Positions 1-64,000 of a DNA stretch of 64,000 bases are shown here, one piece after another. Positions within the stretch are counted from its first letter, which is position 1; every line of letters begins with the position of its first letter. The notes beneath the pieces are model-generated. The model was not told where the DNA came from. It was given only the letters and a program-made list of their open reading frames with translations, and ran no database searches. This DNA comes from Bacteroidales bacterium (GTDB lineage: Bacteria > Bacteroidota > Bacteroidia > Bacteroidales > UBA932): assembly GCA_017651465.1 (NCBI GenBank), contig JAGCCX010000024.1, positions 31,647-95,646 on the forward strand, in the 5' to 3' direction. Both the position numbers and the translations under genes were made by a program.

Positions 1-1155
1 GATCCTTCGGCCAAGCTCGAGGAAGAACTGATCGTCCGCCCCACATCGGAAACCATCATCTGGAATACATACAAGAACTGGATCACATCGTGGAGGGACC
101 TCCCCTTGCTGTGCAACCAGTGGTGCAACGTGGTCCGCTGGGAGATGCGCACCAGGCTTTTCCTGCGTACCGCCGAATTCCTCTGGCAGGAGGGGCACAC
201 TGCCCACGCCACCGCCGACGAGGCGCAGGCGAAAGCCGTGGAGATGGTACAGGTTTATGCCGACTTTGCCCGTAACGTAATGGCGCTGCCGGTAATAGTG
301 GGCCACAAGAGCCCCAACGAGCGCTTTGCCGGAGCCATCGACACCCTCACCATAGAGGCTATGATGCAGGACGGAAAGGCGCTTCAGGCGGGTACATCCC
401 ACTTCCTCGGCCAGAACTTCGCCAAGAGCTTCGACGTGCAGTTCACCAACAAAGAGGGCAAGATGGACTATGTGTGGGCCACGTCCTGGGGTGTGAGCAC
501 CCGTCTGATGGGTGCGCTCATTATGGCTCACGGCGACGACAACGGTCTGGTGCTGCCTCCCGCCCTGGCACCTATCCAGGTGGTTATGGTCCCCATCTAC
601 CGTACCGAAGAAGAGATGAACGCGGTGCTCGCCGAGTTCGACAAGATAAAGACCGGCCTGGAGGCTCTTGGCGTGAGCGTCAAGATCGACAGCCGCGACA
701 CGCTGCGCCCCGGCTTCAAATTTGCAGAATGGGAGCTCAAGGGCGTGCCCGTGCGTCTTGCGATGGGCGCACGCGACCTTGCCGCCGGCACCGTGGAGGT
801 GGCCCGCAGGGACACGCTCACCAAGGAAACTATGCAGCTCGAGGGCATCGAAGCACATATCAAGGGCCTGCTGGACGACATTCAGCAGAACATCTACAAC
901 AAGGCGCTCGCTTTCCGCGAGAGCAACGTTGAGAAATGCGACGACTGGGAGGAGTTCAAGGTCAAGATTCAGCAGGGCAAGTTCCTGCTGTGCCACTGGG
1001 ACGGCACCACCGAGACGGAGCAGGCCATAAAGGACGCCACCAAGGCCACCATCCGCTGCATCCCCGTGGACAGCTATGTGTGCAAGGAAGAGGGCAAGGA
1101 TATCTTCTCCGGCAAGTCCTCGGATCAAAGAGTAGTATTTGCAATTTCTTATTGA
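1..1155 (+). CDS. proS: Prolyl-tRNA synthetase, 3' part (5' end outside window)
   Basis: The frame is open from base 1, so 384 residues of the C-terminal part are present. ProS charges tRNA-Pro with proline in the cytosol. The visible start carries the class II catalytic region ([10 protein letters not shown], then the RWE and [14 protein letters not shown] stretches), followed by the anticodon-binding domain and the C-terminal domain ending QRVVFAISY. This is the eukaryote/archaea-like ProS type usual in Bacteroidetes, which has no internal editing domain. That fits the separate prolyl-tRNA deacylase at 13558-14091. The downstream DUF3078 gene starts one base after the TGA stop. Confidence 0.96.
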
Positions 1156-1156
1156 T

Positions 1157-2203
1157 ATGAAGAAGCTTACATTTTTGGCAGGATTGCTTGTCCTGAGTGT
1201 TTGGGCGTATGCGCAGGACGACGCCCAGCAGGCCGCGGCGGAAGCGGCGGCAGAGCTTGTAGGCGCCCCCAAGGAAGAGGCGCCGGTGGCAAAACCCAAA
1301 TACTGGAACACTTCTTCGGTATTTGACCTCGGACTTAACCAGACTTCGCTCACCAACTGGGCGGCCGGCGGTTTCAACAACGTGACGCTCAGCGCCGGGG
1401 TTGACGCCAAGGCCGATTACGCCAAGGATCTCCTCAGCTGGAACAACCGTCTGCAGCTGCAGTACGGATTCATCTGGTCGCAAGACAAGAAGAACGTGCT
1501 CCAGAAGAGCAACGACCGCATCTACCTCGAAAGCAAACTGGCCTACAAGACCGGCAAGGACAGCAAGTGGAACTACACAGCCAGCTACGACTTCCGCTCG
1601 CAGTTCTCCGACACCTGGGGCAAGTACATCGAGAAAGAGGCCGATTCAGGCATCTGGGAGGCCACCAACCTCAAGTCGGGCTTCATCGCTCCGGCCTACA
1701 ACAACATCGCACTCGGTATGGAGTGGAAGCCCAACGAGTGGTTCGACGTCAACATCTCCCCTCTCACCGGAAGCCTTACCATCTGTACCATTCCGGAGCT
1801 GCGCAAGGGCTACGGTATGCCTCTTGGATGCGCCGCGGACGACCCCGCATACATTGCGGCACTTGAATCCGACGACCCTGCTCAGTTCGGGAAGTACTAC
1901 AGGAATATGCTTTTCCAGCTCGGTGCTTCCATCAAGGCCAACGCCAAGTTTGCGCTCAACGATGTGTTCACTTACGAGACCCAGGTGGTGCTCTTCACCG
2001 ACTATCTCAACCATCCGTTCCTCCAGAACAGGGTAAACTGGGACAACAAGATTACCTGGCAGATTGCCAAGTTCTTCAAAGTGGGCTTCAACACCTGGCT
2101 CATCTACGATCCTATCGTGGAGATTGACGGAGTGGTCAGCAAGCTCCAGTTCAAAGACTTCCTCGCCTTCAACTTCACCTACACGCTGGGCGGCAAGAAA
2201 TGA
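1157..2203 (+). CDS. DUF3078 outer-membrane-type protein
   Basis: This is a 348-aa protein with a signal peptide (MKKLTFLAGLLVLSVWAYAQ), so it is exported. It then has an Ala/Glu-rich linker and the DUF3078 region, recognisable from the WNTSSVFDLGLNQTSLTNWAAGG opening and alternating aromatic beta strands up to FTYTLGGKK. The family is Bacteroidetes-specific and probably forms an outer-membrane barrel, with no known function. I chose the ATG at 1157 because it directly precedes the signal peptide. A longer reading from 1139 overlaps proS and adds nothing plausible. The TGA stop overlaps the tilS ATG by 4 bases, so the two are probably translationally coupled. Confidence 0.85.
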   Translation: MKKLTFLAGLLVLSVWAYAQDDAQQAAAEAAAELVGAPKEEAPVAKPKYWNTSSVFDLGLNQTSLTNWAAGGFNNVTLSAGVDAKADYAKDLLSWNNRLQLQYGFIWSQDKKNVLQKSNDRIYLESKLAYKTGKDSKWNYTASYDFRSQFSDTWGKYIEKEADSGIWEATNLKSGFIAPAYNNIALGMEWKPNEWFDVNISPLTGSLTICTIPELRKGYGMPLGCAADDPAYIAALESDDPAQFGKYYRNMLFQLGASIKANAKFALNDVFTYETQVVLFTDYLNHPFLQNRVNWDNKITWQIAKFFKVGFNTWLIYDPIVEIDGVVSKLQFKDFLAFNFTYTLGGKK

Positions 2204-3249
2204 AAGTGCTCCTTGCAGTCAGCGGCGGTGTAGATTCGATGTATATGCTGCACAGAGCCCCCGAGCTGTTTCCGGGGGCTTCTTTTGCTGCCGCGCACTG
2301 CAATTTTGCGCTTCGGGGAGAGGAGTCCGACGGAGACGAGGCCTTTGTGCGTGAGGTGTGCTCCGGGCTCGGGGTGGAATGCTACGTAAAGCGTTTCGAC
2401 ACTCTGGGATACGCCGGCGAGCATGGGGTTTCGGTCGAGATGGCGGCAAGGGAGCTGCGTTATGACTGGTTCGGCGAGCTGATTGCCGAGTATGGCTTTG
2501 ACGCCCTTGCCACGGCGCATAATGCCAACGACAATGCCGAGACTTTGATTCTCAATCTGCTCAGGGGCTCCGGTACCAAGGGACTCCGGGGCATTCCAGG
2601 AGAGCCTGCTGCGGGGTTCCTTCCTGAAACTTCCGCTTCGCTCCATCCCTCCCACTGCGCTTCGCTTGCGGGCCCCTCCCGTTCACGCAGTCACGGGCGG
2701 CTACGGTTTCCGAAAGGAACCCCGCAGCATCCCCCTCTAATCATCAGGCCTTTGCTGGGAGTGGGACGGGAAGAAATCAAGAAGTGGATGCAGCAGCGGG
2801 GCCTCGGCTGGCGCGAAGACAGCACCAACGCCCTCAACGACGCCCGCAGGAACATTATCCGTAACGAGGTCTTCCCCATCTTCGGCCGCATCAACCCCTC
2901 TTTTGTGCGCACGCTCGGCGAAGATATGGAGCGCATCCGCCAAACGGACGACATTGCCGACGAATACTTCAGGGAAGCGGCCCGAAACATAGTAAAAGAA
3001 AAAGGCGACGCGCTGGAAATCAGCGTATCGCCCCTATTGGAACTTAAGCACTGGCGCTATGTCCTCTGGCGTATCCTGGAAGACTGCTCCTTCAGCGCGC
3101 CCACCTTCGGCAAGCTCTGCGAGTTGCTGGAGCGCTACCGCACCGAGCCTCTGGGCACCGTAACCCTCAGCGGCAAGACCTTCCAGTCGCCATCGTTCGT
3201 GCTCCGCGCCCGCAGGAAGACCCTTGTTCTGCTCCCCCGCCAGCTCTGA
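2200..3249 (+). CDS. tilS: tRNA(Ile)-lysidine synthase with an in-frame palindromic insert
   Basis: TilS modifies C34 of tRNA-Ile(CAU) to lysidine so that it reads AUA. The PP-loop motif SGGVDSM is at residues 8-14, followed by HCNFALRG, the HNANDNAETLILNLLRGSGTKGLRGI region, the RNIIRNEVFP region and a C-terminal TilS domain. Between GLRGIPG and the expected IIRPLL block there are about 45 extra residues rich in Pro, Ser and His that look unrelated to the family. This segment (about 2601-2737) is bounded by a 24-bp inverted repeat and keeps the frame. TilS is normally essential, so the protein presumably tolerates the insert. Confidence 0.93.
   Translation: MKVLLAVSGGVDSMYMLHRAPELFPGASFAAAHCNFALRGEESDGDEAFVREVCSGLGVECYVKRFDTLGYAGEHGVSVEMAARELRYDWFGELIAEYGFDALATAHNANDNAETLILNLLRGSGTKGLRGIPGEPAAGFLPETSASLHPSHCASLAGPSRSRSHGRLRFPKGTPQHPPLIIRPLLGVGREEIKKWMQQRGLGWREDSTNALNDARRNIIRNEVFPIFGRINPSFVRTLGEDMERIRQTDDIADEYFREAARNIVKEKGDALEISVSPLLELKHWRYVLWRILEDCSFSAPTFGKLCELLERYRTEPLGTVTLSGKTFQSPSFVLRARRKTLVLLPRQL
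2607..2729. repeat. Palindromic element inserted in tilS
   Basis: The left arm is 2607-2630 and the right arm 2706-2729. The arms are reverse complements at 22 of 24 positions. The core between them also contains short repeated CGCTTCGCT words. Translated, the element supplies a low-complexity loop inside TilS. It resembles REP- or RPE-like palindromic repeats in being able to sit inside a coding sequence without a stop. I see no second copy in this window. Confidence 0.7.
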
Positions 3250-3260
3250 GCATCAGTTAT

Positions 3261-5267
3261 TTAGAGGATTCCGTACCGGCTGCCGTAATCGAGCATCTGG
3301 CCGAGGTAGTCGTCGGTATAGACTATCTGGTAATCGGTAATCACGCCGCCCTTCTGGACGGGCACGATCTCGGGATTGATGAAGCCCCCGTAAGGCTTGA
3401 GGTCAAGCGCTGCATATCGCTCCTTGACTTCACGGTGGAGGGCAGGGTCGATCTTGACGGCGTAAGTCTCCACGAGCTCCTTTCCGGCAGCATAATCGCC
3501 TTCCGACTTAATGCGCTGTATTTCAGCAAGAAGCTTTCCGAACAAAGCCCTCAGTGCGTCGTAGTCGGTAACCACGAAGTAGGTTTTGCCATCGCGGACG
3601 CGCTTCTCAATCACATCGCCCCCTTCGGCCGCGGCGCCGCGTCCCTGGATGTAGCACCACTCGGCTATGAGCTTTCGGTCCTGCATATGCGCCTCGGTGT
3701 TGGAACGGCCGAGCTCCACACGGTTGAACTGCACCATCAGGCCGTTGCGGATGAATGAATCGTACTCAGCCTTGTAAGCCTCTGCGTCGGGCATAATGCC
3801 AAGCTCCACAAGCTTGGGATCGGCGGCATAGTACAGGCCGAACAGATCGGCCCTCGACTCTTCGAGCGCAGAAGAATACTCGCCCATAGCGGTGCTGGAC
3901 ACTCCCGGCAGCAGCTGCCCTGATCCATGCCCCAGGCACTCGTGCAGGTCAGTATGGATCTCGGAGGCGTAGGAGCCGTACTTCTTGGAGCGGGCTATCT
4001 CTTCCTCGTCCCAGGCGAACTCGGTCAGCACGCTCTTGGGCTGCTCGTCGGCAGAGAAATCGTATGCGTGGGAAATATTGGCAATGGTAACGCTCTTGGA
4101 GCCGTAGTCGCGGCGGATCCAGTCGGCGTTGGGCAGATTGATGCCGATGGGGGTGGCGGGATAAGAGTCCCCCGCCAGGCACACGGCGTTGATGACCTTG
4201 GCGCTGACGCCCTTGACCTTGGACTTCTTGAAGCGGGGATCGACGGGCGAATTGTCCTCGAACCACTGGGCGTTGGCGCTCAGGATGGCAGAGCGCTCGG
4301 AGGCCTTGGCGTCTTTGATGTTGACGTGGCCCTCCCAGGAGCCCTTGCGTCCCAGAGGGTCGTTGTAATCTTCGACGAAGCCGTTCACGAAATCGACGGT
4401 TCCCAGGGTATCCTTGACCCACTCTATGTTGAACTCGTCCCATTTGCGGAGGTCGCCGGTGCGGTAATACTCGATAAGGAGCGAGAGAGCCTTCTTCTGG
4501 ATATCGTTCTCGGCCACCTTGCGCGCCAGGTCAAGCTCGGCGCATATCTTTTCGATGGCGGGGCCGTAAATGCCATCTGCCTTCCAGGGCTTCTCCACCA
4601 CCTCGCCGTCTTCCTTGACCAGCTTGGTGTTAAGTCCGTAAGATATAGGACGGGGGTCGGAAGGGTCTTCGATGGAGGCGTAGTAGGCCTCGACCTCCTC
4701 ACGGGTCACACCGTCGTAGAAATTGACGGACGACTGTTCCACAATGTCTCCCTCGCCCGAGGTGCACCTGCGCTGAGGACACACCGAAGGGTCGTAAGCA
4801 TATTCCAGCAGGAAACCGGCCTCGTCGGAGAGACCCACAGCGTCCAGGAGTTTCTCGAAATAAGCGGCGTCGCACTCGGGGAAGAACTTGTCTTCGGCAT
4901 AATGATGATGTATGCCGTTGCTGAAGAACAAACGCTTGGCGTACTCGGTAAAAGCCTCGAATTCGCTGCATTTACGGTCGCCGGCATAGTTGGTGAGTAT
5001 CTCTTCGACAGCGTGGCGCAGCTGCAGGTTATAGCGGCAGTTCTGGTCCCACAGGATATCGCGGCCCCATTTGGCAGCCTCCGCAAGATGGTAGGCGTAC
5101 TCTTTCTGCTGCAGGCTCAGGTCGTCCCATCCGGGCACCTGATAGCGTATCACTTTAACATCGGCAAACTGGTCCACCGTATAACGGAAATCAGCCTTCT
5201 TCTGCCCGCAAGAGCCGGTAAGCAGAGCCGCACAAACACACATTGTCATTACAAACAGTCTTTTCAT
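3261..5267 (-). CDS. Dipeptidyl peptidase III (M49 family) lipoprotein
   Basis: This 668-aa zinc exopeptidase releases dipeptides from peptide N termini. The zinc motif HECLGH is at about residues 441-446 and the second motif EESRAD about 25 residues later, as in M49 enzymes. The HECLGH variant, in place of the eukaryotic HELLGH, is typical of Bacteroides DPP III. The N terminus is a lipoprotein signal (MKRLFVMTMCVCAALLTGSCG), so the enzyme is probably anchored to a membrane in the envelope, unlike the cytosolic eukaryotic form. It is the last gene of the 3261-13518 operon, and its ATG overlaps the murI stop by 4 bases. Peptide breakdown would fit the recycling theme of the operon. Confidence 0.93.
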   Translation of the reverse strand: MKRLFVMTMCVCAALLTGSCGQKKADFRYTVDQFADVKVIRYQVPGWDDLSLQQKEYAYHLAEAAKWGRDILWDQNCRYNLQLRHAVEEILTNYAGDRKCSEFEAFTEYAKRLFFSNGIHHHYAEDKFFPECDAAYFEKLLDAVGLSDEAGFLLEYAYDPSVCPQRRCTSGEGDIVEQSSVNFYDGVTREEVEAYYASIEDPSDPRPISYGLNTKLVKEDGEVVEKPWKADGIYGPAIEKICAELDLARKVAENDIQKKALSLLIEYYRTGDLRKWDEFNIEWVKDTLGTVDFVNGFVEDYNDPLGRKGSWEGHVNIKDAKASERSAILSANAQWFEDNSPVDPRFKKSKVKGVSAKVINAVCLAGDSYPATPIGINLPNADWIRRDYGSKSVTIANISHAYDFSADEQPKSVLTEFAWDEEEIARSKKYGSYASEIHTDLHECLGHGSGQLLPGVSSTAMGEYSSALEESRADLFGLYYAADPKLVELGIMPDAEAYKAEYDSFIRNGLMVQFNRVELGRSNTEAHMQDRKLIAEWCYIQGRGAAAEGGDVIEKRVRDGKTYFVVTDYDALRALFGKLLAEIQRIKSEGDYAAGKELVETYAVKIDPALHREVKERYAALDLKPYGGFINPEIVPVQKGGVITDYQIVYTDDYLGQMLDYGSRYGIL

Positions 5268-6010
5268 ATCAATGTAAATAGTTTTTTCAAAGTTGTGCCG
5301 CTGCCGGAGGAGCGCAGTTCCACGCCCGGATCGGGATCGGTCAGCGGGATGCCGCTCCCCTGCAGCACCTCCATCAGGCGCCGCGCCACTGCGGGAGCAG
5401 GATCGATGAATTTAACCCCCTCGGGGGCGATGCGCTGCATCAGCGGCAGCAGGAAAGGATAATGGGTGCAGCCGAGCACTACGATGTCGGCGCCCTCGTC
5501 GAGCAGCGGCTGCAGGCTGGAGCGGACCACGGACTCGGCGTGCGGACCGTCGAGTTCCAACGACTCCACCAGCTCCACGAAGCCCTTGCCAACCCTCTCG
5601 GCAATGCGCACCGCATCGGCATACTGGCCCTTGATATTAAGATACTTAGGAGCCTTGAGAGTGCCGGCGGTGGCAAGCACTCCCACCACTCCCGAGCGGG
5701 TGCCGGTGGCGGCGGGCTTGACTGCCGGTTCCATACCCACGAAAGGCACCTGGTACTCGGAGCGCAAAGTTGAAATTGCGGCGGCGGTTGCCGTATTGCA
5801 GGCTACCACCACCGCACTCGCACCCTCGGCAAGCAGCATATCCGTTATGGCCCGGCATCGGTCGGTAACGTATTGCGCCGACTTGTCGCCATAGGGGCAA
5901 TGAGCATTGTCGGAGAAGTAGATATAACGTTGCTCAGGGAGAATCTTCCGAATCTCCCTGAGAACTGATAGGCCACCTGAGCCTGAATCGAATATTCCTA
6001 TAGTAGCCAT
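5264..6010 (-). CDS. murI: Glutamate racemase
   Basis: This 248-aa enzyme interconverts L- and D-glutamate, supplying D-Glu for the peptidoglycan stem peptide. The N-terminal GIFDSGSGGLSVL and DNAHCPYG motifs are present. Both catalytic cysteine regions are intact (VACNTATAAA and GCTHYPFL). Length and architecture match the family, with no insertions. The stop overlaps the DPP III start, and the upstream secreted-protein gene ends 3 bases away, so it belongs to a tight operon with peptidoglycan recycling genes. Confidence 0.97.
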   Translation of the reverse strand: MATIGIFDSGSGGLSVLREIRKILPEQRYIYFSDNAHCPYGDKSAQYVTDRCRAITDMLLAEGASAVVVACNTATAAAISTLRSEYQVPFVGMEPAVKPAATGTRSGVVGVLATAGTLKAPKYLNIKGQYADAVRIAERVGKGFVELVESLELDGPHAESVVRSSLQPLLDEGADIVVLGCTHYPFLLPLMQRIAPEGVKFIDPAPAVARRLMEVLQGSGIPLTDPDPGVELRSSGSGTTLKKLFTLI

Positions 6011-6013
6011 CCG

Positions 6014-7552
6014 TTACGAGACCAACTGTCCGAGCACCTCGAAGCAGGCATCTCCTTCAGCACTGACTATCATTCGGTAGATAGTGTCGTCAACCTTGTA
6101 GTAGGTTCCGCCGCCAAGCTCTATGACCTCAAAGTCATCGGGCAGCTTGTCCACTATGGCTCCTGCGGGAGGTACTATCACCACATACTGTCCGTCGGCG
6201 CCCTTGGTGTAGAACACTCCGTCGTTGTAGTAGTACTCGCCGCCGGCGTTGGCGTAGCTCTGCACAAGCCCGAGACTCTGGGCGAGCGAGCCGGAAGCGG
6301 CCGCCATTGAGGAGTTCATTGCGATGTTGGCGTTCTGCTGTGCGATCAGGGCGTTGTTGGCAGCAATGGTGCTGTTCTGCTCCTGGATCGTACGGGCGTT
6401 ATCGTTGATAGTATTGTAGTAATACAGATTGTCGAAGTAGTAGGCGAAACGGCAGGCGGTATAGACTGCGTCGGCAAGAGGGGTGAAGACGTACCCGAAA
6501 GGAGGGCGGCACACCCAGTATCTGCCGGAGTAATACCTGTACCAGATATTGTCGTAGTAATAGTAGTCACGGCCCCAGTAGTGACGGATCTCGTAGCGGG
6601 GCAGGACAGTAATGTAGTGCCCGTAGTTATGATGTCCGTACACGTGGAAGTGGGCGGGATTGCCTCTCAGGGCAATAGGCTCGCGATGGCGGGGTGCCAT
6701 ATGATGGCCGGGCCTGGGATTGACGTGGATGCGTCCTGCACCGGGCGCTACTCCGGGACGATGTCCGGGAGCGGGCCTGTGGGCTGCGGGGCCACCGTTG
6801 CCGCGGGGGCTGCCGTGACCGTCGGCATAAGACCTGGTGCCGGCTGAAGGACCGCCGTAATGGCCGCCGCCGGAGGGCCTGCGGGCGCCGTCGGGCCTTA
6901 CTCCGCCGGGAGCCGCACCACCCTGGTGCGAACTGCCGCCGGGACGTACGCCGGAGTGGCTGCCGCCGGAATGCGAACCCTCAGAAGGCACGCGGGCGCC
7001 ACGATTCTGGATGTCACCTCCTGAAGGTGCACCCGAAGGACGGTTGCCGCTCACGCGTGCTCCGCCGTAGGCAGGGGCGCTGCCCATTGAGCGGGGCGCC
7101 GAAGAGCTGCTGCTCACGTGCCCGCCGGACGGACGGGATGCCGAAGAGGCAGAACCGCCGTGGTTGACGCGTGCGCCGCCGTAAGAAGGAGCGCTGCCCA
7201 TCGAACGGGGTGCCGAAGAACTGCTGCTCACGTGTCCGCCGGAGGGACGGCTCGCACTGCCGGATGAACGGCTGTAGCTGGAACCGCCGCTTACGTGGGC
7301 ACCCGAGGAGCGGGTGCTTGGCGAAGCTGAAATACCCGATGAGCGGTGCGACGAAGAGGAAGAACCTCCGCTGAACGAACCGCTGCTACGGCTTGGGCTG
7401 CTGTGAGAAGAATATGAAGATCCGCTATGATGGGAACTTGTTGATGGACCGGCACCGCTGCGCCGGGACTGGCCACAAACCTGGGCACTGGGAAGGAAAG
7501 CTAAGATGGCGGCTGCCGTCATCAAGGCTGCAAATCTTGTCAAGTGTTTCAT
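6014..7552 (-). CDS. Ser/Gly-rich secreted protein with Tyr-rich C-terminal domain
   Basis: This is a 512-aa exported protein with a signal peptide (MKHLTRFAALMTAAAILAF...VCGQ). Residues of about 28-290 are low complexity, rich in Ser, Gly, Arg and Pro, and probably disordered. They include a 38-residue unit (ASRPSGGHVSSSSSAPRSMG followed by SAP-YGGARV) present twice in tandem. The C-terminal part holds dense Tyr/Trp beta strands (YYYYDNIWYRYYSGRYW), a short Asn/Gln/Ala-rich helix and a final YYYNDGVFY region, reminiscent of DUF6515-type Bacteroidetes proteins. Function is unknown. It sits between NamZ and MurI genes, so a cell-envelope role is an inference from position only. Confidence 0.75.
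   Translation of the reverse strand: MKHLTRFAALMTAAAILAFLPSAQVCGQSRRSGAGPSTSSHHSGSSYSSHSSPSRSSGSFSGGSSSSSHRSSGISASPSTRSSGAHVSGGSSYSRSSGSASRPSGGHVSSSSSAPRSMGSAPSYGGARVNHGGSASSASRPSGGHVSSSSSAPRSMGSAPAYGGARVSGNRPSGAPSGGDIQNRGARVPSEGSHSGGSHSGVRPGGSSHQGGAAPGGVRPDGARRPSGGGHYGGPSAGTRSYADGHGSPRGNGGPAAHRPAPGHRPGVAPGAGRIHVNPRPGHHMAPRHREPIALRGNPAHFHVYGHHNYGHYITVLPRYEIRHYWGRDYYYYDNIWYRYYSGRYWVCRPPFGYVFTPLADAVYTACRFAYYFDNLYYYNTINDNARTIQEQNSTIAANNALIAQQNANIAMNSSMAAASGSLAQSLGLVQSYANAGGEYYYNDGVFYTKGADGQYVVIVPPAGAIVDKLPDDFEVIELGGGTYYKVDDTIYRMIVSAEGDACFEVLGQLVS
7053..7256 (-). repeat. Tandem coding repeat, 114-bp period
   Basis: Two similar segments, about 7053-7142 and 7167-7256, are offset by 114 bases (38 codons) within the Ser/Gly-rich protein gene. 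They encode near-identical SRPSGGHVSSSSSAPRSMG-type units with a few synonymous changes. Such repeats are prone to slippage and length variation between strains. Confidence 0.7.
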
Positions 7553-7564
7553 AAGGCAGTGGTA

Positions 7565-8818
7565 TTAATTGTAAATCCAATACTTTTGTGCCAAGGATCT
7601 GAAGGCGGGGATGTCGTCGTTCCAGTACGGAAGGATATCCTGGACCTTAAATCGCTTGCTGAATTCCTTACTGACAAAATCCGTTCCACAAACTTTGTTG
7701 AACATAGAAATTCTGCCTTCGGAGAGAGTAAATGGATTCTTTTTGTACAATTCATACACCGCCTGCATAACGTAGAACTGCACCAGAGTAAGGGGAGCTA
7801 TGTTATAATCAGTAAAATAATATTGTACTCCGTGGATAAGTTTTTTAGCACTGCTACCATAGAAGGGAGTATAGTGCACGGTGCGCCAGGCCACCCCGGG
7901 CACATTGTAACTGTCGAGCCTCTCCTTGAGGGCGTCGGCGTCGATCCACTCGGCAGCGAACGCATCGAAGGGTATGGTGTACCCGATCCCGATGTTGAGA
8001 TAGTTGTTGAATTCGCCCACAAGACCCGCGCAAGGATAGCATATCGCACTGCGCGGATAAGGAATGTTGGGCGAGGGCATCACCCAGGGCAGGCCGGTCT
8101 GCTCGTAGGTCATACAGCGCTTCCAGCCCTCCATAGGCACCACGGTGAGTTTGCACTTGAGGTGGGGCTGGTCGCCCTTCTGCCCGCAATTGAGCCCCTC
8201 TTCGTTGATGAGGGTTGCGAGCTCGCCCACGGTAAGGCCGTAGATGTACGGAATGCGGTACTGGCTGACGTAGGAGTAGAAGCCCTTGCGCACCACGTTG
8301 CCCTCCATCTTCAGGCCGCCCAGGGGGTTGGGGCGGTCGAGCACCATCACGGGTATCTTCAGCTCGGCACAGGTGCGCATCGTGAGCCCGAGGCAGCTGA
8401 TGAAAGTGTAAGAGCGGGAACCCACGTCCTGGATATCATACACCAGGATATCTATGCCCTTGAGCATTTCGGGAGTGGCCTGCCTCGTGGCTCCGTAGAG
8501 CGAATGTACGGGAAGGCCCGTGGCCTCGTCTTTGCCCGACTCAACCTTGCCTCCGGCCCATATATCGCCCCTCACACCGTGCTCCGGCGCGTACAGGGCC
8601 ACCAGGTTCACGTTCTCGCGCAGTATATCGATGGTGGAGCGGAGCTGCCGGTCAACCCCGCTCGGGTTGGTCAGCAGGCCCACTCTCTTGCCCTTCAGGC
8701 CTTCGAAGCCCCGGTCGCGGAGCACTTCTATACCCGGCTTGACCTGGCCGAATGCGGTAAGGCTCAAGGCAAGCGCCGCCGTACAAAGAAAGTAACGAAG
8801 AATGTTGCGAGACAGCAT
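7565..8818 (-). CDS. namZ: NamZ-type exo-beta-N-acetylmuramidase (DUF1343)
   Basis: This is a 417-aa DUF1343 protein. Characterised members (NamZ, GH171) release N-acetylmuramic acid from the ends of peptidoglycan fragments. Family blocks are clear: KRVGLLTNPSGVD, LYAPEHGVRGD, GLPVHSLYG and LVYDIQDVGSRSYTF, then a long C-terminal part. The start at 8818 gives a signal peptide (MLSRNILRYFLCTAALALSLTAFGQ), so it is periplasmic or secreted. A longer reading to 9334 runs antiparallel to nothing but overlaps the permease gene and is rejected. The chosen start overlaps the AmpG-like gene by 55 bases. NamZ next to AmpG is a recycling pair. Confidence 0.92.
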   Translation of the reverse strand: MLSRNILRYFLCTAALALSLTAFGQVKPGIEVLRDRGFEGLKGKRVGLLTNPSGVDRQLRSTIDILRENVNLVALYAPEHGVRGDIWAGGKVESGKDEATGLPVHSLYGATRQATPEMLKGIDILVYDIQDVGSRSYTFISCLGLTMRTCAELKIPVMVLDRPNPLGGLKMEGNVVRKGFYSYVSQYRIPYIYGLTVGELATLINEEGLNCGQKGDQPHLKCKLTVVPMEGWKRCMTYEQTGLPWVMPSPNIPYPRSAICYPCAGLVGEFNNYLNIGIGYTIPFDAFAAEWIDADALKERLDSYNVPGVAWRTVHYTPFYGSSAKKLIHGVQYYFTDYNIAPLTLVQFYVMQAVYELYKKNPFTLSEGRISMFNKVCGTDFVSKEFSKRFKVQDILPYWNDDIPAFRSLAQKYWIYN

Positions 8819-10041
8819 AGCATTACAAGTATAAAAAATCCAACATACCCAAGCGCTTCTTGCAAGTATCCGGCCACAAGTCCGGGAAGCATCATCGAAA
8901 GGGCCATAAACGCGGTGCAGATGGCGTAGTGGGACGTCTTGAGCGGCCCCTCCGAGAAGTGCATCATATAGAGCATATATGCCGAAAAACCGAAGCCGTA
9001 GCCGAACTGGTCGAGCACCACGCAGGAGCCCACGACCCATATATTCGAGGGTTGGAATATGCTCATAAACAAATACACCGAGCACGGAAGGGCGAGCGAT
9101 AGGGCCATAGGCCAGATGCAGCGTCTGAGTCCGCTGCGAGCCGCGGCAAGCCCGCCGAGTATGCCTCCGGCAAGCAAGGCTATTACGCCGAAGGTGCCGT
9201 ACACGAGGCCGAAAGTGTCGGTGCCGAGCCCCAGGCCGCCGGCCTCTACCGGATCTTTGAAGAAGGGGAAGAGCATCTTGACCGAAAAAGCCTCGGGAAG
9301 GCGGTACAGGAGCATAAACGCTATTGCCAGCCATACTCCCTTCTTACGGAAGAACGAGCTGAAGGCGGCCCCGAATTCGCGGGCCACGTCGGAGGCGCTG
9401 CGCACCGTGGCGGCGCTGTGGTCCTCGGCCGGGCGAGGGAGGATAAAAGTGTGATACAGGGCCATCAGGAGCAGCAGGCCGGCCGATACCAGCATAGTTA
9501 CCGACCAGGCCGCCGGAATGTCCCCCATACGCTTTTCGAGCAAGCCGGCAAGCACCACCAGCACTCCCTGCCCGAACACCATTGCAATGCGGTAGAAAGT
9601 GCTCCTGATGCCCACGAATGCCGACTGGCGGCGCTCATCGAGGGCAATCATATAGAAGCCGTCGGCCGCTATGTCGTGGGTCGCCGATGCAAAAGCGGCT
9701 ATGATGAACAGCACCAGGGTGAGCGTAAAGGTGGTGAGCCGCACCGAGAAAGCCACAAGGGCTATGGCGGCGAGCATTATGAACTGCATTGTAACTATCC
9801 ACCAGCGCTTGCTCCGGAATATGTCAACGAAGGGGCTCCACAAAGGCTTCACCACCCAGGGAATGCTTATGAGGCTGGTGAGCAGGGCCAGGGTACCGTT
9901 GTCCATACCCATATCCTTGAACATTATCAACGATATGGTGTTGACTATGAAATAAGGGATTCCCTCCACAAAGTAGAGGGTGGGAATCCACAGCCAGGGG
10001 GTTTTGCTAACTGATTTCTGCACCGCGGTAATAGTATTCAA
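8764..10041 (-). CDS. ampG: AmpG-like muropeptide/sugar permease (MFS)
   Basis: This 425-aa major facilitator protein has about 12 predicted membrane helices. Near the N terminus PTLYFVEGIPYFIVNTIS, and the ATHDIAADGFY motif in the middle, are typical of AmpG-like transporters, which import anhydromuropeptides or their sugars to the cytosol. No ATG lies near the N terminus. The start is TTG at 10041 or GTG at 10023, both overlapping the upstream SpoIID-domain gene. The next gene, namZ, overlaps the 3' end by 55 bases. The context indicates uptake of NamZ products. The exact substrate is not readable from the sequence. Confidence 0.88.
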   Translation of the reverse strand: MNTITAVQKSVSKTPWLWIPTLYFVEGIPYFIVNTISLIMFKDMGMDNGTLALLTSLISIPWVVKPLWSPFVDIFRSKRWWIVTMQFIMLAAIALVAFSVRLTTFTLTLVLFIIAAFASATHDIAADGFYMIALDERRQSAFVGIRSTFYRIAMVFGQGVLVVLAGLLEKRMGDIPAAWSVTMLVSAGLLLLMALYHTFILPRPAEDHSAATVRSASDVAREFGAAFSSFFRKKGVWLAIAFMLLYRLPEAFSVKMLFPFFKDPVEAGGLGLGTDTFGLVYGTFGVIALLAGGILGGLAAARSGLRRCIWPMALSLALPCSVYLFMSIFQPSNIWVVGSCVVLDQFGYGFGFSAYMLYMMHFSEGPLKTSHYAICTAFMALSMMLPGLVAGYLQEALGYVGFFILVMLCCLATFFVTFFVRRRLP

Positions 10042-12103
10042 GTATTTGTCTGTAACCGAAACCTTTCTCGGCCATTGCGGCCGCTCCTATCTGGCAGAGC
10101 CCCACTCCGTGGCCCCAGCCGTGCCCGCGCAGCACAAAATCGTCCCCCTCCACGGTGACTTCGAAATTGGAACTCTTGAGATGGGAGGTGCTCAGGGCAC
10201 GCCTGATAGCCAGCTCCTTGCCTATGACGCCGGAGGCCTTGCTGCCGTTTACCTTGAGGAACTTGATGCGTCCGGACGGGCCGCGCTCCACCGCTTCCAG
10301 CGACTCTACCGTGCCGTAATCGGTTCCGGTGCGCTTCCGGATAAGCTCCGACAGTTCCCCGCGGGTGTAGCGCTGCTCCCAGTCGTGGAAATCGGTGGTT
10401 TCAAGGTCGTAGTCGTTAAGCACCTTGGCGAGCACTTCCCCGTCCTGGCAGTTGCAGTACGGGTCTTCGATGCTCTGAAGGTACGGATAGTCTCTGTCTT
10501 CCCAGCAGGTACTGAAGAGCTCAGTCCGGCCCCCGCAGCACTTGGAAAAGCGGGTATCGCATATCTTGCCGCCGTAACTGAGCACCTCGCCCCAGGTCTG
10601 GTCGATGGCGTCGCGCACCCCGTCCCCTACCGCCAGGGTAAGCCCCGTGAAGCGCTGGCAATGATCCTCGGCGCAAACATCGTAGTTGGAATGCGGAACG
10701 GCCGATTCGGCCTGGGCGGGGTTGCGTCTGTCCTGCATCCGGGCCATAGCCCAGCTGCGGGAGATGACGGCGTGCGCCTTGAGGAACTCCAGCGAGGAGC
10801 CGGCACTCATCTCCGACGAAATGACGCTCAGCAGGTAGTCTTCAAGTCCCACCTTGTTGATTGCGGTCAGCTTGTCGCCTTCCACAATGAATTTGAGCGA
10901 GCCGGCGAACTTTTGGTTCTGCGTCCTCTGCCAGTGGAAGTCGATACCTATGGGCACGTTGCGCAGAATGAACGAGGGCTCGGCAAAAAGGGTCGAGCGC
11001 GTTACCGAGTCGAAAAGCAGCTCGTCGTACAAGGCGCCGTTGTAATTGATGCGTCCGTCGCACACGCTCACCCGCTGCGGGCCGGCGCCGTCGGAGATTA
11101 TTTCGAATTCTATCTCGGGAGCGGAGATAATACCCACTTCTATCTCGGGCTGGCGGCGGGTCAGGCGCTTGTCTATCATTTGCTCGTCGGAGGAGCTCAC
11201 GCTAACCTCCGAAAGCATTTCTTCCAGCATTTCGGGAGTGGCCTTGAGGAAGTCGTCGAGGTGCGGAGCCACGAACACGCCGGCCATTTCGGCCGCTCCG
11301 GGACCTATGGTCAGGTGGTCGGGGCCGTCGGAATAATAATGATGAGAGCGCAGCAGGCTGCGGAGCACCACCATCACCCTGTATTCACGTGAGTCGGCCT
11401 TGTACCAGGCGTACAGATTGAAGCGCGGCTCGAGGCCCGGGTCGGAAACCGGGCAGCAGTCGAGGAACTGGTAGAATACCTTGGCCAGCGACTTGGTGGT
11501 GAGGGCCTTGATGCAGTAAACTCCGCGCGTAAAGCCCTGATAGTGGTACAATTGGGCGTCCTTTACCACCGACAGCGGAGCTCCCGGGGCCTCCAGGAAG
11601 GCGTCAATCGCAGTTTCGAGCGGCAAGGAACGCCGTGGGATGGCCTGGAAATGAAGATGGTCGGGAGCGGAGGCCCCGCTCTTGGGACCGTTGTAATAGA
11701 CCGTATAGTCCTGATAGTTCCAGGCAAAGTCGAGCATATCCGGCAAATGATGCCAGATGGCCTGGGGAAGATGCTCCGACCGGGCAATCACCAGATGCTT
11801 CTGGAAAATGGGATAGGGATTGACCTGGATATTGTAGGTGCGCCCTTTGCGGCCCTCGAATTTAAGGTGGAACTGCTCCTTGGGGCGGTTCTTCACGCAC
11901 AGGAAGCAAGGGCGGGATGCAAGAGTGGCGGGGGCGGTGTCGGCGGTGCTGGAGGCGATGCGTTCGGGATTGAACTGAATCTTGGATTCCAGGCCGCCCA
12001 CCTTGAGGGTGCGCGTCTGCATACCTTTGAGGGCCCGGAAGTTGGCCGCGGCCAGGGGCCACACCGACAACTGGTCCTGTATGAATTTGTTAAGCTGGTC
12101 CAT
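10007..12103 (-). CDS. DUF4922 / SpoIID-LytB domain fusion protein
   Basis: This 698-aa protein has two parts. Residues of about 1-310 match DUF4922, a HIT-like nucleotidyltransferase-type domain with PCFLCVKNRP and a GASAPDHLHFQA block whose HLHFQ resembles the HIT active site. Residues of about 330-698 are a SpoIID/LytB domain (VGLEDYLLSVISSEM, HAVISRSWA, FSKCCGGRTE, GHGWGHGVGLCQIGA), related to lytic transglycosylases acting on peptide-free glycan. No signal peptide is visible, so both halves seem cytosolic. That is unexpected for a cell-wall-active domain and suggests processing of imported glycan fragments. It is 1 base from the Nudix gene and overlaps the AmpG-like gene. Confidence 0.88.
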   Translation of the reverse strand: MDQLNKFIQDQLSVWPLAAANFRALKGMQTRTLKVGGLESKIQFNPERIASSTADTAPATLASRPCFLCVKNRPKEQFHLKFEGRKGRTYNIQVNPYPIFQKHLVIARSEHLPQAIWHHLPDMLDFAWNYQDYTVYYNGPKSGASAPDHLHFQAIPRRSLPLETAIDAFLEAPGAPLSVVKDAQLYHYQGFTRGVYCIKALTTKSLAKVFYQFLDCCPVSDPGLEPRFNLYAWYKADSREYRVMVVLRSLLRSHHYYSDGPDHLTIGPGAAEMAGVFVAPHLDDFLKATPEMLEEMLSEVSVSSSDEQMIDKRLTRRQPEIEVGIISAPEIEFEIISDGAGPQRVSVCDGRINYNGALYDELLFDSVTRSTLFAEPSFILRNVPIGIDFHWQRTQNQKFAGSLKFIVEGDKLTAINKVGLEDYLLSVISSEMSAGSSLEFLKAHAVISRSWAMARMQDRRNPAQAESAVPHSNYDVCAEDHCQRFTGLTLAVGDGVRDAIDQTWGEVLSYGGKICDTRFSKCCGGRTELFSTCWEDRDYPYLQSIEDPYCNCQDGEVLAKVLNDYDLETTDFHDWEQRYTRGELSELIRKRTGTDYGTVESLEAVERGPSGRIKFLKVNGSKASGVIGKELAIRRALSTSHLKSSNFEVTVEGDDFVLRGHGWGHGVGLCQIGAAAMAEKGFGYRQILEYYYRGAEIS

Positions 12104-12104
12104 T

Positions 12105-12602
12105 TTAAAGTAGGGCTAACAAGCTTTGCTTTATCTTGGGGAATTCGTATTCGAAATTGGGAGTGAGAATATCCTTGCCGAATGCGGCTTCGATTTCGGC
12201 TATGGTCCACCAGCGTCCCTCGCACACCTCGGTTCCGTCGGGCTTGAGAGTAAAGTTGCCCACGGTGGCGAAAGTGTTCACGAGCTCCTTCTCGATGGGC
12301 GATTCGTAGATGTAGGTGACGAGCAGCACAGGGTTGAAATCGAAGAAACCAAGTTCCTCGGCGGCCTCGCGGAAGAGGGCCTCGCGGAGGTACTCGCCGT
12401 AGTTGACGTGGCCGCCAACGGCCGTGTCCCAGTAAAGGGGCAGGAGCGATTTGGTGGCCGCGCGGCGCTGCAGGTACACCTGTCCGAAACGGTTGATGAT
12501 ATGTAGGTGAACTACCGGATGCAGGAGTTTGGTGCCTGAGTGGCAGGAGGTCCTGGAAGCCCGTCCGATGACGGTTCCGGTGGGTTCCACTACCGGCACC
12601 AT
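12105..12602 (-). CDS. Nudix hydrolase, YfcD/IPP-isomerase-like
   Basis: This 165-aa Nudix protein carries the Nudix box as GGHVNYGEYLREALFREAAEELGF (catalytic REAAEE). It opens with the EMVPVVEPTGTVIG and LLHPVVHLHI blocks typical of the YfcD-like group in Bacteroidetes. These proteins hydrolyse nucleoside diphosphate-linked substrates, and the actual substrate is unknown. I chose the ATG at 12602 because family homology begins there. An upstream ATG at 12665 would add 21 residues and overlap the previous gene by 23 bases. The 1-base gap to the next gene indicates an operon. Confidence 0.88.
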   Translation of the reverse strand: MVPVVEPTGTVIGRASRTSCHSGTKLLHPVVHLHIINRFGQVYLQRRAATKSLLPLYWDTAVGGHVNYGEYLREALFREAAEELGFFDFNPVLLVTYIYESPIEKELVNTFATVGNFTLKPDGTEVCEGRWWTIAEIEAAFGKDILTPNFEYEFPKIKQSLLALL

Positions 12603-12642
12603 CTCGCGGGCGCCCTTGCCGGCCGACGCCAGGGGGGCTATG

Positions 12643-13518
12643 CTAACGGGGTAAACCAGATCCATCTTCGGGGGCGTTAATGATTGCTAATTCCTCTGGG
12701 GTATAGAGCAGGCGGTCGGTGGAGCCGGGGGCGAGGCGCGAGGCCAGCACGAATGCAAGCAGCAGGGCCGCGGCGGCGCCGATAGTACCCAGTACCCAGC
12801 CAAGCCCTCTGCGGCGGCGCCTGGGGCGAGGGGTGGGGTGGGGTTCGGTGGTTGGTTCCGGCTCGGTGGTTGGTTCCTGCTGTATGGTCGGCTCGGGCTC
12901 GGCGGCGGGTTCGGGTGCCTCGGCAGGTTCCAGCTGTATTGCTGGTTCGGGCTCGGGCTCTACGGCAGGCTCCGGCTGTATTGCTGGTTCGGGTTCTACG
13001 GTGGGTTCTGATGCCACGGCAGGTTCCGGCTCCACGATTGGCTGAGGCTCCGGTGCTGCGGGAGCAGGCTGAATCACATCGGGCAAGGCGGCAATGCGGC
13101 GGGACTTCAGCGACACCGGCTCCAGGCCGCACGCCTCGGGCGAGATGTCCAAATCCTCGTCGGGCACAAAGAAAATATGGTTCTCCCGGGTGGCCCTCAG
13201 GCGGCCAAGGCCGGGCAGATCCACTCCCCTGTCGCGCTGCAGGGCCGTTTTTACATCCTGCACGAACGCGTTGATAATCGCCGCCGCCTCGTCTTCCTGC
13301 ACAGGGTTGCTGCTCGCATACAGTCCGGCAAGCAGCCCGTCCTCGCTCGCGCGCTCCGTGAAGGTCAGACGCCGGTAAGGGGGATTGACAGTATATCCGC
13401 GGTCAGAGAACGATGCGGGCATATCTTCAACCACAAAAGTCCCCAGCCCGGGCAGGGACAGGGAGTCGTGGTCGAGGATAAGTTCCCCTATCATCCTTGA
13501 CAGAAAAATCACATCCAT
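12643..13518 (-). CDS. Prokaryotic HU (CCDC81-type) membrane protein
   Basis: This 291-aa protein opens with two HU-like CCDC81-type modules ([12 protein letters not shown] at about 20-31 and [11 protein letters not shown] at about 100). It then has a long Glu-Pro repeat (about 155-230, repeated PEPA/EPEP units), a basic RPRRRRRG stretch, a single transmembrane helix ([20 protein letters not shown]) and a short tail. The organisation suggests a DNA-binding cytoplasmic head joined to a membrane anchor by a rigid spacer. Unlike many relatives it has no C-terminal SPOR domain. The start may be Met1 (13518) or Met9 (13494). It is the first gene of the operon running to 3261. Confidence 0.8.
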
Positions 13519-13525
13519 AACAAGG

Positions 13526-13557
13526 CAAATTTAGCAAATATCCTCGACTGGAGCAAA
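13526..13557 (-). promoter_or_regulatory. Bacteroidetes-type promoter for the 13518-3261 operon
   Basis: On the minus strand a TTTG (-33, at 13554-13557) is followed by exactly 20 bases and TAAATTTG (-7, 13526-13533), a full match to TTTG-N19-21-TAnnTTTG. It overlaps the 3' end of the deacylase gene region and lies just upstream of the HU-like gene. If used, the leader would be only a few bases for the 13518 start, which slightly favours the internal Met at 13494. Confidence 0.6.
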
Positions 13558-14091
13558 TCATATATCTATCCACTCATACTCCCCGCCCCAAATGGACAGA
13601 AAGCGGCGGAAAGAGCTGCCGGAAATCACCACGCTGGCGCTGTTGTCGCAAGGATGGAAACTCACTCTCGGCGAGTTCAGGAGGTCCGAATCGATGAAAT
13701 ATTTCACCCTGTGGCCGTTCTCGAAAAGCTCTTTAGGGTCGGCCGTGGAGGCTATGTTCATATCGTGAATGAGCCCGAAGGCGCAAACCGAACCCGGAGT
13801 CACCCCAAGGCAGCGATCCATTCGCTCCGGGCTGGCGAAACTCAGCTTGCCCTGCCTCAGCTTGTGCTCCAGCGAGTGGATATCCAAGTCTTTATGGCAC
13901 TCCATACTCACCAGATAGTGACGGTTGCCCTTATGGTTGCGGAAGAAAAGGTTCTTGCAATGGGTAGAATCGATATCCTTCCAGTAAGCTAGAGCTTCGG
14001 CCACCGTAAACAGCGGCGGATGATAATGAATCTCATAAGGGATCTCGTTCCGCTCCAGCCAATCAAGAACCTCCTGTATCTTGGCATTCAT
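13558..14091 (-). CDS. Prolyl-tRNA deacylase (YbaK/ProX family)
   Basis: This 177-aa protein is a stand-alone trans-editing domain of the PrdX/ProXp type. Family features are the HYHPPLFTVAEA opening, the CKNLFFRNHKGNRHYLV block, the RQGKLSFASPERM region and the conserved GVTPGSVCAFGL segment. These proteins hydrolyse mischarged Ala-tRNA-Pro in the cytosol, compensating for ProS enzymes that lack an editing domain, such as the one at the start of this window. It is transcribed away from the tRNA-Asn gene. Confidence 0.9.
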   Translation of the reverse strand: MNAKIQEVLDWLERNEIPYEIHYHPPLFTVAEALAYWKDIDSTHCKNLFFRNHKGNRHYLVSMECHKDLDIHSLEHKLRQGKLSFASPERMDRCLGVTPGSVCAFGLIHDMNIASTADPKELFENGHRVKYFIDSDLLNSPRVSFHPCDNSASVVISGSSFRRFLSIWGGEYEWIDI

Positions 14092-14145
14092 AGCTCTCTG
14101 ACATTATAAATCGAAGAACAAGATACAAAAAAAATCACGAAATAA

Positions 14146-14176
14146 TTTGCAAATCTGAAAATTCAGCGTAACTTTG
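14146..14176 (+). promoter_or_regulatory. Promoter of tRNA-Asn
   Basis: TTTG at 14146-14149, a 19-base spacer and TAACTTTG at 14169-14176 match the Bacteroidetes primary sigma consensus. The element lies 27 bases upstream of the mature tRNA. Confidence 0.7.
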
Positions 14177-14203
14177 CAATCCCGTTAATGACGGGTGAAA
14201 TAT

Positions 14204-14277
14204 TCCTCCTTAGCTCAGTTGGTTAGAGCACCTGACTGTTAATCAGGGGGTCCTGGGTTCAAGTCCCCGAGGGGGAG
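14204..14277 (+). tRNA. tRNA-Asn (anticodon GTT)
   Basis: This is a 74-nt cloverleaf. The acceptor stem TCCTCCT pairs with AGGGGGA (one G-T pair) and the discriminator is G. The D stem is GCTC/GAGC, and the anticodon stem is CCTGA/TCAGG with loop CTGTTAA, giving GTT. The T arm has loop TTCAAGT and one mismatch in the stem. CCA is not encoded. A hairpin terminator follows. Confidence 0.97.
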
Positions 14278-14286
14278 CAACTGATT

Positions 14287-14320
14287 ATCAAGCACTTACG
14301 AGTTTTCGCAGGTGCTTGAT
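14287..14320 (+). terminator. Hairpin terminator after tRNA-Asn
   Basis: Arms ATCAAGCACTT (14287-14297) and AGGTGCTTGAT (14310-14320) pair at 10 of 11 positions around a 12-base loop. A T-rich stretch follows. The position directly behind the tRNA supports transcription termination. Confidence 0.65.
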
Positions 14321-14410
14321 TTGTATATGGTGGTTTGAAGCACTTTCGGCCGTGAATCTGATTCACGCAGTATTGCTCAAAAGGCCGGATGGAAATAATA
14401 ACCGACCGTA

Positions 14411-14606
14411 TTAGTCAATCCCCTTGATGATGATGTCATACTCTGCCGTGGTATCAACCCAGGGATTCTGCAATTTCACGGTAACCCCGATTGCAAGCTT
14501 TCCGCTGAATTGGACCATGCTGGTATAATCTACGACGAGATACGGGTCTTTGCCTATAGTCTTTATGTATGACGACCGATGTCAAGATCAAAAGGAACCT
14601 TTTCAT
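14411..14606 (-). pseudogene. Frameshifted remnant of a small secreted-type protein
   Basis: An ATG at 14606 opens a signal-like start (MKRFLLILTSVV). The protein-like continuation is in another frame and ends at a TAA at 14411: IKTIGKDPYLVVDYTSMV, then about 30 residues including VKLQNPWVDTTAEYDIIIKGID. That second frame has stops just upstream, so the pieces look like one gene with a frameshift or a deletion. I do not recognise the family. The alternative is two unrelated chance ORFs, but the second frame has convincing protein composition. Confidence 0.45.
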
Positions 14607-14962
14607 ACACCCGAAAAATTGAGATTTTACCAAATATAGCAATAATCTGATAAAGGTTACACTTTCTTTGTCGGCTTTTATTTACAATTATTGCCAAACA
14701 AACCTTAATGCAGAGAACTACGCTGCAAATCTAAATCATTGCAGCATAGCTGTTTAAACGATTCAGGGCGCCCCAATGCGGAGTACCCTGAATTACTTAT
14801 TATGCTGATTATCAGATGTCTGGCTTTGAGCCTCTATGTATCGTCCTGAAAAAGTTAACTGGGGCGCTTCAAATCCCGGAAAGGGATCGATGTCTTATTT
14901 GGTTTTATTTGTATATTTGGCTGATTAATCGAGGTTTATTGAATCCGCAGCAAGCTAATTAT
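14607..14962. other. AT-rich non-coding stretch with a hairpin
   Basis: No convincing gene is present. An inverted repeat with perfect 8-bp arms (ATTCAGGG at 14761-14768 and CCCTGAAT at 14786-14793) is the only structure seen. It has no T-run behind it, so it is not a clear terminator. Confidence 0.4.
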
Positions 14963-15377
14963 ATGGGTTACAAAGAAGAAGCTATAGAATGCGTTAAAGA
15001 TAATGTACTCCCTATCCATAAGCAAATATATGCCAAGTATGACGGGGATTTCGACAGGATTTATTCGGAAGGATACAATAGCAGGTCGTATCAGGGTAGG
15101 GTGATTGAGCCGGGGAGTATCTGGACGGTCTCACCGTTATGGCCGAGGGAGAACGCGGCGGCCAGGATGTGGTCGTATATAAGGCAAAAGATTACGAGGA
15201 CCTGCGCTGGTGGCAGCTTGAGGTCATTTGTTCATCTATTGGTACACCAAACCCCACTGGGATTATGATCGTAAAAACCTATGTTTCATTGAAATAAGCG
15301 ACTCAAGGGAGCACGACGATCACGGAAACATCGTCGAAGAACCAAGACCGGGTTCCATTATAAGAATCATCGACTGA
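14963..15377 (+). pseudogene. Decayed gene with at least two frameshifts, unknown family
   Basis: Protein-like sequence passes through all three frames. The first piece is MGYKEEAIECVKDNVLPIHK to about 15115. The second is YLDGLTVMAEGERGGQDVVV followed by YKAKDYEDLRWWQLEV, from 15118 to about 15235. The third starts near WYTKPHWDYDRKNLCFIEIS and ends EEPRPGSIIRIID at the TGA at 15375-15377. The pieces abut in order and read as one protein of about 135 residues. I do not recognise the family. Together with the remnant at 14411-14606 it marks decayed, AT-rich DNA downstream of a tRNA, which is a common scar of a lost integrated element. Confidence 0.55.
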
Positions 15378-15388
15378 GCGAAAGCGGA

Positions 15389-16105
15389 CTACAGCCTCAT
15401 AGGAATCTTTTCGCTGCGCTCGGAGGCGAATTTGGTGATTGCTATAAAGTGATTGCGGATCTCGTGTTCGGCGCCGTCCGGATCTCCCTGGGATATCATT
15501 TCCACTATGCGCTTGTGCTCTTCGATCACGCCTTCCGGCGACATAGCACAGGCATTCAGGCGGTGGTAGTAGTCAAGCACATCGGGGCCTATCATCAGCA
15601 GGAGAGAATAGATGACAGGGTTGTGGCAGCAGCGGGCAATGGTGGAATGAAAGGCCATATCCTTCTCGTCGCGCAAGGGCGTGTAGGCGTTGTTTATGAA
15701 GTCCTCGAGCGCGGCTTTGACGGCCTCCAGCTCCTCCGGAGTACGGTTGGTCGCGCACAGACGCGCCGCCTCTACTTCGAGCAGTGAACGAACGTGCACC
15801 AGCGACGAAAAGTCGTATGCCTTGCTCTCTTCGAGATTGGAAATTTGTTTAGCGAGAATGGGCCTGGAATGGTTCGACAGGAACGAACCGCTCTGGGGCA
15901 GGATCATCACAACCCCGTACGATTCCATCCTCTCGAGGGCGAGCCGCACCTTGGCGCGGCTGACTCCGGATTCGATGGCGATTTTACGTTCGGCGGGAAG
16001 GCGCTCGCCGGGAGCGACGACCTCGTTTTCAATCAGGATACGGATGTATCGAAAGACGCACTGAAGCTCCTTCTCTATACTCTTTTTGCCTTTGTATTCA
16101 GTCAT
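15389..16105 (-). CDS. FadR-subfamily GntR transcription regulator
   Basis: This 238-aa regulator has an N-terminal winged helix (PGERLPAERKIAIESGVSRAKVRLAL, about 33-60) and a C-terminal FCD ligand-binding domain (about 90-230). The FCD domain has the metal-type residues of the DxxFH/EH/H pattern, visible as DEKDMAFHSTIA, EEHKRI and RNHF. FadR/UxuR-like members sense uronates or keto-acids. It starts 2 bases after the stop of the jelly-roll lyase gene, so it is cotranscribed with it from the operator region at 17090. It is the only regulator in the locus, and I infer that it binds the palindrome AATTGGTTAACCAATT. Confidence 0.9.
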   Translation of the reverse strand: MTEYKGKKSIEKELQCVFRYIRILIENEVVAPGERLPAERKIAIESGVSRAKVRLALERMESYGVVMILPQSGSFLSNHSRPILAKQISNLEESKAYDFSSLVHVRSLLEVEAARLCATNRTPEELEAVKAALEDFINNAYTPLRDEKDMAFHSTIARCCHNPVIYSLLLMIGPDVLDYYHRLNACAMSPEGVIEEHKRIVEMISQGDPDGAEHEIRNHFIAITKFASERSEKIPMRL

Positions 16106-16107
16106 TC

Positions 16108-17052
16108 TTATTTAAGCTTTCTTATGTCGAAGTCTGCGAACTTGAGGATTTCGTCCCTCAGTTCGGAGGCCAGTGAGCGACCCTCGCCGAAGTTGCGGTA
16201 AAGGCCCCACTTGGGACGCATACCGGTGCATCCGGTACGCCACATATCCAGTTCCACCCCGTCCACTTTGGCCAGCTGCTTGCCGTCGCGCATTCTGGTA
16301 ACTATTACGGAATAGCGGCCGTTGTCGGCAAAATTCACGGTTTCCGAAACCGATACCCATTCACCGAGGAATTCGGACAAATCGGCGCGTGCAAGGTAGG
16401 TGGACTTGCCGTCGCTCTCCACCTTGGATGCCGTATATAGCACCTGGAACTGCTGCTTGCCGTTGGACAGGGTGCGGCAGGTGAAGGTGATTGCGGGGAG
16501 CGCCACATCGGCGTTGCCATCTTTGTTGTCGAGGCCCTTGAGCTGATGTATGTGGGAGAATTTGGTCGTGGTCTTCATACCTGCGGGGAGGCAGAATTTC
16601 CAGGTCATCTTGAGAGTCTCGCCGTACTGGGCCACCAGGGAGTCGGGAGAGTGGCCGTCGGTCTTGATCTCGTTGCGCTGGCGGTCGGTGACGTCCGCCT
16701 TGCCGCGGTCGTCATCGTTGTCGATGTGCAGATAGAAATCGAAAACGTACTTTTTGAGAGTCTTGTCGTAACTCTGGCGGATATGACGGAACGGCTCGGC
16801 AGCGTGGGCGCCGGAGTTGTCGGGCGTCTCGTAGTTGTAGCCCTTCGAAAGTATAAGGGCGTATGTTTCAGCGTCGTTGCCGTCGGCGGCAAGGCCCGGT
16901 TTTTGCTCAGGTTCCTCAACGGGCGGCTCGGGCTCCTGGGCCTCGGGGTTTGCCTTGTTCCCTCCCCCGGGGACAGGGTCGGGGATTATGAAAGCCGAGC
17001 TGCAGGCAGCCACTAGTGAGAGAACTAAAAAAACAGCAAAAAACTTTTTCAT
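16108..17052 (-). CDS. Polysaccharide lyase, alginate-lyase-2/PL7-type jelly roll, lipoprotein
   Basis: This 314-aa protein has a lipoprotein signal (MKKFFAVFLVLSLVAAC), then SSAFIIPDPVPG and a Pro/Glu linker, then the catalytic jelly roll. Active-site strands recognisable against PL7 and related families are DRQRNEIK (like R-S/T-E-L), FSHIHQLKG (like Q-I-H) and RPKWGLYR (like YFKAGVYNQ). The enzyme would cleave alginate or a related uronan by beta-elimination, probably at the cell surface. The exact PL family is uncertain (PL7 against PL20 or a neighbour). It forms an operon with the downstream FadR-type gene. Its linker and catalytic domain are paralogous to 18131-18799. Confidence 0.82.
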   Translation of the reverse strand: MKKFFAVFLVLSLVAACSSAFIIPDPVPGGGNKANPEAQEPEPPVEEPEQKPGLAADGNDAETYALILSKGYNYETPDNSGAHAAEPFRHIRQSYDKTLKKYVFDFYLHIDNDDDRGKADVTDRQRNEIKTDGHSPDSLVAQYGETLKMTWKFCLPAGMKTTTKFSHIHQLKGLDNKDGNADVALPAITFTCRTLSNGKQQFQVLYTASKVESDGKSTYLARADLSEFLGEWVSVSETVNFADNGRYSVIVTRMRDGKQLAKVDGVELDMWRTGCTGMRPKWGLYRNFGEGRSLASELRDEILKFADFDIRKLK

Positions 17053-17068
17053 ATCTGCAACTTTTAAT

Positions 17069-17122
17069 TATATTTGCAATCAACGGGTAAATTGGTTAAC
17101 CAATTATCACTTTGCAAATGTA
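17069..17122. promoter_or_regulatory. Divergent promoters flanking a regulator site
   Basis: Between the divergent lyase and esterase genes there is a plus-strand -7 element TATATTTG (17069-17076) for the esterase. A minus-strand TACATTTG (17115-17122) serves the lyase. The palindrome at 17090-17105 lies just downstream of both, so one bound protein could block both transcription starts. Confidence 0.6.
17090..17105. promoter_or_regulatory. Candidate FadR-type operator, copy 1
   Basis: This is a perfect 16-bp palindrome, AATTGGTTAACCAATT, in the intergenic region upstream of the lyase-regulator operon. It contains the TGGT-N2-ACCA core expected for FadR-subfamily operators. The identical 16-mer occurs at 39281-39296 upstream of susC. 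I saw no third copy in the window. Confidence 0.75.
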
Positions 17123-17156
17123 ATAAACAAAAATAGTAAATAAAACACTATTACGT

Positions 17157-18134
17157 ATGAAAACACAATTTTTTTATGCATTGCTCGCAGGCCTCGTCCT
17201 GTCTGCTTCCGCGGCCTTCGCCCAGCAGGCTGTTCCCACTAACCGCTACGGAATGAAGCTCGAGCAAAAAGCTGACGGCAGTTACGCCCTCCAAAGGGAG
17301 TACCGCTATGCCAAGATCCTCAACCTCATTGAAATCCCCGACCTCTATACTCCCTACGTGCACCAGAACGACCGCCTCAGCGGCAAACTGTACAACAAGG
17401 TAGAAACCGTAGAGATCGTGTACAAGGGCAATCTCAAGATAGCCGTCGATAAAGCCATATCCGACACTCCCTCTCCTGTTCTGTTCTTCTGCCACGGCGG
17501 CGGATGGGCAAGGGGCGACTTCGAGGCTTCTCGCTCCCTGACAAAGTACCTTGCACAGAATCACGGCATCACCGGAGTGCGCATCGAGTACACCCTGGCC
17601 CCTGAGCCGGGCGCCAACGTGCAGGTCTCCATCGGGGACATCCTGGACGCCGTGCAGTACATCCGCGACCACGCTGCGGAACTTAACATCGACCCTTCAC
17701 GTATGGCATTCGGAGGCTCGTCGGCGGGCGCCCACCTTGCCGCCTGCGCCGCATTGCAGACAAAAGAGGCCAAAGTCTTCTTCGGCAATTCCGGCATCTA
17801 TGACCTCACCACCGCCGCAATCGTCCAGAATTCCAAAGACGAGGAGCGCATCCGCTACTTCGGCAACCGCGACGAAAAGTACCTCCGCGCAGCTTCGCCC
17901 GTGTACCTCATTCCCAAGAGGACCAATATCGCCGCCCAGCTCTTCTGCGGCACCGGTGACGTCACGGTAGAATACAGCCAGAGCGAGGTCTTTGCCCAAG
18001 AGCTCAAGCGCCACAAGGCAAAGGTCGATCTGCAGGTGTATAAATACTACGACCACAGCCTGAATGCAAAAGCTTCCGATAAAATGGAAGAAATTTTCTT
18101 CAAGACTGTGGACTTCGTAGTAGCAAATCTTTAA
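17157..18134 (+). CDS. Secreted alpha/beta-hydrolase esterase
   Basis: This 325-aa protein has a signal peptide (MKTQFFYALLAGLVLSASAAFAQ). The hydrolase-3/BD-FAE-like core shows the oxyanion HGGGW, the nucleophile elbow GGSSAGAH (Ser), an acidic residue in GTGDVTVEYSQ and the catalytic His in YYDHSL. It would remove ester groups, perhaps O-acetyl groups of bacterial alginate, but that substrate is inferred from context. It is the only plus-strand gene in the locus. It converges on the second lyase gene with a 4-base overlap at the stops, and it shares the operator region at 17090. Confidence 0.86.
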   Translation: MKTQFFYALLAGLVLSASAAFAQQAVPTNRYGMKLEQKADGSYALQREYRYAKILNLIEIPDLYTPYVHQNDRLSGKLYNKVETVEIVYKGNLKIAVDKAISDTPSPVLFFCHGGGWARGDFEASRSLTKYLAQNHGITGVRIEYTLAPEPGANVQVSIGDILDAVQYIRDHAAELNIDPSRMAFGGSSAGAHLAACAALQTKEAKVFFGNSGIYDLTTAAIVQNSKDEERIRYFGNRDEKYLRAASPVYLIPKRTNIAAQLFCGTGDVTVEYSQSEVFAQELKRHKAKVDLQVYKYYDHSLNAKASDKMEEIFFKTVDFVVANL

Positions 18135-18799
18135 TAACTCTTTACGCTAAAATCAGCGAACAGGAGAGTTTCGTCCCTTAGCTGGGAGGCGGCTGAGCGC
18201 CCCTCCCCTATCCAGCGATAGATTCCCCATTTGGGCCTTAATCCGGGTGTACCGCTCCGCCACAGGCATAGCGGTACATTCTGTATATTGACGAGCTGCT
18301 TGCCGTCGCGATTGCGGCTGATACTCACCGAGTAGGTACCGCTGCTTGAGCAGGTCATACGCTCGCTCACCGTCACCCATTCTCCGAGAAAGTCGGACAG
18401 CGGCACCTTGGCCAGATAAGTAAGCGTACTGCCCTCCGACGAGGGAGACACGTGGATTACCTGGAATTCCTGCCTGGAGCTCGTGCTGCGACAGGTGAAG
18501 GTAATGACCGGCTGGCTTATGTCCGCCGTTCCCGCCTTGTTGTCGAGGCCCTTTATCTGGTGCACGTGGGTGAATGACGATGTGGTCTTCATACCCACGG
18601 GCAACTGGAAGCTCCAGCTGTTCTCCAGCTCCTGCCCCTCAGTGGCCACCATCGACGCGGGCGAATTGTTGTCCGTCTTGAGCTCGTTGCGCTGGCGGTC
18701 CAGCTCTTCTCCCTTGTTAGTATCGGTGTCGATATGGATGTCGAACGCAAATACCCAGGCGCCAAGCGAGGCGTCGTACTGCTGGCGTATGTGCCGCAC
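18131..18799 (-). CDS. Second PL7-type lyase domain, no signal peptide, probably 5'-truncated
   Basis: The catalytic signatures are intact (DRQRNELK, FTHVHQIKG, RPKWGIYR), and the domain is clearly paralogous to 16108-17052. No ATG exists in this frame. The only start before the conserved core is GTG at 18799, which would cut the first strands. The frame is open, and homologous to its paralogue, back to 18946, including GYNYETPD and the linker. It then meets the TGA stop of the upstream beta-helix gene in the same frame. The signal peptide and lipobox are missing. Either a deletion joined the two genes and left this one dead, or the two domains are linked by stop-codon readthrough. Confidence 0.65.
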   Translation of the reverse strand: MRHIRQQYDASLGAWVFAFDIHIDTDTNKGEELDRQRNELKTDNNSPASMVATEGQELENSWSFQLPVGMKTTSSFTHVHQIKGLDNKAGTADISQPVITFTCRSTSSRQEFQVIHVSPSSEGSTLTYLAKVPLSDFLGEWVTVSERMTCSSSGTYSVSISRNRDGKQLVNIQNVPLCLWRSGTPGLRPKWGIYRWIGEGRSAASQLRDETLLFADFSVKSY

Positions 18800-18946
18800 T
18801 GCCGGCGAATGGTCGGAGTCCGGAGTCTCGTAGTTGTAGCCCTTGGACGTAATCAGCCCATAGGTCCCCCCGTCGTCACCATTGGCGACGAGGGTTCCTT
18901 CGGCTGCGGGGTCAATCGACGGACCGACAGGCGGGGCATTTGTCCT

Positions 18947-20866
18947 TCACAGCGGTTGAATCTGGGGTCCGAACGCCTTGTAGGCACTCACAAGCTCGAA
19001 TTCACCGGTGGCGGTGTTGAAGCTTGCAATGGGGTTCGAATCCAGCGTGGTAACGTTGGTCAGAGGTCCGCGGCAGGCGGAATCGCTGATGGTCCACTCC
19101 TTCTCACCGAGGTTGCCAAAGCAGTAGTTGTCGGATGATGAGCCTGCAAAGCTGTCCGGAGTGGCAGGAGCGTCGCCCGTAAACATATTCGCCTTGAACA
19201 TCTTGATATTGCTGGAGTAAGAGCCGTCCTTTGCCCAGAGGATGTTGTTGCGGATATTGACAGATTTGACGGTGTGCGACCTGAAGATGCCGTTGCTTGC
19301 CGCAATGTTGTAGAAGAGGTTGTTGTCCATAACGACTTCCTGCTGGCAGCTTGCCGGGTCGATTCCTGCAGCTGAGGTGGCGAACACATAGGTCTGCTGG
19401 GCGTTGCCGGTGGAACTGTAGAGGACGTTGTTGGTGAATGTGAAGTCCTTGTAGCCCTTGAGCGTCGTGGCGCCCGAGTTGATGGGAATCAGCTGCACGT
19501 CAGCACCTGTGGCGATTCGGTTTCCGTTCAGTGTGATGCTTGTGACGCCGTACTCGAGGTAGGCGCTGTTGGGGGTGAAGAACGGGCGCTTGACATTCCT
19601 GATGTCGCACTGCTGCACGGTGAGCGAGGTGAAGCTCTGGTCGTTGTCCTTCTTGGTCATAAACTGGCCTGAAGTCATTTCCGCCATATCGATGATGACG
19701 CTTTCGAACACGAGCGAGCCCTTCTTGAGCAAGAAGGACTTGCCGGACGTTCCCTTATAGGTTGCGGGATGCTCCGGGTCGTTGCTCGCTATCACCACGG
19801 CTGATTCGATGGCCGCCTCCGAAGTGTTGGTAACCGTAGCGCCGGCGTCAAGGAACACGAGGCCGGTGATGGAAGACTTGAATATGCCTTCATTGCCCAG
19901 CAGGGTGGCGTCGCCGTCTTTGGCCTTGTTGTAGGTCTTGCCGGCAATGGTGATATCGAATCCGGCGGTATAAATAGCATACCTATCGTACGCGAATGTA
20001 ACATTGCTGCTCGTGAATTTACCCAGAGGATAGAGGGTCTTCCTGGCAATCTGCAGGTTGGAGCTACCAGTCCTGCTTGCCACCTTGGCGTCAGCAGTTA
20101 TGAGCTTGGCGGTAAAGCCTTCCTGGCTGTTGCTGCCGGTGTGGCGCACGCTTACGTAGTAGGTCTCTCCCTTCTTGAGGGGGCTGCCGTCGGCATTGCT
20201 CAGGGTCACGCTCTTGTAGTTAGGGGTACCGGTGGCTACGCTTGTAGGACCGGTGGCTTCGACTGCATTGGAGAATGTAACATTTCCCGACATAGGGCGG
20301 CTGCCCGAGAACTCAACGAACACCACGTCATCGAAATCCACGCTGAAGCTCAGCAGAGAGCCGAGGAGGCGGAAGCGTATGGACGGGTTTTCTGCCGTAG
20401 CGGATCCGACCGTCACGAGGGCCTCGGGGTCGAAGCTGCCGGGTACTGCGTGCTGGTCCTGAGGGAAGTCGATTTCGCAGGCGCCGGTGGCCACGTTCAC
20501 GCTCTTGGCCGCAGAATACGGGTAAATAGCGATGAACTGGGTAGCGCCGGCGGTTACGGTTCCGGTAAAGGACACTCTGCTGCCGTCGGAATTGGCTACG
20601 AATTCATTGGGGCCGGAGGACTTGTCGTCAAAGACGGCAATCTTGTCGCCGGCCTTCCAGGTGAGTTTGAGGAGCTTGTTCTCCGTGTCGATTTCGCCGA
20701 CTGCTGTTTTGGTGCCGGCCGCTAACTCTTCACCCAGGTCGAAAGAGGCGTTAAAAGTCATCTCCACTTTCTGGAGCTCTTCCCTTGCGGGAACTTCTGT
20801 TTCTATGGTCTGGCAAGAAATGAATGCCGCGATAGCCATAGCGCTAAGCAAATAGATCTTTTTCAT
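18947..20866 (-). CDS. Fimbrillin-like / beta-helix surface lipoprotein 1
   Basis: This 639-aa protein has a lipoprotein signal (MKKIYLLSAMAIAAFISCQ). Residues of about 25-320 resemble fimbrillin-type domains of Bacteroidales (ATKTAVGEI, LTWKAGDKIAVFD, YPYSAA, GSFDPEALVTVG). Residues of about 340-639 form a right-handed beta-helix of the DUF4957/DUF5123 kind (FTFTNNVLYSS, VVMDNNLFYNI, VNIRNNILWAKDG). Such proteins are surface-exposed and common in uronan loci, and a binding or lyase role is unproven. I start at ATG 20866 before the signal peptide. ATG 20878 is the alternative. A 43-aa small gene lies directly upstream. The stop is in frame with the following lyase domain. Confidence 0.78.
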   Translation of the reverse strand: MKKIYLLSAMAIAAFISCQTIETEVPAREELQKVEMTFNASFDLGEELAAGTKTAVGEIDTENKLLKLTWKAGDKIAVFDDKSSGPNEFVANSDGSRVSFTGTVTAGATQFIAIYPYSAAKSVNVATGACEIDFPQDQHAVPGSFDPEALVTVGSATAENPSIRFRLLGSLLSFSVDFDDVVFVEFSGSRPMSGNVTFSNAVEATGPTSVATGTPNYKSVTLSNADGSPLKKGETYYVSVRHTGSNSQEGFTAKLITADAKVASRTGSSNLQIARKTLYPLGKFTSSNVTFAYDRYAIYTAGFDITIAGKTYNKAKDGDATLLGNEGIFKSSITGLVFLDAGATVTNTSEAAIESAVVIASNDPEHPATYKGTSGKSFLLKKGSLVFESVIIDMAEMTSGQFMTKKDNDQSFTSLTVQQCDIRNVKRPFFTPNSAYLEYGVTSITLNGNRIATGADVQLIPINSGATTLKGYKDFTFTNNVLYSSTGNAQQTYVFATSAAGIDPASCQQEVVMDNNLFYNIAASNGIFRSHTVKSVNIRNNILWAKDGSYSSNIKMFKANMFTGDAPATPDSFAGSSSDNYCFGNLGEKEWTISDSACRGPLTNVTTLDSNPIASFNTATGEFELVSAYKAFGPQIQPL

Positions 20867-20885
20867 AATAGCATTCATTTTTTGG

Positions 20886-21017
20886 TTACCATTGAAAATC
20901 ATCTGTAACGATGAGGTCTTCCGTGACGCTGCCGTCGAATTCGCTGGCGCAGATGAGTTGGAAAGGCAGGGCTTTCACCTGCCATTCGCAATCAGGAATA
21001 ATATAATTCTTTTTCAT
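20886..21017 (-). CDS. Small 43-aa protein, first copy
   Basis: The ATG at 21017 opens MKKNYIIPDCEWQVKALPF, followed by a LICASEF centre and an acidic end finishing DDFQW. It lies between the two beta-helix genes, 8 to 19 bases before the next start. It matches the pattern of short Bacteroidales proteins next to fimbrillin-like genes (MKK-aromatic-I-P start, Cys-Ala-Ser centre, acidic F-x-W tail). A similar ORF precedes the second beta-helix gene, which argues that it is real. Function is unknown. Confidence 0.6.
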   Translation of the reverse strand: MKKNYIIPDCEWQVKALPFQLICASEFDGSVTEDLIVTDDFQW

Positions 21018-21029
21018 GCTTGTAATGAT

Positions 21030-22910
21030 TTAAAGCTGAGGGCCGTAAGCGGTGTATCCCGTATCCATTGTAAATACTCCTGTGGCGGTATCTGCCGAGG
21101 CTATGGGATCGCTTTCGGGAACAATAATAGCGTCCATACCCGTATTAACAGTTGCGTCTGCTATTGTCCATTTTTTCTCTGTGGCAAGAGTGCCATAGCC
21201 TGCATTGTTGGCAACATCAACCGTAGGGATTGCCGTCTTAGATGTCATTCCGAACAACTTTGCATTAGCGCCAAGTCCGCTGGCGTCAGCGGTCCAGACC
21301 AAGTTGTATTTAGCGGTAACCTTTTTAAGGGTATTATGTTTGATGGTTCCGGCTGCTGCGGTGTTATAGAAGAGGTTGTTGTTCATTTCAACTTCCATCT
21401 GGTCGCCTGTAGAACCGGAGTAAGCGAAAGCACTGGTCTTGTGATTATTGGTTCCGTCTACACTGTAAACATAGTTATTGTTGAAGACAAATTTCGAATA
21501 CACGCTTATACCTGCATATGTGCTGGTCACGTTAATGATATTTGCATCTACGCTCACGGCAAAAGAATTATTCACAAACTCAATTGACTGAATGCCATAT
21601 GCCGTAAAAGATGAATTGGTTGTGACAAAGCTCGCCACATTTTGATTTATATAGCAATTGTCTACCACCAGATCGGTCATCGAGCCGGATGTATTCTTAT
21701 TAACATTCAAAATAGATGTCTTTCCTGAAATACTGAGACTCAGGCCCTTGAGATACAAAGCCCCCTCTGCAAGATTGATGACATTTGTCATTGCCACCGG
21801 CACGCGGGAGTCTCCGTCGGCAAGGAAATAAGAAGAGTTCGTGATGGTTGGGTTGTAAGTCTGGCTGAAGCTACCAGTTCCAACTGTCTTGAGGAACTTT
21901 ACACCTCCATCTTCAAATTTCGCTTTTGCGATTGACTGCTCCACATTATCAGCAGTCAAGAGTTCAGCATCGCCGTTGGTAGCTTTGTTAATGGTCTTGC
22001 TTCCGATGCTTATGTCATACCCGGCCTGATAATACTCATACCAGCTTACAGAAGGAGTGCCGGGGATGGACGACAGGCTGCCAAGATTTAGGATATCTTT
22101 CCGGACAAGCTTATCGTAACCGACGCCTGATACAGAAACGCGGCTATTTGAAAGCGCACCGGAAGTGAGATATTTGATTGTGAAATTCTCAAATGCCTGG
22201 CCCTCCTTAAGAAACCTAGTGACAATGTAATAATCGCCTTTTGCAAGTACCGAGTTATCTGACTTTTTGAGTATAATGGTCTTTGAAAGCGTTCCGCTAC
22301 CATTGCTGAGATTACCGCTTCTGGCCACTTTTACGCTGCCGGCCAGGTTGTTGGTGGTGGTCGACAAGCTCACCTGCACGACATTGTCTACATCGACATT
22401 CACCTTGAATAAGGCAAAAGCCGGGGTGAATTGGAGCTTATCGTCAGTACTGGTGGCTGTTGCAATAAAGATGGCAGAAGCCGGGTCGAAGCTGCCAAGC
22501 GTAGCTTCCTGAACCGAAGGGATTATCGCGTTTACAGGGCTTCCTTCGCCGGCCTCATATGTAAGGCTTTCGCTGTAAGGATAAACTGCGGTATAATGTG
22601 TTATGCCATCCGGGACAGTACCGGAAAACGATGTTGTCAATCCGCTGCTTTCAGCATCGAACTTGTAGGCGGCTCCTCCATTGTCGTGGTCGAACACGGC
22701 AATGGATTCATCTCCTGCCCATAAGACTGCTTTTTCTGAAAGGTATGCCTTTGTAAAACCAGGCTCCAACTGGGCAGTGAAGCTCATTTTAACAAAACCA
22801 GTCTGGATCTCATCTTGAGGATCGGAAGGATCAACCGGTAATTCTTCTTTTGCGCACGCCATAAAAGCGGCCATAGCGGCAATCGCCGCAAATAATCTGA
22901 TATGTTTCAT
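21030..22910 (-). CDS. Fimbrillin-like / beta-helix surface lipoprotein 2
   Basis: This 626-aa paralogue of 18947-20866 has the same order: lipoprotein signal (MKHIRLFAAIAAMAAFMACAK), fimbrillin-like part (ESIAVFDHDNGG, YPYSESLTY, GSFDPASAIFIA) and a right-handed beta-helix (VEMNNNLFYNT, VTAKYNLVWTADASG) ending TAYGPQL. The start at 22910 is 2 bases after the stop of a small upstream gene, indicating translational coupling. Base composition is more AT-rich than neighbouring genes, which may indicate a separate origin. Surface glycan binding or lyase activity is possible but not shown. Confidence 0.78.
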   Translation of the reverse strand: MKHIRLFAAIAAMAAFMACAKEELPVDPSDPQDEIQTGFVKMSFTAQLEPGFTKAYLSEKAVLWAGDESIAVFDHDNGGAAYKFDAESSGLTTSFSGTVPDGITHYTAVYPYSESLTYEAGEGSPVNAIIPSVQEATLGSFDPASAIFIATATSTDDKLQFTPAFALFKVNVDVDNVVQVSLSTTTNNLAGSVKVARSGNLSNGSGTLSKTIILKKSDNSVLAKGDYYIVTRFLKEGQAFENFTIKYLTSGALSNSRVSVSGVGYDKLVRKDILNLGSLSSIPGTPSVSWYEYYQAGYDISIGSKTINKATNGDAELLTADNVEQSIAKAKFEDGGVKFLKTVGTGSFSQTYNPTITNSSYFLADGDSRVPVAMTNVINLAEGALYLKGLSLSISGKTSILNVNKNTSGSMTDLVVDNCYINQNVASFVTTNSSFTAYGIQSIEFVNNSFAVSVDANIINVTSTYAGISVYSKFVFNNNYVYSVDGTNNHKTSAFAYSGSTGDQMEVEMNNNLFYNTAAAGTIKHNTLKKVTAKYNLVWTADASGLGANAKLFGMTSKTAIPTVDVANNAGYGTLATEKKWTIADATVNTGMDAIIVPESDPIASADTATGVFTMDTGYTAYGPQL

Positions 22911-22912
22911 GA

Positions 22913-23050
22913 CTACCAATCAAAATCTTTAGGGTCATTAAACTCATCAATAGTAGAAGACTGATATTCTCCAGAAGTGCAGACAACTTGAAAGCAAGAA
23001 AGCACTGTTACCCTGCAACTGGGTGATAAGTATTGAACTGTCGTTTTCAT
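22913..23050 (-). CDS. Small 45-aa protein, second copy
   Basis: The ATG at 23050 opens MKTTVQYLSPSCRVTVLSCF, followed by QVVCTSGEYQ and an acidic tail ending DPKDFDW. It ends 2 bases before the second beta-helix gene. It has the same size, relative position and acidic F-x-W ending as the ORF at 20886-21017, although the middle differs. Function is unknown. A short peptide cofactor or leader for the paired surface protein is possible. Confidence 0.6.
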   Translation of the reverse strand: MKTTVQYLSPSCRVTVLSCFQVVCTSGEYQSSTIDEFNDPKDFDW

Positions 23051-23061
23051 ATCGTAATTCT

Positions 23062-23820
23062 TTAACTGAACAATACGCCGCCGTTGATGTCGATGCCGGT
23101 GCCGGTGATGTAAGAAGAATCGTCGCAGGCAAGGAAGCACACCAGATCGGCCACCTCGGAAGCCTCTCCTTCACGGCGCAGGGGTGCGCTGGCGTGCAGG
23201 TTCTCACGGGCGGCGGGCTTGGTGAAACGGTCGTGGAACGAGGTGTTGATCATTCCGGGAGCGACTGCGTTGACGCGGATGCCGGCAGGGCCGAGCTCCT
23301 TGGCCATCGAACGGGTGTAGCACAGAACCGCAGCCTTGGAGGTTGCGTACAGGGAGGCACCGGGACCGCCGCCGTCGCGTGCAGCCTGGGAAGAGAAGTT
23401 GACTATGGCACCGCCCTCGGTCATTGCGGAAACGGCCTCGCGGGTGCAGAGCCATACGCTCTTGAAATTGACGTCCATAAGCAGGTTGTACCAATCTTCG
23501 TCCTGCTCGGTGACGGTCTTGCGGCCCATAATGCCGCCGACCACGTTCACAAGCACGTGAACCACAGGTCCGAAGGCCTCGCGGGTCTTCTCGAACAGAT
23601 TCTTCACGTCTGCGGCCTTGGTCATATCGCCCTTGACGATAATTGCTTCACCTCCCTCGTTCTGGATGAGGCGGAGAGTCTCCAGCGCGTCTTCTTCGCT
23701 TCCGCGGTAATTGACGCACACTTTTGCGCCCTCACGGGCGAGTTTGACGGACACTGCGCGACCGAGGTCGCGGGAACCGCCTGTGACGACGGCCACTTTT
23801 CCTTCTAGTTTTTTGCTCAT
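23062..23820 (-). CDS. SDR oxidoreductase, probable DEH reductase
   Basis: This 252-aa short-chain dehydrogenase has the NAD(P)-binding GGSRDLGRAV motif at about 13-22, the catalytic Ser in NFSSQ and the Tyr-Lys pair in YATSKAA. In alginate pathways an SDR reduces 4-deoxy-L-erythro-5-hexoseulose uronate (DEH) to 2-keto-3-deoxygluconate. Position next to a KdgF-like cupin and a hexuronate-type permease makes that role likely. The start at ATG 23820 (MSKKLEGKVAVVTGG) is preferred to a longer reading that runs into the permease gene. The enzyme is cytosolic. Confidence 0.88.
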   Translation of the reverse strand: MSKKLEGKVAVVTGGSRDLGRAVSVKLAREGAKVCVNYRGSEEDALETLRLIQNEGGEAIIVKGDMTKAADVKNLFEKTREAFGPVVHVLVNVVGGIMGRKTVTEQDEDWYNLLMDVNFKSVWLCTREAVSAMTEGGAIVNFSSQAARDGGGPGASLYATSKAAVLCYTRSMAKELGPAGIRVNAVAPGMINTSFHDRFTKPAARENLHASAPLRREGEASEVADLVCFLACDDSSYITGTGIDINGGVLFS

Positions 23821-23824
23821 AATA

Positions 23825-25147
23825 TTATTGTTTTGTGTTGTTTTCAACCAAGGCGTCGTGCTCGATCTTACCACCGAACAGGAACACGCAAATAAGGCTC
23901 AGGGGCACCAGCGATGCACCCATAATAAAGAACGGAGTCCAGTTGTCACCGGCCGTCAGCATAGGAATGAACAGCATACTGAGAATGGTGCCGAGTGTGG
24001 CTGCCGCTCCGCCCAGACCGGCGAGCGAACCTATGCTCTTGCCGGTGTACATATCCCCGGGCAGGGTCTGTATGTTGTTGATAGTAAACTGATATCCGAA
24101 GAGGATTATGGCCATCACGCTCACGGCCACCATAGGATCCTGAACGAATGCAACGAACACCAGCGAGGGCAGAAGTATGCTGGCGCCGATAAGGATGGCG
24201 GCCTTACGCGAGAATCCTACGCTCTTGCCCTTGCGCATAAAGAAACCGGACATCCATCCCCCTGCGAGCGATCCGAGGGCGGCGCCCACATAGGGTATCC
24301 ACATATGGGAGGCAAGTTGCTTGATGTCCATTCCGTATTTCTGTCCCAAATAGATAGGCAGCCAGGTGACGAACATCCACCAGATGGGGTCGAGGAAGAA
24401 GCGTCCCAGGATGACGGCGTAGCTCTTGCGCTTGGAAAGCAGCTGGCCCCAGCTGAGTCCCTTGTCGCTCTTTACATTGCACTCGGGCTGTCCGCTGATG
24501 ATATAGTCACGCTCCTTGTCGGTAATCCAGGGGTGCTCCTTGGGTCCTTTCTTATTGACTATCAGCCAGGGAATTACCCACAGGGGCGCAAGTACGCCGA
24601 TTGCCACGAAGGTCCACTTCCAGCCCACCGCCGCATAGATAACGGCGATAAGGATAGGGGCCAGGATGGCGCCGATGGACGCACCTGCATTGAAGAATCC
24701 CTGCGCCATAGCGCGCTCTTTCTGAGGGAACCATTCGGCGTTGCTCTTGACAGCTCCGGGCCAGGGGCCTGCCACACCGAGGCCGAGGCCGGCACGGGCG
24801 GAGGCTATTCCTTTGACACCGGTGGTAAGAGAGGTCAGCAGGTCCGATATACCCCACACCAGGGCGGAGATGGTGAAACCGCGCCGCGTACCTATCTTGT
24901 CGTAGATCTTGCCGGAAAACATCTGGGAGAGGCCGTAAGCCACCATAAACACCATATTGATGTCGCGGAAGAGCTTCTTGCTCAGGTCGTTGAACTCCGC
25001 CTCCGAGAGGCCCTCGGTGTTGATGAGTCCAAGGTCCTCAACAATCTTGGCCCACATAATGCCAAGAGTGTTGCGGTCCAGATAATTGATGATGGTCACC
25101 AGGACTATGAGTCCCAGCACCCACCAGCGCATTCCTTTAACTTTCAT
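23825..25147 (-). CDS. MFS hexuronate/DEH-type transporter (ACS family)
   Basis: This 440-aa protein has about 12 membrane helices. The anion:cation symporter family signature is clear (INYLDRNTLG, the GRxxDKIGTRRG-like loop, GLGLGVAGPWPGAVKSNAEWFP, GFFNAGASIGAILAP). Members carry hexuronates such as glucuronate, and related transporters carry DEH in alginate degraders. It lies 4 bases from the SDR gene and 8 from the cupin gene. The order suggests import of monomer across the inner membrane followed by reduction. Confidence 0.9.
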   Translation of the reverse strand: MKVKGMRWWVLGLIVLVTIINYLDRNTLGIMWAKIVEDLGLINTEGLSEAEFNDLSKKLFRDINMVFMVAYGLSQMFSGKIYDKIGTRRGFTISALVWGISDLLTSLTTGVKGIASARAGLGLGVAGPWPGAVKSNAEWFPQKERAMAQGFFNAGASIGAILAPILIAVIYAAVGWKWTFVAIGVLAPLWVIPWLIVNKKGPKEHPWITDKERDYIISGQPECNVKSDKGLSWGQLLSKRKSYAVILGRFFLDPIWWMFVTWLPIYLGQKYGMDIKQLASHMWIPYVGAALGSLAGGWMSGFFMRKGKSVGFSRKAAILIGASILLPSLVFVAFVQDPMVAVSVMAIILFGYQFTINNIQTLPGDMYTGKSIGSLAGLGGAAATLGTILSMLFIPMLTAGDNWTPFFIMGASLVPLSLICVFLFGGKIEHDALVENNTKQ

Positions 25148-25155
25148 CTGTCCCG

Positions 25156-25500
25156 TTATTTTTTGAGGAAGTCAGCCCTGTGGGGTGAGAACACATCGAT
25201 CAGTACGCCCTCCTCGAGGCAGACGCATCCGTGAAGCTCGTCCGGAGCCACATAGTAGCCGTCACCGGCCACCAGGACCTTCTTCTTGCGCCCGATAGTG
25301 AGTTCGAATTTACCGCTGGCCACATAGGTCGCCTGGCTGTGGTAATGCTCGTGGAGACTGCCTATGGAACCCTTCTTGAAATGTACCTTGACCACCATAA
25401 GCTGGCCGTCGTAACCCATAATCTGGCGCTCTACGCCATCGCCGGCAGGCTCCCAGGGGAGCTTTTTGCCGATCTGGAAAGTTTCGCTTCTTGTTTTCAT
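25156..25500 (-). CDS. kdgF: KdgF-like cupin
   Basis: This 114-aa single cupin has metal ligands HEHYHSQ (about 51-57) and a later His in PDELHGC. KdgF speeds conversion of unsaturated uronate monomers, the final lyase products, to the linear keto form (DEH or DKI). Size, ligand spacing and the YDGQLMVVKVHFKKGS block fit the family. It sits between the PL17 oligo-lyase gene and the permease gene, the right place for this step. No signal peptide is visible, so it acts in the cytosol. Confidence 0.87.
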   Translation of the reverse strand: MKTRSETFQIGKKLPWEPAGDGVERQIMGYDGQLMVVKVHFKKGSIGSLHEHYHSQATYVASGKFELTIGRKKKVLVAGDGYYVAPDELHGCVCLEEGVLIDVFSPHRADFLKK

Positions 25501-25501
25501 A

Positions 25502-27643
25502 TCAATTGTATTTAACTGTTGCTGTCTGGGTGGGGCTCACCGTAAGCGTAACGCTGTGGGAGCCGATGAAATCGTACTGTACCGATATGCCGTCCGCATC
25601 GTCGGACAGCACCGTGACGCCCTTGCAGGAGTGTACCAGGTTTGCCGACTGCTCTACCTGCAGATCGTATTTTCCGTGGGTTTCGATGCAGGAGGCAAAG
25701 ATGTGGTCGCCGGCATTCTTCTCGCGGAGGATGTACATAGGCTCGTTCCTGAGGTTGAAATCGGGGTCTGAAGCTCCGCCGCGGCAGATGTAAACCTCGG
25801 TGGAGGGAGTGGTGGCGGTAGAAACAGTATACATCCTGTAGCCTGTGAGCCAGGTATAGGAGGTAGTGCCCTGCGCTCCCCTGCCCTTGGCCTCGGTCCA
25901 GATGTGCTGGTAGCCGTTGGCATTCCCCAGGGTGGACATCGAGGTAAGGGCCCTCTCGTAAGGGACCGAAAGGGAAATCATATGCCCGTTGTAATGGACG
26001 GGATAATCGTACTGGTGCCTGGAGGAGCTCTCCGCCTTGAGTACGTCCATAATAAGGGGATACTCGAGGAAAGGCACCGAGGCATAGACCAGGTAACGGG
26101 TGAAGGACACGCCGGGATAGGCGTTGTCTTCGCGGGCGGCGACGCTCTGCAGATCATCCTCAAAACTGTGCCAGAGCACCTCGGGATGATATTTCTGTGA
26201 CTCGCGCCACTTGCCGCCGAACATATTCTGCCCGTCCACCACAAGGGTGTTGTGGGCTATGGAACTCTTGGCCCAGGACTCGTTCTCGTGAGTGTAGTGG
26301 CCGTTGTATTTTGCCTCTATGTTGAGGAAGCGGGCAGCGCCGTAATCGGTAACTATCTCGTTGCCGGCGTCGTAGTAGGCAAAAGTAAGCTTGTCGAAAT
26401 GACCGTGGCTCAGGCCGTGCGAGGTGGCCTTGAAGGTCACGGCGCTGTTGAGTTTGCCGGAAGAGGGACGCATAATGCAGAAGGCGCCCTCGGTGCCGTC
26501 GCCGCCGTCGCGCAGCCACATACTGTGCAGATCCAGAGGTTCGGCCTCACCGGCAGCTATCCCCTTGGCCACGGCAAAGCCGGCGTCGGACACGAGCACC
26601 TTGTGCTGATAGTCCTGAACCACGGAAAGGAGGCTCTTGTCGGCGGGGTTGGCGTTGTAAGCTATATCCACGGCCGAGATGAGCTCCTGGGCGCTGTAGC
26701 CCTTCTCGAGGGCGTCGTTGAAGTGCATAAATTCGCCTTCGTAGGCCATCTGGAGCAGGGCATCGACGGCTTTGAGAAGTATGCCGTCGCGATACTCGAA
26801 TATCTTGAGCTCGGGACTATATACGTCGAGGCACTGCGCAAAGGTAACGAAGGGCCAGATAGCGTACCTCAGGTAGTAAGCCCCCTCGGTGAAGTATCCG
26901 TCGGGCGAAAACAGCACGTCCATCTGCTTGAGGAATCCGCCCTCGCCGCTTAGGTCGCTGCCGTACAGGGCTTTCTGCACAAGAGCGTCGTCCCCCATCG
27001 CTATTCCTATCATACCTACACCCGCACACGCCCAGGTAGCCCAGTTGTTGAGATTGTTGAACATCTGGGTGTTGGCCCTGTTGTGGGGCAGGCCGGTCAT
27101 TATGAAGTCGGTGTAGGGGTACAGGAACTCCTTCTCTATACGCTCCCTCTCTTCGGCTGAAAGGTAATCGTAGATGCAGTCGTACGCCACGGAGGTGTGC
27201 ACCAGGAAGACGCTCTCGTTGAGAGTCTGCCAGAAGATGCGGCCGGGATTGCCCGACAGGCCCAGGGGATGGAAGTCCAGCGAGGGATAGAAGTCCACGT
27301 AGGCAAGGAGGATGTCCTTGACTTTGCTGGCATATTTTTCATCGCCTGTGAGCTGCCAGGCTATGCCCATATTGTACATATCGTAGTAGTTGAGCTTGTG
27401 CATCTCGTGGCTGTAACCGCCTCCTCCGTCCTTGGGAGTGGGAAGGCAGATTTCGCGCACGGCGGCCTCGTCGGCATCTGCAAGCAGCTTGTCGAAGGAG
27501 GTGTCGAACACGGGCAGCTTGCCCCTGCTGGCGCGGATTTGCTTAACGCCGTCGGCAGTGAGCAGCAGGCTGGGATGCGCAGTCTGTACAGCCTGGGTGC
27601 AGGCGCACAGGGCCAGGGTCAACAGTATGGTCAGTTTTCTCAT
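25502..27643 (-). CDS. PL17 oligoalginate lyase with heparinase II/III-like domain
   Basis: This 713-aa protein has an N-terminal lipoprotein-like signal (MRKLTILLTLALCAC), an alpha/alpha-toroid domain (about 40-370) and a beta-sheet heparinase II/III domain (about 390-700). Landmarks of PL17 are HNRANTQMFNNLNNW with the catalytic Asn/His region, EGAYYLRYA with the catalytic Tyr, and GHFDKLTFAYYD. PL17 enzymes release unsaturated monomers from alginate oligomers, usually in the periplasm. The start overlaps the preceding PL6 gene by 4 bases. Confidence 0.93.
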   Translation of the reverse strand: MRKLTILLTLALCACTQAVQTAHPSLLLTADGVKQIRASRGKLPVFDTSFDKLLADADEAAVREICLPTPKDGGGGYSHEMHKLNYYDMYNMGIAWQLTGDEKYASKVKDILLAYVDFYPSLDFHPLGLSGNPGRIFWQTLNESVFLVHTSVAYDCIYDYLSAEERERIEKEFLYPYTDFIMTGLPHNRANTQMFNNLNNWATWACAGVGMIGIAMGDDALVQKALYGSDLSGEGGFLKQMDVLFSPDGYFTEGAYYLRYAIWPFVTFAQCLDVYSPELKIFEYRDGILLKAVDALLQMAYEGEFMHFNDALEKGYSAQELISAVDIAYNANPADKSLLSVVQDYQHKVLVSDAGFAVAKGIAAGEAEPLDLHSMWLRDGGDGTEGAFCIMRPSSGKLNSAVTFKATSHGLSHGHFDKLTFAYYDAGNEIVTDYGAARFLNIEAKYNGHYTHENESWAKSSIAHNTLVVDGQNMFGGKWRESQKYHPEVLWHSFEDDLQSVAAREDNAYPGVSFTRYLVYASVPFLEYPLIMDVLKAESSSRHQYDYPVHYNGHMISLSVPYERALTSMSTLGNANGYQHIWTEAKGRGAQGTTSYTWLTGYRMYTVSTATTPSTEVYICRGGASDPDFNLRNEPMYILREKNAGDHIFASCIETHGKYDLQVEQSANLVHSCKGVTVLSDDADGISVQYDFIGSHSVTLTVSPTQTATVKYN

Positions 27644-29583
27644 AAGGGTCTGTTTGATAACGTTTTACCACTGTCGCGGAAAGTATTGCCGGCGACGGAT
27701 ATCTTTTCCCAGGGAGCGTCGTCGAGGCGTATGGAGTAGCCGCCGCGGCCGCTGCCGGTGAAAGTGTTGCCGGATATGTCGAGGACCTGCGCTCCGATTA
27801 TTCTCAGCACCGAGCCCCGGACCTTGTTGCAGCAGTCGTCGAAAGTGCAGCCGCGCACGGTCACATAAGGGCCGGCGGTGGATTCGTCGCTGCCGTTGCG
27901 GGCAATCTGTACGGGTATGCCCAGGATGCGCTTGAAAGAGCAGTTCTCTATGAGTATGTCGTCGGCATTGTAGCGTCCTTTGTCCTCAGTCTCCGCGGCA
28001 TAATTGACGGCGTCGCCGGAAAGGGCTTCGAAGGAGCAGCCGCGCACGGTCACGCTCTCGGCAAACGTGCCCTTGAGCCCGCGGATGGGGACGAATCCGC
28101 TCTCGCCGCAGTCGGAGAAGCAGCAATCCTCAACCAGGAGGGTGTAGGGCTCTATCATATTGTCGTCGGTGGAGATGATGCCCTTGGCAAGGCTGCGGCC
28201 GGGAGTGAGGCGGCCGCTGAAGCGTATGCCGCGCACCGTGAGCGAACCTCCGTCGCAGATGGTAATCATATTCTGACTCTTCCTGCCGGCAAAAATCACC
28301 TCGGGAGAGGCTCCTTCGGCGGCCCTGATCACGGTAGGCCGGCTTATCCTCATCCCCTCTTCAAGCACGTACAGGCTGTCTTTGAGCACTATTTCCTCCA
28401 CCTCTCCGGTGCCGGCGGGCTTAACCTCGAACCACGATGCGCCACGCCCGGCAAGCAACTCTTCGTACGCCGGCTCGGCGCTGGTCTGTACGGGATCGAC
28501 TTTATTGTCTTTCCATACCGTGCCCGCGGGAGCGAGAGTGCGCTCGAAGTCCTGCCCGGTGTTGAACTCGATGCTGCGGCAGGCCTCGAAGAGGTTGTTC
28601 TCGACAACCGTGTTCTTTACCTGCATATACCTGTTGGGCAGCGAGTTGGGAACTCCGTACATCAATGCGAGCGCGGAGAAGAATCGCTCCCCGGCAAGGC
28701 TCAGGAAGGTATTCCCGAGGACCTTCTGGTCTTCGCCGACTATGCGTACGCCGCCGGTGTTACGGACGTTGTGACCGATAAACAGATTGCCGGAAGCGGT
28801 GTTGCGGTCGCCGTGACGGAGCGCAAGAACGCCCTGGCACTCGTAGAAGACGTTGCCGGAAATGGTGTTCTCAGAGGATTTGATCGAAACCACCTCGACC
28901 TCGCCGTTGCAACGGTCGAAAAGGTTCTCGCTGATCAGCGTACGGGAGTTCTGCAGGCACTGCTGCGAAGTACCCACGCGTATGGTCTCGGCCCCGTTGG
29001 AGCCGTAAACCGGCCTGGGGCCGAAGTAGTTGTGATCGATGCTGTGGCGGTTGTCGTCGCATCCGTCGTAATTCAGCATCACTATAAGAGTTACTCCGAG
29101 GTTCAGCTTGCCGGTGAAGGCGCAGTGGTCAACCCTGTTGCCGCGTCCGTAGAGGTGCACGTAGCTGTAGGAAATGTCGCGCCTGGCGGGGTTGCAGGAG
29201 TCGATGACGCAGTCGGTGAGGCGGCATCCGCCGGCAAGCGAATCGCCATCGCGGAACTCCACTATGGTGCCTTTTTCGGCAACGCAGTTGCGGAACAGCA
29301 AGCCGCTCACCTCAAGACCGTTGCCACTAATGTGAAGCGACGACTCCCCTTCTATCACTACCTTGCCGGGATGCTCCGCCACAACCACCACGGGTTTGGC
29401 GGCCTCGCCCCGGCCCTCCCAGCGCAGGTCCACGTCGGTCCACACCCCGTCGCGTACCACCAGGGTATCTCCGGGGTTTGCCGATTGCAGGGCCTTGCCT
29501 ATGTCCTCCAGCCCCAAGGAGCGGGACGTGCAGGAACAGACGGCCACTGCAAGCAACAGGATATGTACGCTGAACTTTCTCAT
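27640..29583 (-). CDS. PL6 alginate lyase, two-domain beta-helix, lipoprotein
   Basis: This 647-aa PL6/chondroitinase-B-type protein has a signal with lipobox (MRKFSVHILLLAVAVCSC), a catalytic parallel beta-helix (about 30-400) with IDHNYFGPRP, GAETIRVGTSQ and ALRHGDRN, and a second beta-helix (about 410-640). Two-domain PL6 enzymes cut alginate, often endolytically. I use the ATG at 29583 because it precedes the signal. A longer reading to 29715 is antisense-free but falls inside the upstream lyase gene. It overlaps the upstream PL6 gene and the downstream PL17 gene by 4 bases each. Confidence 0.92.
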   Translation of the reverse strand: MRKFSVHILLLAVAVCSCTSRSLGLEDIGKALQSANPGDTLVVRDGVWTDVDLRWEGRGEAAKPVVVVAEHPGKVVIEGESSLHISGNGLEVSGLLFRNCVAEKGTIVEFRDGDSLAGGCRLTDCVIDSCNPARRDISYSYVHLYGRGNRVDHCAFTGKLNLGVTLIVMLNYDGCDDNRHSIDHNYFGPRPVYGSNGAETIRVGTSQQCLQNSRTLISENLFDRCNGEVEVVSIKSSENTISGNVFYECQGVLALRHGDRNTASGNLFIGHNVRNTGGVRIVGEDQKVLGNTFLSLAGERFFSALALMYGVPNSLPNRYMQVKNTVVENNLFEACRSIEFNTGQDFERTLAPAGTVWKDNKVDPVQTSAEPAYEELLAGRGASWFEVKPAGTGEVEEIVLKDSLYVLEEGMRISRPTVIRAAEGASPEVIFAGRKSQNMITICDGGSLTVRGIRFSGRLTPGRSLAKGIISTDDNMIEPYTLLVEDCCFSDCGESGFVPIRGLKGTFAESVTVRGCSFEALSGDAVNYAAETEDKGRYNADDILIENCSFKRILGIPVQIARNGSDESTAGPYVTVRGCTFDDCCNKVRGSVLRIIGAQVLDISGNTFTGSGRGGYSIRLDDAPWEKISVAGNTFRDSGKTLSNRPL

Positions 29584-30935
29584 TTCCAGGTTATTCCTGC
29601 GTTCTTTCGGATTGCGGATATAGCTTCGGACTTGTCGTCGTAGGCGGGTTTGCCGGACACCGTGCCCAGTGAAACTCCCTTCTGCGAGCCTCCGTAGATG
29701 ATATTGTCTTCCCACTTGACGGCGCCGGCGGGAGTGCCTTCCATCACATTCACGGGAATCATATAGTTCTTGCCCGATATGATGGTATTCCCCTTGAAGA
29801 GCAGGTTTTCGGGCGCACTGTCCTGGGTGTCGCGCTGACCGTAGTTGATTACGATTCCGTTGCGGCAGTCCACGAAGAGGTTGTCCCTCACAATGCAGTC
29901 CTTAACCGTCCAGTAACCGTTGAGAGCGGCTCCGGACTCCCCTTTCACCACGCACAAGGCGCTCTTGTAATTGGCTCCGGTGAGGTTGAAGAAGTAGTTC
30001 TCTTCCACTATGTGGCGCTCGCCTATTATACGCACGCCGCCCACCTCGGTCTTGCCTCCCGAGAGGAAAAAGTTCTTCCTCACGGTGCAGGCGTTGCCGT
30101 GGCGCAGGGTGAGCGAGCCTTCGCCCTCTTCAAAGAGGTTGCCCTCGTAGAGGTTGCCGCAGCTTTTGCTGGAGATGATCTCCGCCCTCTCGCCGTCGCA
30201 GCGGTAGAAATGGTTGCCGCGCACTATGCAGTTTGCGTCCGACATCGAGAAGTCGCTGGTGCCGATGCGTATCGACTCCTGGCCGTTGCGGGGCTTTCCC
30301 TTATCGTCATAATGGGTGTACGGCCTGGTGAAATAGTTGTCGGCAATCACGTGAGCGGGCACTATCCCCTCTTCCATCCATACCACCAGCAAGCAGCCCA
30401 TATTCTTCTTGTCCAGGAAGGTACAATGCGATATCTCGTTGTGGGTCCCGTACATCGACACCCACTTGGTATCCACCTCCGAGGGCTTGCTGCCCTTGCC
30501 GTCGATACGGCAGTCGGATATGCGGCAGTTGCTGCTGCCCTTGGCAAACGTGAGCACGGAGCCCTTTACGGAAGTGTCCAGCCCGGTGAACGAAAAGCCT
30601 TCCGCCACCAGCCAGCTGCCCTGCAACTGAATGGAAGACACGCCCTTGAACACCACCTTTCCGGGCGTCTGGGCCCTGAGGGTGATCGGGGAGCCTTCGG
30701 CGCCGCTGGCGGATATCTTGATGGTCACGTTCTCGTATTCTCCGTCAGCCCAGAGTATGGTATCGCCGGGCTTAGCAGAGCGGAGAGCGGCACGGAGAGA
30801 TTCCGCGTCGCTCACCACCACTCCGGCGTCCTGTTTGGAAGGGATAGGATCCGGGATAACAAATTGTCTCGAGCATCCCACCGGAGCGGCGAGAGCAATG
30901 AGCACTGCAAGTTCTGCAAACAACATTTTACTCAT
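29580..30935 (-). CDS. PL6 alginate lyase, single-domain, lipoprotein
   Basis: This 451-aa PL6 enzyme has a lipobox (APVGCSRQ) directly followed by FVIPDPIP, then one right-handed beta-helix. Family markers are the ADNYFTRPYTH block, GQESIRIGTSDF and LTLRHGN, containing the conserved Lys/Arg-type catalytic region. Single-domain PL6 members are often specific for MG or GG blocks. The F-V-I-P-D-P sequence after the lipid Cys is shared with the unrelated-fold lyase at 16108-17052. It overlaps the upstream IPT/TIG gene by 8 bases. Confidence 0.92.
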   Translation of the reverse strand: MSKMLFAELAVLIALAAPVGCSRQFVIPDPIPSKQDAGVVVSDAESLRAALRSAKPGDTILWADGEYENVTIKISASGAEGSPITLRAQTPGKVVFKGVSSIQLQGSWLVAEGFSFTGLDTSVKGSVLTFAKGSSNCRISDCRIDGKGSKPSEVDTKWVSMYGTHNEISHCTFLDKKNMGCLLVVWMEEGIVPAHVIADNYFTRPYTHYDDKGKPRNGQESIRIGTSDFSMSDANCIVRGNHFYRCDGERAEIISSKSCGNLYEGNLFEEGEGSLTLRHGNACTVRKNFFLSGGKTEVGGVRIIGERHIVEENYFFNLTGANYKSALCVVKGESGAALNGYWTVKDCIVRDNLFVDCRNGIVINYGQRDTQDSAPENLLFKGNTIISGKNYMIPVNVMEGTPAGAVKWEDNIIYGGSQKGVSLGTVSGKPAYDDKSEAISAIRKNAGITWK

Positions 30936-32853
30936 TAATTACGTTGGACCAGTAGAGGTCTATCTCGATGTAGCCCTCGCGGGATTCAAGTGCAAGTCCG
31001 GTGGCAGGGTCGCCGCAGGTGACTTCGCGCACGTACATAAAGCCTATCTTGTGGATGTCTCCGCTATCGACAGGCTTGCCGCCGGTGGTGGAGGCGTGAT
31101 CGTAAGTTACGTACTGCATACAAATTACGCTGCCCTTGACCCAGGTGCTGCCCTCGGAGGTGCCGAACGCGGGAGCGCTGGTGCCGGCCAGTTCGGGCTC
31201 GCCCAGGATGTCGGTCAGAGTGCCAGCCGCAACGTTGGTCTTGATGTCGCCCTCTCCCATTATCTTCATAAAGATTATCGGGGTGCCGAAAGTGCTGGGC
31301 AGCGAGGTGCTCAGGTCGGAGAGACGATGAGTCTTAAGCTGTGAGTTGGAGTTGGCCGGGTTGTTGAAGGCCAGCTTGTGGGCGCTCGAAGCACTGGCGA
31401 ACATATAAGGCTTGACTGAGTAGTAATCGGCCTTGCTGCCTCCGGTGACTTTGCTCGACTGGCCCACCACGGTGTTGGTTCCGGACTTGGCGGGGGCGTC
31501 CACTGGAATGTCGTTCCACTCGTCGGCCGATATCACGCGTCCCTCGTCAAGCAGGATGAAGGCATTCTGGTTGTTGAAGGCGGGATAGGTGGCCTTGGAG
31601 TTGGAGCCGGTACCTATCTTGAGGCCCTTGGTGTAGTAGAACGGATACACGGTCACGGTGCCGAAGTCGGCGCGGTTGCCGCCGTTCCAGATGGCCACGA
31701 GGGTGACTTCCTTGGCAGCGGTACCGGAAATGTCGGTCGGCACCACAAACTGAGCCTGTATGTCGGTGGCGGGGGCTGCGAGGGCAGCTTCCTTGCCGTC
31801 GATCTCGAACTTCTCGATGGATGCCATATTCTCGCCCTTGACGGTAACCGTCCTGCCCAGGAAGATGCCGCTGTAGCCTTCGTCGGCCGGAGCCACGGAT
31901 GCAAATACGGGGGCTGCGGGGCCTATCGGGGTGGTATCCACCTTGAAATCGGCCAGGATGGTGACGGACTGCTCGGCGGGAATGCCGTACAGGGCCGTGA
32001 GAGCCTTCCCTACCACCGCGGGATTCTGCTGGGTGAGCCCGGAGGGCACCTTAACCGTAATGGCAGTATCGGAGATGTCGGCTATCAGAAGCTCCTCGTC
32101 TCCCCACTTGACAGCAGATACCAGGGTGAGGTTTTGTCCGGTGAGGCTTACCTCGTCGCCGAGCCTTGCAGCGGACGCCTGGGAGTAGCTGTTGAACACA
32201 GGGATGCTCAGAGTGAATTTGTCGGCAAAGGGGATGGTTCCGCCCGACCATACAGCGGCCACATCCAGGTCGGTGTCGGCAGTCTGCACTTTGACGGCAG
32301 GCACTGCCACCACAACTTCGGCCCCGGTGTGCGAAGTGAATGCAGACGCTGCCACGGACACGCCTCCGAAGCTTACGGAGGTAAGCTGGTCGAGGTTGCG
32401 TCCGGTGATGGTGACGGGGGTGCCCACGGTGCCGCTCTTAGGGGTAAAGCCGGTGAGCTGGGCGTCGGTGACGGGAACCGTGATGAAATAATCATACTTG
32501 AAGATAACGGTCTGGGCATCGGCGTCGAACACCTCCAGAAGGACCATATAGGGTTCGTCCTGCTGGGCCTTGTCCATAGCGGGGATCTCGAAAACGAGGG
32601 TCTTCATCGTCTTCTCCACGATGGTGGCGTCTTTGCCGTCTATCTTAACGGCTCCCACCTTGTCGAGGTTGAGGCCCTTGGCGGTAACCTGCGTGCCGGC
32701 ATAGGCCCGCACCGTTCCGCTTTCGTCGGTGTTGGGATCGAGTTTCTCCGTAGTCACGTTGATCGCCGGGGTATTGACCAGGGTCTGCTTCTCCTTTTGG
32801 CACGAGGCAAACAGGACTGCGGCCATCATCAATATTCCAAATATCTTTTTCAT
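30928..32853 (-). CDS. Surface IPT/TIG-repeat lipoprotein 1 (SusE/F position)
   Basis: This 641-aa lipoprotein (MKKIFGILMMAAVLFASCQK) has three to four IPT/TIG immunoglobulin-like repeats. The best is FTPKSGTVGTPVTITGRNLD, with others at GTQVTAKGLNLDKVGAVKID, LGDEVSLTGQNL and LGRTVTVKGENM. A C-terminal domain of about 200 residues is shared in layout with the next gene (NSKATYPAFNNQNAF; NPANSNSQLKTH). Such proteins bind the glycan at the surface beside SusCD. It is downstream of susC and susD in the same direction. Confidence 0.85.
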   Translation of the reverse strand: MKKIFGILMMAAVLFASCQKEKQTLVNTPAINVTTEKLDPNTDESGTVRAYAGTQVTAKGLNLDKVGAVKIDGKDATIVEKTMKTLVFEIPAMDKAQQDEPYMVLLEVFDADAQTVIFKYDYFITVPVTDAQLTGFTPKSGTVGTPVTITGRNLDQLTSVSFGGVSVAASAFTSHTGAEVVVAVPAVKVQTADTDLDVAAVWSGGTIPFADKFTLSIPVFNSYSQASAARLGDEVSLTGQNLTLVSAVKWGDEELLIADISDTAITVKVPSGLTQQNPAVVGKALTALYGIPAEQSVTILADFKVDTTPIGPAAPVFASVAPADEGYSGIFLGRTVTVKGENMASIEKFEIDGKEAALAAPATDIQAQFVVPTDISGTAAKEVTLVAIWNGGNRADFGTVTVYPFYYTKGLKIGTGSNSKATYPAFNNQNAFILLDEGRVISADEWNDIPVDAPAKSGTNTVVGQSSKVTGGSKADYYSVKPYMFASASSAHKLAFNNPANSNSQLKTHRLSDLSTSLPSTFGTPIIFMKIMGEGDIKTNVAAGTLTDILGEPELAGTSAPAFGTSEGSTWVKGSVICMQYVTYDHASTTGGKPVDSGDIHKIGFMYVREVTCGDPATGLALESREGYIEIDLYWSNVINE

Positions 32854-32865
32854 ATTCCGTATCCT

Positions 32866-34563
32866 TTAAATTTTGGAATAATCGTAATCGTATTTCTGCC
32901 AGTAGCAGTTGAAGGTAATCCTGGTACTGCCGAAGTTGGAGTTGTTGTACACGCCCCAGTCGATGCCGGTCACGTGAAGTATGCCCAGGCGGAGGATGTT
33001 CTTGGCGGGCTGCTCCTTCTCGAAGCCGTTGTTGGCGTAATAGGCAACGAGGAACACGGCGTCGGTCTTGTAGCCGGCGTCGTCTTTGAGCTCGGCCGTC
33101 TGGTGGTCGCACCACTTGTCGGACTTGATGGCGCCCGCAAAGGATGCCACCGAAATGCCTGCAACAGTGCTGGCGGCCACGTCGATCGGGAACAGGGCCT
33201 CGTTGATATTGTCGAGCTTGCCGCTCAGGACCTTCTGGACCAGAGCGGTCTCGGCCTCAACGGAAGATGAGGGGTTGAGATAGCGGAACGCCAGGATGGG
33301 GGTTCCGGGCAGGTTGTTGTTGCTGCCGGGCACGCGGTAGTCGTTGGCCGGGGTGCCGGCAAAGCTTATGTAGAAGTTCTTCAGCTGGCTGTTGGAATTG
33401 GCCGGCGAATTGATCTGCAGCACGTTGCCGCTCACGGCGGAGAAGAAGAAGTAAGGCAGCACGGAATAGTACTCCTCGTCGGTCACCACTCCCGGCTTGG
33501 GGGTGTTGGCCGCTACCCACTGGTCGCCGTTGTGCTTGAGGGCCACAGGGTCCAGCACATCTTTCCACTTGGCGTTCTCGTAGGCGATTCCGGTCTCGGG
33601 CGAGAAGAACGACACATACTCGTTGGCCTCGGTGCGTCCCTGCGCCCAGGTGCGTACGTTCTCCCAATAGCGGACGAACGGCACATACACCACGAAGGCG
33701 TCGGAGAGCACGATGCTCTCGTTGTTGTCGAAATACCAGGCCGTAAGCGGGACGGTGGTCTCGCCGTCCTCGAAGTTGCCCGCGGGAACGGTAAAGGTGA
33801 TCTGCCCGGCATCCTTGAACAGCGGTGCCTCGAAATCCCCTACCATAATCTTGTCGATATTGTTGAGATACGAACCGGTGAGCACTATGCTCTTGCCCAC
33901 GGGAGTGCGGTCGAGCGTGAATGCGTTGAACGTAGGCACGTAGCGTATCACTTTGATGGAAGGAGCCTCGGACAGAGAGGTGAAAGCCTCACCCGTGCCG
34001 TCGAAGTAGCCGAAGGTGATCTTGGCAATGGCGTCCTCCACATAGGGGACCTTCACCACGATTTCCTCCTCGGAAGCTACCACTATCTCGGCCTGATGGC
34101 CCTTGGACTGGCCTTCCGCCGTAAACACCACGGAGGTAACGGCGTTGAGGTTGGTTCCGGAGATGAGCACTTCGTCTCCCATCTCGGCCTCGGCCTGAAG
34201 GAGCGACGCCGCTATTGAGGGCACTGCAAAGGTGCAGCGGAAATCGGTCTCGGAAAGGCCTTCGCCCACATTGTTAACCAGCTTGATCTTGCCGGAAGTG
34301 ACTCCGTTGGCAACCTTGATGGACAGACGGGTGTCGGAAACCTTCTCCATAATATCCACCTTGACCGAGCCGATGTAAGCTTCCGTCACGTTGTTGAGGC
34401 TCTTGCCGGTGACCCGGACCTCGGCTCCCACGGGAGCGGAAGTGGGAGTGAACGCTTCAACCACCGGCGCCGTGAAGGTGACCTCGTCCACGTGCACACG
34501 GTCGCAGCCGTATGCCGCCAGTATGGCGATGGACGACAGGATGATATATTTCTTGATTCTCAT
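32866..34563 (-). CDS. Surface IPT/TIG-repeat lipoprotein 2 (SusE/F position)
   Basis: This 565-aa lipoprotein (MRIKKYIILSSIAILAAYGC) has IPT/TIG repeats (FTPTSAPVGAEVRVTGKSLN, MGDEVLISGTNLNAV, RTPVGKSIVLTGSYLNNI) and a C-terminal domain with NSPANSNSQLKNFYISFAG. That motif matches the NPANSNSQLKTH segment of the next gene's protein, so both share the ligand-binding tail. The ATG at 34563 is preferred over an upstream start at 34578. It lies 11 bases from susD. Role: extracellular binding of the polymer, by analogy with SusE/SusF-position proteins. Confidence 0.85.
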   Translation of the reverse strand: MRIKKYIILSSIAILAAYGCDRVHVDEVTFTAPVVEAFTPTSAPVGAEVRVTGKSLNNVTEAYIGSVKVDIMEKVSDTRLSIKVANGVTSGKIKLVNNVGEGLSETDFRCTFAVPSIAASLLQAEAEMGDEVLISGTNLNAVTSVVFTAEGQSKGHQAEIVVASEEEIVVKVPYVEDAIAKITFGYFDGTGEAFTSLSEAPSIKVIRYVPTFNAFTLDRTPVGKSIVLTGSYLNNIDKIMVGDFEAPLFKDAGQITFTVPAGNFEDGETTVPLTAWYFDNNESIVLSDAFVVYVPFVRYWENVRTWAQGRTEANEYVSFFSPETGIAYENAKWKDVLDPVALKHNGDQWVAANTPKPGVVTDEEYYSVLPYFFFSAVSGNVLQINSPANSNSQLKNFYISFAGTPANDYRVPGSNNNLPGTPILAFRYLNPSSSVEAETALVQKVLSGKLDNINEALFPIDVAASTVAGISVASFAGAIKSDKWCDHQTAELKDDAGYKTDAVFLVAYYANNGFEKEQPAKNILRLGILHVTGIDWGVYNNSNFGSTRITFNCYWQKYDYDYSKI

Positions 34564-34574
34564 AATCGTTTCTA

Positions 34575-36083
34575 TCAATAGCCCGGATTCTGGGCGACAC
34601 TCTTGTTAATGTTCAAAACAGACACCGGGATAGGCAGAAGAGTCTGCCATTCGGCGATAGGGTTCACCACATAGTCGTATGCGGCGTAGAACGGCTCGGA
34701 AGCGAGGAACTCGTTGATGGTAGAGACCGCGATGCCCCACCTCAGAAGGTCGAAGTAGCGCTGGTTCTCGAATGCGAATTCGAGCCTGCGCTCGCTCCTG
34801 ACCGCCTGGCGGAAGGCGTACTTGGACGCCACGTCGGCCATATCATACACAGGTACGCCGGCGCGCTCGCGGATAGCGTTGAGCAGGGTGAGTGACTCTG
34901 CTGTGGGCCCGTTAAGCTCGTTGTCGGCCTCGGCCTTGAGGAGCATCACATCGGCAAGGCGGATAATCGGGAAGTCATTCTCGGCATCGTACTCGCTGGT
35001 CATATCGGGGTCGATGAACTTGTTGCAGTAGCGTGCGTTGGCATTGTCAACTATGACACCGGTGGTCTTGTTGAAGTAGCTCTCCTGCAGGCAAACGTCC
35101 TTGCGGAGGTCGCCGGGATTGACGTTGAACGCGGAGATGATGCTGTTGCTGGGATAGTTGTACTGCTTGGGGGCTCCGATGGCCACGTTGCCGCCGTTGT
35201 TGACGGGGGCATAAAGGGTGGTGAAAGGAGACCCGATTCCAAGGTTTCCGCTGCGGTACCTTACTGCGAATATGATTTCGGCATTGCCCTCCTTGTTCTT
35301 GTCGAAGATGTCGGCGTAAGGAACGAGTGCAGCTCCGGAAGTAGGATTGCCGCAAGCCTCAAGCACCTGACCCAGAAGGGTCGAAGCCCGTGCATACTTG
35401 GGCTCCGAAGGCTTGTACGCCGTCATATACACCTTGGCGAGGAGAGCCTTGGCGGCCTTCATATCGGCGCGGCCAAGGTCGGTGGACGGCATAGTGTCAG
35501 GCAGAAGGGAGTTGTTGACTATAGCCTCGAGGTCCTCTTCGATCAGAGCCCACACATCTTCGGCCGGAGAACGCTGCATATAGCGGGCCTCATCGGCTCC
35601 GGTCTTGTTCTTGACAATGAAAACCGGCCCCCAGAGGCGCACCAGGTCGAAGTACATCCAGGCCCTGAGGAAGCGGGCCTCGCCCTCATAGCGGGCACGG
35701 AGACCCGGGTCGTCAACCACTTCGAGGTTGGCCAGCACGGTGTTGGCCCTGTTGACCACCACGTACAGGGCGTCCCAGTAATCCTGGACCCAGGCGTTGG
35801 CGGTGAGCACCACCAGCTGGTCCAGCTGCTCTATGAGCTTGGAGTCCTGGGAGGTGGAGTTGTTGACGCGCATACGGGCGTTGTCGGTGCGGAGCTCAGT
35901 CATAGCCCATTCGTTGTACAGCACATCGTACAAGCCGTTGTAAACACCTATCACAAGGTTGTTTACGGATGTAGCGTCCTTGACGTACTCATTGGCCGCC
36001 ACCTCGGAGTAAGGATACTTGTCGAGGTTGCAGGACGTGAAGGCGACGATGGAAACCAGTATCGGAATTATATACTTTTTCAT
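34575..36083 (-). CDS. susD: SusD/RagB-family glycan-binding lipoprotein
   Basis: This 502-aa lipoprotein (MKKYIIPILVSIVAFTSC) has NLDKYPYSEV just after the lipid Cys, as in SusD proteins. TPR-like helices follow (RYEGEARFLRAWMYFDLVRLWG), with the C-terminal ERRLEFAFENQRYFDLLRWG and final LLPIPVSVLNIN blocks. SusD closes over the SusC channel and captures oligosaccharide. It follows susC with a 12-base gap, the standard order. The start at 36083 is chosen because it begins the signal peptide. Confidence 0.96.
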   Translation of the reverse strand: MKKYIIPILVSIVAFTSCNLDKYPYSEVAANEYVKDATSVNNLVIGVYNGLYDVLYNEWAMTELRTDNARMRVNNSTSQDSKLIEQLDQLVVLTANAWVQDYWDALYVVVNRANTVLANLEVVDDPGLRARYEGEARFLRAWMYFDLVRLWGPVFIVKNKTGADEARYMQRSPAEDVWALIEEDLEAIVNNSLLPDTMPSTDLGRADMKAAKALLAKVYMTAYKPSEPKYARASTLLGQVLEACGNPTSGAALVPYADIFDKNKEGNAEIIFAVRYRSGNLGIGSPFTTLYAPVNNGGNVAIGAPKQYNYPSNSIISAFNVNPGDLRKDVCLQESYFNKTTGVIVDNANARYCNKFIDPDMTSEYDAENDFPIIRLADVMLLKAEADNELNGPTAESLTLLNAIRERAGVPVYDMADVASKYAFRQAVRSERRLEFAFENQRYFDLLRWGIAVSTINEFLASEPFYAAYDYVVNPIAEWQTLLPIPVSVLNINKSVAQNPGY

Positions 36084-36095
36084 ATTGCGTCTCAA

Positions 36096-39000
36096 TTAGA
36101 ATTTCACATCAACACCAAAGGTTATCGTGGTTGTCACGGGGAAGCCGCCTCGCTGGTATCCGGCAATCATCGGGGATGAATACACTCCCGAGAGCATACG
36201 GGACTCGGGGTTCACGCCCTTGTAGTCCTTGGACCACAGGTAGGCGAGGTTGTTGCCGGTCAGGTACACTCTCAGGCCGTCGAGTTTGTTCTTCAGGTCT
36301 TTCTTGGAGAAGGTGTACCCCATAATTACGTTGCGGAGGCAGATGTAGGAACCGTCCTGCAGAGGATAATCGGTGAGAAGCATATCGTAACCGACCTTCA
36401 TATAAGGCACCTTGCCGTTGCCAGGATGTTCCGGGCTCACCCAGCGGTCCTTGAGATAGGCGGTGTTGTATTTGTGGGATTCGTTGTAGAACACGTCGCC
36501 GTTGAAAACCGTCACACCCTGTACTCCCTGGATGAGGAACGACAGGTCGAACTTGCCGATTTTGAACGTGTTGGTCATACCGTAGGTAAAGTCGGGATAA
36601 GGATCGCCGAGGGCCACACGGTCTTCGTCGTTGAGCACGTTGTCGGGCTTGGCGTCCACTATGCGGAGGCCGCCGGGCACGTCAGCGGCAAAGTGCGGGT
36701 TGGACTGGATCTCATCCGTGGTGTTCCACACGCCGTTGGTCCTGAATCCGTAGTACTGGATAAGAGGTTCGCCCACGCGGGCGATGTAATTCTCGTTACG
36801 CTCGCCCTGGGTGATGACTTCCCTCTCGCCGCCGATCTCGAGGAGCTTGTTCCTCGAGAGGGAGAAGTTGAAGTCGGTGGTCCAGGTGAAGTCGCGGTTG
36901 GTGATGTTGACGGTGTTAAGCTGGAGTTCCACACCGGCGTTGCGTACGCGGCCGATGTTGTTCCAGTACTTGGTGAAACCGGTAAACGACTGGGTAGGCT
37001 GCTCGAAGAGCAATGCGCGGGTGATGGAATAGTAGGCGTCGAGGCTCAGGTTGATGCGGTTGCGGACCACGCTCAGGTCCAGACCGGCGTTGAACTCGTC
37101 CGTCTGCTCCCAGGTAATGTCGGCGTTTGCCAGAGTGGAAGAATTGTTGGCAGTACCCGATACCAGGGCGCCGTTTCCTGCACCGGTGGCGTAATTGGCG
37201 CCTCCCAGAACTTCAAGGGCGGAGAAGTAATTGACGTTGTTGTTGCCGGTCACACCGTATGATGCCCTAAGCTTGAGGGCGTTAAGCCAGTCGATGTGCT
37301 GCATCCAAGGCTCCTGCGACACTCTCCAGCCCACCGATACCGAAGGGAACCAGGCGTTGCGGTTGCCACGGGTAAAGAGCGATGAGCGGTCGAGACGCAG
37401 GGAGGCGGAGAGCAGATACTTGTCGGCGTAGCTGTAGGTGGCCCTGGCGAGTCCCGACTCCAGAATCTTGTCGGGATAACGGAAGGTACCGGTACCGGAG
37501 CCGTTGCCGTTGTTGGTAGCTGCGAGCGAGAATACCGTAGCCGCGTTGAGGGTGTGGATGTCGTCGGTGGGGAATCCCGTACCGTCGAGGGATACACGCT
37601 GCACGCGGGTGTTCTCGAGGGTGTAACCAGCCAGCAGGTCGAGCTTGTGGCGCCCCTTGATGAGGTTGTAGGTGAGGGTATTCTCGGTGAGCAGATCTAC
37701 ATACAGGGTGCTGTTGAACGTAGCAGTGCTGGGAGTGCCGTCCTTGAGGGCGTTGAGATTCTCGTAGCTGTAAGAGGGGGTGTAACGCACATTGAAGCCG
37801 TTGGAACTCTTGAACTTGAGGCCCTTGACGATGGTAATTTCGATGTAGGCGTTGCCCAGGCCGGAGAACGATTCGCCCCAGCGCTCGGTATTTGCCATAA
37901 CGCTCTTGGGGTTGTTGTTGGCCGAGTTGAAGGGGCTTACCTTGCTGTCCCAGGTGGGGTTGCCGTACGAGTCGGGATCGCCGGTAGGAGTGGTGATCTG
38001 GTTGAAATGGCTTCCGCGGGCGAATCCGGTGTATCCTCCGGTGAACTCGGTGGTCCAGTCGTTGTGCATAACCGGGAGGAAAGAAGGAGTCCTGTAGAAG
38101 TCGATGAAGTTGTTGCGGGGACGCTCGGTCTTGGAGTAGTTTGCCGAAACGTTGTATCCGAACTTCACGCTGGGGCTCAGGTCCACATCCAGCCTGGTGC
38201 GCAGCGAGAGCTTGTCAACCGAGTTCTGCAGCATAATACCCTGGTCCTTGGTGTAGGAGGCGGAGGTATAGTAGCGCATAGTCTTGCGGCCGCCGCTCAC
38301 GGTGAACTGGGCGTTGGTGATTCCGGTGAAGTCGCGAAGACCCTCTCGCTGCCAGTCAGTGGCGCCGATATTCTTCTCGACCCAAGCGGCTGCACGGTCT
38401 TGTCCTTTGACGGCAGGTCCGCCCACTGACTCCTCGAATTCCTGAAGCCTCAGGTAGTCGGTGGCGGTCAGAAGGTCGTGAAGCTTATAGGCGTATTTCA
38501 TTCCCTGATACACTTTTACGGAGTAGTGGGGCTCGTCGGCCTTGCCTCCCTTGGTGGTGATCATAATGACTCCGTTGGCAGCACGCGAACCGTAGATTGC
38601 GGCCGATGCAGCGTCCTTGAGAATCTCGATGGACTGGATGTCGGAGGCATTCACCGTAGAAAGACCGTCGGGGACCGGGTAACCATCGACTATCACCAGA
38701 GGCGAGCTGTCGGCCGATATGGAACCGGTGCCGCGAACCCTGATGGTGGGCACTACGCCGACCTCGGAGGTGTTGTTGTTGATGGTAAGGCCGGCCACCT
38801 GGCCCTGGAGGGCTGTAGCCACGTCGGACACGGGAATGTCGATCAGCGCACCACCTCCTTCGATCTTGGAAATTGAACCTGTGAGGTGCGACTTGGCCTG
38901 GGTACCATAACCCACAACCACCACATCCTCGAGCAGGTTGTCGTCGATGTTCAAGCGTACGTCGATGTCACTGGAGTTGCCCACAGTGCGTTCTTCGTTT

Positions 39001-39245
39001 TTGTAACCGATGCACGAGAACACAAGCACAGCATCTTTGGAAGGAACGTTGATGCTGTAATGTCCGTCCAGATCGGTAGCAGTTCCGATGGTGGTGCCCT
39101 TGACCATAACGGACACGCCGATAAGCGGGCCTTCGTCGTCGGTCACTACGCCTCTCACCTGCCGGTTCTGCGCAGAAAGCGTTATGGGCAACAGGGCCAG
39201 CATAAGCGCTAATAGTCTGAATTTTAATTGATTGGCGAATCGCAT
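36096..39245 (-). CDS. susC: SusC/RagA-family TonB-dependent outer-membrane transporter
   Basis: This 1049-aa protein has a signal peptide ending LSAQ and an N-terminal carboxypeptidase-regulatory-like domain (RGVVTDDEGPLIGVSVMVKG). It then has the SusC TonB-box region (LEDVVVVGYGTQ), a plug (SILKDAASAAIYGSRAANGVIMITTKGG) and a large barrel ending in a terminal Phe (GVDVKF). It imports oligosaccharides through the outer membrane using TonB energy. It is first in the long operon. A -7 element and the 39281 palindrome lie upstream. Confidence 0.97.
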   Translation of the reverse strand: MRFANQLKFRLLALMLALLPITLSAQNRQVRGVVTDDEGPLIGVSVMVKGTTIGTATDLDGHYSINVPSKDAVLVFSCIGYKNEERTVGNSSDIDVRLNIDDNLLEDVVVVGYGTQAKSHLTGSISKIEGGGALIDIPVSDVATALQGQVAGLTINNNTSEVGVVPTIRVRGTGSISADSSPLVIVDGYPVPDGLSTVNASDIQSIEILKDAASAAIYGSRAANGVIMITTKGGKADEPHYSVKVYQGMKYAYKLHDLLTATDYLRLQEFEESVGGPAVKGQDRAAAWVEKNIGATDWQREGLRDFTGITNAQFTVSGGRKTMRYYTSASYTKDQGIMLQNSVDKLSLRTRLDVDLSPSVKFGYNVSANYSKTERPRNNFIDFYRTPSFLPVMHNDWTTEFTGGYTGFARGSHFNQITTPTGDPDSYGNPTWDSKVSPFNSANNNPKSVMANTERWGESFSGLGNAYIEITIVKGLKFKSSNGFNVRYTPSYSYENLNALKDGTPSTATFNSTLYVDLLTENTLTYNLIKGRHKLDLLAGYTLENTRVQRVSLDGTGFPTDDIHTLNAATVFSLAATNNGNGSGTGTFRYPDKILESGLARATYSYADKYLLSASLRLDRSSLFTRGNRNAWFPSVSVGWRVSQEPWMQHIDWLNALKLRASYGVTGNNNVNYFSALEVLGGANYATGAGNGALVSGTANNSSTLANADITWEQTDEFNAGLDLSVVRNRINLSLDAYYSITRALLFEQPTQSFTGFTKYWNNIGRVRNAGVELQLNTVNITNRDFTWTTDFNFSLSRNKLLEIGGEREVITQGERNENYIARVGEPLIQYYGFRTNGVWNTTDEIQSNPHFAADVPGGLRIVDAKPDNVLNDEDRVALGDPYPDFTYGMTNTFKIGKFDLSFLIQGVQGVTVFNGDVFYNESHKYNTAYLKDRWVSPEHPGNGKVPYMKVGYDMLLTDYPLQDGSYICLRNVIMGYTFSKKDLKNKLDGLRVYLTGNNLAYLWSKDYKGVNPESRMLSGVYSSPMIAGYQRGGFPVTTTITFGVDVKF

Positions 39246-39280
39246 ATTATATTAAATGGTATTAGTATCGTGCCTCTGAA

Positions 39281-39296
39281 AATTGGTTAACCAATT
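39281..39296. promoter_or_regulatory. Candidate FadR-type operator, copy 2
   Basis: AATTGGTTAACCAATT is identical to the palindrome at 17090-17105. It lies 10 bases downstream of a minus-strand -7 element, TATATTTG (39307-39314), and 35 bases upstream of the susC ATG. A bound protein would cover the transcription start and block the main operon, which fits a repressor released by a pathway intermediate. Confidence 0.75.
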
Positions 39297-39306
39297 CCAT
39301 CTTGGG

Positions 39307-39337
39307 CAAATATAACCATTTAATTTTTAATTCCAAT
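39307..39337 (-). promoter_or_regulatory. susC operon promoter
   Basis: On the minus strand TATATTTG (39307-39314) fits the Bacteroidetes -7 consensus. ATTG (39334-39337), 19 bases upstream, is a fair -33. The candidate FadR-type operator begins 10 bases downstream of the -7. Confidence 0.55.
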
Positions 39338-39377
39338 ATTAAAATCCAATTATTTACAGCCGAGGTAATAACAGATT

Positions 39378-41095
39378 TTACTGCCGTGAGTCGATGGTCA
39401 TTACCAGAGTCTGACTCTCGCCCGGGCCGAGGAGGGCGGTTTTTCCGAAAGCCTTGAGTACCGGGTCTTTGAAGAAGACTACTTCTTTCCCCGCCACGGC
39501 GCCAGTGTTTGTGACCGTTACAGTTACCGTGTCGCCTGAGCACACGGGTTCGCTATGCTCAAAAGATGTGTACGACAGGCCAAAACCGAAGGGATATGAC
39601 ACGGCCGAAGCTTCGGATTTAAGGTAGTAGCGGTAACCTACGTCAAGCCCCTCCTCGTACACGGTGTAGCCGACATTTTTCACGTCTTTTTCTTTCCCGC
39701 TTCCTGCCGTCATCGATCCCTTGCCGGAATAGTTGTACGGGAAATTGGCGGACGAAGGCAGGTCGAAGTAATCGACCGGGAATGTGACGGGAAGCCGCCC
39801 GCTGGGGCAAACCCTGCCGGAAATAATGCCGCCCAGGGCCTCTCCGCCCTCCTGCCCCGGCTGCCAGGCAAGGAGGATGGCGTCGGGCAGCTGCTTCCAC
39901 GACGCGGTTTCCACTACCCCGCCCACGTTGAGCACCACCACCACTTTCTTGCCCCACGCCTGGAAGGCTTCGCACACCTTCTCCAGCAGGCTTCTTTCCA
40001 GATCGGTGAGCAGGAAATCGTCTTCCAGATGTCTGTCGCCGCCTTCTCCGGCCTGCCGGGCGATGGTTACTATGGCCATATCCGCCTCTGTGGCGGCTGA
40101 CCGCACCACGGGCTCGGAAACGGACAATTCGGGGCTGCCGGGACTGCCGAGCATACCGGAGAGCAAGCCCTTGGGTGGCGGATTCTTTTTGATATGCGTC
40201 TCATAGAGCGCAGCGAGGGGTCCGAAGGGTGTTATCCCCTCTCGCGAGAGGCCCTCGTACAGGCTTACAACGTAAGGACGGTGTACGTGGCCGGAACCGG
40301 TTCCGCCGGCCAGAAGTTGGTAGGAGCCCACGCCGAAAAGTGCCGCCACGCTGCCAGGAGCGGCAGGAAGCGCTCCCCCGTCGTTTTTGAGCAGAACTAT
40401 TCCCTCCTCCGCAGCCTCGCGGGACACCAGCGCGTGCGCCTCCAGGTCGGGGGCGAGCGAAGGGGTGTACCCCTTGAAGGTGGGGGTTTTAACAATCAAC
40501 TCCAACACGCGCCGCACACACAGGTCGAGAGCATCCTCGGAGAGTTCCCCGCTCTTGACTTTTCTTACCAGTTCGTTTATCTGGGAGTTCTCGCCGGGCT
40601 CCATCAGGTCGCAGCCGGCAGCAATCTGGGCGGGAGTATCGCGCTTGCGCGTCCAGTCCGTCATCACAAGGCCCCCGTAGCCCCATTCGTCCCGCAGCAC
40701 ATCGGTCAGAAGCCATTTATCTTGCTGGGTATGAACGCCGTTGAGCATATTGTACGATGCCATAACGGTCCAGGGCTGCGCCTCCCGGATCACGATCTCG
40801 AAGTTGCGGAGGTATATCTCCCGCAGTACGTCTTCATCTACCCTGGAATCGTTCCAGAAACGGTTGGTTTCCTGATTGTTAGCCGCAAAATGCTTGACCG
40901 AGGTACCCACTCCCTGCGACTGCACGCCACGCACGTAGGCGGCGGCAATACGGCCGCTCAGCAGCGGGTCTTCGGAGTAGTATTCGTAGTTGCGGCCGCA
41001 GACTCGTCGATATTATCTTCCTGCAGTTCAACCCCTTGCGCCATCAACGCCAAGGAGCAAAAAATGGTGGCCAATATCAGTACGAAGCGTCTCAT
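39378..41095 (-). pseudogene. GH3 beta-glycosidase broken by an internal deletion
   Basis: An ATG at 41095 begins a good signal peptide (MRRFVLILATIFCSLALMAQ) and the usual start of the GH3 fold (ELQEDNIDE). The frame then jumps directly to CGRNYEYYSEDPLLSGRI, a motif that normally lies more than 100 residues further on. The continuation is in another frame, and the original frame stops after about 40 codons. The rest is intact: KHFAANNQETNR, the nucleophile Asp in GLVMTDW, the C-terminal GH3 domain and a fibronectin III-like end. Most of the first half of the TIM barrel is missing, so the product should be inactive. Confidence 0.85.
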
Positions 41096-41125
41096 ACCCC
41101 TATTATGGCTTGAGTAAAAAATGTT

Positions 41126-41911
41126 TCAAAGGTCAAAAGGGATTTCCCCTTTCATAAACAGCACAGCGTCACCGGTGATGAAAACCCGCGCGCCCTCCAA
41201 CTTCACTTTTAAAACGCCCCCGCGGGCCGACAACTGCTTTGCCCTCATCTCCTTCTTGCCCAGCTTTCCGGCCCACAATGGTGTCAAGTAGGTATGTGCG
41301 CTTCCGGTAACGGGGTCTTCGGGAACGTTCAGCTTGGGGTAGAAACAGCGTGACACAAAGTCGTATTCCTCTGAAGGAGCGGTAATTACGAGCCCCCGCC
41401 CTTCCAAGAGGCCGATGGCGTCAAAGTCGGGAATCAGGTCTGCAAGCTGCTTCTCCGAGTCCACTACCACAATCATATCGCCTTCGTCGTAATAGGCCTC
41501 CAGCGCAAGTCCGTCAGTGGCGGCATATATCTCATCATCTACGGGGATAGGCTTGAACCTCCCGACCGGAAAATCCATTGTGTATCCGCCAGACTCCGGA
41601 CGGACTATAAGCTCCCCGCTAAGAGTATGGAAGTGCATCTCGGTGACTCCCTTATCCTCGAACTGATGAAGCACGAAAGAAGTTGCCAGCGTTGCGTGGC
41701 CGCAAAGATCGACTTCTCCCCCGGGAGTGAACCATTTAAGATCGTAATGCCCAGGCCCTTTGTTAACCACAAAAGCCGTCTCCGAGTAGTTGTTCTCGAT
41801 GGCTATGGCCAGCATCAAATCGGGCGACGGCATCTGCTTGCACGGCAGCACCGCAGCCGGATTACCGGCAAAAAGCCGAGAAGTGAAGGCATCTACAATA
41901 TACTGAATCAT
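41126..41911 (-). CDS. PhzF-family isomerase/epimerase-like protein
   Basis: This 261-aa protein is a full-length PhzF fold. It opens IVDAFTSRLFAGNPAAV, with the catalytic Glu region in NNYSETAFV, and includes DLCGHATLATSFVL and DPVTGSAHTYLTPLWA. PhzF catalyses isomerisation in phenazine synthesis, but most members elsewhere have unknown substrates, and no phenazine genes are nearby. It is cytosolic. It sits between the broken GH3 gene and the toxin-antitoxin-like pair without operon links. Confidence 0.93.
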   Translation of the reverse strand: MIQYIVDAFTSRLFAGNPAAVLPCKQMPSPDLMLAIAIENNYSETAFVVNKGPGHYDLKWFTPGGEVDLCGHATLATSFVLHQFEDKGVTEMHFHTLSGELIVRPESGGYTMDFPVGRFKPIPVDDEIYAATDGLALEAYYDEGDMIVVVDSEKQLADLIPDFDAIGLLEGRGLVITAPSEEYDFVSRCFYPKLNVPEDPVTGSAHTYLTPLWAGKLGKKEMRAKQLSARGGVLKVKLEGARVFITGDAVLFMKGEIPFDL

Positions 41912-41949
41912 AAAGCACTGGGTATTATCATCGTAAAAATAGAAAAAAA

Positions 41950-41980
41950 TTGGGATAATGGAAAAAATGACATATCTTTG
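41950..41980 (+). promoter_or_regulatory. Promoter of the DUF3990 / HTH pair
   Basis: TTG (41950-41952), a 20-base gap and TATCTTTG (41973-41980) match the Bacteroidetes promoter form. The ATG at 42006 follows after about 25 bases. This supports that start over the upstream in-frame ATG at 41958, which lies before the -7. Confidence 0.65.
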
Positions 41981-42005
41981 TAGTAATACTACAGTCTTAC
42001 TTTTT

Positions 42006-42677
42006 ATGGAGACACTATATCACGGTTCAAAACAGATCATTCTGAGACCTGCTTTCGGAAAAGGAAATCCCGAGAACGACTACGGGCTGGGATTCTATTG
42101 CACGCGAGAGGCAGAGCTTGCCAGAGAATGGGCCTGCTCGGAGGAGGACGACGGATTTGCGAACCGATATCTGCTCCAGACGGAGGGCCTGTCCTGCCTC
42201 CATCTCAACAACGACGGATACCATATCCTGAACTGGCTCGCAATCCTGCTGGAAAACAGACGGTTCGACCTCTCTTCCCCGGTGTCGGTCAGGGCACGGC
42301 AGTACATCCTTGACACATTCCTTCCGGACTACAAAGGATATGACCTGATAGAAGGATACCGGGCCGACGATTCCTACTTCTCCTTCTCCAGGGCCTTCCT
42401 CGCCAACGGAATCACGCTGGAACAGCTCAGCCGGGCTATGCGGCTGGGAAAGTTGGGAGAACAAGTCGTTTTGCGTACCCCGGCCGCCTTCGATGCCATC
42501 TCGTTCGTCGAAGCCGTTCCCGTCGATGCTTCCATCTATTACATCCGAAGGCTGGCACGTGACAGAGGCGCCAGGGACGACTACAAGAAGATGCTCACCG
42601 AGACGCCGGCGGACCAAGAAACCTACGTATCGACCATCATCAACGAAAAATGGAATAACGATGACCCGCGCCTATGA
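42006..42677 (+). CDS. DUF3990 protein, ART-like toxin candidate
   Basis: This 223-aa protein opens METLYHGSKQIILRPAFGKG, followed by DYGLGFYCT and LAREWA, the pattern of DUF3990. That family is placed with ADP-ribosyltransferase-like folds on the basis of the Y-H-G and G-x-G-F-Y motifs. The next gene overlaps by 17 bases and carries an HTH, as expected for a toxin-antitoxin module. Enzymatic activity and target are inferred, not shown. The N-terminal 16 residues of the longer reading lie upstream of the promoter and are excluded. Confidence 0.8.
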   Translation: METLYHGSKQIILRPAFGKGNPENDYGLGFYCTREAELAREWACSEEDDGFANRYLLQTEGLSCLHLNNDGYHILNWLAILLENRRFDLSSPVSVRARQYILDTFLPDYKGYDLIEGYRADDSYFSFSRAFLANGITLEQLSRAMRLGKLGEQVVLRTPAAFDAISFVEAVPVDASIYYIRRLARDRGARDDYKKMLTETPADQETYVSTIINEKWNNDDPRL

Positions 42678-43302
42678 CATATCCTATCTGGACGACGCTA
42701 TGACCTCTCTTGGAGCTATGCTGGACTATGCCGTCAACTCCTGCGGCGAGGATATGGCACTTTTCTATGCACGTTTCCTCGCAAGCGGCGTCGCCGACTC
42801 CTTCTCCCGGGCCAACCCCAAATACCTCGGAGGTATGTCCGGAATAGAACTGGCGTCGCTGGTCGCTTCACGCACGGGCCGCGAGCTTCCAAAGGAGGAC
42901 GGGCTCATCGACATCGGCAGTCCTGAATACTGGACCGGGTGGACGCTGGCGTACCTGTCGTGGTATCTGGGGATGGACTTCGGGACCATCCAGTCACGGG
43001 GGCTGACTGTTCAATCGCTCCGCGACCGGTATCCAACCCTGCACGAGGCAGATCTGTCGAAATCTGTACAGTTTGCCCTCAAACGGCTCAAGGAAACCTC
43101 TGGCGGGAATCTTCTTAAGCGCGCTCGTAAGAACGCACGGCTGACGCAGCGGCAACTGTCCTCCACCGCGGGAATTCCACTCTCGGTCATCCGCTCCTAC
43201 GAACAAGACAAGCGCTCTCTGGAGAATGCCGAAACAGAAAACGTCTGGCGCATCTGCCAGGCCCTGGGATGCCGTATCGAAGACATACGGACGGGGTGGT
43301 GA
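42661..43302 (+). CDS. DUF3990-linked antitoxin-like protein with XRE HTH
   Basis: This 213-aa protein has an N-terminal helical region (about 1-75). A partner-type segment GSPEYWTGWTLAYLSWYLG and YPTLHEADLSKSVQFAL (about 90-140) is often found beside DUF3990 proteins. A C-terminal XRE-type helix-turn-helix (about 145-213) has LLKRARKNARLTQRQLSSTA and SYEQDKRSLENAET. It overlaps the DUF3990 gene by 17 bases. It would neutralise the toxin and repress the shared promoter. Fusion of both functions in one chain is slightly unusual. Confidence 0.82.
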   Translation: MTRAYDISYLDDAMTSLGAMLDYAVNSCGEDMALFYARFLASGVADSFSRANPKYLGGMSGIELASLVASRTGRELPKEDGLIDIGSPEYWTGWTLAYLSWYLGMDFGTIQSRGLTVQSLRDRYPTLHEADLSKSVQFALKRLKETSGGNLLKRARKNARLTQRQLSSTAGIPLSVIRSYEQDKRSLENAETENVWRICQALGCRIEDIRTGW

Positions 43303-43423
43303 AAGCTGCAAACTCTACATCGTTGTAGTCGGCTTTGTTTCCTTAATTTGGTATGAAAAATAAAGGTGGAACAGCTCTATTTCTCCTAACCGGGTTGAAG
43401 GCCGCCGGAACCAAATTATGCGT

Positions 43424-43855
43424 TCAATAAGTACACTCCGCAAGCTCCGCCTCCACTCCCGATTCCGGCTTGACGGCACTCGCTACTGCAGCAATAAAGC
43501 AGCCGAGAACCGGCTCCAGTTTGGCGTGTTTCAGCCACTCGGAGGCAAAGTATTCCTCCTTGATGTTGCCGTGTTTGATGATTACCATCGCTACTCTTGA
43601 ACCGACTTTTGGATAATCGTATCTAAGTATATACCAGGTAATTGGCGGAAACGTCTTGGGCTTGATCGGTTGCGGAACGACATCTATTGGGCGTTCGCCG
43701 GGAGTCAGATTCACCTTAGGCAATTCTGCAGCCTGCTGCACTTCTTGAGCACTTAGTTCTGACTCTAGATCCACAGAATCGTCATAATACTTCTTGAGGA
43801 TTCTTTCAAGCCCGTCCGAGAGACTCTGCTTTGCCTTATTCAATATATTATCCAT
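43424..43855 (-). CDS. Hypothetical 143-aa protein
   Basis: No family is recognised. Residues of about 1-45 are charged and helical (ERILKKYYDDSVDLESELSA), then a Pro-rich linker leads to an alpha/beta-looking part with ITWYILRYDYPK and RVAMVIIKHGN. There is no signal peptide. A 21-bp inverted repeat (43860-43880) lies just before the ATG and may regulate it. The gene is divergent from the VWA gene. Confidence 0.55.
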   Translation of the reverse strand: MDNILNKAKQSLSDGLERILKKYYDDSVDLESELSAQEVQQAAELPKVNLTPGERPIDVVPQPIKPKTFPPITWYILRYDYPKVGSRVAMVIIKHGNIKEEYFASEWLKHAKLEPVLGCFIAAVASAVKPESGVEAELAECTY

Positions 43856-43859
43856 TACT

Positions 43860-43880
43860 CTTAGCGTTTATAGCGCTAAG
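43860..43880. promoter_or_regulatory. Inverted repeat before the 143-aa gene
   Basis: CTTAGCG (43860-43866) and CGCTAAG (43874-43880) form perfect 7-bp arms around 7 bases, starting 5 bases upstream of the start codon. It could be a repressor site or a hairpin over the ribosome-binding region. Confidence 0.45.
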
Positions 43881-43911
43881 GTCGAAATGCTATGTTGAAA
43901 ATCCAAATTCT

Positions 43912-43924
43912 TGCAAGCCTTGCA
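43912..43924. promoter_or_regulatory. Shared palindrome upstream of the VWA gene
   Basis: TGCAAGCCTTGCA (6-bp arms around one base) lies 28 bases upstream of a plus-strand -7 element, TATTTTTG (43953-43960), for the VWA gene. The same 13-mer, extended as TGCAAGCCTTGCAGC, occurs at 45758-45770 upstream of the convergent 353-aa gene. Confidence 0.6.
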
Positions 43925-43988
43925 GCTATTATGCATCCGCGCTAATAAGGTATATTTTTGCGCCCAGAAACCAATTAATCTTTGAGCA

Positions 43989-44624
43989 ATGAACATCTAC
44001 AACGTAATTATCCTCGACGAGAGCGGAAGTATGTCTTCCATCTACAGGCCTACCATCCAAAGTATGAATGAAGTCATCAGCGGCATCAGGAAGAACCAGA
44101 AAGAATTCCCCGACCAGCGGCATTATGTAACGATAGTCACTTTCGAAGGCAACGGCCCCGAGGGTGTCAAGACACGCAGGGACAGGGTGCCCATACAGAC
44201 GGTAGAAGACTTCTCCGAGATGGACTATTGCCCCGGGGGCTGCACCCCGCTATACGATGCTATGGGGCTAACGTTAAACCATCTCGAATCGGTAATCCTC
44301 CCGGAAGACAAGGTTATGGCAACCGTAATTACCGACGGCTATGAGAATTCGTCCCGGGAGTACTCGGGCAAGACGGTTAAAGCCCTGGTATCCCGCCTCC
44401 GTGAGAAAGGATGGGTACTTGCCTACATCGGTGCAAACCAGGACGCCGTAGAGGTGGCTCGCGAACTGAACATCAAGAACGCCCTGAACTTTGAGGCCAC
44501 TCCCGAAGGGATGTCCAAAACTGCTGTCCACTTCAAGTTAGCGTCACGAAAGATGGCTGCCGCAGTCAACGGCTGTCAAGCTCTTGAAGACCTTGAGGAC
44601 CTGTTCGAGGATGGCAAAAAATAA
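43989..44624 (+). CDS. VWA-domain protein
   Basis: This 211-aa protein is almost entirely a von Willebrand factor A domain. The metal-ion-dependent adhesion site is complete: DESGSMS at 10-16, a Thr in GGCTPLYDAMG, and ITDGYENSS. There is no signal peptide, so it is cytosolic. Cytosolic VWA proteins usually work with an ATPase or kinase partner in conflict or stress systems. The likely partner here is the convergent 353-aa gene, whose stop is 10 bases away and whose promoter shares a palindrome. Confidence 0.88.
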   Translation: MNIYNVIILDESGSMSSIYRPTIQSMNEVISGIRKNQKEFPDQRHYVTIVTFEGNGPEGVKTRRDRVPIQTVEDFSEMDYCPGGCTPLYDAMGLTLNHLESVILPEDKVMATVITDGYENSSREYSGKTVKALVSRLREKGWVLAYIGANQDAVEVARELNIKNALNFEATPEGMSKTAVHFKLASRKMAAAVNGCQALEDLEDLFEDGKK

Positions 44625-44634
44625 GGAGCGCTTT

Positions 44635-45696
44635 TCAGTGCTCCCATATCACGAGGTCCCGGTCCAGTTTGACGGACCGGGCTTCTCCTGCTTTCCCGTC
44701 AACGTAGTAGTGCTTTGCAACCCATTCCCCGAAAATATCACGGAACGTCTTTTTGATACGCGACAGACTCACATTGATTCTGTTATCATCGAACAGCAGA
44801 CTGTCCACGCTGACCTTAATCTCGTCAAGGTCATCACGGGGCGTTATGCGGAGATAGATGTCCAAAAGTTCATCTTTGTAATCGATAAGGTCCTTCTGCC
44901 TTATGCCCTTGGGGTGGAGAAGGTACAAGAAATACAAGGCCTTTGTGAGATCGTCCATCCTTACTTCGCGGTTGTCATAATCGGTAAGCAGGATTGTCCC
45001 TGAAGGCCTTATGGTCAATCTGCTGATCTTGAGATCGTCGTCCAGCAAGGCAGCCAGCTCCTCGATGGAGATGTTGTACTTATTGGAAAAGTCTTCCCAC
45101 GCACGGAGAATGTCCTTGGTGCTGCTTTCAAGCGAATCCTTTTCACGCTGCTCCTCTTCAAGCTGTATCCAAAGTTTCTTAAACAACGAGGGGCCACTAT
45201 TTTTAGCTAGTACACGCGGTTTGCGCTTAGTCTCTTTTATTTCGTCGAAGGGAAACTCTAGCTGTTCAGCCATAGGCATCAAATGCTCAGTAGCAGGGCC
45301 GGACGCCTTTGACAGTTGACGCAACAGCTTGTCGATGGCTTTATCAACATCCAGTATGTCCCTTCCACCAATAGGATAGAAACTGGTCTTTTTGCCTTTT
45401 ATGCAGAGCAACCCGGCTTTATCCCCGACGTTATATTTCTCCTTGATAATTAAAGAGATGCGGCCATTGAACAGATACGGCTCCCGCCAGGGGAACATAT
45501 ACTGCATCATATCATCGTCAAGTGATGCTTCAATATCTTCGACCGACAGGAATACATAGCCTTCATCTAGAAAGATTGACCTAAGTTCATCTTCCCTGTC
45601 ACGGATATACTCCCCAAAAATGGGATAATCGTTACCCAAAAAAAGAACGAATCGAGCCGTCCGGTTCTTTGTAAAGGGATTGAGAAAAACATTCAT
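44635..45696 (-). CDS. Hypothetical 353-aa protein paired with the VWA gene
   Basis: I do not recognise a named family. Residues of about 1-130 are alpha/beta (TARFVLFLGNDYPIFGEYI). Residues of about 160-220 are charged helix. The C-terminal third resembles a winged-helix-like module seen in Bacteroidetes proteins (RPSGTILLTDYDNREV, LTKALYFLYLLHPKGI, LSRIKKTFRDIFG). There is no signal or membrane segment. A minus-strand -7, TATTTTTG (45723-45730), and the 45758 palindrome precede it. Confidence 0.6.
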   Translation of the reverse strand: MNVFLNPFTKNRTARFVLFLGNDYPIFGEYIRDREDELRSIFLDEGYVFLSVEDIEASLDDDMMQYMFPWREPYLFNGRISLIIKEKYNVGDKAGLLCIKGKKTSFYPIGGRDILDVDKAIDKLLRQLSKASGPATEHLMPMAEQLEFPFDEIKETKRKPRVLAKNSGPSLFKKLWIQLEEEQREKDSLESSTKDILRAWEDFSNKYNISIEELAALLDDDLKISRLTIRPSGTILLTDYDNREVRMDDLTKALYFLYLLHPKGIRQKDLIDYKDELLDIYLRITPRDDLDEIKVSVDSLLFDDNRINVSLSRIKKTFRDIFGEWVAKHYYVDGKAGEARSVKLDRDLVIWEH

Positions 45697-45757
45697 TGCG
45701 CTTGGGGTTTATGCTCCGAATGCAAAAATAACCAATTAGCCAGAAAAATCCCATCCC

Positions 45758-45770
45758 TGCAAGCCTTGCA
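45758..45770. promoter_or_regulatory. Shared palindrome upstream of the 353-aa gene
   Basis: TGCAAGCCTTGCA is identical to 43912-43924. It lies 27 bases upstream of the minus-strand -7 element TATTTTTG, mirroring the 28-base spacing at the VWA gene. The upstream position suits an activator, or a repressor covering the -33 region. Confidence 0.6.
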
Positions 45771-45884
45771 GCAATTTGGCGGTGCTCATATACCGTCGTA
45801 ATTTTGCCTTCAGCAAGGTGCTAGATTATCCAGCCGCGCCTTGCGAAAGGCCGATGTTGCATTAACGGGTAAATGCATATTGTT

Positions 45885-46646
45885 CTATCTTTGATTCATT
45901 TCGGTGAGGCGTCGGAAGATAGTATCTTTCTTAGCATCTTCATACAGTCTTTTATAATAATCTATGAGATACCGTCTTCCTTCTTTTCCAATGGCTTTAT
46001 TCTGAAGTTCGGACATCATACTGTTTGTAACTATAGTCATGTAATAGACCACTGCGATGGCGTCGCAATTCTCTGTGCCAATGGAAAACTCATCACCTTC
46101 ACACCAATGCCTGATAAAACAGACACCATCAGGTTCCTGAAATGAGACTGCCGCCGCCTCTCCATACTCCTTGTAGTTGCGCTGAATCACTTCATTCATC
46201 TCAATAGGAATATTAACTTTATTGCGGGAAAAGTAACGACATAAGAGCTCATTGTAAGAGATATCAAGATTCTTCCACACTCTTTCCCTGTAACGAATGA
46301 AGAAATGAGGGCAGTAATAGCTTATAGCACGCATCATTATGACCTCCATCGACCCGAACTTACGGTATGGCCAGCAACCCCATTGAATAACAATCTTCTG
46401 ATGGTCTTCTTCCATGAAGGCTATGTAGTCGATAATTGGATTGTCTGCTTGTGCTAGCGTTGGGGCACAGAACGAGATTAGGTATCTGTTGCGGCTCGTC
46501 TGATGGGTGTATTCCGCCCATTTCCAGGCCGGAAACTTTCTTTCCTTCTTAAATTGCTTTGCCATTCTTGGAATCATTGCTCTAGCTCTGATTTGCAGTT
46601 TTGGGCGGTCAGCAAACAGAGCGTCACAGATTTCAAGGTTGGTCAT
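45885..46646 (-). CDS. Hypothetical 253-aa protein
   Basis: No family is recognised. It is a soluble, aromatic- and charge-rich protein with a conserved-looking ISYYCPHFFIRYRERVWKN stretch, a C-terminal helical part (EGRRYLIDYYKRLYEDAKKD) and no signal peptide. A -7 element TATCTTTG (46667-46674, minus strand) overlaps the longest possible start, so I use the ATG at 46646. It is AT-rich like the defence region beside it. Confidence 0.55.
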   Translation of the reverse strand: MTNLEICDALFADRPKLQIRARAMIPRMAKQFKKERKFPAWKWAEYTHQTSRNRYLISFCAPTLAQADNPIIDYIAFMEEDHQKIVIQWGCWPYRKFGSMEVIMMRAISYYCPHFFIRYRERVWKNLDISYNELLCRYFSRNKVNIPIEMNEVIQRNYKEYGEAAAVSFQEPDGVCFIRHWCEGDEFSIGTENCDAIAVVYYMTIVTNSMMSELQNKAIGKEGRRYLIDYYKRLYEDAKKDTIFRRLTEMNQR

Positions 46647-46679
46647 TGAAGGAACAATCATATTCACAAAGATAGCAAA

Positions 46680-47012
46680 TTATGACTCGAGAAATCCATC
46701 AGGCCAGTAGAACTCTGGCATAACGTACTCCCAGCTGACCGTTTCTTCAGTGAAGGGCTCTTCGCCAGGTTCTATGACGTTGTTGTTCACATAGGAGAGG
46801 ATGGCGGCGACATGCGCTTCCAGCATCCGATTGAACAGCGCCTCATTCTCGTATTCGAAGGCCCAGAAAGGCATATCACCATTCTCTTTGAGGTAAGCCT
46901 TCACGAAGGCGATTTCTTCATCAGAAAGCTCGAGATCAAAGGATGTCTCGTAGTACTCGGTTGTGTCGAAACGGAATCTAATTCCAAAGGTGAACATCTT
47001 CATCTGCATCAA
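46680..47012 (-). CDS. Hypothetical 110-aa protein
   Basis: This small acidic protein opens with FTFGIRFRFDTTEYYETSFD and is rich in Glu throughout. No family is recognised. It starts 20 bases after the DUF2130 gene stop and in the same direction, so it is probably cotranscribed with that gene. Being small and acidic, it could be a regulator or inhibitor of the DUF2130 protein, but nothing in the sequence proves that. Confidence 0.5.
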   Translation of the reverse strand: MMQMKMFTFGIRFRFDTTEYYETSFDLELSDEEIAFVKAYLKENGDMPFWAFEYENEALFNRMLEAHVAAILSYVNNNVIEPGEEPFTEETVSWEYVMPEFYWPDGFLES

Positions 47013-47032
47013 AGTATAGAGTACGGATTGAA

Positions 47033-48442
47033 TTAGGACTCCTGAATCTCAGGGGTTCCCTCTTGGCTTTTCTTACGGGCCTCGTCGAATTTGGCCTTCA
47101 TTGTGGGGTTCTTGTAGGTAAGCTTCCTGATGGTCAGCTCCTCGGTATCCTGGTTCGCCAGGCGGAGATAGTTCTCAGATTGTTCAAAGCTCTTTTTTAC
47201 TGCCTGCAGCTTCTTGATGGTATCATCAATCTGTTTGATGGCGTCTTCGAATTTGCCTGCGGCACGGGTATAGTGGTCACCAAACTTGTTCCGGAACTCA
47301 ATAAGCTTGTTCTCGAAATTGGTTACATCCACATTCTGGCTGCGGGCAAGGGCGAGTTCCTTCTTGTATCCGACCGTATTCTTGGCCGCATTGACAAGGA
47401 GCATAATAAGCGATTTGAAGAACTGCGGGCGAATGACAAACATCTTCGGGTAGCGATAGGAAACATCCACGATGCCCGTATTGTACAACTCGCTTTCAGG
47501 CTCCAGGAGGGAGACCAATACGGCATACTCACACTTCTTTTCGTTTCGGTCTTGATCCAGCTTCTTAAAGAAGTCCTCGTTCTTGTGCTTGGTGGCTGTC
47601 TCGTCCATCTCGTTCTTCATCTCGAACATGATGGAGATATACTCGGTGTCGTCTTCTTTGTCACGGAAGATGAAGTCACCCTTAGAACCGCTGGAGGCAT
47701 CATTGTCCTTCTCGAAATAGGCGTTCGGGAACATCGGGCGCATTTCGCCATTGAATACGTTGCTGCAGTGGGCTTCCAGGGTCTCACCGACCATCTTGGT
47801 AGACAGGCGAGCTTTGAAATCCTTGAGCCGCTCAACTTCCTCGTTGGCAATACGCAGGCGGGATTCATAGTCGTCCTTCAGTCCTTTCTCTCGTACGGAT
47901 GCCTCGGACTTAGCGACCTGCAATTTCCCCTCGTAGTCGTTTACAATGCTCTGCTCACGCAGTGTTGCTTCCGAAGCCGCGAGCTTGGCCTGCGACTTAA
48001 GGTCGGCAATTTCGGTTTCCTTAGCCTGCACTTCATCCTTTGCCAACCGGCGCTCACGAAGGACAGCGATCTCTAATGCTTGGGCATTCTGTTCGATAGT
48101 TGCCCGGAGTGACGCAATCTCCTTCTCTTTCTCAGTCACGGCAGCGCTGAGTTCCAACTCGCGTTTGTCACTCATTGCCGAAAGCTGTTCCTTAAGGCGA
48201 AGGATTTCGCTATCTCTCTCGCCAATAACCTTGTCTTTGGCGGACAACTCCTTCTGGTGCTCCTGACCAGCCTGGGCATCACGGGCCTTTTGTTCTGCTT
48301 CCTGCTGTTTGTGAAGCTCGGCAATACGGCGGTCTACCTCGGCATTAAACTCGGCACCCTTGACTTGACTAAGGATGGCAGCGTAATCGTCTTCGTTGAC
48401 GGTGAAGGGCTTTCTACAGTTGGGGCAAATAAGTTCGTGCAT
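47033..48442 (-). CDS. DUF2130 coiled-coil protein with PD-(D/E)XK-like nuclease core
   Basis: This 469-aa protein opens with a half zinc ribbon (ICPNCRKPF), then about 180 residues of heptad-rich coiled coil. The DUF2130 core follows, with KGDFIFRD and IMFEMKNEMDET giving an Asp and Glu-x-Lys arrangement typical of PD-(D/E)XK nucleases. The layout resembles RmuC-like proteins. It probably acts on DNA as part of the island. The ATG at 48442 is used because the longer reading starts at TTG. It has its own promoter, with operator copy 48503-48521. Confidence 0.85.
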   Translation of the reverse strand: MHELICPNCRKPFTVNEDDYAAILSQVKGAEFNAEVDRRIAELHKQQEAEQKARDAQAGQEHQKELSAKDKVIGERDSEILRLKEQLSAMSDKRELELSAAVTEKEKEIASLRATIEQNAQALEIAVLRERRLAKDEVQAKETEIADLKSQAKLAASEATLREQSIVNDYEGKLQVAKSEASVREKGLKDDYESRLRIANEEVERLKDFKARLSTKMVGETLEAHCSNVFNGEMRPMFPNAYFEKDNDASSGSKGDFIFRDKEDDTEYISIMFEMKNEMDETATKHKNEDFFKKLDQDRNEKKCEYAVLVSLLEPESELYNTGIVDVSYRYPKMFVIRPQFFKSLIMLLVNAAKNTVGYKKELALARSQNVDVTNFENKLIEFRNKFGDHYTRAAGKFEDAIKQIDDTIKKLQAVKKSFEQSENYLRLANQDTEELTIRKLTYKNPTMKAKFDEARKKSQEGTPEIQES

Positions 48443-48485
48443 GTTCAATTCTATCGCTCAACAGGGATGTTTTCTGTTGACAATG

Positions 48486-48521
48486 CAAAGGTAATATGTA
48501 GGTGTGCAGTGAATCTGCACA
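48486..48521 (-). promoter_or_regulatory. WYL-type operator and promoter of the DUF2130 gene (site A)
   Basis: The minus-strand -7 element TACCTTTG is at 48486-48493. Nine bases further upstream is the inverted repeat TGTGCAGTGAATCTGCACA (48503-48521, 7-bp arms). The repeat covers the spacer and -33 region, a repressor position. The whole block, TGCAAAGGTAA to the operator, is nearly identical to that at hsdM. Confidence 0.78.
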
Positions 48522-48537
48522 GAAAAATACTACTCAA

Positions 48538-51500
48538 CTATTTTTTGCCAAATAGTTTTTGGTACCATTTTATACTCCTTACCCGATCCAATTCAGTTTC
48601 AAGGTCATAAATCCTCTCAAGCCTTTCTCTCAATTGGAAATCTTTATCCTCAATCTGAGATTGCATCTCCAGAATTGTCTTGTCATCTTCTTCCATCGTT
48701 TCCAGAGCTTTGCGAAGCTCCTCTTCAGTGCCCTCTAGTTGCTCCTTGATTTCGCCTTTTTCGATCTGTAGAGACTCGATCTTATCCTTCAAAGCTCGAG
48801 CTTGGATCTTATTATTATTTAGTTGAGCATCTCTCTCGGCCAACGTTGACTTTAAATAATCCACTTGTTCAGAGAGTTTAGAAACCTCCTCCTCCTTTTT
48901 TGCAAGAGTCTTCTTAATAGAGGGTATATCTGAAACAGCACTGAACAAACGTGAAGTCCAGAGAGAGACATAACGCCGGAAGGTACTTGTATTAACGTCA
49001 TCCCGGTACTTGAGCGCCGTATAGACGCTTTCAATCATCTTCTGGACGTTTCGTTCATGGAATGCTTTACGTGCTTCCGCATAGTAGAAGTCCGCCTTAC
49101 TGGCAGAGAGCTGTTCAGTTAACAGAGTTTCGGGAGTTTCATTCTTTGCGAACTCAATTACTCGCCTGTCTGTCTTAACGCTCCAATTTCCAATCGGAGA
49201 CATCAATACCAAGCCGTTCAATGACGTGCATCGACTCAAAGCGACATATACTTGTCCGGAAGCGAATGAATCCCCAATGTCGGCGATCACCTTTTCAAAA
49301 GTCAATCCCTGACTCTTATGTACTGTTATTGCCCAGGCTAAACGTAAAGGGATCTGAGTAAAAGTCCCAATTACCTCTTCTTTTATCCGTCCTTCCTCTT
49401 CATCCCATGTGTAAGCCATATTCTTCCACGTGTCGCGCTTAACCCCAATGGTTTTACGAACACCTCGACGCGTTTCTATTTCAACCTTGACTTCGTCGAC
49501 ATTAGTTTCAGTTATGACTCCTATCTTCCCGTTATAATAACGGCCATCTATATCGTTCTTCACAAACATAACCTGTGCACCGACCTTCAGAAGAAGCTCA
49601 GTATCCGTCGGCCTATTTGCTAGAGGGAACTCGCCGGTCACCCCGGCCATATATGTCATTGTTGGTGTCTTCAGCTCGTTAAGCTTCCTTTCATTAATTT
49701 CCGATACTCGATCATTCTTTGTTGCAAGAATGATATAGTTATCCTTTTCTTGTGGTTTGAAATTCGGATTGAGTCTGCTGTTTAGGGTTTGGAAGTCCCC
49801 AGGCAGCATCTGGTTAACACGTACCCTATTCAATAGATTAATGAAATCCTGCTCATTCTGACGGTATATTTTTTTCAGCTCTATGTATAGGGGTTTATTG
49901 TTTTGAATTACTTTTGAACTGAAAAAGAACTCACTGTCATAGAAGCGCCTTAATATATCTTTATCTTCCCCTATAGCAACAGGCGGCAGCTGGAATGTGT
50001 CTCCAATCAGGATTACTTGTACCCCACCAAAGGGCAAATTGCTTTTGCGGTATACTCTCAGCAGTGTATCAACAACATCAAGTAAGTCAGCACGAACCAT
50101 TGAGACTTCGTCAATCACAAGTAATTCCAGATTTCTTATGATGTTGATCCTGTCCTTATTGTAACTGAAATTATCGTAAATGGTTGAGCGATCAGAATCA
50201 CCAGCAGGGGCATAAGTACGCAACCGCTTATCGTTAGGTACATATAGCGATGGTTTGATCTTAAAGAAGGAATGAATAGTTTGCCCGCCTGCATTAACCG
50301 CTGCTACACCTGTTGGTGCAACAACTGCCATTTCTTTAGTGGTTATTTTCCTAAGGTATTTTAAGAAGGTGGTCTTACCTGAGCCAGCTTTACCTGTGAG
50401 GTATAGATTTCTATTTGATTCTAATGCGAACTGCAGGGCGTACTGAAATTCTTGGTTGTCAGGGTCCAGTTTAATACCATCAACCTCAAAAGTGTTTTCT
50501 TCGGCCTCTTCGCTGTAAGTATCAGCATCAGAAACCATTTTGGCCATGGTCTCTAATTCTTCCGAATTTATGTCTTCACTAATATGGTCGAGAGCATTCG
50601 CATGCTTTTGTAATTCGGGAATAGAATCTGATACCTTGCCAATAGAAAGATACTTACTATTCTGTATGGATTCAGATAAATATGCGAGGGATAGATACAC
50701 GATATTTGTGTAACATCCTCGTCCGAAAGCTTTTTTGCAGCATGTTTTTCTGCAGCCTTCTTTAATGCTGATGGCATTAGCGCTTATTTCCTGAACTGTA
50801 CTTGGGCTTGAGACAAGTTCAATAACGATGTAAGACGTTAACTCCTCAATGGAAAGAGGCGCCTTGTTATATGGCTTGGCCTTAATGCCTAGTTTTTCTA
50901 TTCTATCTTTAAGATACTGGAACTGATTATCCGCCAAAGACTTATCAAGCTCGCTATCAGCAAAAAAGACAAGTAGCCCATCAGTGTCATTGCATACTTG
51001 CGTGTAATTTTCTTTGACCGATTTTATGAAACAGACAATTTGCTCATAGGGCTCTTGAGGGAATACTTGTTTCCCTGAGTAAAGCCCTTCAAGGAGGCTC
51101 TTCTCGTAAGCGGGATCTGCATTCCCTTTTGTGGCACAATAGTGATTAAAACAGAAAGTGTCTGATGTCGCATTGGGGTTATTCTCAAAACCAACCTCAA
51201 TAGAGTCTTTGCTCCACCCTGGAAGATGCTCAACTGCCGCATCTTGACAAACAGCAGAAAAGGCTTTTTGTTTTTCTATCCAGCTACGATAAAAAGCAGA
51301 ATCAGAATAGATACCATCAAAAGGGCCTGTTTCAGTTTCTTCGTACAATCTCTCACATTCATCATACGAATCAAGATAACCAGGTTTGTGACCATCGTCA
51401 AAAGCCTCCTCAAAAAAAAGTGGGAACAGTTCCTCTGGACTTTCCACCTCATGCATTGCGTCTATTTCACCAGATCCTTCGTTCTCATGTATTCCCCACT

Positions 51501-51903
51501 TGCACAATGCATTCAGAACACCTACTTTATTGGATGCGGCAATATCTGTAGACCCGCTACATAAAGATATTACATACTCTGGCTTAACTTTAAGAAAATC
51601 AAGAGCTTGCCTAATAGCATTCTCATAGGATTCTACGGTACTACCGTCATATAATAAAAGTTTACCGTAAGGAATCCCGCAATGCTCTAGGACAGCTTTT
51701 GAATAACGCCCTACGAATCTTGAAATAACACAAACGGGGATCTTGTTATGTTTTATTCTATCCACAACTCTATCCGCACCTGGATAGAGATGACATTGCT
51801 CTATTAATGAAAAGAAATTACTAACCCCTCCTCGCTTAAAGGCTTCAGTAAGAGCAGTGGTATTTACAAGCGTATGTTCAAGATTAAGGATAATTTCTTT
51901 CAT
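48538..51903 (-). CDS. Degenerate HAD domain fused to a PIF1-like helicase
   Basis: This 1121-aa protein has at least four parts. Residues of about 1-150 have a HAD-hydrolase layout, but motif I reads LNLEHTLVNT in place of DxDxT, and GSTDIAASNKVGV stands where the acidic motif IV is expected. Residues of about 160-480 are unrecognised. A PIF1/RecD2-like superfamily 1 helicase follows (Walker A GKAGSGKTT near 500, VIDEVSMV, GDTFQLPPV, HKSQGLTF, VALSRC). A C-terminal coiled coil covers about 1000-1110. The helicase motifs look active and the HAD does not. It lies 32 bases behind the exonuclease gene and is probably in the hsd operon. Confidence 0.85.
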   Translation of the reverse strand: MKEIILNLEHTLVNTTALTEAFKRGGVSNFFSLIEQCHLYPGADRVVDRIKHNKIPVCVISRFVGRYSKAVLEHCGIPYGKLLLYDGSTVESYENAIRQALDFLKVKPEYVISLCSGSTDIAASNKVGVLNALCKWGIHENEGSGEIDAMHEVESPEELFPLFFEEAFDDGHKPGYLDSYDECERLYEETETGPFDGIYSDSAFYRSWIEKQKAFSAVCQDAAVEHLPGWSKDSIEVGFENNPNATSDTFCFNHYCATKGNADPAYEKSLLEGLYSGKQVFPQEPYEQIVCFIKSVKENYTQVCNDTDGLLVFFADSELDKSLADNQFQYLKDRIEKLGIKAKPYNKAPLSIEELTSYIVIELVSSPSTVQEISANAISIKEGCRKTCCKKAFGRGCYTNIVYLSLAYLSESIQNSKYLSIGKVSDSIPELQKHANALDHISEDINSEELETMAKMVSDADTYSEEAEENTFEVDGIKLDPDNQEFQYALQFALESNRNLYLTGKAGSGKTTFLKYLRKITTKEMAVVAPTGVAAVNAGGQTIHSFFKIKPSLYVPNDKRLRTYAPAGDSDRSTIYDNFSYNKDRINIIRNLELLVIDEVSMVRADLLDVVDTLLRVYRKSNLPFGGVQVILIGDTFQLPPVAIGEDKDILRRFYDSEFFFSSKVIQNNKPLYIELKKIYRQNEQDFINLLNRVRVNQMLPGDFQTLNSRLNPNFKPQEKDNYIILATKNDRVSEINERKLNELKTPTMTYMAGVTGEFPLANRPTDTELLLKVGAQVMFVKNDIDGRYYNGKIGVITETNVDEVKVEIETRRGVRKTIGVKRDTWKNMAYTWDEEEGRIKEEVIGTFTQIPLRLAWAITVHKSQGLTFEKVIADIGDSFASGQVYVALSRCTSLNGLVLMSPIGNWSVKTDRRVIEFAKNETPETLLTEQLSASKADFYYAEARKAFHERNVQKMIESVYTALKYRDDVNTSTFRRYVSLWTSRLFSAVSDIPSIKKTLAKKEEEVSKLSEQVDYLKSTLAERDAQLNNNKIQARALKDKIESLQIEKGEIKEQLEGTEEELRKALETMEEDDKTILEMQSQIEDKDFQLRERLERIYDLETELDRVRSIKWYQKLFGKK

Positions 51904-51935
51904 CTCTCGTTTGTTTAAAAAAACAATATGCTTAA

Positions 51936-52514
51936 CTATCTTCTAATTATGCCTCTATTCTTCAATTCAAGATAGCATTTGAGAGTCGCCCTTATGTCTG
52001 ACAGTGCATTATGGGCGTCTTTGAACTCATCACCAAATAGCTTTTTATACAATTCTTGAAGCTTCGGATACCTGTATCCATAGTTCCCAGGAATTGCACA
52101 AAAGTCGATAGTGCTCTGCATCGTGCATATCGAGGGCTTTGCAAAAAGAGTATCTCTTCTGCCGCATCGAATCAATTCTGCCCCAACTACATGTATGTCA
52201 AAGGAAACATTGTGCCCAACCACAAACGAGGAACTATCTACATCACACATAAATGAGCTTAGAACATCCATTAAAGGTTCCCCTTTATCTTCGGCGATAT
52301 CCATTGTGATGCCATTAAGCTGACTCGCCTCCGCTGGGATTAAGAACCCACACGGGTATATGAAATGATCGTTTTCATTGATGATATTCCCGTCTTCTTC
52401 AGCAGTTATCCAGCTTAACTGAATCATCCGGGGCCAATTATATAATGCCGAGGCGGGTGCTTTATAATCCTTTGGCAGTCCTGTTGTTTCTGTGTCAAAG
52501 AAAACGTACTTCAT
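51936..52514 (-). CDS. DnaQ-like 3'-5' exonuclease (DEDDh)
   Basis: This 192-aa nuclease has all DEDDh motifs: ExoI FDTETTG at 6-12, ExoII GHNVSFD near 96, and ExoIII HNALSDIRA near 167. It resembles the epsilon subunit family but stands alone. It lies between hsdR (54-base gap) and the HAD-helicase gene (32-base gap) in the same direction with no visible promoter of its own, so it is likely in the hsdMSR transcript. A 3'-5' exonuclease with a PIF1-type helicase suggests joint processing of DNA ends. Confidence 0.9.
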   Translation of the reverse strand: MKYVFFDTETTGLPKDYKAPASALYNWPRMIQLSWITAEEDGNIINENDHFIYPCGFLIPAEASQLNGITMDIAEDKGEPLMDVLSSFMCDVDSSSFVVGHNVSFDIHVVGAELIRCGRRDTLFAKPSICTMQSTIDFCAIPGNYGYRYPKLQELYKKLFGDEFKDAHNALSDIRATLKCYLELKNRGIIRR

Positions 52515-52568
52515 ACAATTCTATATGATACCAAACTATAGATACAAAGAAGCTGTAGATGATGAATG

Positions 52569-55500
52569 CTATCTGAAGCCCCTGACCAGTCTGTCGTAAA
52601 TCTCGTTGAACCAGAGGCGCTTGAACATTTCATTTGCCCGGTCTTCCGTGAGCTTGTTGTAGAGCTCAAGCTTCGTGTTGATGAAGGTCATCAGTTCGTT
52701 ATCAACCTCCTCGAAGAACTTCTCCTGGATGTTGTCACGGGTGTTGTCCTTGTTAAAGAACGCCATCAGTTCTTCGTTGGCCATCACGTGCTCCTTCATC
52801 TTCTGAATGTCTACCCGGTCATCCTCGGTAAGTTCAAGGCCGAAGGTGTCATTGAGCTGCTTGATAATATTGCTCAGGAAGTCCATTTCCGGTTCGTCAG
52901 GGCCTGTCACCTGGCCGGGGCGCATACCGGTGACGCTGGTGTCGCCGCTGTCAAGATTAAGCTTCTTGGTAAACTGGTACTGGACCTTGTAACTGTCGAG
53001 TTCCGTTTCATTCAGAATATCCTTGGGCATCTCATCCTTCTGGTAAGGGAGGAGCTTGGCAAGTGCAATCAGGAATACATACAGCTTGTCCAGTTCAATG
53101 TCCTTGAACGTGATAATCTGGGAAAGGAACTTGTACAGGTTTGTGTACTGCTTACAGGTTTTCTTAAACTTATACAGGTCCTCTTCATTCAGACGGCCTT
53201 TGACTTTGTCTACGGCTATGTAAAGAACGCCATACACGAGTTCTTTGTTGACTTTGTCGGGATAGTAATAACTGGCAAAGTTGTCCACGTCGATCTGGTC
53301 GAACGCATCAAACTCCTGAATGCGGCTCTTGAGGTCGTACAGGCTGTTAGGGTCGGTTTCGTCTTCCTCGTTCATATAAAGACCGCCATAGTAGTCCTGG
53401 AAGCCTTGCTTGATGATCTCAGGGTCGTTGACGAAGTCCAGGACCATTGTAGAGTCCTTGCCGGCGCAAGTGCGGTTAAGACGGCTCAGCGTCTGCACGG
53501 CGCTCTCCGCGGCCAGTTTCTTGTCCACGAACATCGTGTGCAGGAGAGGCTCGTCAAATCCTGTCTGGAACTTCTCAGCGACGATAAGTATCCGGTACTT
53601 CGGCATCTTGAATGCCTCCGGAATATCAACGTTGCCCTCCAGGTTGTTCATAGAGGTCTCGGTATAAGTCTCCCCGGTGTCCTCGTCATATACGGAACCG
53701 GAGAACGCAACCAGGGCACCATAAGGGAGGCGCATTTCACGCATCAGTTCATCGAACTTCCGCTTGTAACGGACGGCGTGAAGGCGAGAACGGGTCACGA
53801 CCATAGCACGGGCTTTGCCCTGGATTTGATTGCTGGTCTGCGTCACAAAGTGTTCCAGCATAATACGGGATTTGCGCTCTATGGCGACATCCTGCAGGTC
53901 CACATAGCTGCTCAGCAACTTCACGGCCTTCTTTTTCTCATACTCTTTGTCCGGGAACTTGGGGTCGCGGACGAGCTTGTAATAGCGCTTGAAGGACATA
54001 TAGTTCTCGAGCACATCCAGGATAAAGCCTTCCTTGATGGCATCTTCCATTGTGTACTCATCGAAAGGCTTTTTCTGCCCATTCTCCCGTTCGCAGAAGA
54101 GTTCGATTGTCTTCTGCTTTGGCGTGGCTGTGAAAGCGAAGAACGAGATATTATGCTTGAAGCCCTTGCGGTCAATCTCGCCCTCGATTATATTGTTCAG
54201 GATGTCCTCCGGATCAGCACCCTTAGCGTCCTCAGCATCGAAGGCTTCCGCCTCCTCCAGAGAAAGAGCCTTTCTCATCTGACGAGCTGCTTCACCCGAC
54301 TGGGAGCTATGAGCCTCGTCAATAATGACGGCATACTTGCGATCCGGGAAAAGCTGGATAGTATCGGATATGACCGGGAACTTCTGCAGCGTTGTCACTA
54401 TGATTCGCTTACGCTCTTCGATAGCTTTCTTCAGGTCTTGGGAATTGCACTTGTTGTCGATATACTTGACCTCACCTTCAGTTATCTGGAACTGACGTAG
54501 ATTGTTCTGGAGCTGACGGTCCAGGACACGGCGGTCGGTGACGACCAGCACGCTGTCGAAGATAGGTTTCTCATCTTCGACAGTCTTATAGAGATTGGAA
54601 AGGCGGAAAGCCAGCCAGGTGATGGTATTGCTCTTACCGGAGCCTGCGGAATGCTGTATGAGGTAGCGATGACCAGCGCCCCTCTCTTTTACATCACCTA
54701 CCAGATTAAGAACGGCGCGGCGCTGATGGTAGCGGGGAAAAATCAGGCGAACATCCGATTTGGTTTCAATCTTTCCAGTTCGCTCATTGTAGTATTTCTC
54801 TTCAACTGTCTGCAGGTTGATGAAATTCTGTAACAGATCCAGAAGGTTATCTCTGGAGAGAACATCCATCCACAGGTAAGATGTTTTGTAACCGATAGAC
54901 TCAGTCTTCTCGTTAGCATACGTCATATTAAACGGGAAGAAACGGGTCTTCTCGCCAGCCAACTTGGTGGTCATAAACACCTGTTCGGAGCCGACAGCAA
55001 AGTGAACAAGGCACCGCTTGAACTCCAGGAACTTCTCCCCTTCTACCGGGCGGTCGCACATATACTGGCGGATGGCATTGATATGACGCTGCCCGGTCAA
55101 GGAATTCTTAAGTTCCATTGTTACGACAGGAATGCCGTTTACAAAGAGAACCATATCAATTTCGTTGTCGTTCTTCTCTGAATAGCGGAGCTGACGGACA
55201 ACGGCCAGACGGTTCTTCTCGTACAGAAGCTCATGCTCAGGCGTAAGACCACTAGCGGGCTTATAGAACACCAAATTGAAACGTGCTCCGTAACCGGCTT
55301 CAAACTTCGCATTACCCTGGAAGAGATGGAGAGGGCCACGCTTCAGTTCGGAGTCAAGACGACTTAGAATAGATTTACGCGCAGCCGCCACGCTTCCAGT
55401 CGCCGACACAAGATCCTTGTAAGTATCCGGCTGGGATTCCTGAAGGAAAGCTATCACCTCTTCGGGGATAACACAGAGCTTCTTGTCGAAAGCCCCGGGC

Positions 55501-55619
55501 TCGACAGAGTGATACTCGGGCAGATCTGTGAATGTACCGTCTGCCTGCTGTACGTATCTATGTGTCAGATATTGCTCTATCTGACCTTCCATGTACAATT
55601 CGTCGGGTGTTCCTGGCAT
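52569..55619 (-). CDS. hsdR: Type I restriction enzyme, R subunit
   Basis: This 1016-aa motor-nuclease subunit cuts unmethylated DNA after translocation. The N-terminal PD-(D/E)XK nuclease shows NEIDMVLFVNG and VTMELKNSL (about 155-172). The SF2 translocase has HSAGSGKSNTITWLA (Walker A, about 322), IIDEAHSSQSGE (about 431), TATP and later helicase motifs (EKFQTGFDEPLLHTMFVDK, QTLSRLNR). The C-terminal helical part binds the M/S core. It starts 2 bases after hsdS. Length and motifs indicate an intact enzyme. Confidence 0.97.
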   Translation of the reverse strand: MPGTPDELYMEGQIEQYLTHRYVQQADGTFTDLPEYHSVEPGAFDKKLCVIPEEVIAFLQESQPDTYKDLVSATGSVAAARKSILSRLDSELKRGPLHLFQGNAKFEAGYGARFNLVFYKPASGLTPEHELLYEKNRLAVVRQLRYSEKNDNEIDMVLFVNGIPVVTMELKNSLTGQRHINAIRQYMCDRPVEGEKFLEFKRCLVHFAVGSEQVFMTTKLAGEKTRFFPFNMTYANEKTESIGYKTSYLWMDVLSRDNLLDLLQNFINLQTVEEKYYNERTGKIETKSDVRLIFPRYHQRRAVLNLVGDVKERGAGHRYLIQHSAGSGKSNTITWLAFRLSNLYKTVEDEKPIFDSVLVVTDRRVLDRQLQNNLRQFQITEGEVKYIDNKCNSQDLKKAIEERKRIIVTTLQKFPVISDTIQLFPDRKYAVIIDEAHSSQSGEAARQMRKALSLEEAEAFDAEDAKGADPEDILNNIIEGEIDRKGFKHNISFFAFTATPKQKTIELFCERENGQKKPFDEYTMEDAIKEGFILDVLENYMSFKRYYKLVRDPKFPDKEYEKKKAVKLLSSYVDLQDVAIERKSRIMLEHFVTQTSNQIQGKARAMVVTRSRLHAVRYKRKFDELMREMRLPYGALVAFSGSVYDEDTGETYTETSMNNLEGNVDIPEAFKMPKYRILIVAEKFQTGFDEPLLHTMFVDKKLAAESAVQTLSRLNRTCAGKDSTMVLDFVNDPEIIKQGFQDYYGGLYMNEEDETDPNSLYDLKSRIQEFDAFDQIDVDNFASYYYPDKVNKELVYGVLYIAVDKVKGRLNEEDLYKFKKTCKQYTNLYKFLSQIITFKDIELDKLYVFLIALAKLLPYQKDEMPKDILNETELDSYKVQYQFTKKLNLDSGDTSVTGMRPGQVTGPDEPEMDFLSNIIKQLNDTFGLELTEDDRVDIQKMKEHVMANEELMAFFNKDNTRDNIQEKFFEEVDNELMTFINTKLELYNKLTEDRANEMFKRLWFNEIYDRLVRGFR

Positions 55620-55621
55620 AA

Positions 55622-56986
55622 TTATTCTGACGTAGATAAATCAATCTTCCCTAATACAGCTTCAGAAATGATAGAATTTCTAAGCTCTCTCAGTTCTGAT
55701 ACTTGCTCTTCGATTCGCGCAACCGCATTACTGGTTTCTTCCGTAAGCGTATTGAGATAGTTGGAAATAACCTCTTGCTCATCCTTTGGAGGGAGGAAGA
55801 TAGGATTATTCAAATAGCCTGCGACCTGTAAATTCTGAATACCTATAGTTTGATTGTAGTATAGAGCGTTTACATGCTTCGAATACATCATATGGAAATA
55901 ATAGTATAAGAAGTCGCGGTCAAATTCTGGTTTTACGGATAATTTTTGTACAAAGTTCGAGCAAACAGACTTCTCTGTAACGGTATTTCTAACCACCCGT
56001 CCCACAGGGGAAACTTCTCCCCCGCCAGACTTTTCAAGAAGAAGATCTCGCGATGTTAGAACTCTTTCATTACCATCATCAATAACGATGTACCGCTTCG
56101 TGAGCTTTTTGTCAGAGATTACACCTTTCGCGTAATCAAAATCAGCGACGCGTACACAAATGATGTCATCCTCAGTATTTTTGCAATCTTCACCCCAAAC
56201 GCCGCCGACATTCGATTCAAGACAGAACCGAATAGAACGTTTTTCCCAAGAAGAAGGAACCTTCCCTATCCACTCAACGCCACTGTCGACGAAGTCGGCA
56301 TTTTTATTTAGGCCTCGAGTGATAACTTCCGATATGACTGATATACGGTTCTCTTGTAACAAAGACCGTTCTTCAATCCTTTTTGCAATAAGGGAATCAA
56401 TGTTGGAAATTCTTTCATCCAGAACATCTGCGATTCTTTCCTGTTCGGCCTTGGAAGGAACGATCAATTTTGATTCAAACAGAATGGGCTGAGTAATACT
56501 ATATAGCTTCACCCCATTAACTAAAGAGCGGATTTGTGAACGCCATTCGTCCGTTTGAAACAGATATGCAAAGTACCTCCCAGAGAAAACACTCTCATTT
56601 CTAGCTATTATCGAATGGTAGCCAGCAAATAGCGTATAATCAACATTGACAAATACGCAATTACCACAACCATCAAGGTCTTCAGAAGTGTCGGCGAAGA
56701 TAAAATCCCCCTTCTTAACAATGCTAGAAGGGCAGGTGTCTATATACGAAACAGGTACATACCGTAGCAGGTCATCAGTTACTGATACTCCATTATTGCT
56801 TTTGGAGTGAATTTGACCATAACTGATAACAGGCACACCAACACTAACAAGATCCGCCTTAGTAATTGGTAATCCCTTTTGAGATGAGAACAGTCTCTTA
56901 AAAGGGATAATCTGCCAACCGTCAGGCAATTCCGGCGCCCACGATAATGGAGTTTTATAGTATTTATTATATCTGTTGCTCATCAT
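55622..56986 (-). CDS. hsdS: Type I restriction enzyme, specificity subunit
   Basis: This 454-aa subunit contains two target recognition domains, each followed by a conserved coiled coil. The first coil is seen at KAEQERIADVLDERISNID and the second at KDEQEVISNYLNTLTEET. Each domain opens with a typical W-x-x-x-P-x-W/G-W segment (DGWQIIPFKRLF; PSSWEKRSIRF). HsdS sets the split DNA target read by the enzyme, which cannot be predicted here. No second hsdS fragment or recombinase is nearby, so I see no sign of phase-variable shuffling. Confidence 0.95.
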   Translation of the reverse strand: MMSNRYNKYYKTPLSWAPELPDGWQIIPFKRLFSSQKGLPITKADLVSVGVPVISYGQIHSKSNNGVSVTDDLLRYVPVSYIDTCPSSIVKKGDFIFADTSEDLDGCGNCVFVNVDYTLFAGYHSIIARNESVFSGRYFAYLFQTDEWRSQIRSLVNGVKLYSITQPILFESKLIVPSKAEQERIADVLDERISNIDSLIAKRIEERSLLQENRISVISEVITRGLNKNADFVDSGVEWIGKVPSSWEKRSIRFCLESNVGGVWGEDCKNTEDDIICVRVADFDYAKGVISDKKLTKRYIVIDDGNERVLTSRDLLLEKSGGGEVSPVGRVVRNTVTEKSVCSNFVQKLSVKPEFDRDFLYYYFHMMYSKHVNALYYNQTIGIQNLQVAGYLNNPIFLPPKDEQEVISNYLNTLTEETSNAVARIEEQVSELRELRNSIISEAVLGKIDLSTSE

Positions 56987-56991
56987 TGATA

Positions 56992-58722
56992 CTATGATAA
57001 TATATCCTTGATTAAGCCCTGAATCTCATGCTCCTTTTCAATAATGTCTTTCTTTATCAAGACGGATTCTCTGAGAGTTACAAACTTATAGAAATACTTG
57101 GTGAAATTGATTTCATAGTTGATTCGTGTCCTGGATAAATCAATCCAAGATTCCTTGTCAATGAAAGGAAGCACCTCATCCTCAAAGTAGCTATTAAAGT
57201 CACAATCCAGGGGAACACTTTCATAACTACGCTTATCAGTGTCCGGTTGTTTCTCGCCACGACGCAGATCCAACGAGCCATTCGTTTTTCTTTTGGGTTG
57301 TTCAATAGTCAAATAGAAACTACCAAACGCGCCATTGTCATAAATCTTACTAAACTCGTTTTCCTCGAAGTTGCAATACAAGGCAAGAATCTGTTCAATA
57401 TGTTCAGGGAGAATATCATTCCTCTTGTTTCCCAAACTCTTTGAGGCCGGCGCACAGAAATCCACGGCATTAATCAGCTGCACTTTGCCCTTACGCTCTG
57501 CGCTTTTCTTATTCGTAATGAACCAGATGTATGTGTAGATACCGGTGTTGTAAAAGAGGTCCTTGGGAAGAGCGACAATACACTCCAGCCAGTCATTCTC
57601 AATAATCCACTTTCTGATATTGCTCTCGCCGCTGCCGGCTCCGCCCGAAAAGAGCGGAGAACCATTGGTGACAACACCTACGCGAGCTCCATCCGGCTCC
57701 ATCTTGGAGATCATATGCTGGATAAACAGCAACTGCCCATCACTGACACGAGGAGTGCCTGCATAGAAACGGCCGTCCGGGTTCAGGGATTCATTGAGAA
57801 TGAACTCCTGATCTTTCTTCCAGGTTACACCGTACGGCGGATTTGCCATGATATAGTGGAACCGTGAGGATTTGAACTGGTCCTGTGTGAAGGAGTTGCC
57901 CAGCTTAATATTATCAGCATTCTCCCCGGTAATCAATGCCTCGGACTTGGCGATAGCGTAGGACTGCTCGTTGAGCTCCTGCCCATAGGTGCGAATCGTC
58001 GGGGTGTTTCCTTCGGAACAGATGTTCTCCAGAATGTAGTTCTTGCCAACGTTGACCATACCACCGGTACCACAAGCGGGGTCGTAAATGGTGCGGATGA
58101 TACCATTCTTATTGAGAACATCCTTATCCGGGGTGAACATGATGGCGCTCATCAGGCGAATCACATCACGAGGAGTGAAGTGCTCACCAGCGGTCTCGTT
58201 GCTGTTTTCATTCGAGATTCGGATGAGCTCCTCAAAGATGTAACCCATATCGTGGTTGTCAATCTTCTCCGGCGAGAAGTCCAACTCGCAGATCTCCTGG
58301 ATCATCTGGTACAGGAGACCATTGCGGATGAGCTTAGCGATAACCTTGTCGAACTGGAAGTTGGTCAGAATATCCCGGACCTCCTTGTTGAAACCGTTGA
58401 GATAGTTCTTGAAGTTAATCTCGCAGTTCCGGGCGTCATCCAGAAGGGTGACGAGGGTGTGTTTAGAAGTGTTGTAGAACTTCTTTCCACCGGCGGCTTT
58501 GAAGAGGACCTTCTCCAGGTTCTGGTCCGCAATCTTATCTTTGAACTGCTCGTAGTTCTTCCTGACGGTTTCGTTGTAAGGCTTAAGAATACAGTCGATG
58601 CGGCGAATCACCACGAAAGGCAGGATGACATCACCAATCTCGTTCTTCTTGAAGGTATCTCTAAGAACGTCGTCTGTTATCTTCCAAACAAAACTTACGT
58701 CCGGTTTTTTGTTGTTCTCCAT
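56992..58722 (-). CDS. hsdM: Type I restriction enzyme, methyltransferase subunit
   Basis: This 576-aa N6-adenine methyltransferase has an N-terminal HsdM helical domain (VWKITDDVLRD). The catalytic domain shows DPACGTGGM (SAM binding, about 210), TYGQELNEQSYAIAKSEALI and the catalytic ANPPYG (about 290). The C-terminal part ends in a helix. It methylates the site recognised with HsdS to protect self DNA. It is first in the hsdMSR operon, and the 58773 operator with its -7 element lies directly upstream. Confidence 0.97.
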   Translation of the reverse strand: MENNKKPDVSFVWKITDDVLRDTFKKNEIGDVILPFVVIRRIDCILKPYNETVRKNYEQFKDKIADQNLEKVLFKAAGGKKFYNTSKHTLVTLLDDARNCEINFKNYLNGFNKEVRDILTNFQFDKVIAKLIRNGLLYQMIQEICELDFSPEKIDNHDMGYIFEELIRISNENSNETAGEHFTPRDVIRLMSAIMFTPDKDVLNKNGIIRTIYDPACGTGGMVNVGKNYILENICSEGNTPTIRTYGQELNEQSYAIAKSEALITGENADNIKLGNSFTQDQFKSSRFHYIMANPPYGVTWKKDQEFILNESLNPDGRFYAGTPRVSDGQLLFIQHMISKMEPDGARVGVVTNGSPLFSGGAGSGESNIRKWIIENDWLECIVALPKDLFYNTGIYTYIWFITNKKSAERKGKVQLINAVDFCAPASKSLGNKRNDILPEHIEQILALYCNFEENEFSKIYDNGAFGSFYLTIEQPKRKTNGSLDLRRGEKQPDTDKRSYESVPLDCDFNSYFEDEVLPFIDKESWIDLSRTRINYEINFTKYFYKFVTLRESVLIKKDIIEKEHEIQGLIKDILS

Positions 58723-58755
58723 ATATTGTTTTTACTCTTTTCTTGTTTGACGATG

Positions 58756-58791
58756 CAAAGGTAAGTATGGGGTGTGCAGTGTAAATGCACA
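58756..58791 (-). promoter_or_regulatory. WYL-type operator and promoter of hsdM (site B)
   Basis: The minus-strand -7 TACCTTTG (58756-58763) is followed upstream, after 9 bases, by TGTGCAGTGTAAATGCACA (58773-58791). The block matches site A closely, including TGCAAAGGTAA and the GGTGTGCAGT half. The operator abuts the stop codon of the 361-aa gene. It should control hsdM, S, R and probably the exonuclease and helicase genes. Confidence 0.8.
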
Positions 58792-58792
58792 G

Positions 58793-59878
58793 TTATTCAA
58801 AAATGCGATTTGGTGAAAAAGTGGTTCCCAAAGGGGCTCCAACAAACTTGGGTATCCCTACGATTTTGAGGCCATTATCATAATTTGATCGAGCTGTCTT
58901 ATATATAGCCTTTACACCTTCTATATCATCATTAGCTAATTGATGTTCACGCCTCCCCGCCCTAAATGGGTCATGGAAATACGTGTAAGCCCAGGCCGAA
59001 TTCCTTTGATCTCCATCTCGGTATACTTTATTGGATAGAGGTTCAAATATCTTAAACCCTTTCTCGGTACCGATGAAAGAGTAGTTCATATATAGAATCC
59101 TTCGATGGATTAGATTTTTCGAAAAAACGAACTCAACGTGAATATCATAACTTCTGTTAAGAGCGGTAGCAAGACCATCTTTCCATTCAGTCACACGCTT
59201 TATAAGCAATGCTTCTTTATCGTCTTTCCCTTGCCCTAAAATCAGAATGTAATAAGGGATACTGAGTTTTTGAGGGAGAATAGCATCGAGAAGATGTGTC
59301 ATATTCGCTAGCCCCAAAATATGTCCATTACGCTCATTACTAAGTAAGAAATTATCTGAAATAATCAGACTATTGCTCGGGGGTAATTTCAAACCATTAC
59401 CGATAAAGATATTCTTCCAACCATTATCACCTCTACCGTAATTTTTGTCAGGCACAAACTCATCCTTGAAGGACAATAACTCGAACATACGGTTTGTCAC
59501 CTCTTCTTTACTTATCACCCAGACACCATACTTATCCCGGAGCATCTGCGCATCTTGTGAAGGGCAGTCTCTTAAGAATAATGCATTGGGCTTAGATATA
59601 ATGGTGTCTTCTTGAGCTTTCATTAAGTCAAAGAAGTCCTTAAGTGCTATTGGTACAGAAATGTCATAGGCATTAAAAATGGTGAACAAATCATCCAGAT
59701 TATTTAAGTCAGCAGGATTAAAAATACTATCCAACTCAGCATCAGTCAAATCTATACAGATGTTGGAATGGCTCTTAAAAATCTCGATGATATTATCCAA
59801 GCCATCTTTTGTGAAGGCCTTTCTCAAAACATCCGTTAAAGCTGTCCTCTCAGCGTATATTGTTGCTTTAGAGTCCAT
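58793..59878 (-). CDS. Unrecognised 361-aa partner of the SMC-like ATPase
   Basis: I do not recognise the family. The N-terminal half (about 1-150) is alpha/beta and acidic (SNICIDLTDAELDSIFNP, ALFLRDCPSQDAQMLRDKYG). The second half has beta strands with HVEFVFSKNLIHRRILYMNY (His, Arg and Asn in a compact set), FKIFEPLSNKVYRDGDQRNS and FHDPFRAGRREHQLAND. These clusters of His, Asp, Arg and Asn look like an active site, and a nuclease or phosphodiesterase role is a guess. It starts 4 bases after the ATPase stop, so the two are coupled. There is no HNH, TOPRIM or TIR motif. Confidence 0.7.
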   Translation of the reverse strand: MDSKATIYAERTALTDVLRKAFTKDGLDNIIEIFKSHSNICIDLTDAELDSIFNPADLNNLDDLFTIFNAYDISVPIALKDFFDLMKAQEDTIISKPNALFLRDCPSQDAQMLRDKYGVWVISKEEVTNRMFELLSFKDEFVPDKNYGRGDNGWKNIFIGNGLKLPPSNSLIISDNFLLSNERNGHILGLANMTHLLDAILPQKLSIPYYILILGQGKDDKEALLIKRVTEWKDGLATALNRSYDIHVEFVFSKNLIHRRILYMNYSFIGTEKGFKIFEPLSNKVYRDGDQRNSAWAYTYFHDPFRAGRREHQLANDDIEGVKAIYKTARSNYDNGLKIVGIPKFVGAPLGTTFSPNRIFE

Positions 59879-59882
59879 ACGA

Positions 59883-61811
59883 TTACTTATTACGAGATGC
59901 CATTTCGAGTTTATTCAGGGCGATGGAGTCCTGAGCCGAAGCGTCATAGAAGTTCTTGCCGAACGGCTTCCCAAATCTTCCGGTAATAGAATACTCCATA
60001 TCATAGGGGTCACCTTCCTTCGGGAAGTAGTACACCTTGAAAGGACAATTCTCTTCCAGGTCTTTCTCGTTCTTGTAGCCACTTTCTGCCACAATGACCT
60101 GAGAACGACGAATCATATACTCCGAATGAGTCTCGACGATAAACTTAAATTTGAAGTTGCTATTTACATACGCCAACAACTCAGTAAGCATGCGCTGAAG
60201 ATCAGGATGTAGATTCTGCTCCGGCTCCTCAATAACTATGAAGGGTTTAGCGTGCGTATGCTCATATTTACGAATAATCGAGGCCAGATTAATAAGAAGA
60301 ATCATCATCTGGTTGGACCCCATACCCTTATCAGCAAGATCCATCCATTTCCCTCCGTCAGAGATATAAAAACGATAAGCTTCTCCACCAAAAGACTCAA
60401 TTTTGAAATCATCACCAATATCAAACTTTTTCATCCAAGTCTTGATAAAAGTATGAGCTGTAGAGCCTTCCACAATCTTCGAACGGCAGAAACGATGAAT
60501 GGATTTTGCCAAATAATCGTTTTTGTTATCAGTGTTGTAGAAGATATTCTGAGAAACAGAATGCGCGTAGATGTATTCAGCTGAGATTCCACTTATCACA
60601 AAAGACAAATCTTCAGCAAGGTCGCGAAGCATACCAGACCTTTCGTGAATGAAAGCCTTATCCGCCTCCTTGTCCTGCCACTTCTCAAACAGGATTGGAT
60701 CGGCCTTGTCCTCATCGGAAAGGACTTCCGTCATACCAGAGATTGAGATCACACTATCAATCTGGTTTACAATATAGTTTACTCCTGAATTCTCAAGCAC
60801 TGTGCAACTGTCCAGAGTAACTTTGGTGGCCTGATTACGACTCGGGGACTCTTTAGTAAGCATCTCCTGAGACTTTCGCAATTTATCAAGCTCAGCGTTT
60901 CTTTCAGCAATCTTCATCAGCATGCTGTTGCTAAGAGAATTCAACCGGGAAAGCTCATCCTTAAAGCGACGATCTTCCTCTTTTGCCATTTGGTCCTGAA
61001 GATCCCGCTGTCTATATCGAAGCTTCTCCATACGTTCAGACAACTGCTGCATTTCATGAAGCGCATCAGGGTCATTCGACTGTATCCTCGCCATATGCTC
61101 AGCTAAACGTGCATTCTCCATGCTAAGTTCAGCTAGTTGCTGATGTATAGACGCTATCATTTCTGCTTGTCCACGCATCAAATGCTGGCGGTCAGAAATC
61201 TGCTCCTTAAGCATCTTGCTTTCCTTATAGAGGCTATCAAGTTCAGCGAGAATCATGGCGATCCTCTCATCTAAACTTCTCTTCATCTCAGAGGTCGTCG
61301 CTTTTTTGGAAGCAAACTCCACTATAGTTTTACCCGCATCATAATCAAAATCAAACTTAACTCCGCGAGAGTTGTCCCAAACACGAATGCGAGAAATGTC
61401 TCCAGTAGTTTCATCAGCATCTTCATTGCCCTTAACATAAAGGGTAATTGTAAAATCTGCCTTCCGCTTTATACGATTTCCGGCATCATCCATCAGATCC
61501 AAGTCCCTTTGCAAACGAACGCAGAAACCGATCTCTACCTTTGTCCTTTTGTTACAAAGTGCACGTTTAAACGTTCCGATACCGAGGTCATGATACTCAT
61601 TAGCATCGAAACGGAACTCGGGTTTAAGCTCCTGGAGAGAATCACCTCCGCCTATCTTTAGAGCCTTAATGTTGTCAAGGATCAAGAGAAGCCCCTTTAC
61701 GAGGGTAGACTTACCAGCATTATTGGCACCGACCAAAATAGTGATATCACCCAAGTCCTTAGGCTGAAGTTCCTTAAACCTTCTGAAGTTCTTAAATCCA
61801 ATCTGATTCAT
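59883..61811 (-). CDS. SMC/Rad50-like ATPase with internal coiled coil
   Basis: This 642-aa ABC-class AAA ATPase has Walker A GANNAGKST (about 29-37), a coiled-coil arm (about 195-325), a signature-like DKGMGSNQMM, Walker B FIVIEEPEQNLHP, and the switch His in VETHSEYMIRR. The C terminus has a GKNFYDASAQDS segment like DUF3696-type ends. The arrangement is that of defence ATPases such as PtuA and related OLD/SMC-like proteins, which activate a coupled effector. No TOPRIM is present in the chain, so the effector is presumably the downstream 361-aa protein. It has its own -7 and operator (site D). Confidence 0.9.
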   Translation of the reverse strand: MNQIGFKNFRRFKELQPKDLGDITILVGANNAGKSTLVKGLLLILDNIKALKIGGGDSLQELKPEFRFDANEYHDLGIGTFKRALCNKRTKVEIGFCVRLQRDLDLMDDAGNRIKRKADFTITLYVKGNEDADETTGDISRIRVWDNSRGVKFDFDYDAGKTIVEFASKKATTSEMKRSLDERIAMILAELDSLYKESKMLKEQISDRQHLMRGQAEMIASIHQQLAELSMENARLAEHMARIQSNDPDALHEMQQLSERMEKLRYRQRDLQDQMAKEEDRRFKDELSRLNSLSNSMLMKIAERNAELDKLRKSQEMLTKESPSRNQATKVTLDSCTVLENSGVNYIVNQIDSVISISGMTEVLSDEDKADPILFEKWQDKEADKAFIHERSGMLRDLAEDLSFVISGISAEYIYAHSVSQNIFYNTDNKNDYLAKSIHRFCRSKIVEGSTAHTFIKTWMKKFDIGDDFKIESFGGEAYRFYISDGGKWMDLADKGMGSNQMMILLINLASIIRKYEHTHAKPFIVIEEPEQNLHPDLQRMLTELLAYVNSNFKFKFIVETHSEYMIRRSQVIVAESGYKNEKDLEENCPFKVYYFPKEGDPYDMEYSITGRFGKPFGKNFYDASAQDSIALNKLEMASRNK

Positions 61812-61844
61812 ATGATTCTGTCGTCTTTATTCCGTTTCGCGGCA

Positions 61845-61880
61845 CAAAATTATGTATGACCTGTGTAATCAATTTACACA
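61845..61880 (-). promoter_or_regulatory. WYL-type operator and promoter of the ATPase pair (site D)
   Basis: The minus-strand -7 TAATTTTG (61845-61852) has, 9 bases upstream, the inverted repeat TGTGTAATCAATTTACACA (61862-61880, 7-bp arms, extendable by one C-G pair). It overlaps the last codons of the WYL gene, whose TAA (61874-61876) lies inside it. Confidence 0.75.
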
Positions 61881-62881
61881 GGCAAATAATGCTCGTAAGA
61901 CTCTCTAATTACTTCCTGAATCTGCTTTCTGTATTCTACCGGGGAAAGCACTTCAACATCTTTCCCATACGACAAGATGAGGGCTTCCAGTTCGTTGTTG
62001 GGAATGACATTGATCTCAACAATCCGGTTATCCACATCTACAACCCGCTGGGATGGATGCAGCGCCTTGGTCATCACATAAGGGAAGCGATGCTTCGAGA
62101 ACTGAAGCTGGATTGAAATCCTCTTCTCGTTGTCAACGCTAACTCCAACCACGTCCTTCCAATACGTCTCAAAGTCAATATCTGAAGGAATGAATTCCTT
62201 ATTAACCTGTTCGATGTCCTCGATACGATCCAGAGCAACATTGTAGATTGTGCCCTTTTCTTCATTAAGTCCAAAGAGGAACCAGCGGTTATTATACTCC
62301 TTGATGTAATACGGGTGGATAATCCAGTCGTAATCAACGTCTGCGAAAGTTTTGTACTGAATCCGTAGGACCGTCTTATTGATAATGGCGTCAAAAATAT
62401 CCTGGAACCAATCGAGACCGGTATACTCCTGGTTCTCGTCGTAGCCAACTACGCTCTTGGAAACTCCTCGAAGATCAAGTTTGTCCTCAAGTTTTACGAC
62501 CAGTTCAGACATCCAGTCGAAGTTCGGCATACCTTTAAAGCGCTGAAGCATCAGGATGGTCTCCTTAAGCTGGGCCAGATCATCTTCTCCGAGACCTTGG
62601 CGGAAAATGGAGAAATCAGGCTCGGAATACCGGTAATAGAAACCGTTTCCATCATCAATGGTTTCAACCTCGACGCCATCTTCAGATGCACGGGTACGCA
62701 TATAATTAATGTCAGAACGGAGAGTACGGGTTCTAATGCCAGTATGGTCATCCCCATAAAGTTCACGCAAGGCTTCATTGCAACGCTCCAGAAGGTCGTT
62801 GAAATAGAATTTACGCCGGAAATTGCTGAAACAATCGTCCAGGACTTTATAACGTATTTGTGCGTGTTTATTGCTGGCCAT
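61874..62881 (-). CDS. WYL-domain transcription regulator
   Basis: This 335-aa regulator has an N-terminal winged helix (HAQIRYKVLDDCFSN to TLRSDINYMR, about 4-60), a central linker helix region, the WYL domain (about 150-230, TVLRIQYKTFADVDYDWIIHPYYIKEYNNRWFLFG) and a C-terminal WCX extension. WYL repressors such as BrxR and CapW control phage-defence operons. I use the ATG at 62881 since the longer reading begins at TTG 62899. Four copies of one operator in this island, including one before this gene, point to it as an autoregulated repressor. Confidence 0.92.
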   Translation of the reverse strand: MASNKHAQIRYKVLDDCFSNFRRKFYFNDLLERCNEALRELYGDDHTGIRTRTLRSDINYMRTRASEDGVEVETIDDGNGFYYRYSEPDFSIFRQGLGEDDLAQLKETILMLQRFKGMPNFDWMSELVVKLEDKLDLRGVSKSVVGYDENQEYTGLDWFQDIFDAIINKTVLRIQYKTFADVDYDWIIHPYYIKEYNNRWFLFGLNEEKGTIYNVALDRIEDIEQVNKEFIPSDIDFETYWKDVVGVSVDNEKRISIQLQFSKHRFPYVMTKALHPSQRVVDVDNRIVEINVIPNNELEALILSYGKDVEVLSPVEYRKQIQEVIRESYEHYLPV

Positions 62882-62934
62882 TAGTGTTATTTGGTTCAAT
62901 CAAGCAAATTTAAGGTTTTTTCTTAAAAGTGCCG

Positions 62935-62970
62935 CAATAATAGCAAATTAGTGTGCACTAGAATTGCACA
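62935..62970 (-). promoter_or_regulatory. WYL-type operator and promoter of the WYL gene (site C)
   Basis: TGTGCACTAGAATTGCACA (62952-62970) lies 9 bases upstream of TATTATTG (62935-62942, one mismatch to the -7 consensus) on the minus strand. The spacing is the same as at sites A, B and D. The location implies autoregulation. Confidence 0.72.
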
Positions 62971-63024
62971 TAGTAAAAATGGAGCTCATTTTCACTATGC
63001 GTCGAGTCCCTTTTTCGATGCCAA

Positions 63025-63759
63025 TTATTTTTCTTTTATTTCACCACACCGGTACTTTGTGACAAGAAAATTAAAAAGGCAGGTGTGGACATTTGTCAGG
63101 AAACTGTTAACAGCTGACAACGTCTGGAAGAGCTTCATCGAATCCATCATCACTTTGCTTTCGATGACTTCTTCCTGACGAGATTCATACAGTTTTTCGG
63201 CATCCATGTGCGTCTCAAGATTGCGTTCATCGCGCCACCAGGATGAAGTCTTTGCAAGTTTCTCCAGATGGAAGGTCAATTCCTGATACTGACGATTAAT
63301 TACCTCCGGGAAATGTCCCATCAGCGGAAGAAGGCGATCCCATTCTGACTTCTTGTACGTTTTGTCGTCGAAACCATACAAACGCTTGAAGCCCTCGTTG
63401 AGAATTACCATCAATTTGCCTCGCATAAAGCGCCGGTCATAGTCGCCGTTGGCCAGAATGAAATACTTGCTGGCTACCATGCTGTCAATCATTGTGATAA
63501 GGACAAATTGCATCACAGAGACAACCGTACGTTCAATCTCGTGAAACTCGCCGTGCTGGTCCTTGATGCTCTCCAATAAATTGCGCGAAAGAGGGAGTCC
63601 TTTAGAGTAATGTGCAATGGTTTCATCAATGATGGCAACAAGCTCCCTGCGTTCATCGTCTGAGAGCGTCTTTCCATTATACTGAGTCTCTTCGAACCAC
63701 TGGGAGTATTTGTAATCACGGACTTTAGAGTACTGGATATTCGCAAGGTCTTCGTTCAT
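63025..63759 (-). CDS. Hypothetical helical 244-aa protein with HEPN-like motif
   Basis: No family is assigned with certainty. The protein is mostly helical, with a hydrophobic centre (VVSVMQFVLITMIDSMVASKY) and a late RDERNLETHMDAEK stretch. R-N-L-E-T-H fits the R-x4-6-H motif of HEPN RNases, whose Arg is often followed by Asn. The motif is short and may be chance. I use the ATG at 63759 because a -7 element TATCTTTG (63781-63788) lies between it and the longer start. It is divergent from the ATPase gene at 63922. Confidence 0.6.
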   Translation of the reverse strand: MNEDLANIQYSKVRDYKYSQWFEETQYNGKTLSDDERRELVAIIDETIAHYSKGLPLSRNLLESIKDQHGEFHEIERTVVSVMQFVLITMIDSMVASKYFILANGDYDRRFMRGKLMVILNEGFKRLYGFDDKTYKKSEWDRLLPLMGHFPEVINRQYQELTFHLEKLAKTSSWWRDERNLETHMDAEKLYESRQEEVIESKVMMDSMKLFQTLSAVNSFLTNVHTCLFNFLVTKYRCGEIKEK

Positions 63760-63780
63760 TGTGCAGAAATCTAGGTTACG

Positions 63781-63788
63781 CAAAGATA
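63781..63788 (-). promoter_or_regulatory. -7 element of the 244-aa gene
   Basis: TATCTTTG on the minus strand lies 21 bases upstream of the ATG at 63759. It decides against the in-frame upstream start at 63819. Confidence 0.5.
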
Positions 63789-63858
63789 GTGAAAAAGACT
63801 CAATCCCAGAAGGAATCAAGCCTGTGGAGAATTAAGCAGACATTTAACAATCACAGCT

Positions 63859-63902
63859 TCCGTAAAAAAATTACGGATATTCAATTTCTTTTATTATCTT
63901 TG
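63859..63902 (+). promoter_or_regulatory. Promoter with inverted repeat before the right-end ATPase
   Basis: The -7 element TATCTTTG is at 63895-63902. Upstream is a perfect inverted repeat, TCCGTAA (63859-63865) and TTACGGA (63871-63877), around five A. It occupies the -33 region. It is unlike the WYL operators, so a different regulator is implied. Confidence 0.5.
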
Positions 63903-63921
63903 CATTGAATACTAGAACTAT

Positions 63922-64000
63922 ATGGTTATGCTTGCAAAGTTTTCCGTAAAAAATTTCCGGGGATTTACCGACAAAATCGAACTGGATTTAACACGGCATA
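63922..64000 (+). CDS. AAA ATPase, 5' end only (continues beyond window)
   Basis: The first 26 residues are visible: MVMLAKFSVKNFRGF, then TDKIELDLTRH. The F-S-V-K-N-F-R-G-F opening is typical of AAA_15/AbiEii/RloA-like defence ATPases. The start could be the ATG at 63922 or at 63928. It continues the defence content beyond this window. The system cannot be named without the rest of the gene and its partner. Confidence 0.7.
   Translation, partial: MVMLAKFSVKNFRGFTDKIELDLTRH

Follow-up and report, generated by a model that had tools for sequence, protein, structure and literature searches.

The WYL protein encoded in a defence island of a Bacteroidales genome very probably reads four operators in that island, judging from the sequence, and the four-unit regulon that they define (a type I restriction system, an ATPase pair, a DUF2130 gene and the WYL regulator itself) is well supported. 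By analogy with the Caulobacter WYL activator DriD, we propose, with a probability of roughly 0.6, that the protein is an autoregulated activator of this restriction and defence regulon at all four promoters, perhaps triggered by single-stranded DNA (ssDNA). The window referred to below is the whole stretch of DNA that was analysed, 64,000 nucleotides in length; the features of the island are collected in Table 1.

Four operators at a fixed distance from the promoter

All four 19-bp palindromes reported in a preliminary description of this DNA are present, 61, 51, 51 and 71 bp upstream of the ATG codons of the DUF2130, hsdM, AAA_15 and WYL genes, where it had placed them, and the 9-bp gap that it claimed between operator and -7 element is found at 4 of 4 sites. 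Three of the -7 elements match TAnnTTTG at 6 of 6 positions, and the WYL gene's own TATTATTG at 5 of 6. The same description called the four blocks identical: this holds for the half-sites and the geometry, which are common, but the 7-bp centres and the 9-bp spacers differ from block to block. The half-site of operator 3 is TGTGTA, unlike the TGTGCA of operator 1.

When positions were scored on an 18-point scale (12 for the arms, 6 for a -7 element at 9 bp), the four sites reached 18, 18, 18 and 17, and the runner-up position in the 64 kb reached 14. A looser pattern with up to three mismatches gave 11 rows in the window against 3.9 expected, seven of them due to the four sites in one or both strand readings, and none of 100 shuffles reached 11. 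Nor are the sites randomly placed, a point that the preliminary description had marked for checking: in a scan of the whole genome (85 contigs, 2.5 Mb, 95% complete), the exact pattern TGTGYA-N7-TRCACA occurs at four places, all in the island. With one mismatch allowed there are four further places in the genome, and the backwards control likewise gives four.

Table 1. Operators, promoter elements and genes of the island (positions within the window).
Feature	Position	Strand	Basis or remark
Operator 1, TGTGCA-N7-TGCACA, before DUF2130	48503..48521	-	sequence, pattern scans
Operator 2, before hsdM	58773..58791	-	sequence, pattern scans
Operator 3, TGTGTA-N7-TACACA, before AAA_15 gene	61862..61880	-	overlaps WYL stop codon
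Operator 4, before WYL gene (putative autoregulation)	62952..62970	-	sequence, pattern scans
-7 element TACCTTTG, DUF2130 promoter	48486..48493	-	9 bp from operator 1
-7 element TACCTTTG, hsdM promoter	58756..58763	-	9 bp from operator 2
-7 element TAATTTTG, AAA_15 promoter	61845..61852	-	9 bp from operator 3
-7 element TATTATTG (5/6), WYL promoter	62935..62942	-	9 bp from operator 4
DUF2130 (PF09903) gene	47033..48442	-	Pfam E 4e-81; homologue in locus L157 has operator before it
PIF1/RecD-like helicase	48538..51903	-	Pfam, PADLOC
DEDDh exonuclease (RNase_T)	51936..52514	-	Pfam
hsdR, restriction subunit	52569..55619	-	family matches
hsdS, specificity subunit	55622..56986	-	family matches
hsdM, type I methyltransferase	56992..58722	-	Pfam N6_Mtase E 1e-60; PADLOC MTase_I E 3e-222
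361-aa partner of ATPase	58793..59878	-	homologue at same place in locus L133 (26%)
AAA_15 ATPase	59883..61811	-	Pfam E 2.6e-26; PADLOC best AriA E 2e-28
WYL regulator, 335 aa, putative wHTH - helices - WYL - WCX, ATG start	61874..62881	-	

HsdM, HsdS and HsdR are all present, which identifies a type I restriction-modification system. The exonuclease gene, which follows across a 54-bp gap with no operator in it, and the helicase gene are predicted to belong to the hsd operon; in two other WYL loci, L063 and L043, the helicase genes have their own operator upstream. The DUF2130 product is a putative PD-(D/E)XK-like nuclease, judged only by eye from a D...E-x-K-like motif. The AAA_15 ATPase has weak SMC-like matches in the middle of the protein (SMC models, E 7e-5 and weaker), and its 361-aa partner gave no family match in the Pfam and PADLOC searches.

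The operators accompany WYL genes in other genomes

We scanned 393 genomes of the order for palindrome-N9-TAnnTTTG with at most one mismatch, which gave 45 rows in 32 genomes; the backwards control gave 6 in the same table. After removal of second readings of one palindrome (G106:7863(+) and G129:7809(+)), 39 sites outside the island's own remained, and 19 of these have a WYL match within 15 kb, where 0.32 would be expected. The co-occurrence proposed in the preliminary description is thus upheld for these 19 sites but not for the other 20, which have no WYL match within 15 kb. Five of the 20 end in GGCACA and look like a different motif. One genome counted among the misses (G412) has a partial WYL gene at a contig edge, and the sites in G266 and G213 are close to the end of a contig or at it. 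Operators adjoin WYL homologues outside the order too; a third phylum-level match (L159) has no WYL gene within the 3 kb examined, and one distant WYL contig came up when viral collections were scanned with WYL queries.

The fixed spacing is also seen in a set of 61 loci around WYL homologues (1.05 Mb). Perfect TRTGYA-N7-TRCAYA sites in these loci have a -7 element (5/6 or better) at exactly 9 bp in 43 of 45 cases, the only two exceptions being distances of 8 bp in L041 and 11 bp in L062; with up to one arm mismatch the figure is 61 of 94. As a control, eight permutations of the half-site yielded between 0 and 4 sites apiece and not one at 9 bp. The preference does not depend on the half-site: a count of 19-bp palindromes of any half-site (from this count onward L060, a near copy of L061, was omitted) found, near WYL gene ends, 24 at 9 bp versus 0-4 at each other distance from 0 to 25, and, farther from those ends, 32 versus 8-17. 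A chance origin of the sites is rejected by the window shuffles, the site score and the whole-genome, 393-genome and WYL-locus scans.

Operator sequence varies with the regulator clade, spacing does not

Across the WYL loci the operator sequence varies with the regulator clade and the spacing stays constant. Half-sites agree at 5.27 of 6 positions within a locus versus 4.09 between loci (15 pairs, 8 loci), and agreement as high was obtained in 1 of 2000 permutations. Three syntenic islands, whose WYL proteins have diverged, illustrate this: their half-sites have changed and the 9-bp spacing is kept. L044 has AATGCA operators before AAA_15 and hsdM, L157 has GGTTCA operators before DUF2130 and hsdM, and L133 has GGTTCA operators before AAA_15 and hsdR. 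L133 has no operator of its half-site upstream of hsdM, and none of the three has one of its half-site before its own wyl gene. The preliminary description had looked to related islands for the same repeats at the same -7 spacing; the spacing is found in all three, though the half-sites have altered and some genes lack an operator. Classes of operator were set by hand once the sites had been inspected, in some cases from a weak or distant site (e.g. L058, L122, L128, L155), and by the assignment criteria 15 of the 61 proteins in the WYL tree have no operator; the L055 fragment, outside the tree, is also without one. The idea that the equal spacing stems from recent copying of a single promoter block is rejected, because the spacing persists across diverged half-sites, spacers and downstream genes.

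The 9-bp spacing kept while half-sites differ in islands with diverged WYL proteins, together with the site counts above, makes the WYL protein very probably the reader of the operators. The central claim of the preliminary description, that one local WYL regulator acts through four operators on a multi-unit defence regulon, is borne out by the 19 of 39 WYL-adjacent sites and by the covariation of operator and clade at fixed spacing. Might an unlinked host regulator bind the palindromes instead, with the WYL protein as a passenger? The genome does encode a second WYL-domain protein (contig C71, residues 157-332 aligned at 26% identity), and in 11 of the 31 genomes with a site there is no WYL match at E 1e-20. 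Against this, the operators differ with the WYL clade and adjoin WYL homologues even outside the order, and the exact site occurs nowhere else in the genome, which makes such a host regulator highly improbable.

The WYL protein and its solved relatives

The regulator has a WYL domain (Pfam E 2.8e-10) and a WCX domain (E 3.7e-10); its N-terminus gave no HTH match in Pfam. In a low-confidence model (pLDDT 52) the order of helices and strands fits a wHTH, and helices 99-113, 121-134 and 159-167 are candidates for a three-helix bundle like the one by which a DriD-type regulator contacts RNA polymerase. A segment resembling helix 3 is conserved across 60 aligned WYL homologues. We ranked residues by mutual information with operator class: 4 of the top 20 fall in 45-65, with residue 55 third. 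The recognition helix is not singled out by this ranking, because class and phylogeny are confounded.

Searched alone against solved structures, the sequence gave six weak matches, no WYL entry among them. A profile of 30 homologues, kept from the 42 listed for alignment A3 and including few of class NNCGCA (left out were L119, L121, L124, L135, L141, L052, L053, L150, L147, L149, L151 and L152), matched DriD and PafBC/PafB-like chains at E 4e-9 to 1e-6, and BrxR and CapW chains more weakly, at E 1.6e-4 to 0.22. The DriD matches (7tzv, 9pfq and 8tp8, E 3.7e-9 to 1.5e-8) span the end of the WYL domain and WCX only, not the DNA-binding domain. PafBC (6sj9) was matched at E 4.6e-9, the separate PafC chain only at E 0.044. 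The BrxR values were E 0.013 (7t8k) and E 1.6e-4 (7qfz, which we take to be BrxR of E. fergusonii), and those for CapW E 0.004 (7tb6) and E 0.22 (9c5g).

Activation or repression

Does the bound protein turn these promoters on, or hold them off? The preliminary description called it a repressor; both the promoter geometry and the nearest solved relatives point instead to an activator of the DriD/PafBC type. The geometry, which suggests genes turned on by their regulator rather than held off by it, is that of DriD: an N7 palindrome at a constant distance from the -7 element, with the -33 TTG absent. It is not that of BrxR (5-bp gap) or CapW (overlap with the -10 element), the gap here being 7 bp and the position upstream of -7. 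The central 7 bp are asymmetric and oriented to the promoter (33 versus 2 of 48 sites, p 4e-8), and in operator promoters the spacer is less rich in AT (p 1e-8) and the DNA upstream carries an A-rich tract (p 2e-5). TTG at -33 (gaps 18-21) is found in 0 of 48 operator promoters versus 23 of 120 ordinary ones, which is weak evidence because so few ordinary promoters have TTG and the palindrome itself partly excludes it. We also considered a -33 element hidden in the operator centre, and rejected it: TTG at a 17-bp gap inside the operator occurs in 9 of 48 (versus 3 of 120 ordinary promoters), and the ordinary gap peaks at 19-20. Such an element would pin the spacing under a repressor too.

The same regulon could be under a BrxR/CapW-like repressor that blocks the -33 region in quiet cells and is released by ssDNA on infection. 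We rank this below activation and consider it rather unlikely, though still a serious rival. The published accounts available to us describe defence-system WYL regulators as repressors, the operator lies over the -33 region, the -7 elements match well, and a restriction system is dangerous enough to call for a brake; the TTG at the 17-bp gap could also be a sigma contact that pins the spacing. A repressor would, however, not need exact 9-bp spacing across changed operators; the operator centre is asymmetric and oriented; the BrxR half-sites are described as 5 bp apart and the CapW sites as overlapping -10, and the family profile is nearer to the activators. Other points bear against activation. 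The -7 elements are good, so the promoters could fire unaided; hsdM under activation alone would leave the chromosome of a quiet cell unmethylated, so that basal transcription must be assumed; and the Acinetobacter BrxR site, as its published account places it (-51 to -27), likewise overlaps a -35 element.

The regulator might also act in two modes, as an activator at the three cargo promoters and differently or more weakly at the wyl promoter. The -7 element of the WYL promoter is poorer than those of the cargo in the window, L061 and L062, and both exceptions to the 9-bp spacing are WYL promoters; but the WYL promoter of L063 has a 6/6 element, L064 is mixed, and in the window the geometry of the WYL promoter equals that of the cargo promoters. 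We regard two modes as improbable.

Proposed mechanism

In the activator mechanism that we prefer, the WYL protein would be the dedicated transcription factor of the island and would bind TGTGCA-N7-TGCACA as a homodimer at four promoters, serving wyl, the AAA_15 ATPase and its partner, the predicted hsdM-hsdS-hsdR-exonuclease-helicase operon, and DUF2130. The operator would stand in for the -33 element, locked 9 bp from -7, and the bound dimer most likely activates the promoter through contact with RNA polymerase, in the manner of DriD. The WYL domain would sense a phage-associated signal, by analogy ssDNA, and the operator at the wyl promoter would provide feedback, positive if the protein is an activator. 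If so, the restriction-modification, ATPase and nuclease units would all be switched on together, as a single autoactivated regulon, by an infection signal such as ssDNA. We would give even odds to the generalization that there is a class of WYL activators, common within Bacteroidales but rare outside, whose members turn on an entire defence island at once, each island through its own operator (half-sites NNTGCA, NNCGCA or NGTTCA) in place of -33 at exactly 9 bp from -7.

The regulation of defence islands is little known, and published WYL regulators of defence, in the accounts available, are described as repressors, in most cases of a single system. A WYL protein that activates phage defence, of which we found no example in print, would add to these a readable regulator-operator code. 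Membership of a defence regulon may become predictable from sequence alone in other Bacteroidales genomes, which would permit a guilt-by-operator search for defence genes, including uncharacterized ones like DUF2130 and the gene of the 361-aa partner. Since operator and regulator clade vary together, specificity is testable, and the sign of control can be tested directly in the WYL regulon.

Comparison with known systems

The regulators compared here are characterized as in the available portions of their published accounts. RptR is dedicated to the control of a type I restriction defence island, the role predicted here for the WYL protein; it differs in being a small repressor whose site at the island promoter consists of three direct repeats built on a TAGCTA core. 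CapW, the CBASS regulator, is a WYL homodimer, as proposed here, with a 19-24-bp palindrome adjoining an immune operon, but represses one operon from a site overlapping -10. BrxR of E. fergusonii and Acinetobacter is a WYL regulator in a defence island with two sites (R-BOX1 and R-BOX2); it differs in being a repressor, with half-sites 5 bp apart and a site downstream of -10 or at -51 to -27, and, unlike DriD and PafBC, it matches our WYL profile more weakly.

Among the WYL activators, mycobacterial SiwR has a 19-bp imperfect palindrome between -35 and -10, and mycobacterial PafBC, which matches the WYL profile (6sj9) but is a heterodimer, inserts between sigma and DNA at a -26 motif; these accounts show control of a defence system for neither. 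The closest likeness is to DriD, whose site ATACGAC-N7-GTCGTAT lies at a constant distance from -10, overlaps a poor -35 and is bound asymmetrically, with an alpha-CTD contact. DriD shares with our regulator the WYL-WCX architecture by profile, the 7-bp gap between half-sites, the use of several promoters, the site over the -35 position at a constant distance from -10, and the asymmetry. DriD responds to DNA damage, with didA and bapE among the genes under its control, whereas the protein described here, for which activation and ssDNA binding are putative, would serve a local defence island; it differs further in its half-site, in the site before its own gene and in the Bacteroidales-type promoter.

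Results

Four operators within one gene block

The four 19-bp palindromes lie where the preliminary description placed them, and the observation of four operator sites is confirmed: a -7 element (TAnnTTTG) starts 9 bp past each, matching at 6 of 6 positions at three operators and at 5 of 6 before the WYL gene. On an 18-point operator score the sites reach 18, 18, 18 and 17, and the next-best place in the window reaches 14. Random placement was checked across the whole genome (2.5 Mb, 85 contigs): exact matches occur at these four places only, all in the window, and permitting one mismatch adds four more, as does the backwards control.

Coordinates of operators, genes and related features (L, loci around WYL homologues in other genomes; C71, contig of the window's genome, G000)
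Feature	Source	Position
Gene block, mostly minus strand: WYL regulator; AAA_15 ATPase and 361-aa partner; hsdM-hsdS-hsdR; DEDDh exonuclease; PIF1/RecD-like helicase; DUF2130 gene	window	~44-63.8 kb
Operators before DUF2130, hsdM, AAA_15, WYL	window	48503, 58773, 61862, 62952
361-aa protein	window	58793-59878
361-aa protein, likewise paired with AAA_15	L133	6750-7832
260-aa protein	window	45885-46667
Homologue of 260-aa protein (59%)	L059	15257-16006
Operator of that homologue	L059	15207
Second WYL-domain protein	G000:C71	6730-7272
Operators with -7 elements on both sides	L043, L045, L046	7863, 7809, 8154
N6-methyltransferase-HATPase fusions	L061	11079-13550
	L062	1619-3868
	L063	11072-13558
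	L042	2-2452
	L047	4789-7326

The 361-aa protein has no known family and is paired with the AAA_15 ATPase; it may act as the effector in a two-gene system. The 260-aa protein downstream of DUF2130, whose L059 homologue has its own operator, may belong to the regulon. The window's genome also encodes a second WYL-domain protein (26% identity). Six proteins were tested from 18-41 kb: two match TIG or DUF4957, and the other four are of types that serve sugar utilisation (SusC/D, GH3, heparinase/alginate lyase). The nearest WYL relatives (76-83%) come from six MAGs whose titles read Bacteroidales or Bacteroidia; for two of these the title gives sheep or goat forestomach as the origin.

Rigid spacing to the -7 element

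We collected 61 loci around WYL homologues (1.05 Mb; one near copy left out). Among 45 perfect TRTGYA-N7-TRCAYA sites, 43 have a -7 element (at least 5/6, either side) exactly 9 bp away, the two exceptions being WYL promoters with gaps of 8 and 11 bp; with up to one arm mismatch, the 9-bp spacing holds for 61 of 94 sites. Each of eight permuted half-sites matched 0 to 4 times, never at 9 bp. A half-site-free search near WYL gene ends found 24 19-bp palindromes at the 9-bp gap versus 0-4 at each remaining gap between 0 and 25, and palindromes of 17, 21 and 23 bp peak in register; in DNA farther from WYL genes the 9-bp peak is 32 versus 8-17. Three operators are flanked on either side by a -7 element (at least 5/6) at 9 bp, an arrangement in which a single operator could serve two divergent promoters.

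Association and covariation with the WYL regulator

An order-level scan of 393 genomes (TGTGYA-N7-TRCACA-N9-TAnnTTTG, at most one mismatch) returned 45 rows from 32 genomes, versus 6 for the backwards control counted from the same table; in a separate search, 101 of these 393 genomes had WYL homologues (E 1e-20). Removing four own sites and two second readings leaves 39 sites, of which 19 have a WYL match no more than 15 kb away versus 0.32 expected. WYL matches are present in 20/31 site genomes versus 80/361 others. A phylum scan (296 genomes, exact TRTGCA version) returned three non-own matches, all outside the order: two adjoin a WYL gene (41-42% identity), and for the third none lies within the 3 kb of available sequence.

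Five copies of the related composite TGTGCA-N7-GGCACA, each 9 bp from TAnnTTTG, are spread over four genomes (G404, G196, G205 and twice in G458), none with a WYL match at E 1e-20; perhaps they serve a different regulator that shares this promoter geometry.

A de novo search turned up further half-sites with the spacing unchanged: AATGCA, GGTTCA, TGCGCA/TACGCA and ACCGCA/TCCGCA. On a quick tree of the 61 WYL proteins (first 90 residues left out), with operator classes assigned by hand (31, 12 and 3 proteins; 15 without class), four class changes are needed versus a shuffled mean of 13.6, and 0 of 200 shuffles was as low. Half-sites agree at 5.27 of 6 positions within loci versus 4.09 between loci (15 pairs from 8 loci, six of them from the window), with 1 of 2000 permutations as high. 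Residue 55, in a helix-3-like segment, is Q in 10/12 NNCGCA versus 1/31 NNTGCA proteins, and residues 52-53 are RQ in 18/31 NNTGCA proteins (our count) and RT in the window's own clade; these class differences are confounded with phylogeny.

Syntenic islands and cargo

Three islands, L044, L133 and L157, are syntenic with the window. In L044 (WYL 42%), AATGCA operators precede AAA_15 and hsdM. L133 (WYL 38%) keeps AAA_15, the 361-aa partner and hsdMSR in the window's order, with GGTTCA operators before AAA_15 and hsdR; none was found before hsdM. In L157 (IMG/VR contig, WYL 34%), GGTTCA operators precede hsdM and DUF2130, the latter independently tying DUF2130 to the regulon. Operator pairs within these islands thus share a half-site that differs from the window's. 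Besides WYL, L157 encodes hsdM, hsdS and hsdR, together with a DUF2130 homologue interrupted by an in-frame stop; because this contig belongs to a viral collection, mobile elements may carry the island.

Several relatives have two to four operators. Pfam domains of 20 proteins behind such operators in other loci comprise five N6-methyltransferase-HATPase fusions, three hsdM, two AAA_15 ATPases, two PIF1/RecD helicases, one hsdR and four with one other domain (HATPase alone, N6_Mtase alone, DUF7255, AAA); three have no Pfam match. The recurrent fusions join an N6-adenine methyltransferase to a GHKL-type HATPase.

Discussion

Spacing, WYL association and operator-regulator covariation strongly support a single WYL-controlled regulon with multiple operators. 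The sign of control is revised: the preliminary description took the protein for a repressor after BrxR and CapW, and geometry and profile matches lead us to prefer the whole model with WYL as an activator, at a probability of about 0.6.

The operator centre, GATWGAY (50 sites), has an asymmetry that is oriented with respect to the promoter: of 48 distinct sites, 33 have T at position 9 but lack A at its mirror position 11, and 2 show the reverse (p 4e-8). A -33 TTG at gap 19-20 is found in 0/48 operator promoters versus 23/120 ordinary promoters; spacer G+C is 39% versus 22%, and the tract just upstream is A-rich (55% versus 36%). When 30 homologues were combined into a profile, it matched DriD, PafBC and PafB-like chains at E 4e-9 to 1e-6 and BrxR and CapW at 1.6e-4 to 0.22; PafC as a chain of its own matched at 0.044. 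Among the structures, 7TZV and 9PFQ/9PFV/9PGA are named as DriD and 8TP8 as the Caulobacter protein; 7QFZ is BrxR and 7TB5 CapW, and 7U02 and 9CU3 are further entries.

By analogy with DriD, PafBC and SiwR, and with CapW/BrxR as the introduction of PMC13373217 describes them, ssDNA might be the signal for the WYL protein.

Among the matches listed in a search of titles and abstract openings, covering few subscription journals, there was no WYL activator of a defence system and no WYL regulon in Bacteroidota. Several sites per island are not new by themselves, since E. fergusonii BrxR has two within one island.

That the WYL protein represses instead would accord with PMC10693628, which describes the WYL regulators identified in phage defence as repressors; we consider this a serious but less likely reading, as the geometry of BrxR and CapW sites is unlike that of the operators here. 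BrxR half-sites are reported to be 5 bp apart, in contrast to 7 bp here, with the site downstream of -10 or at -51 to -27, and the CapW site covers -10, whereas these operators overlap -33. The activator SiwR is reported to bind an imperfect palindrome of 19 bp that lies between -35 and -10. With their N7 gap, fixed distance and -33 overlap, the operators here resemble those of an activator, as in DriD.
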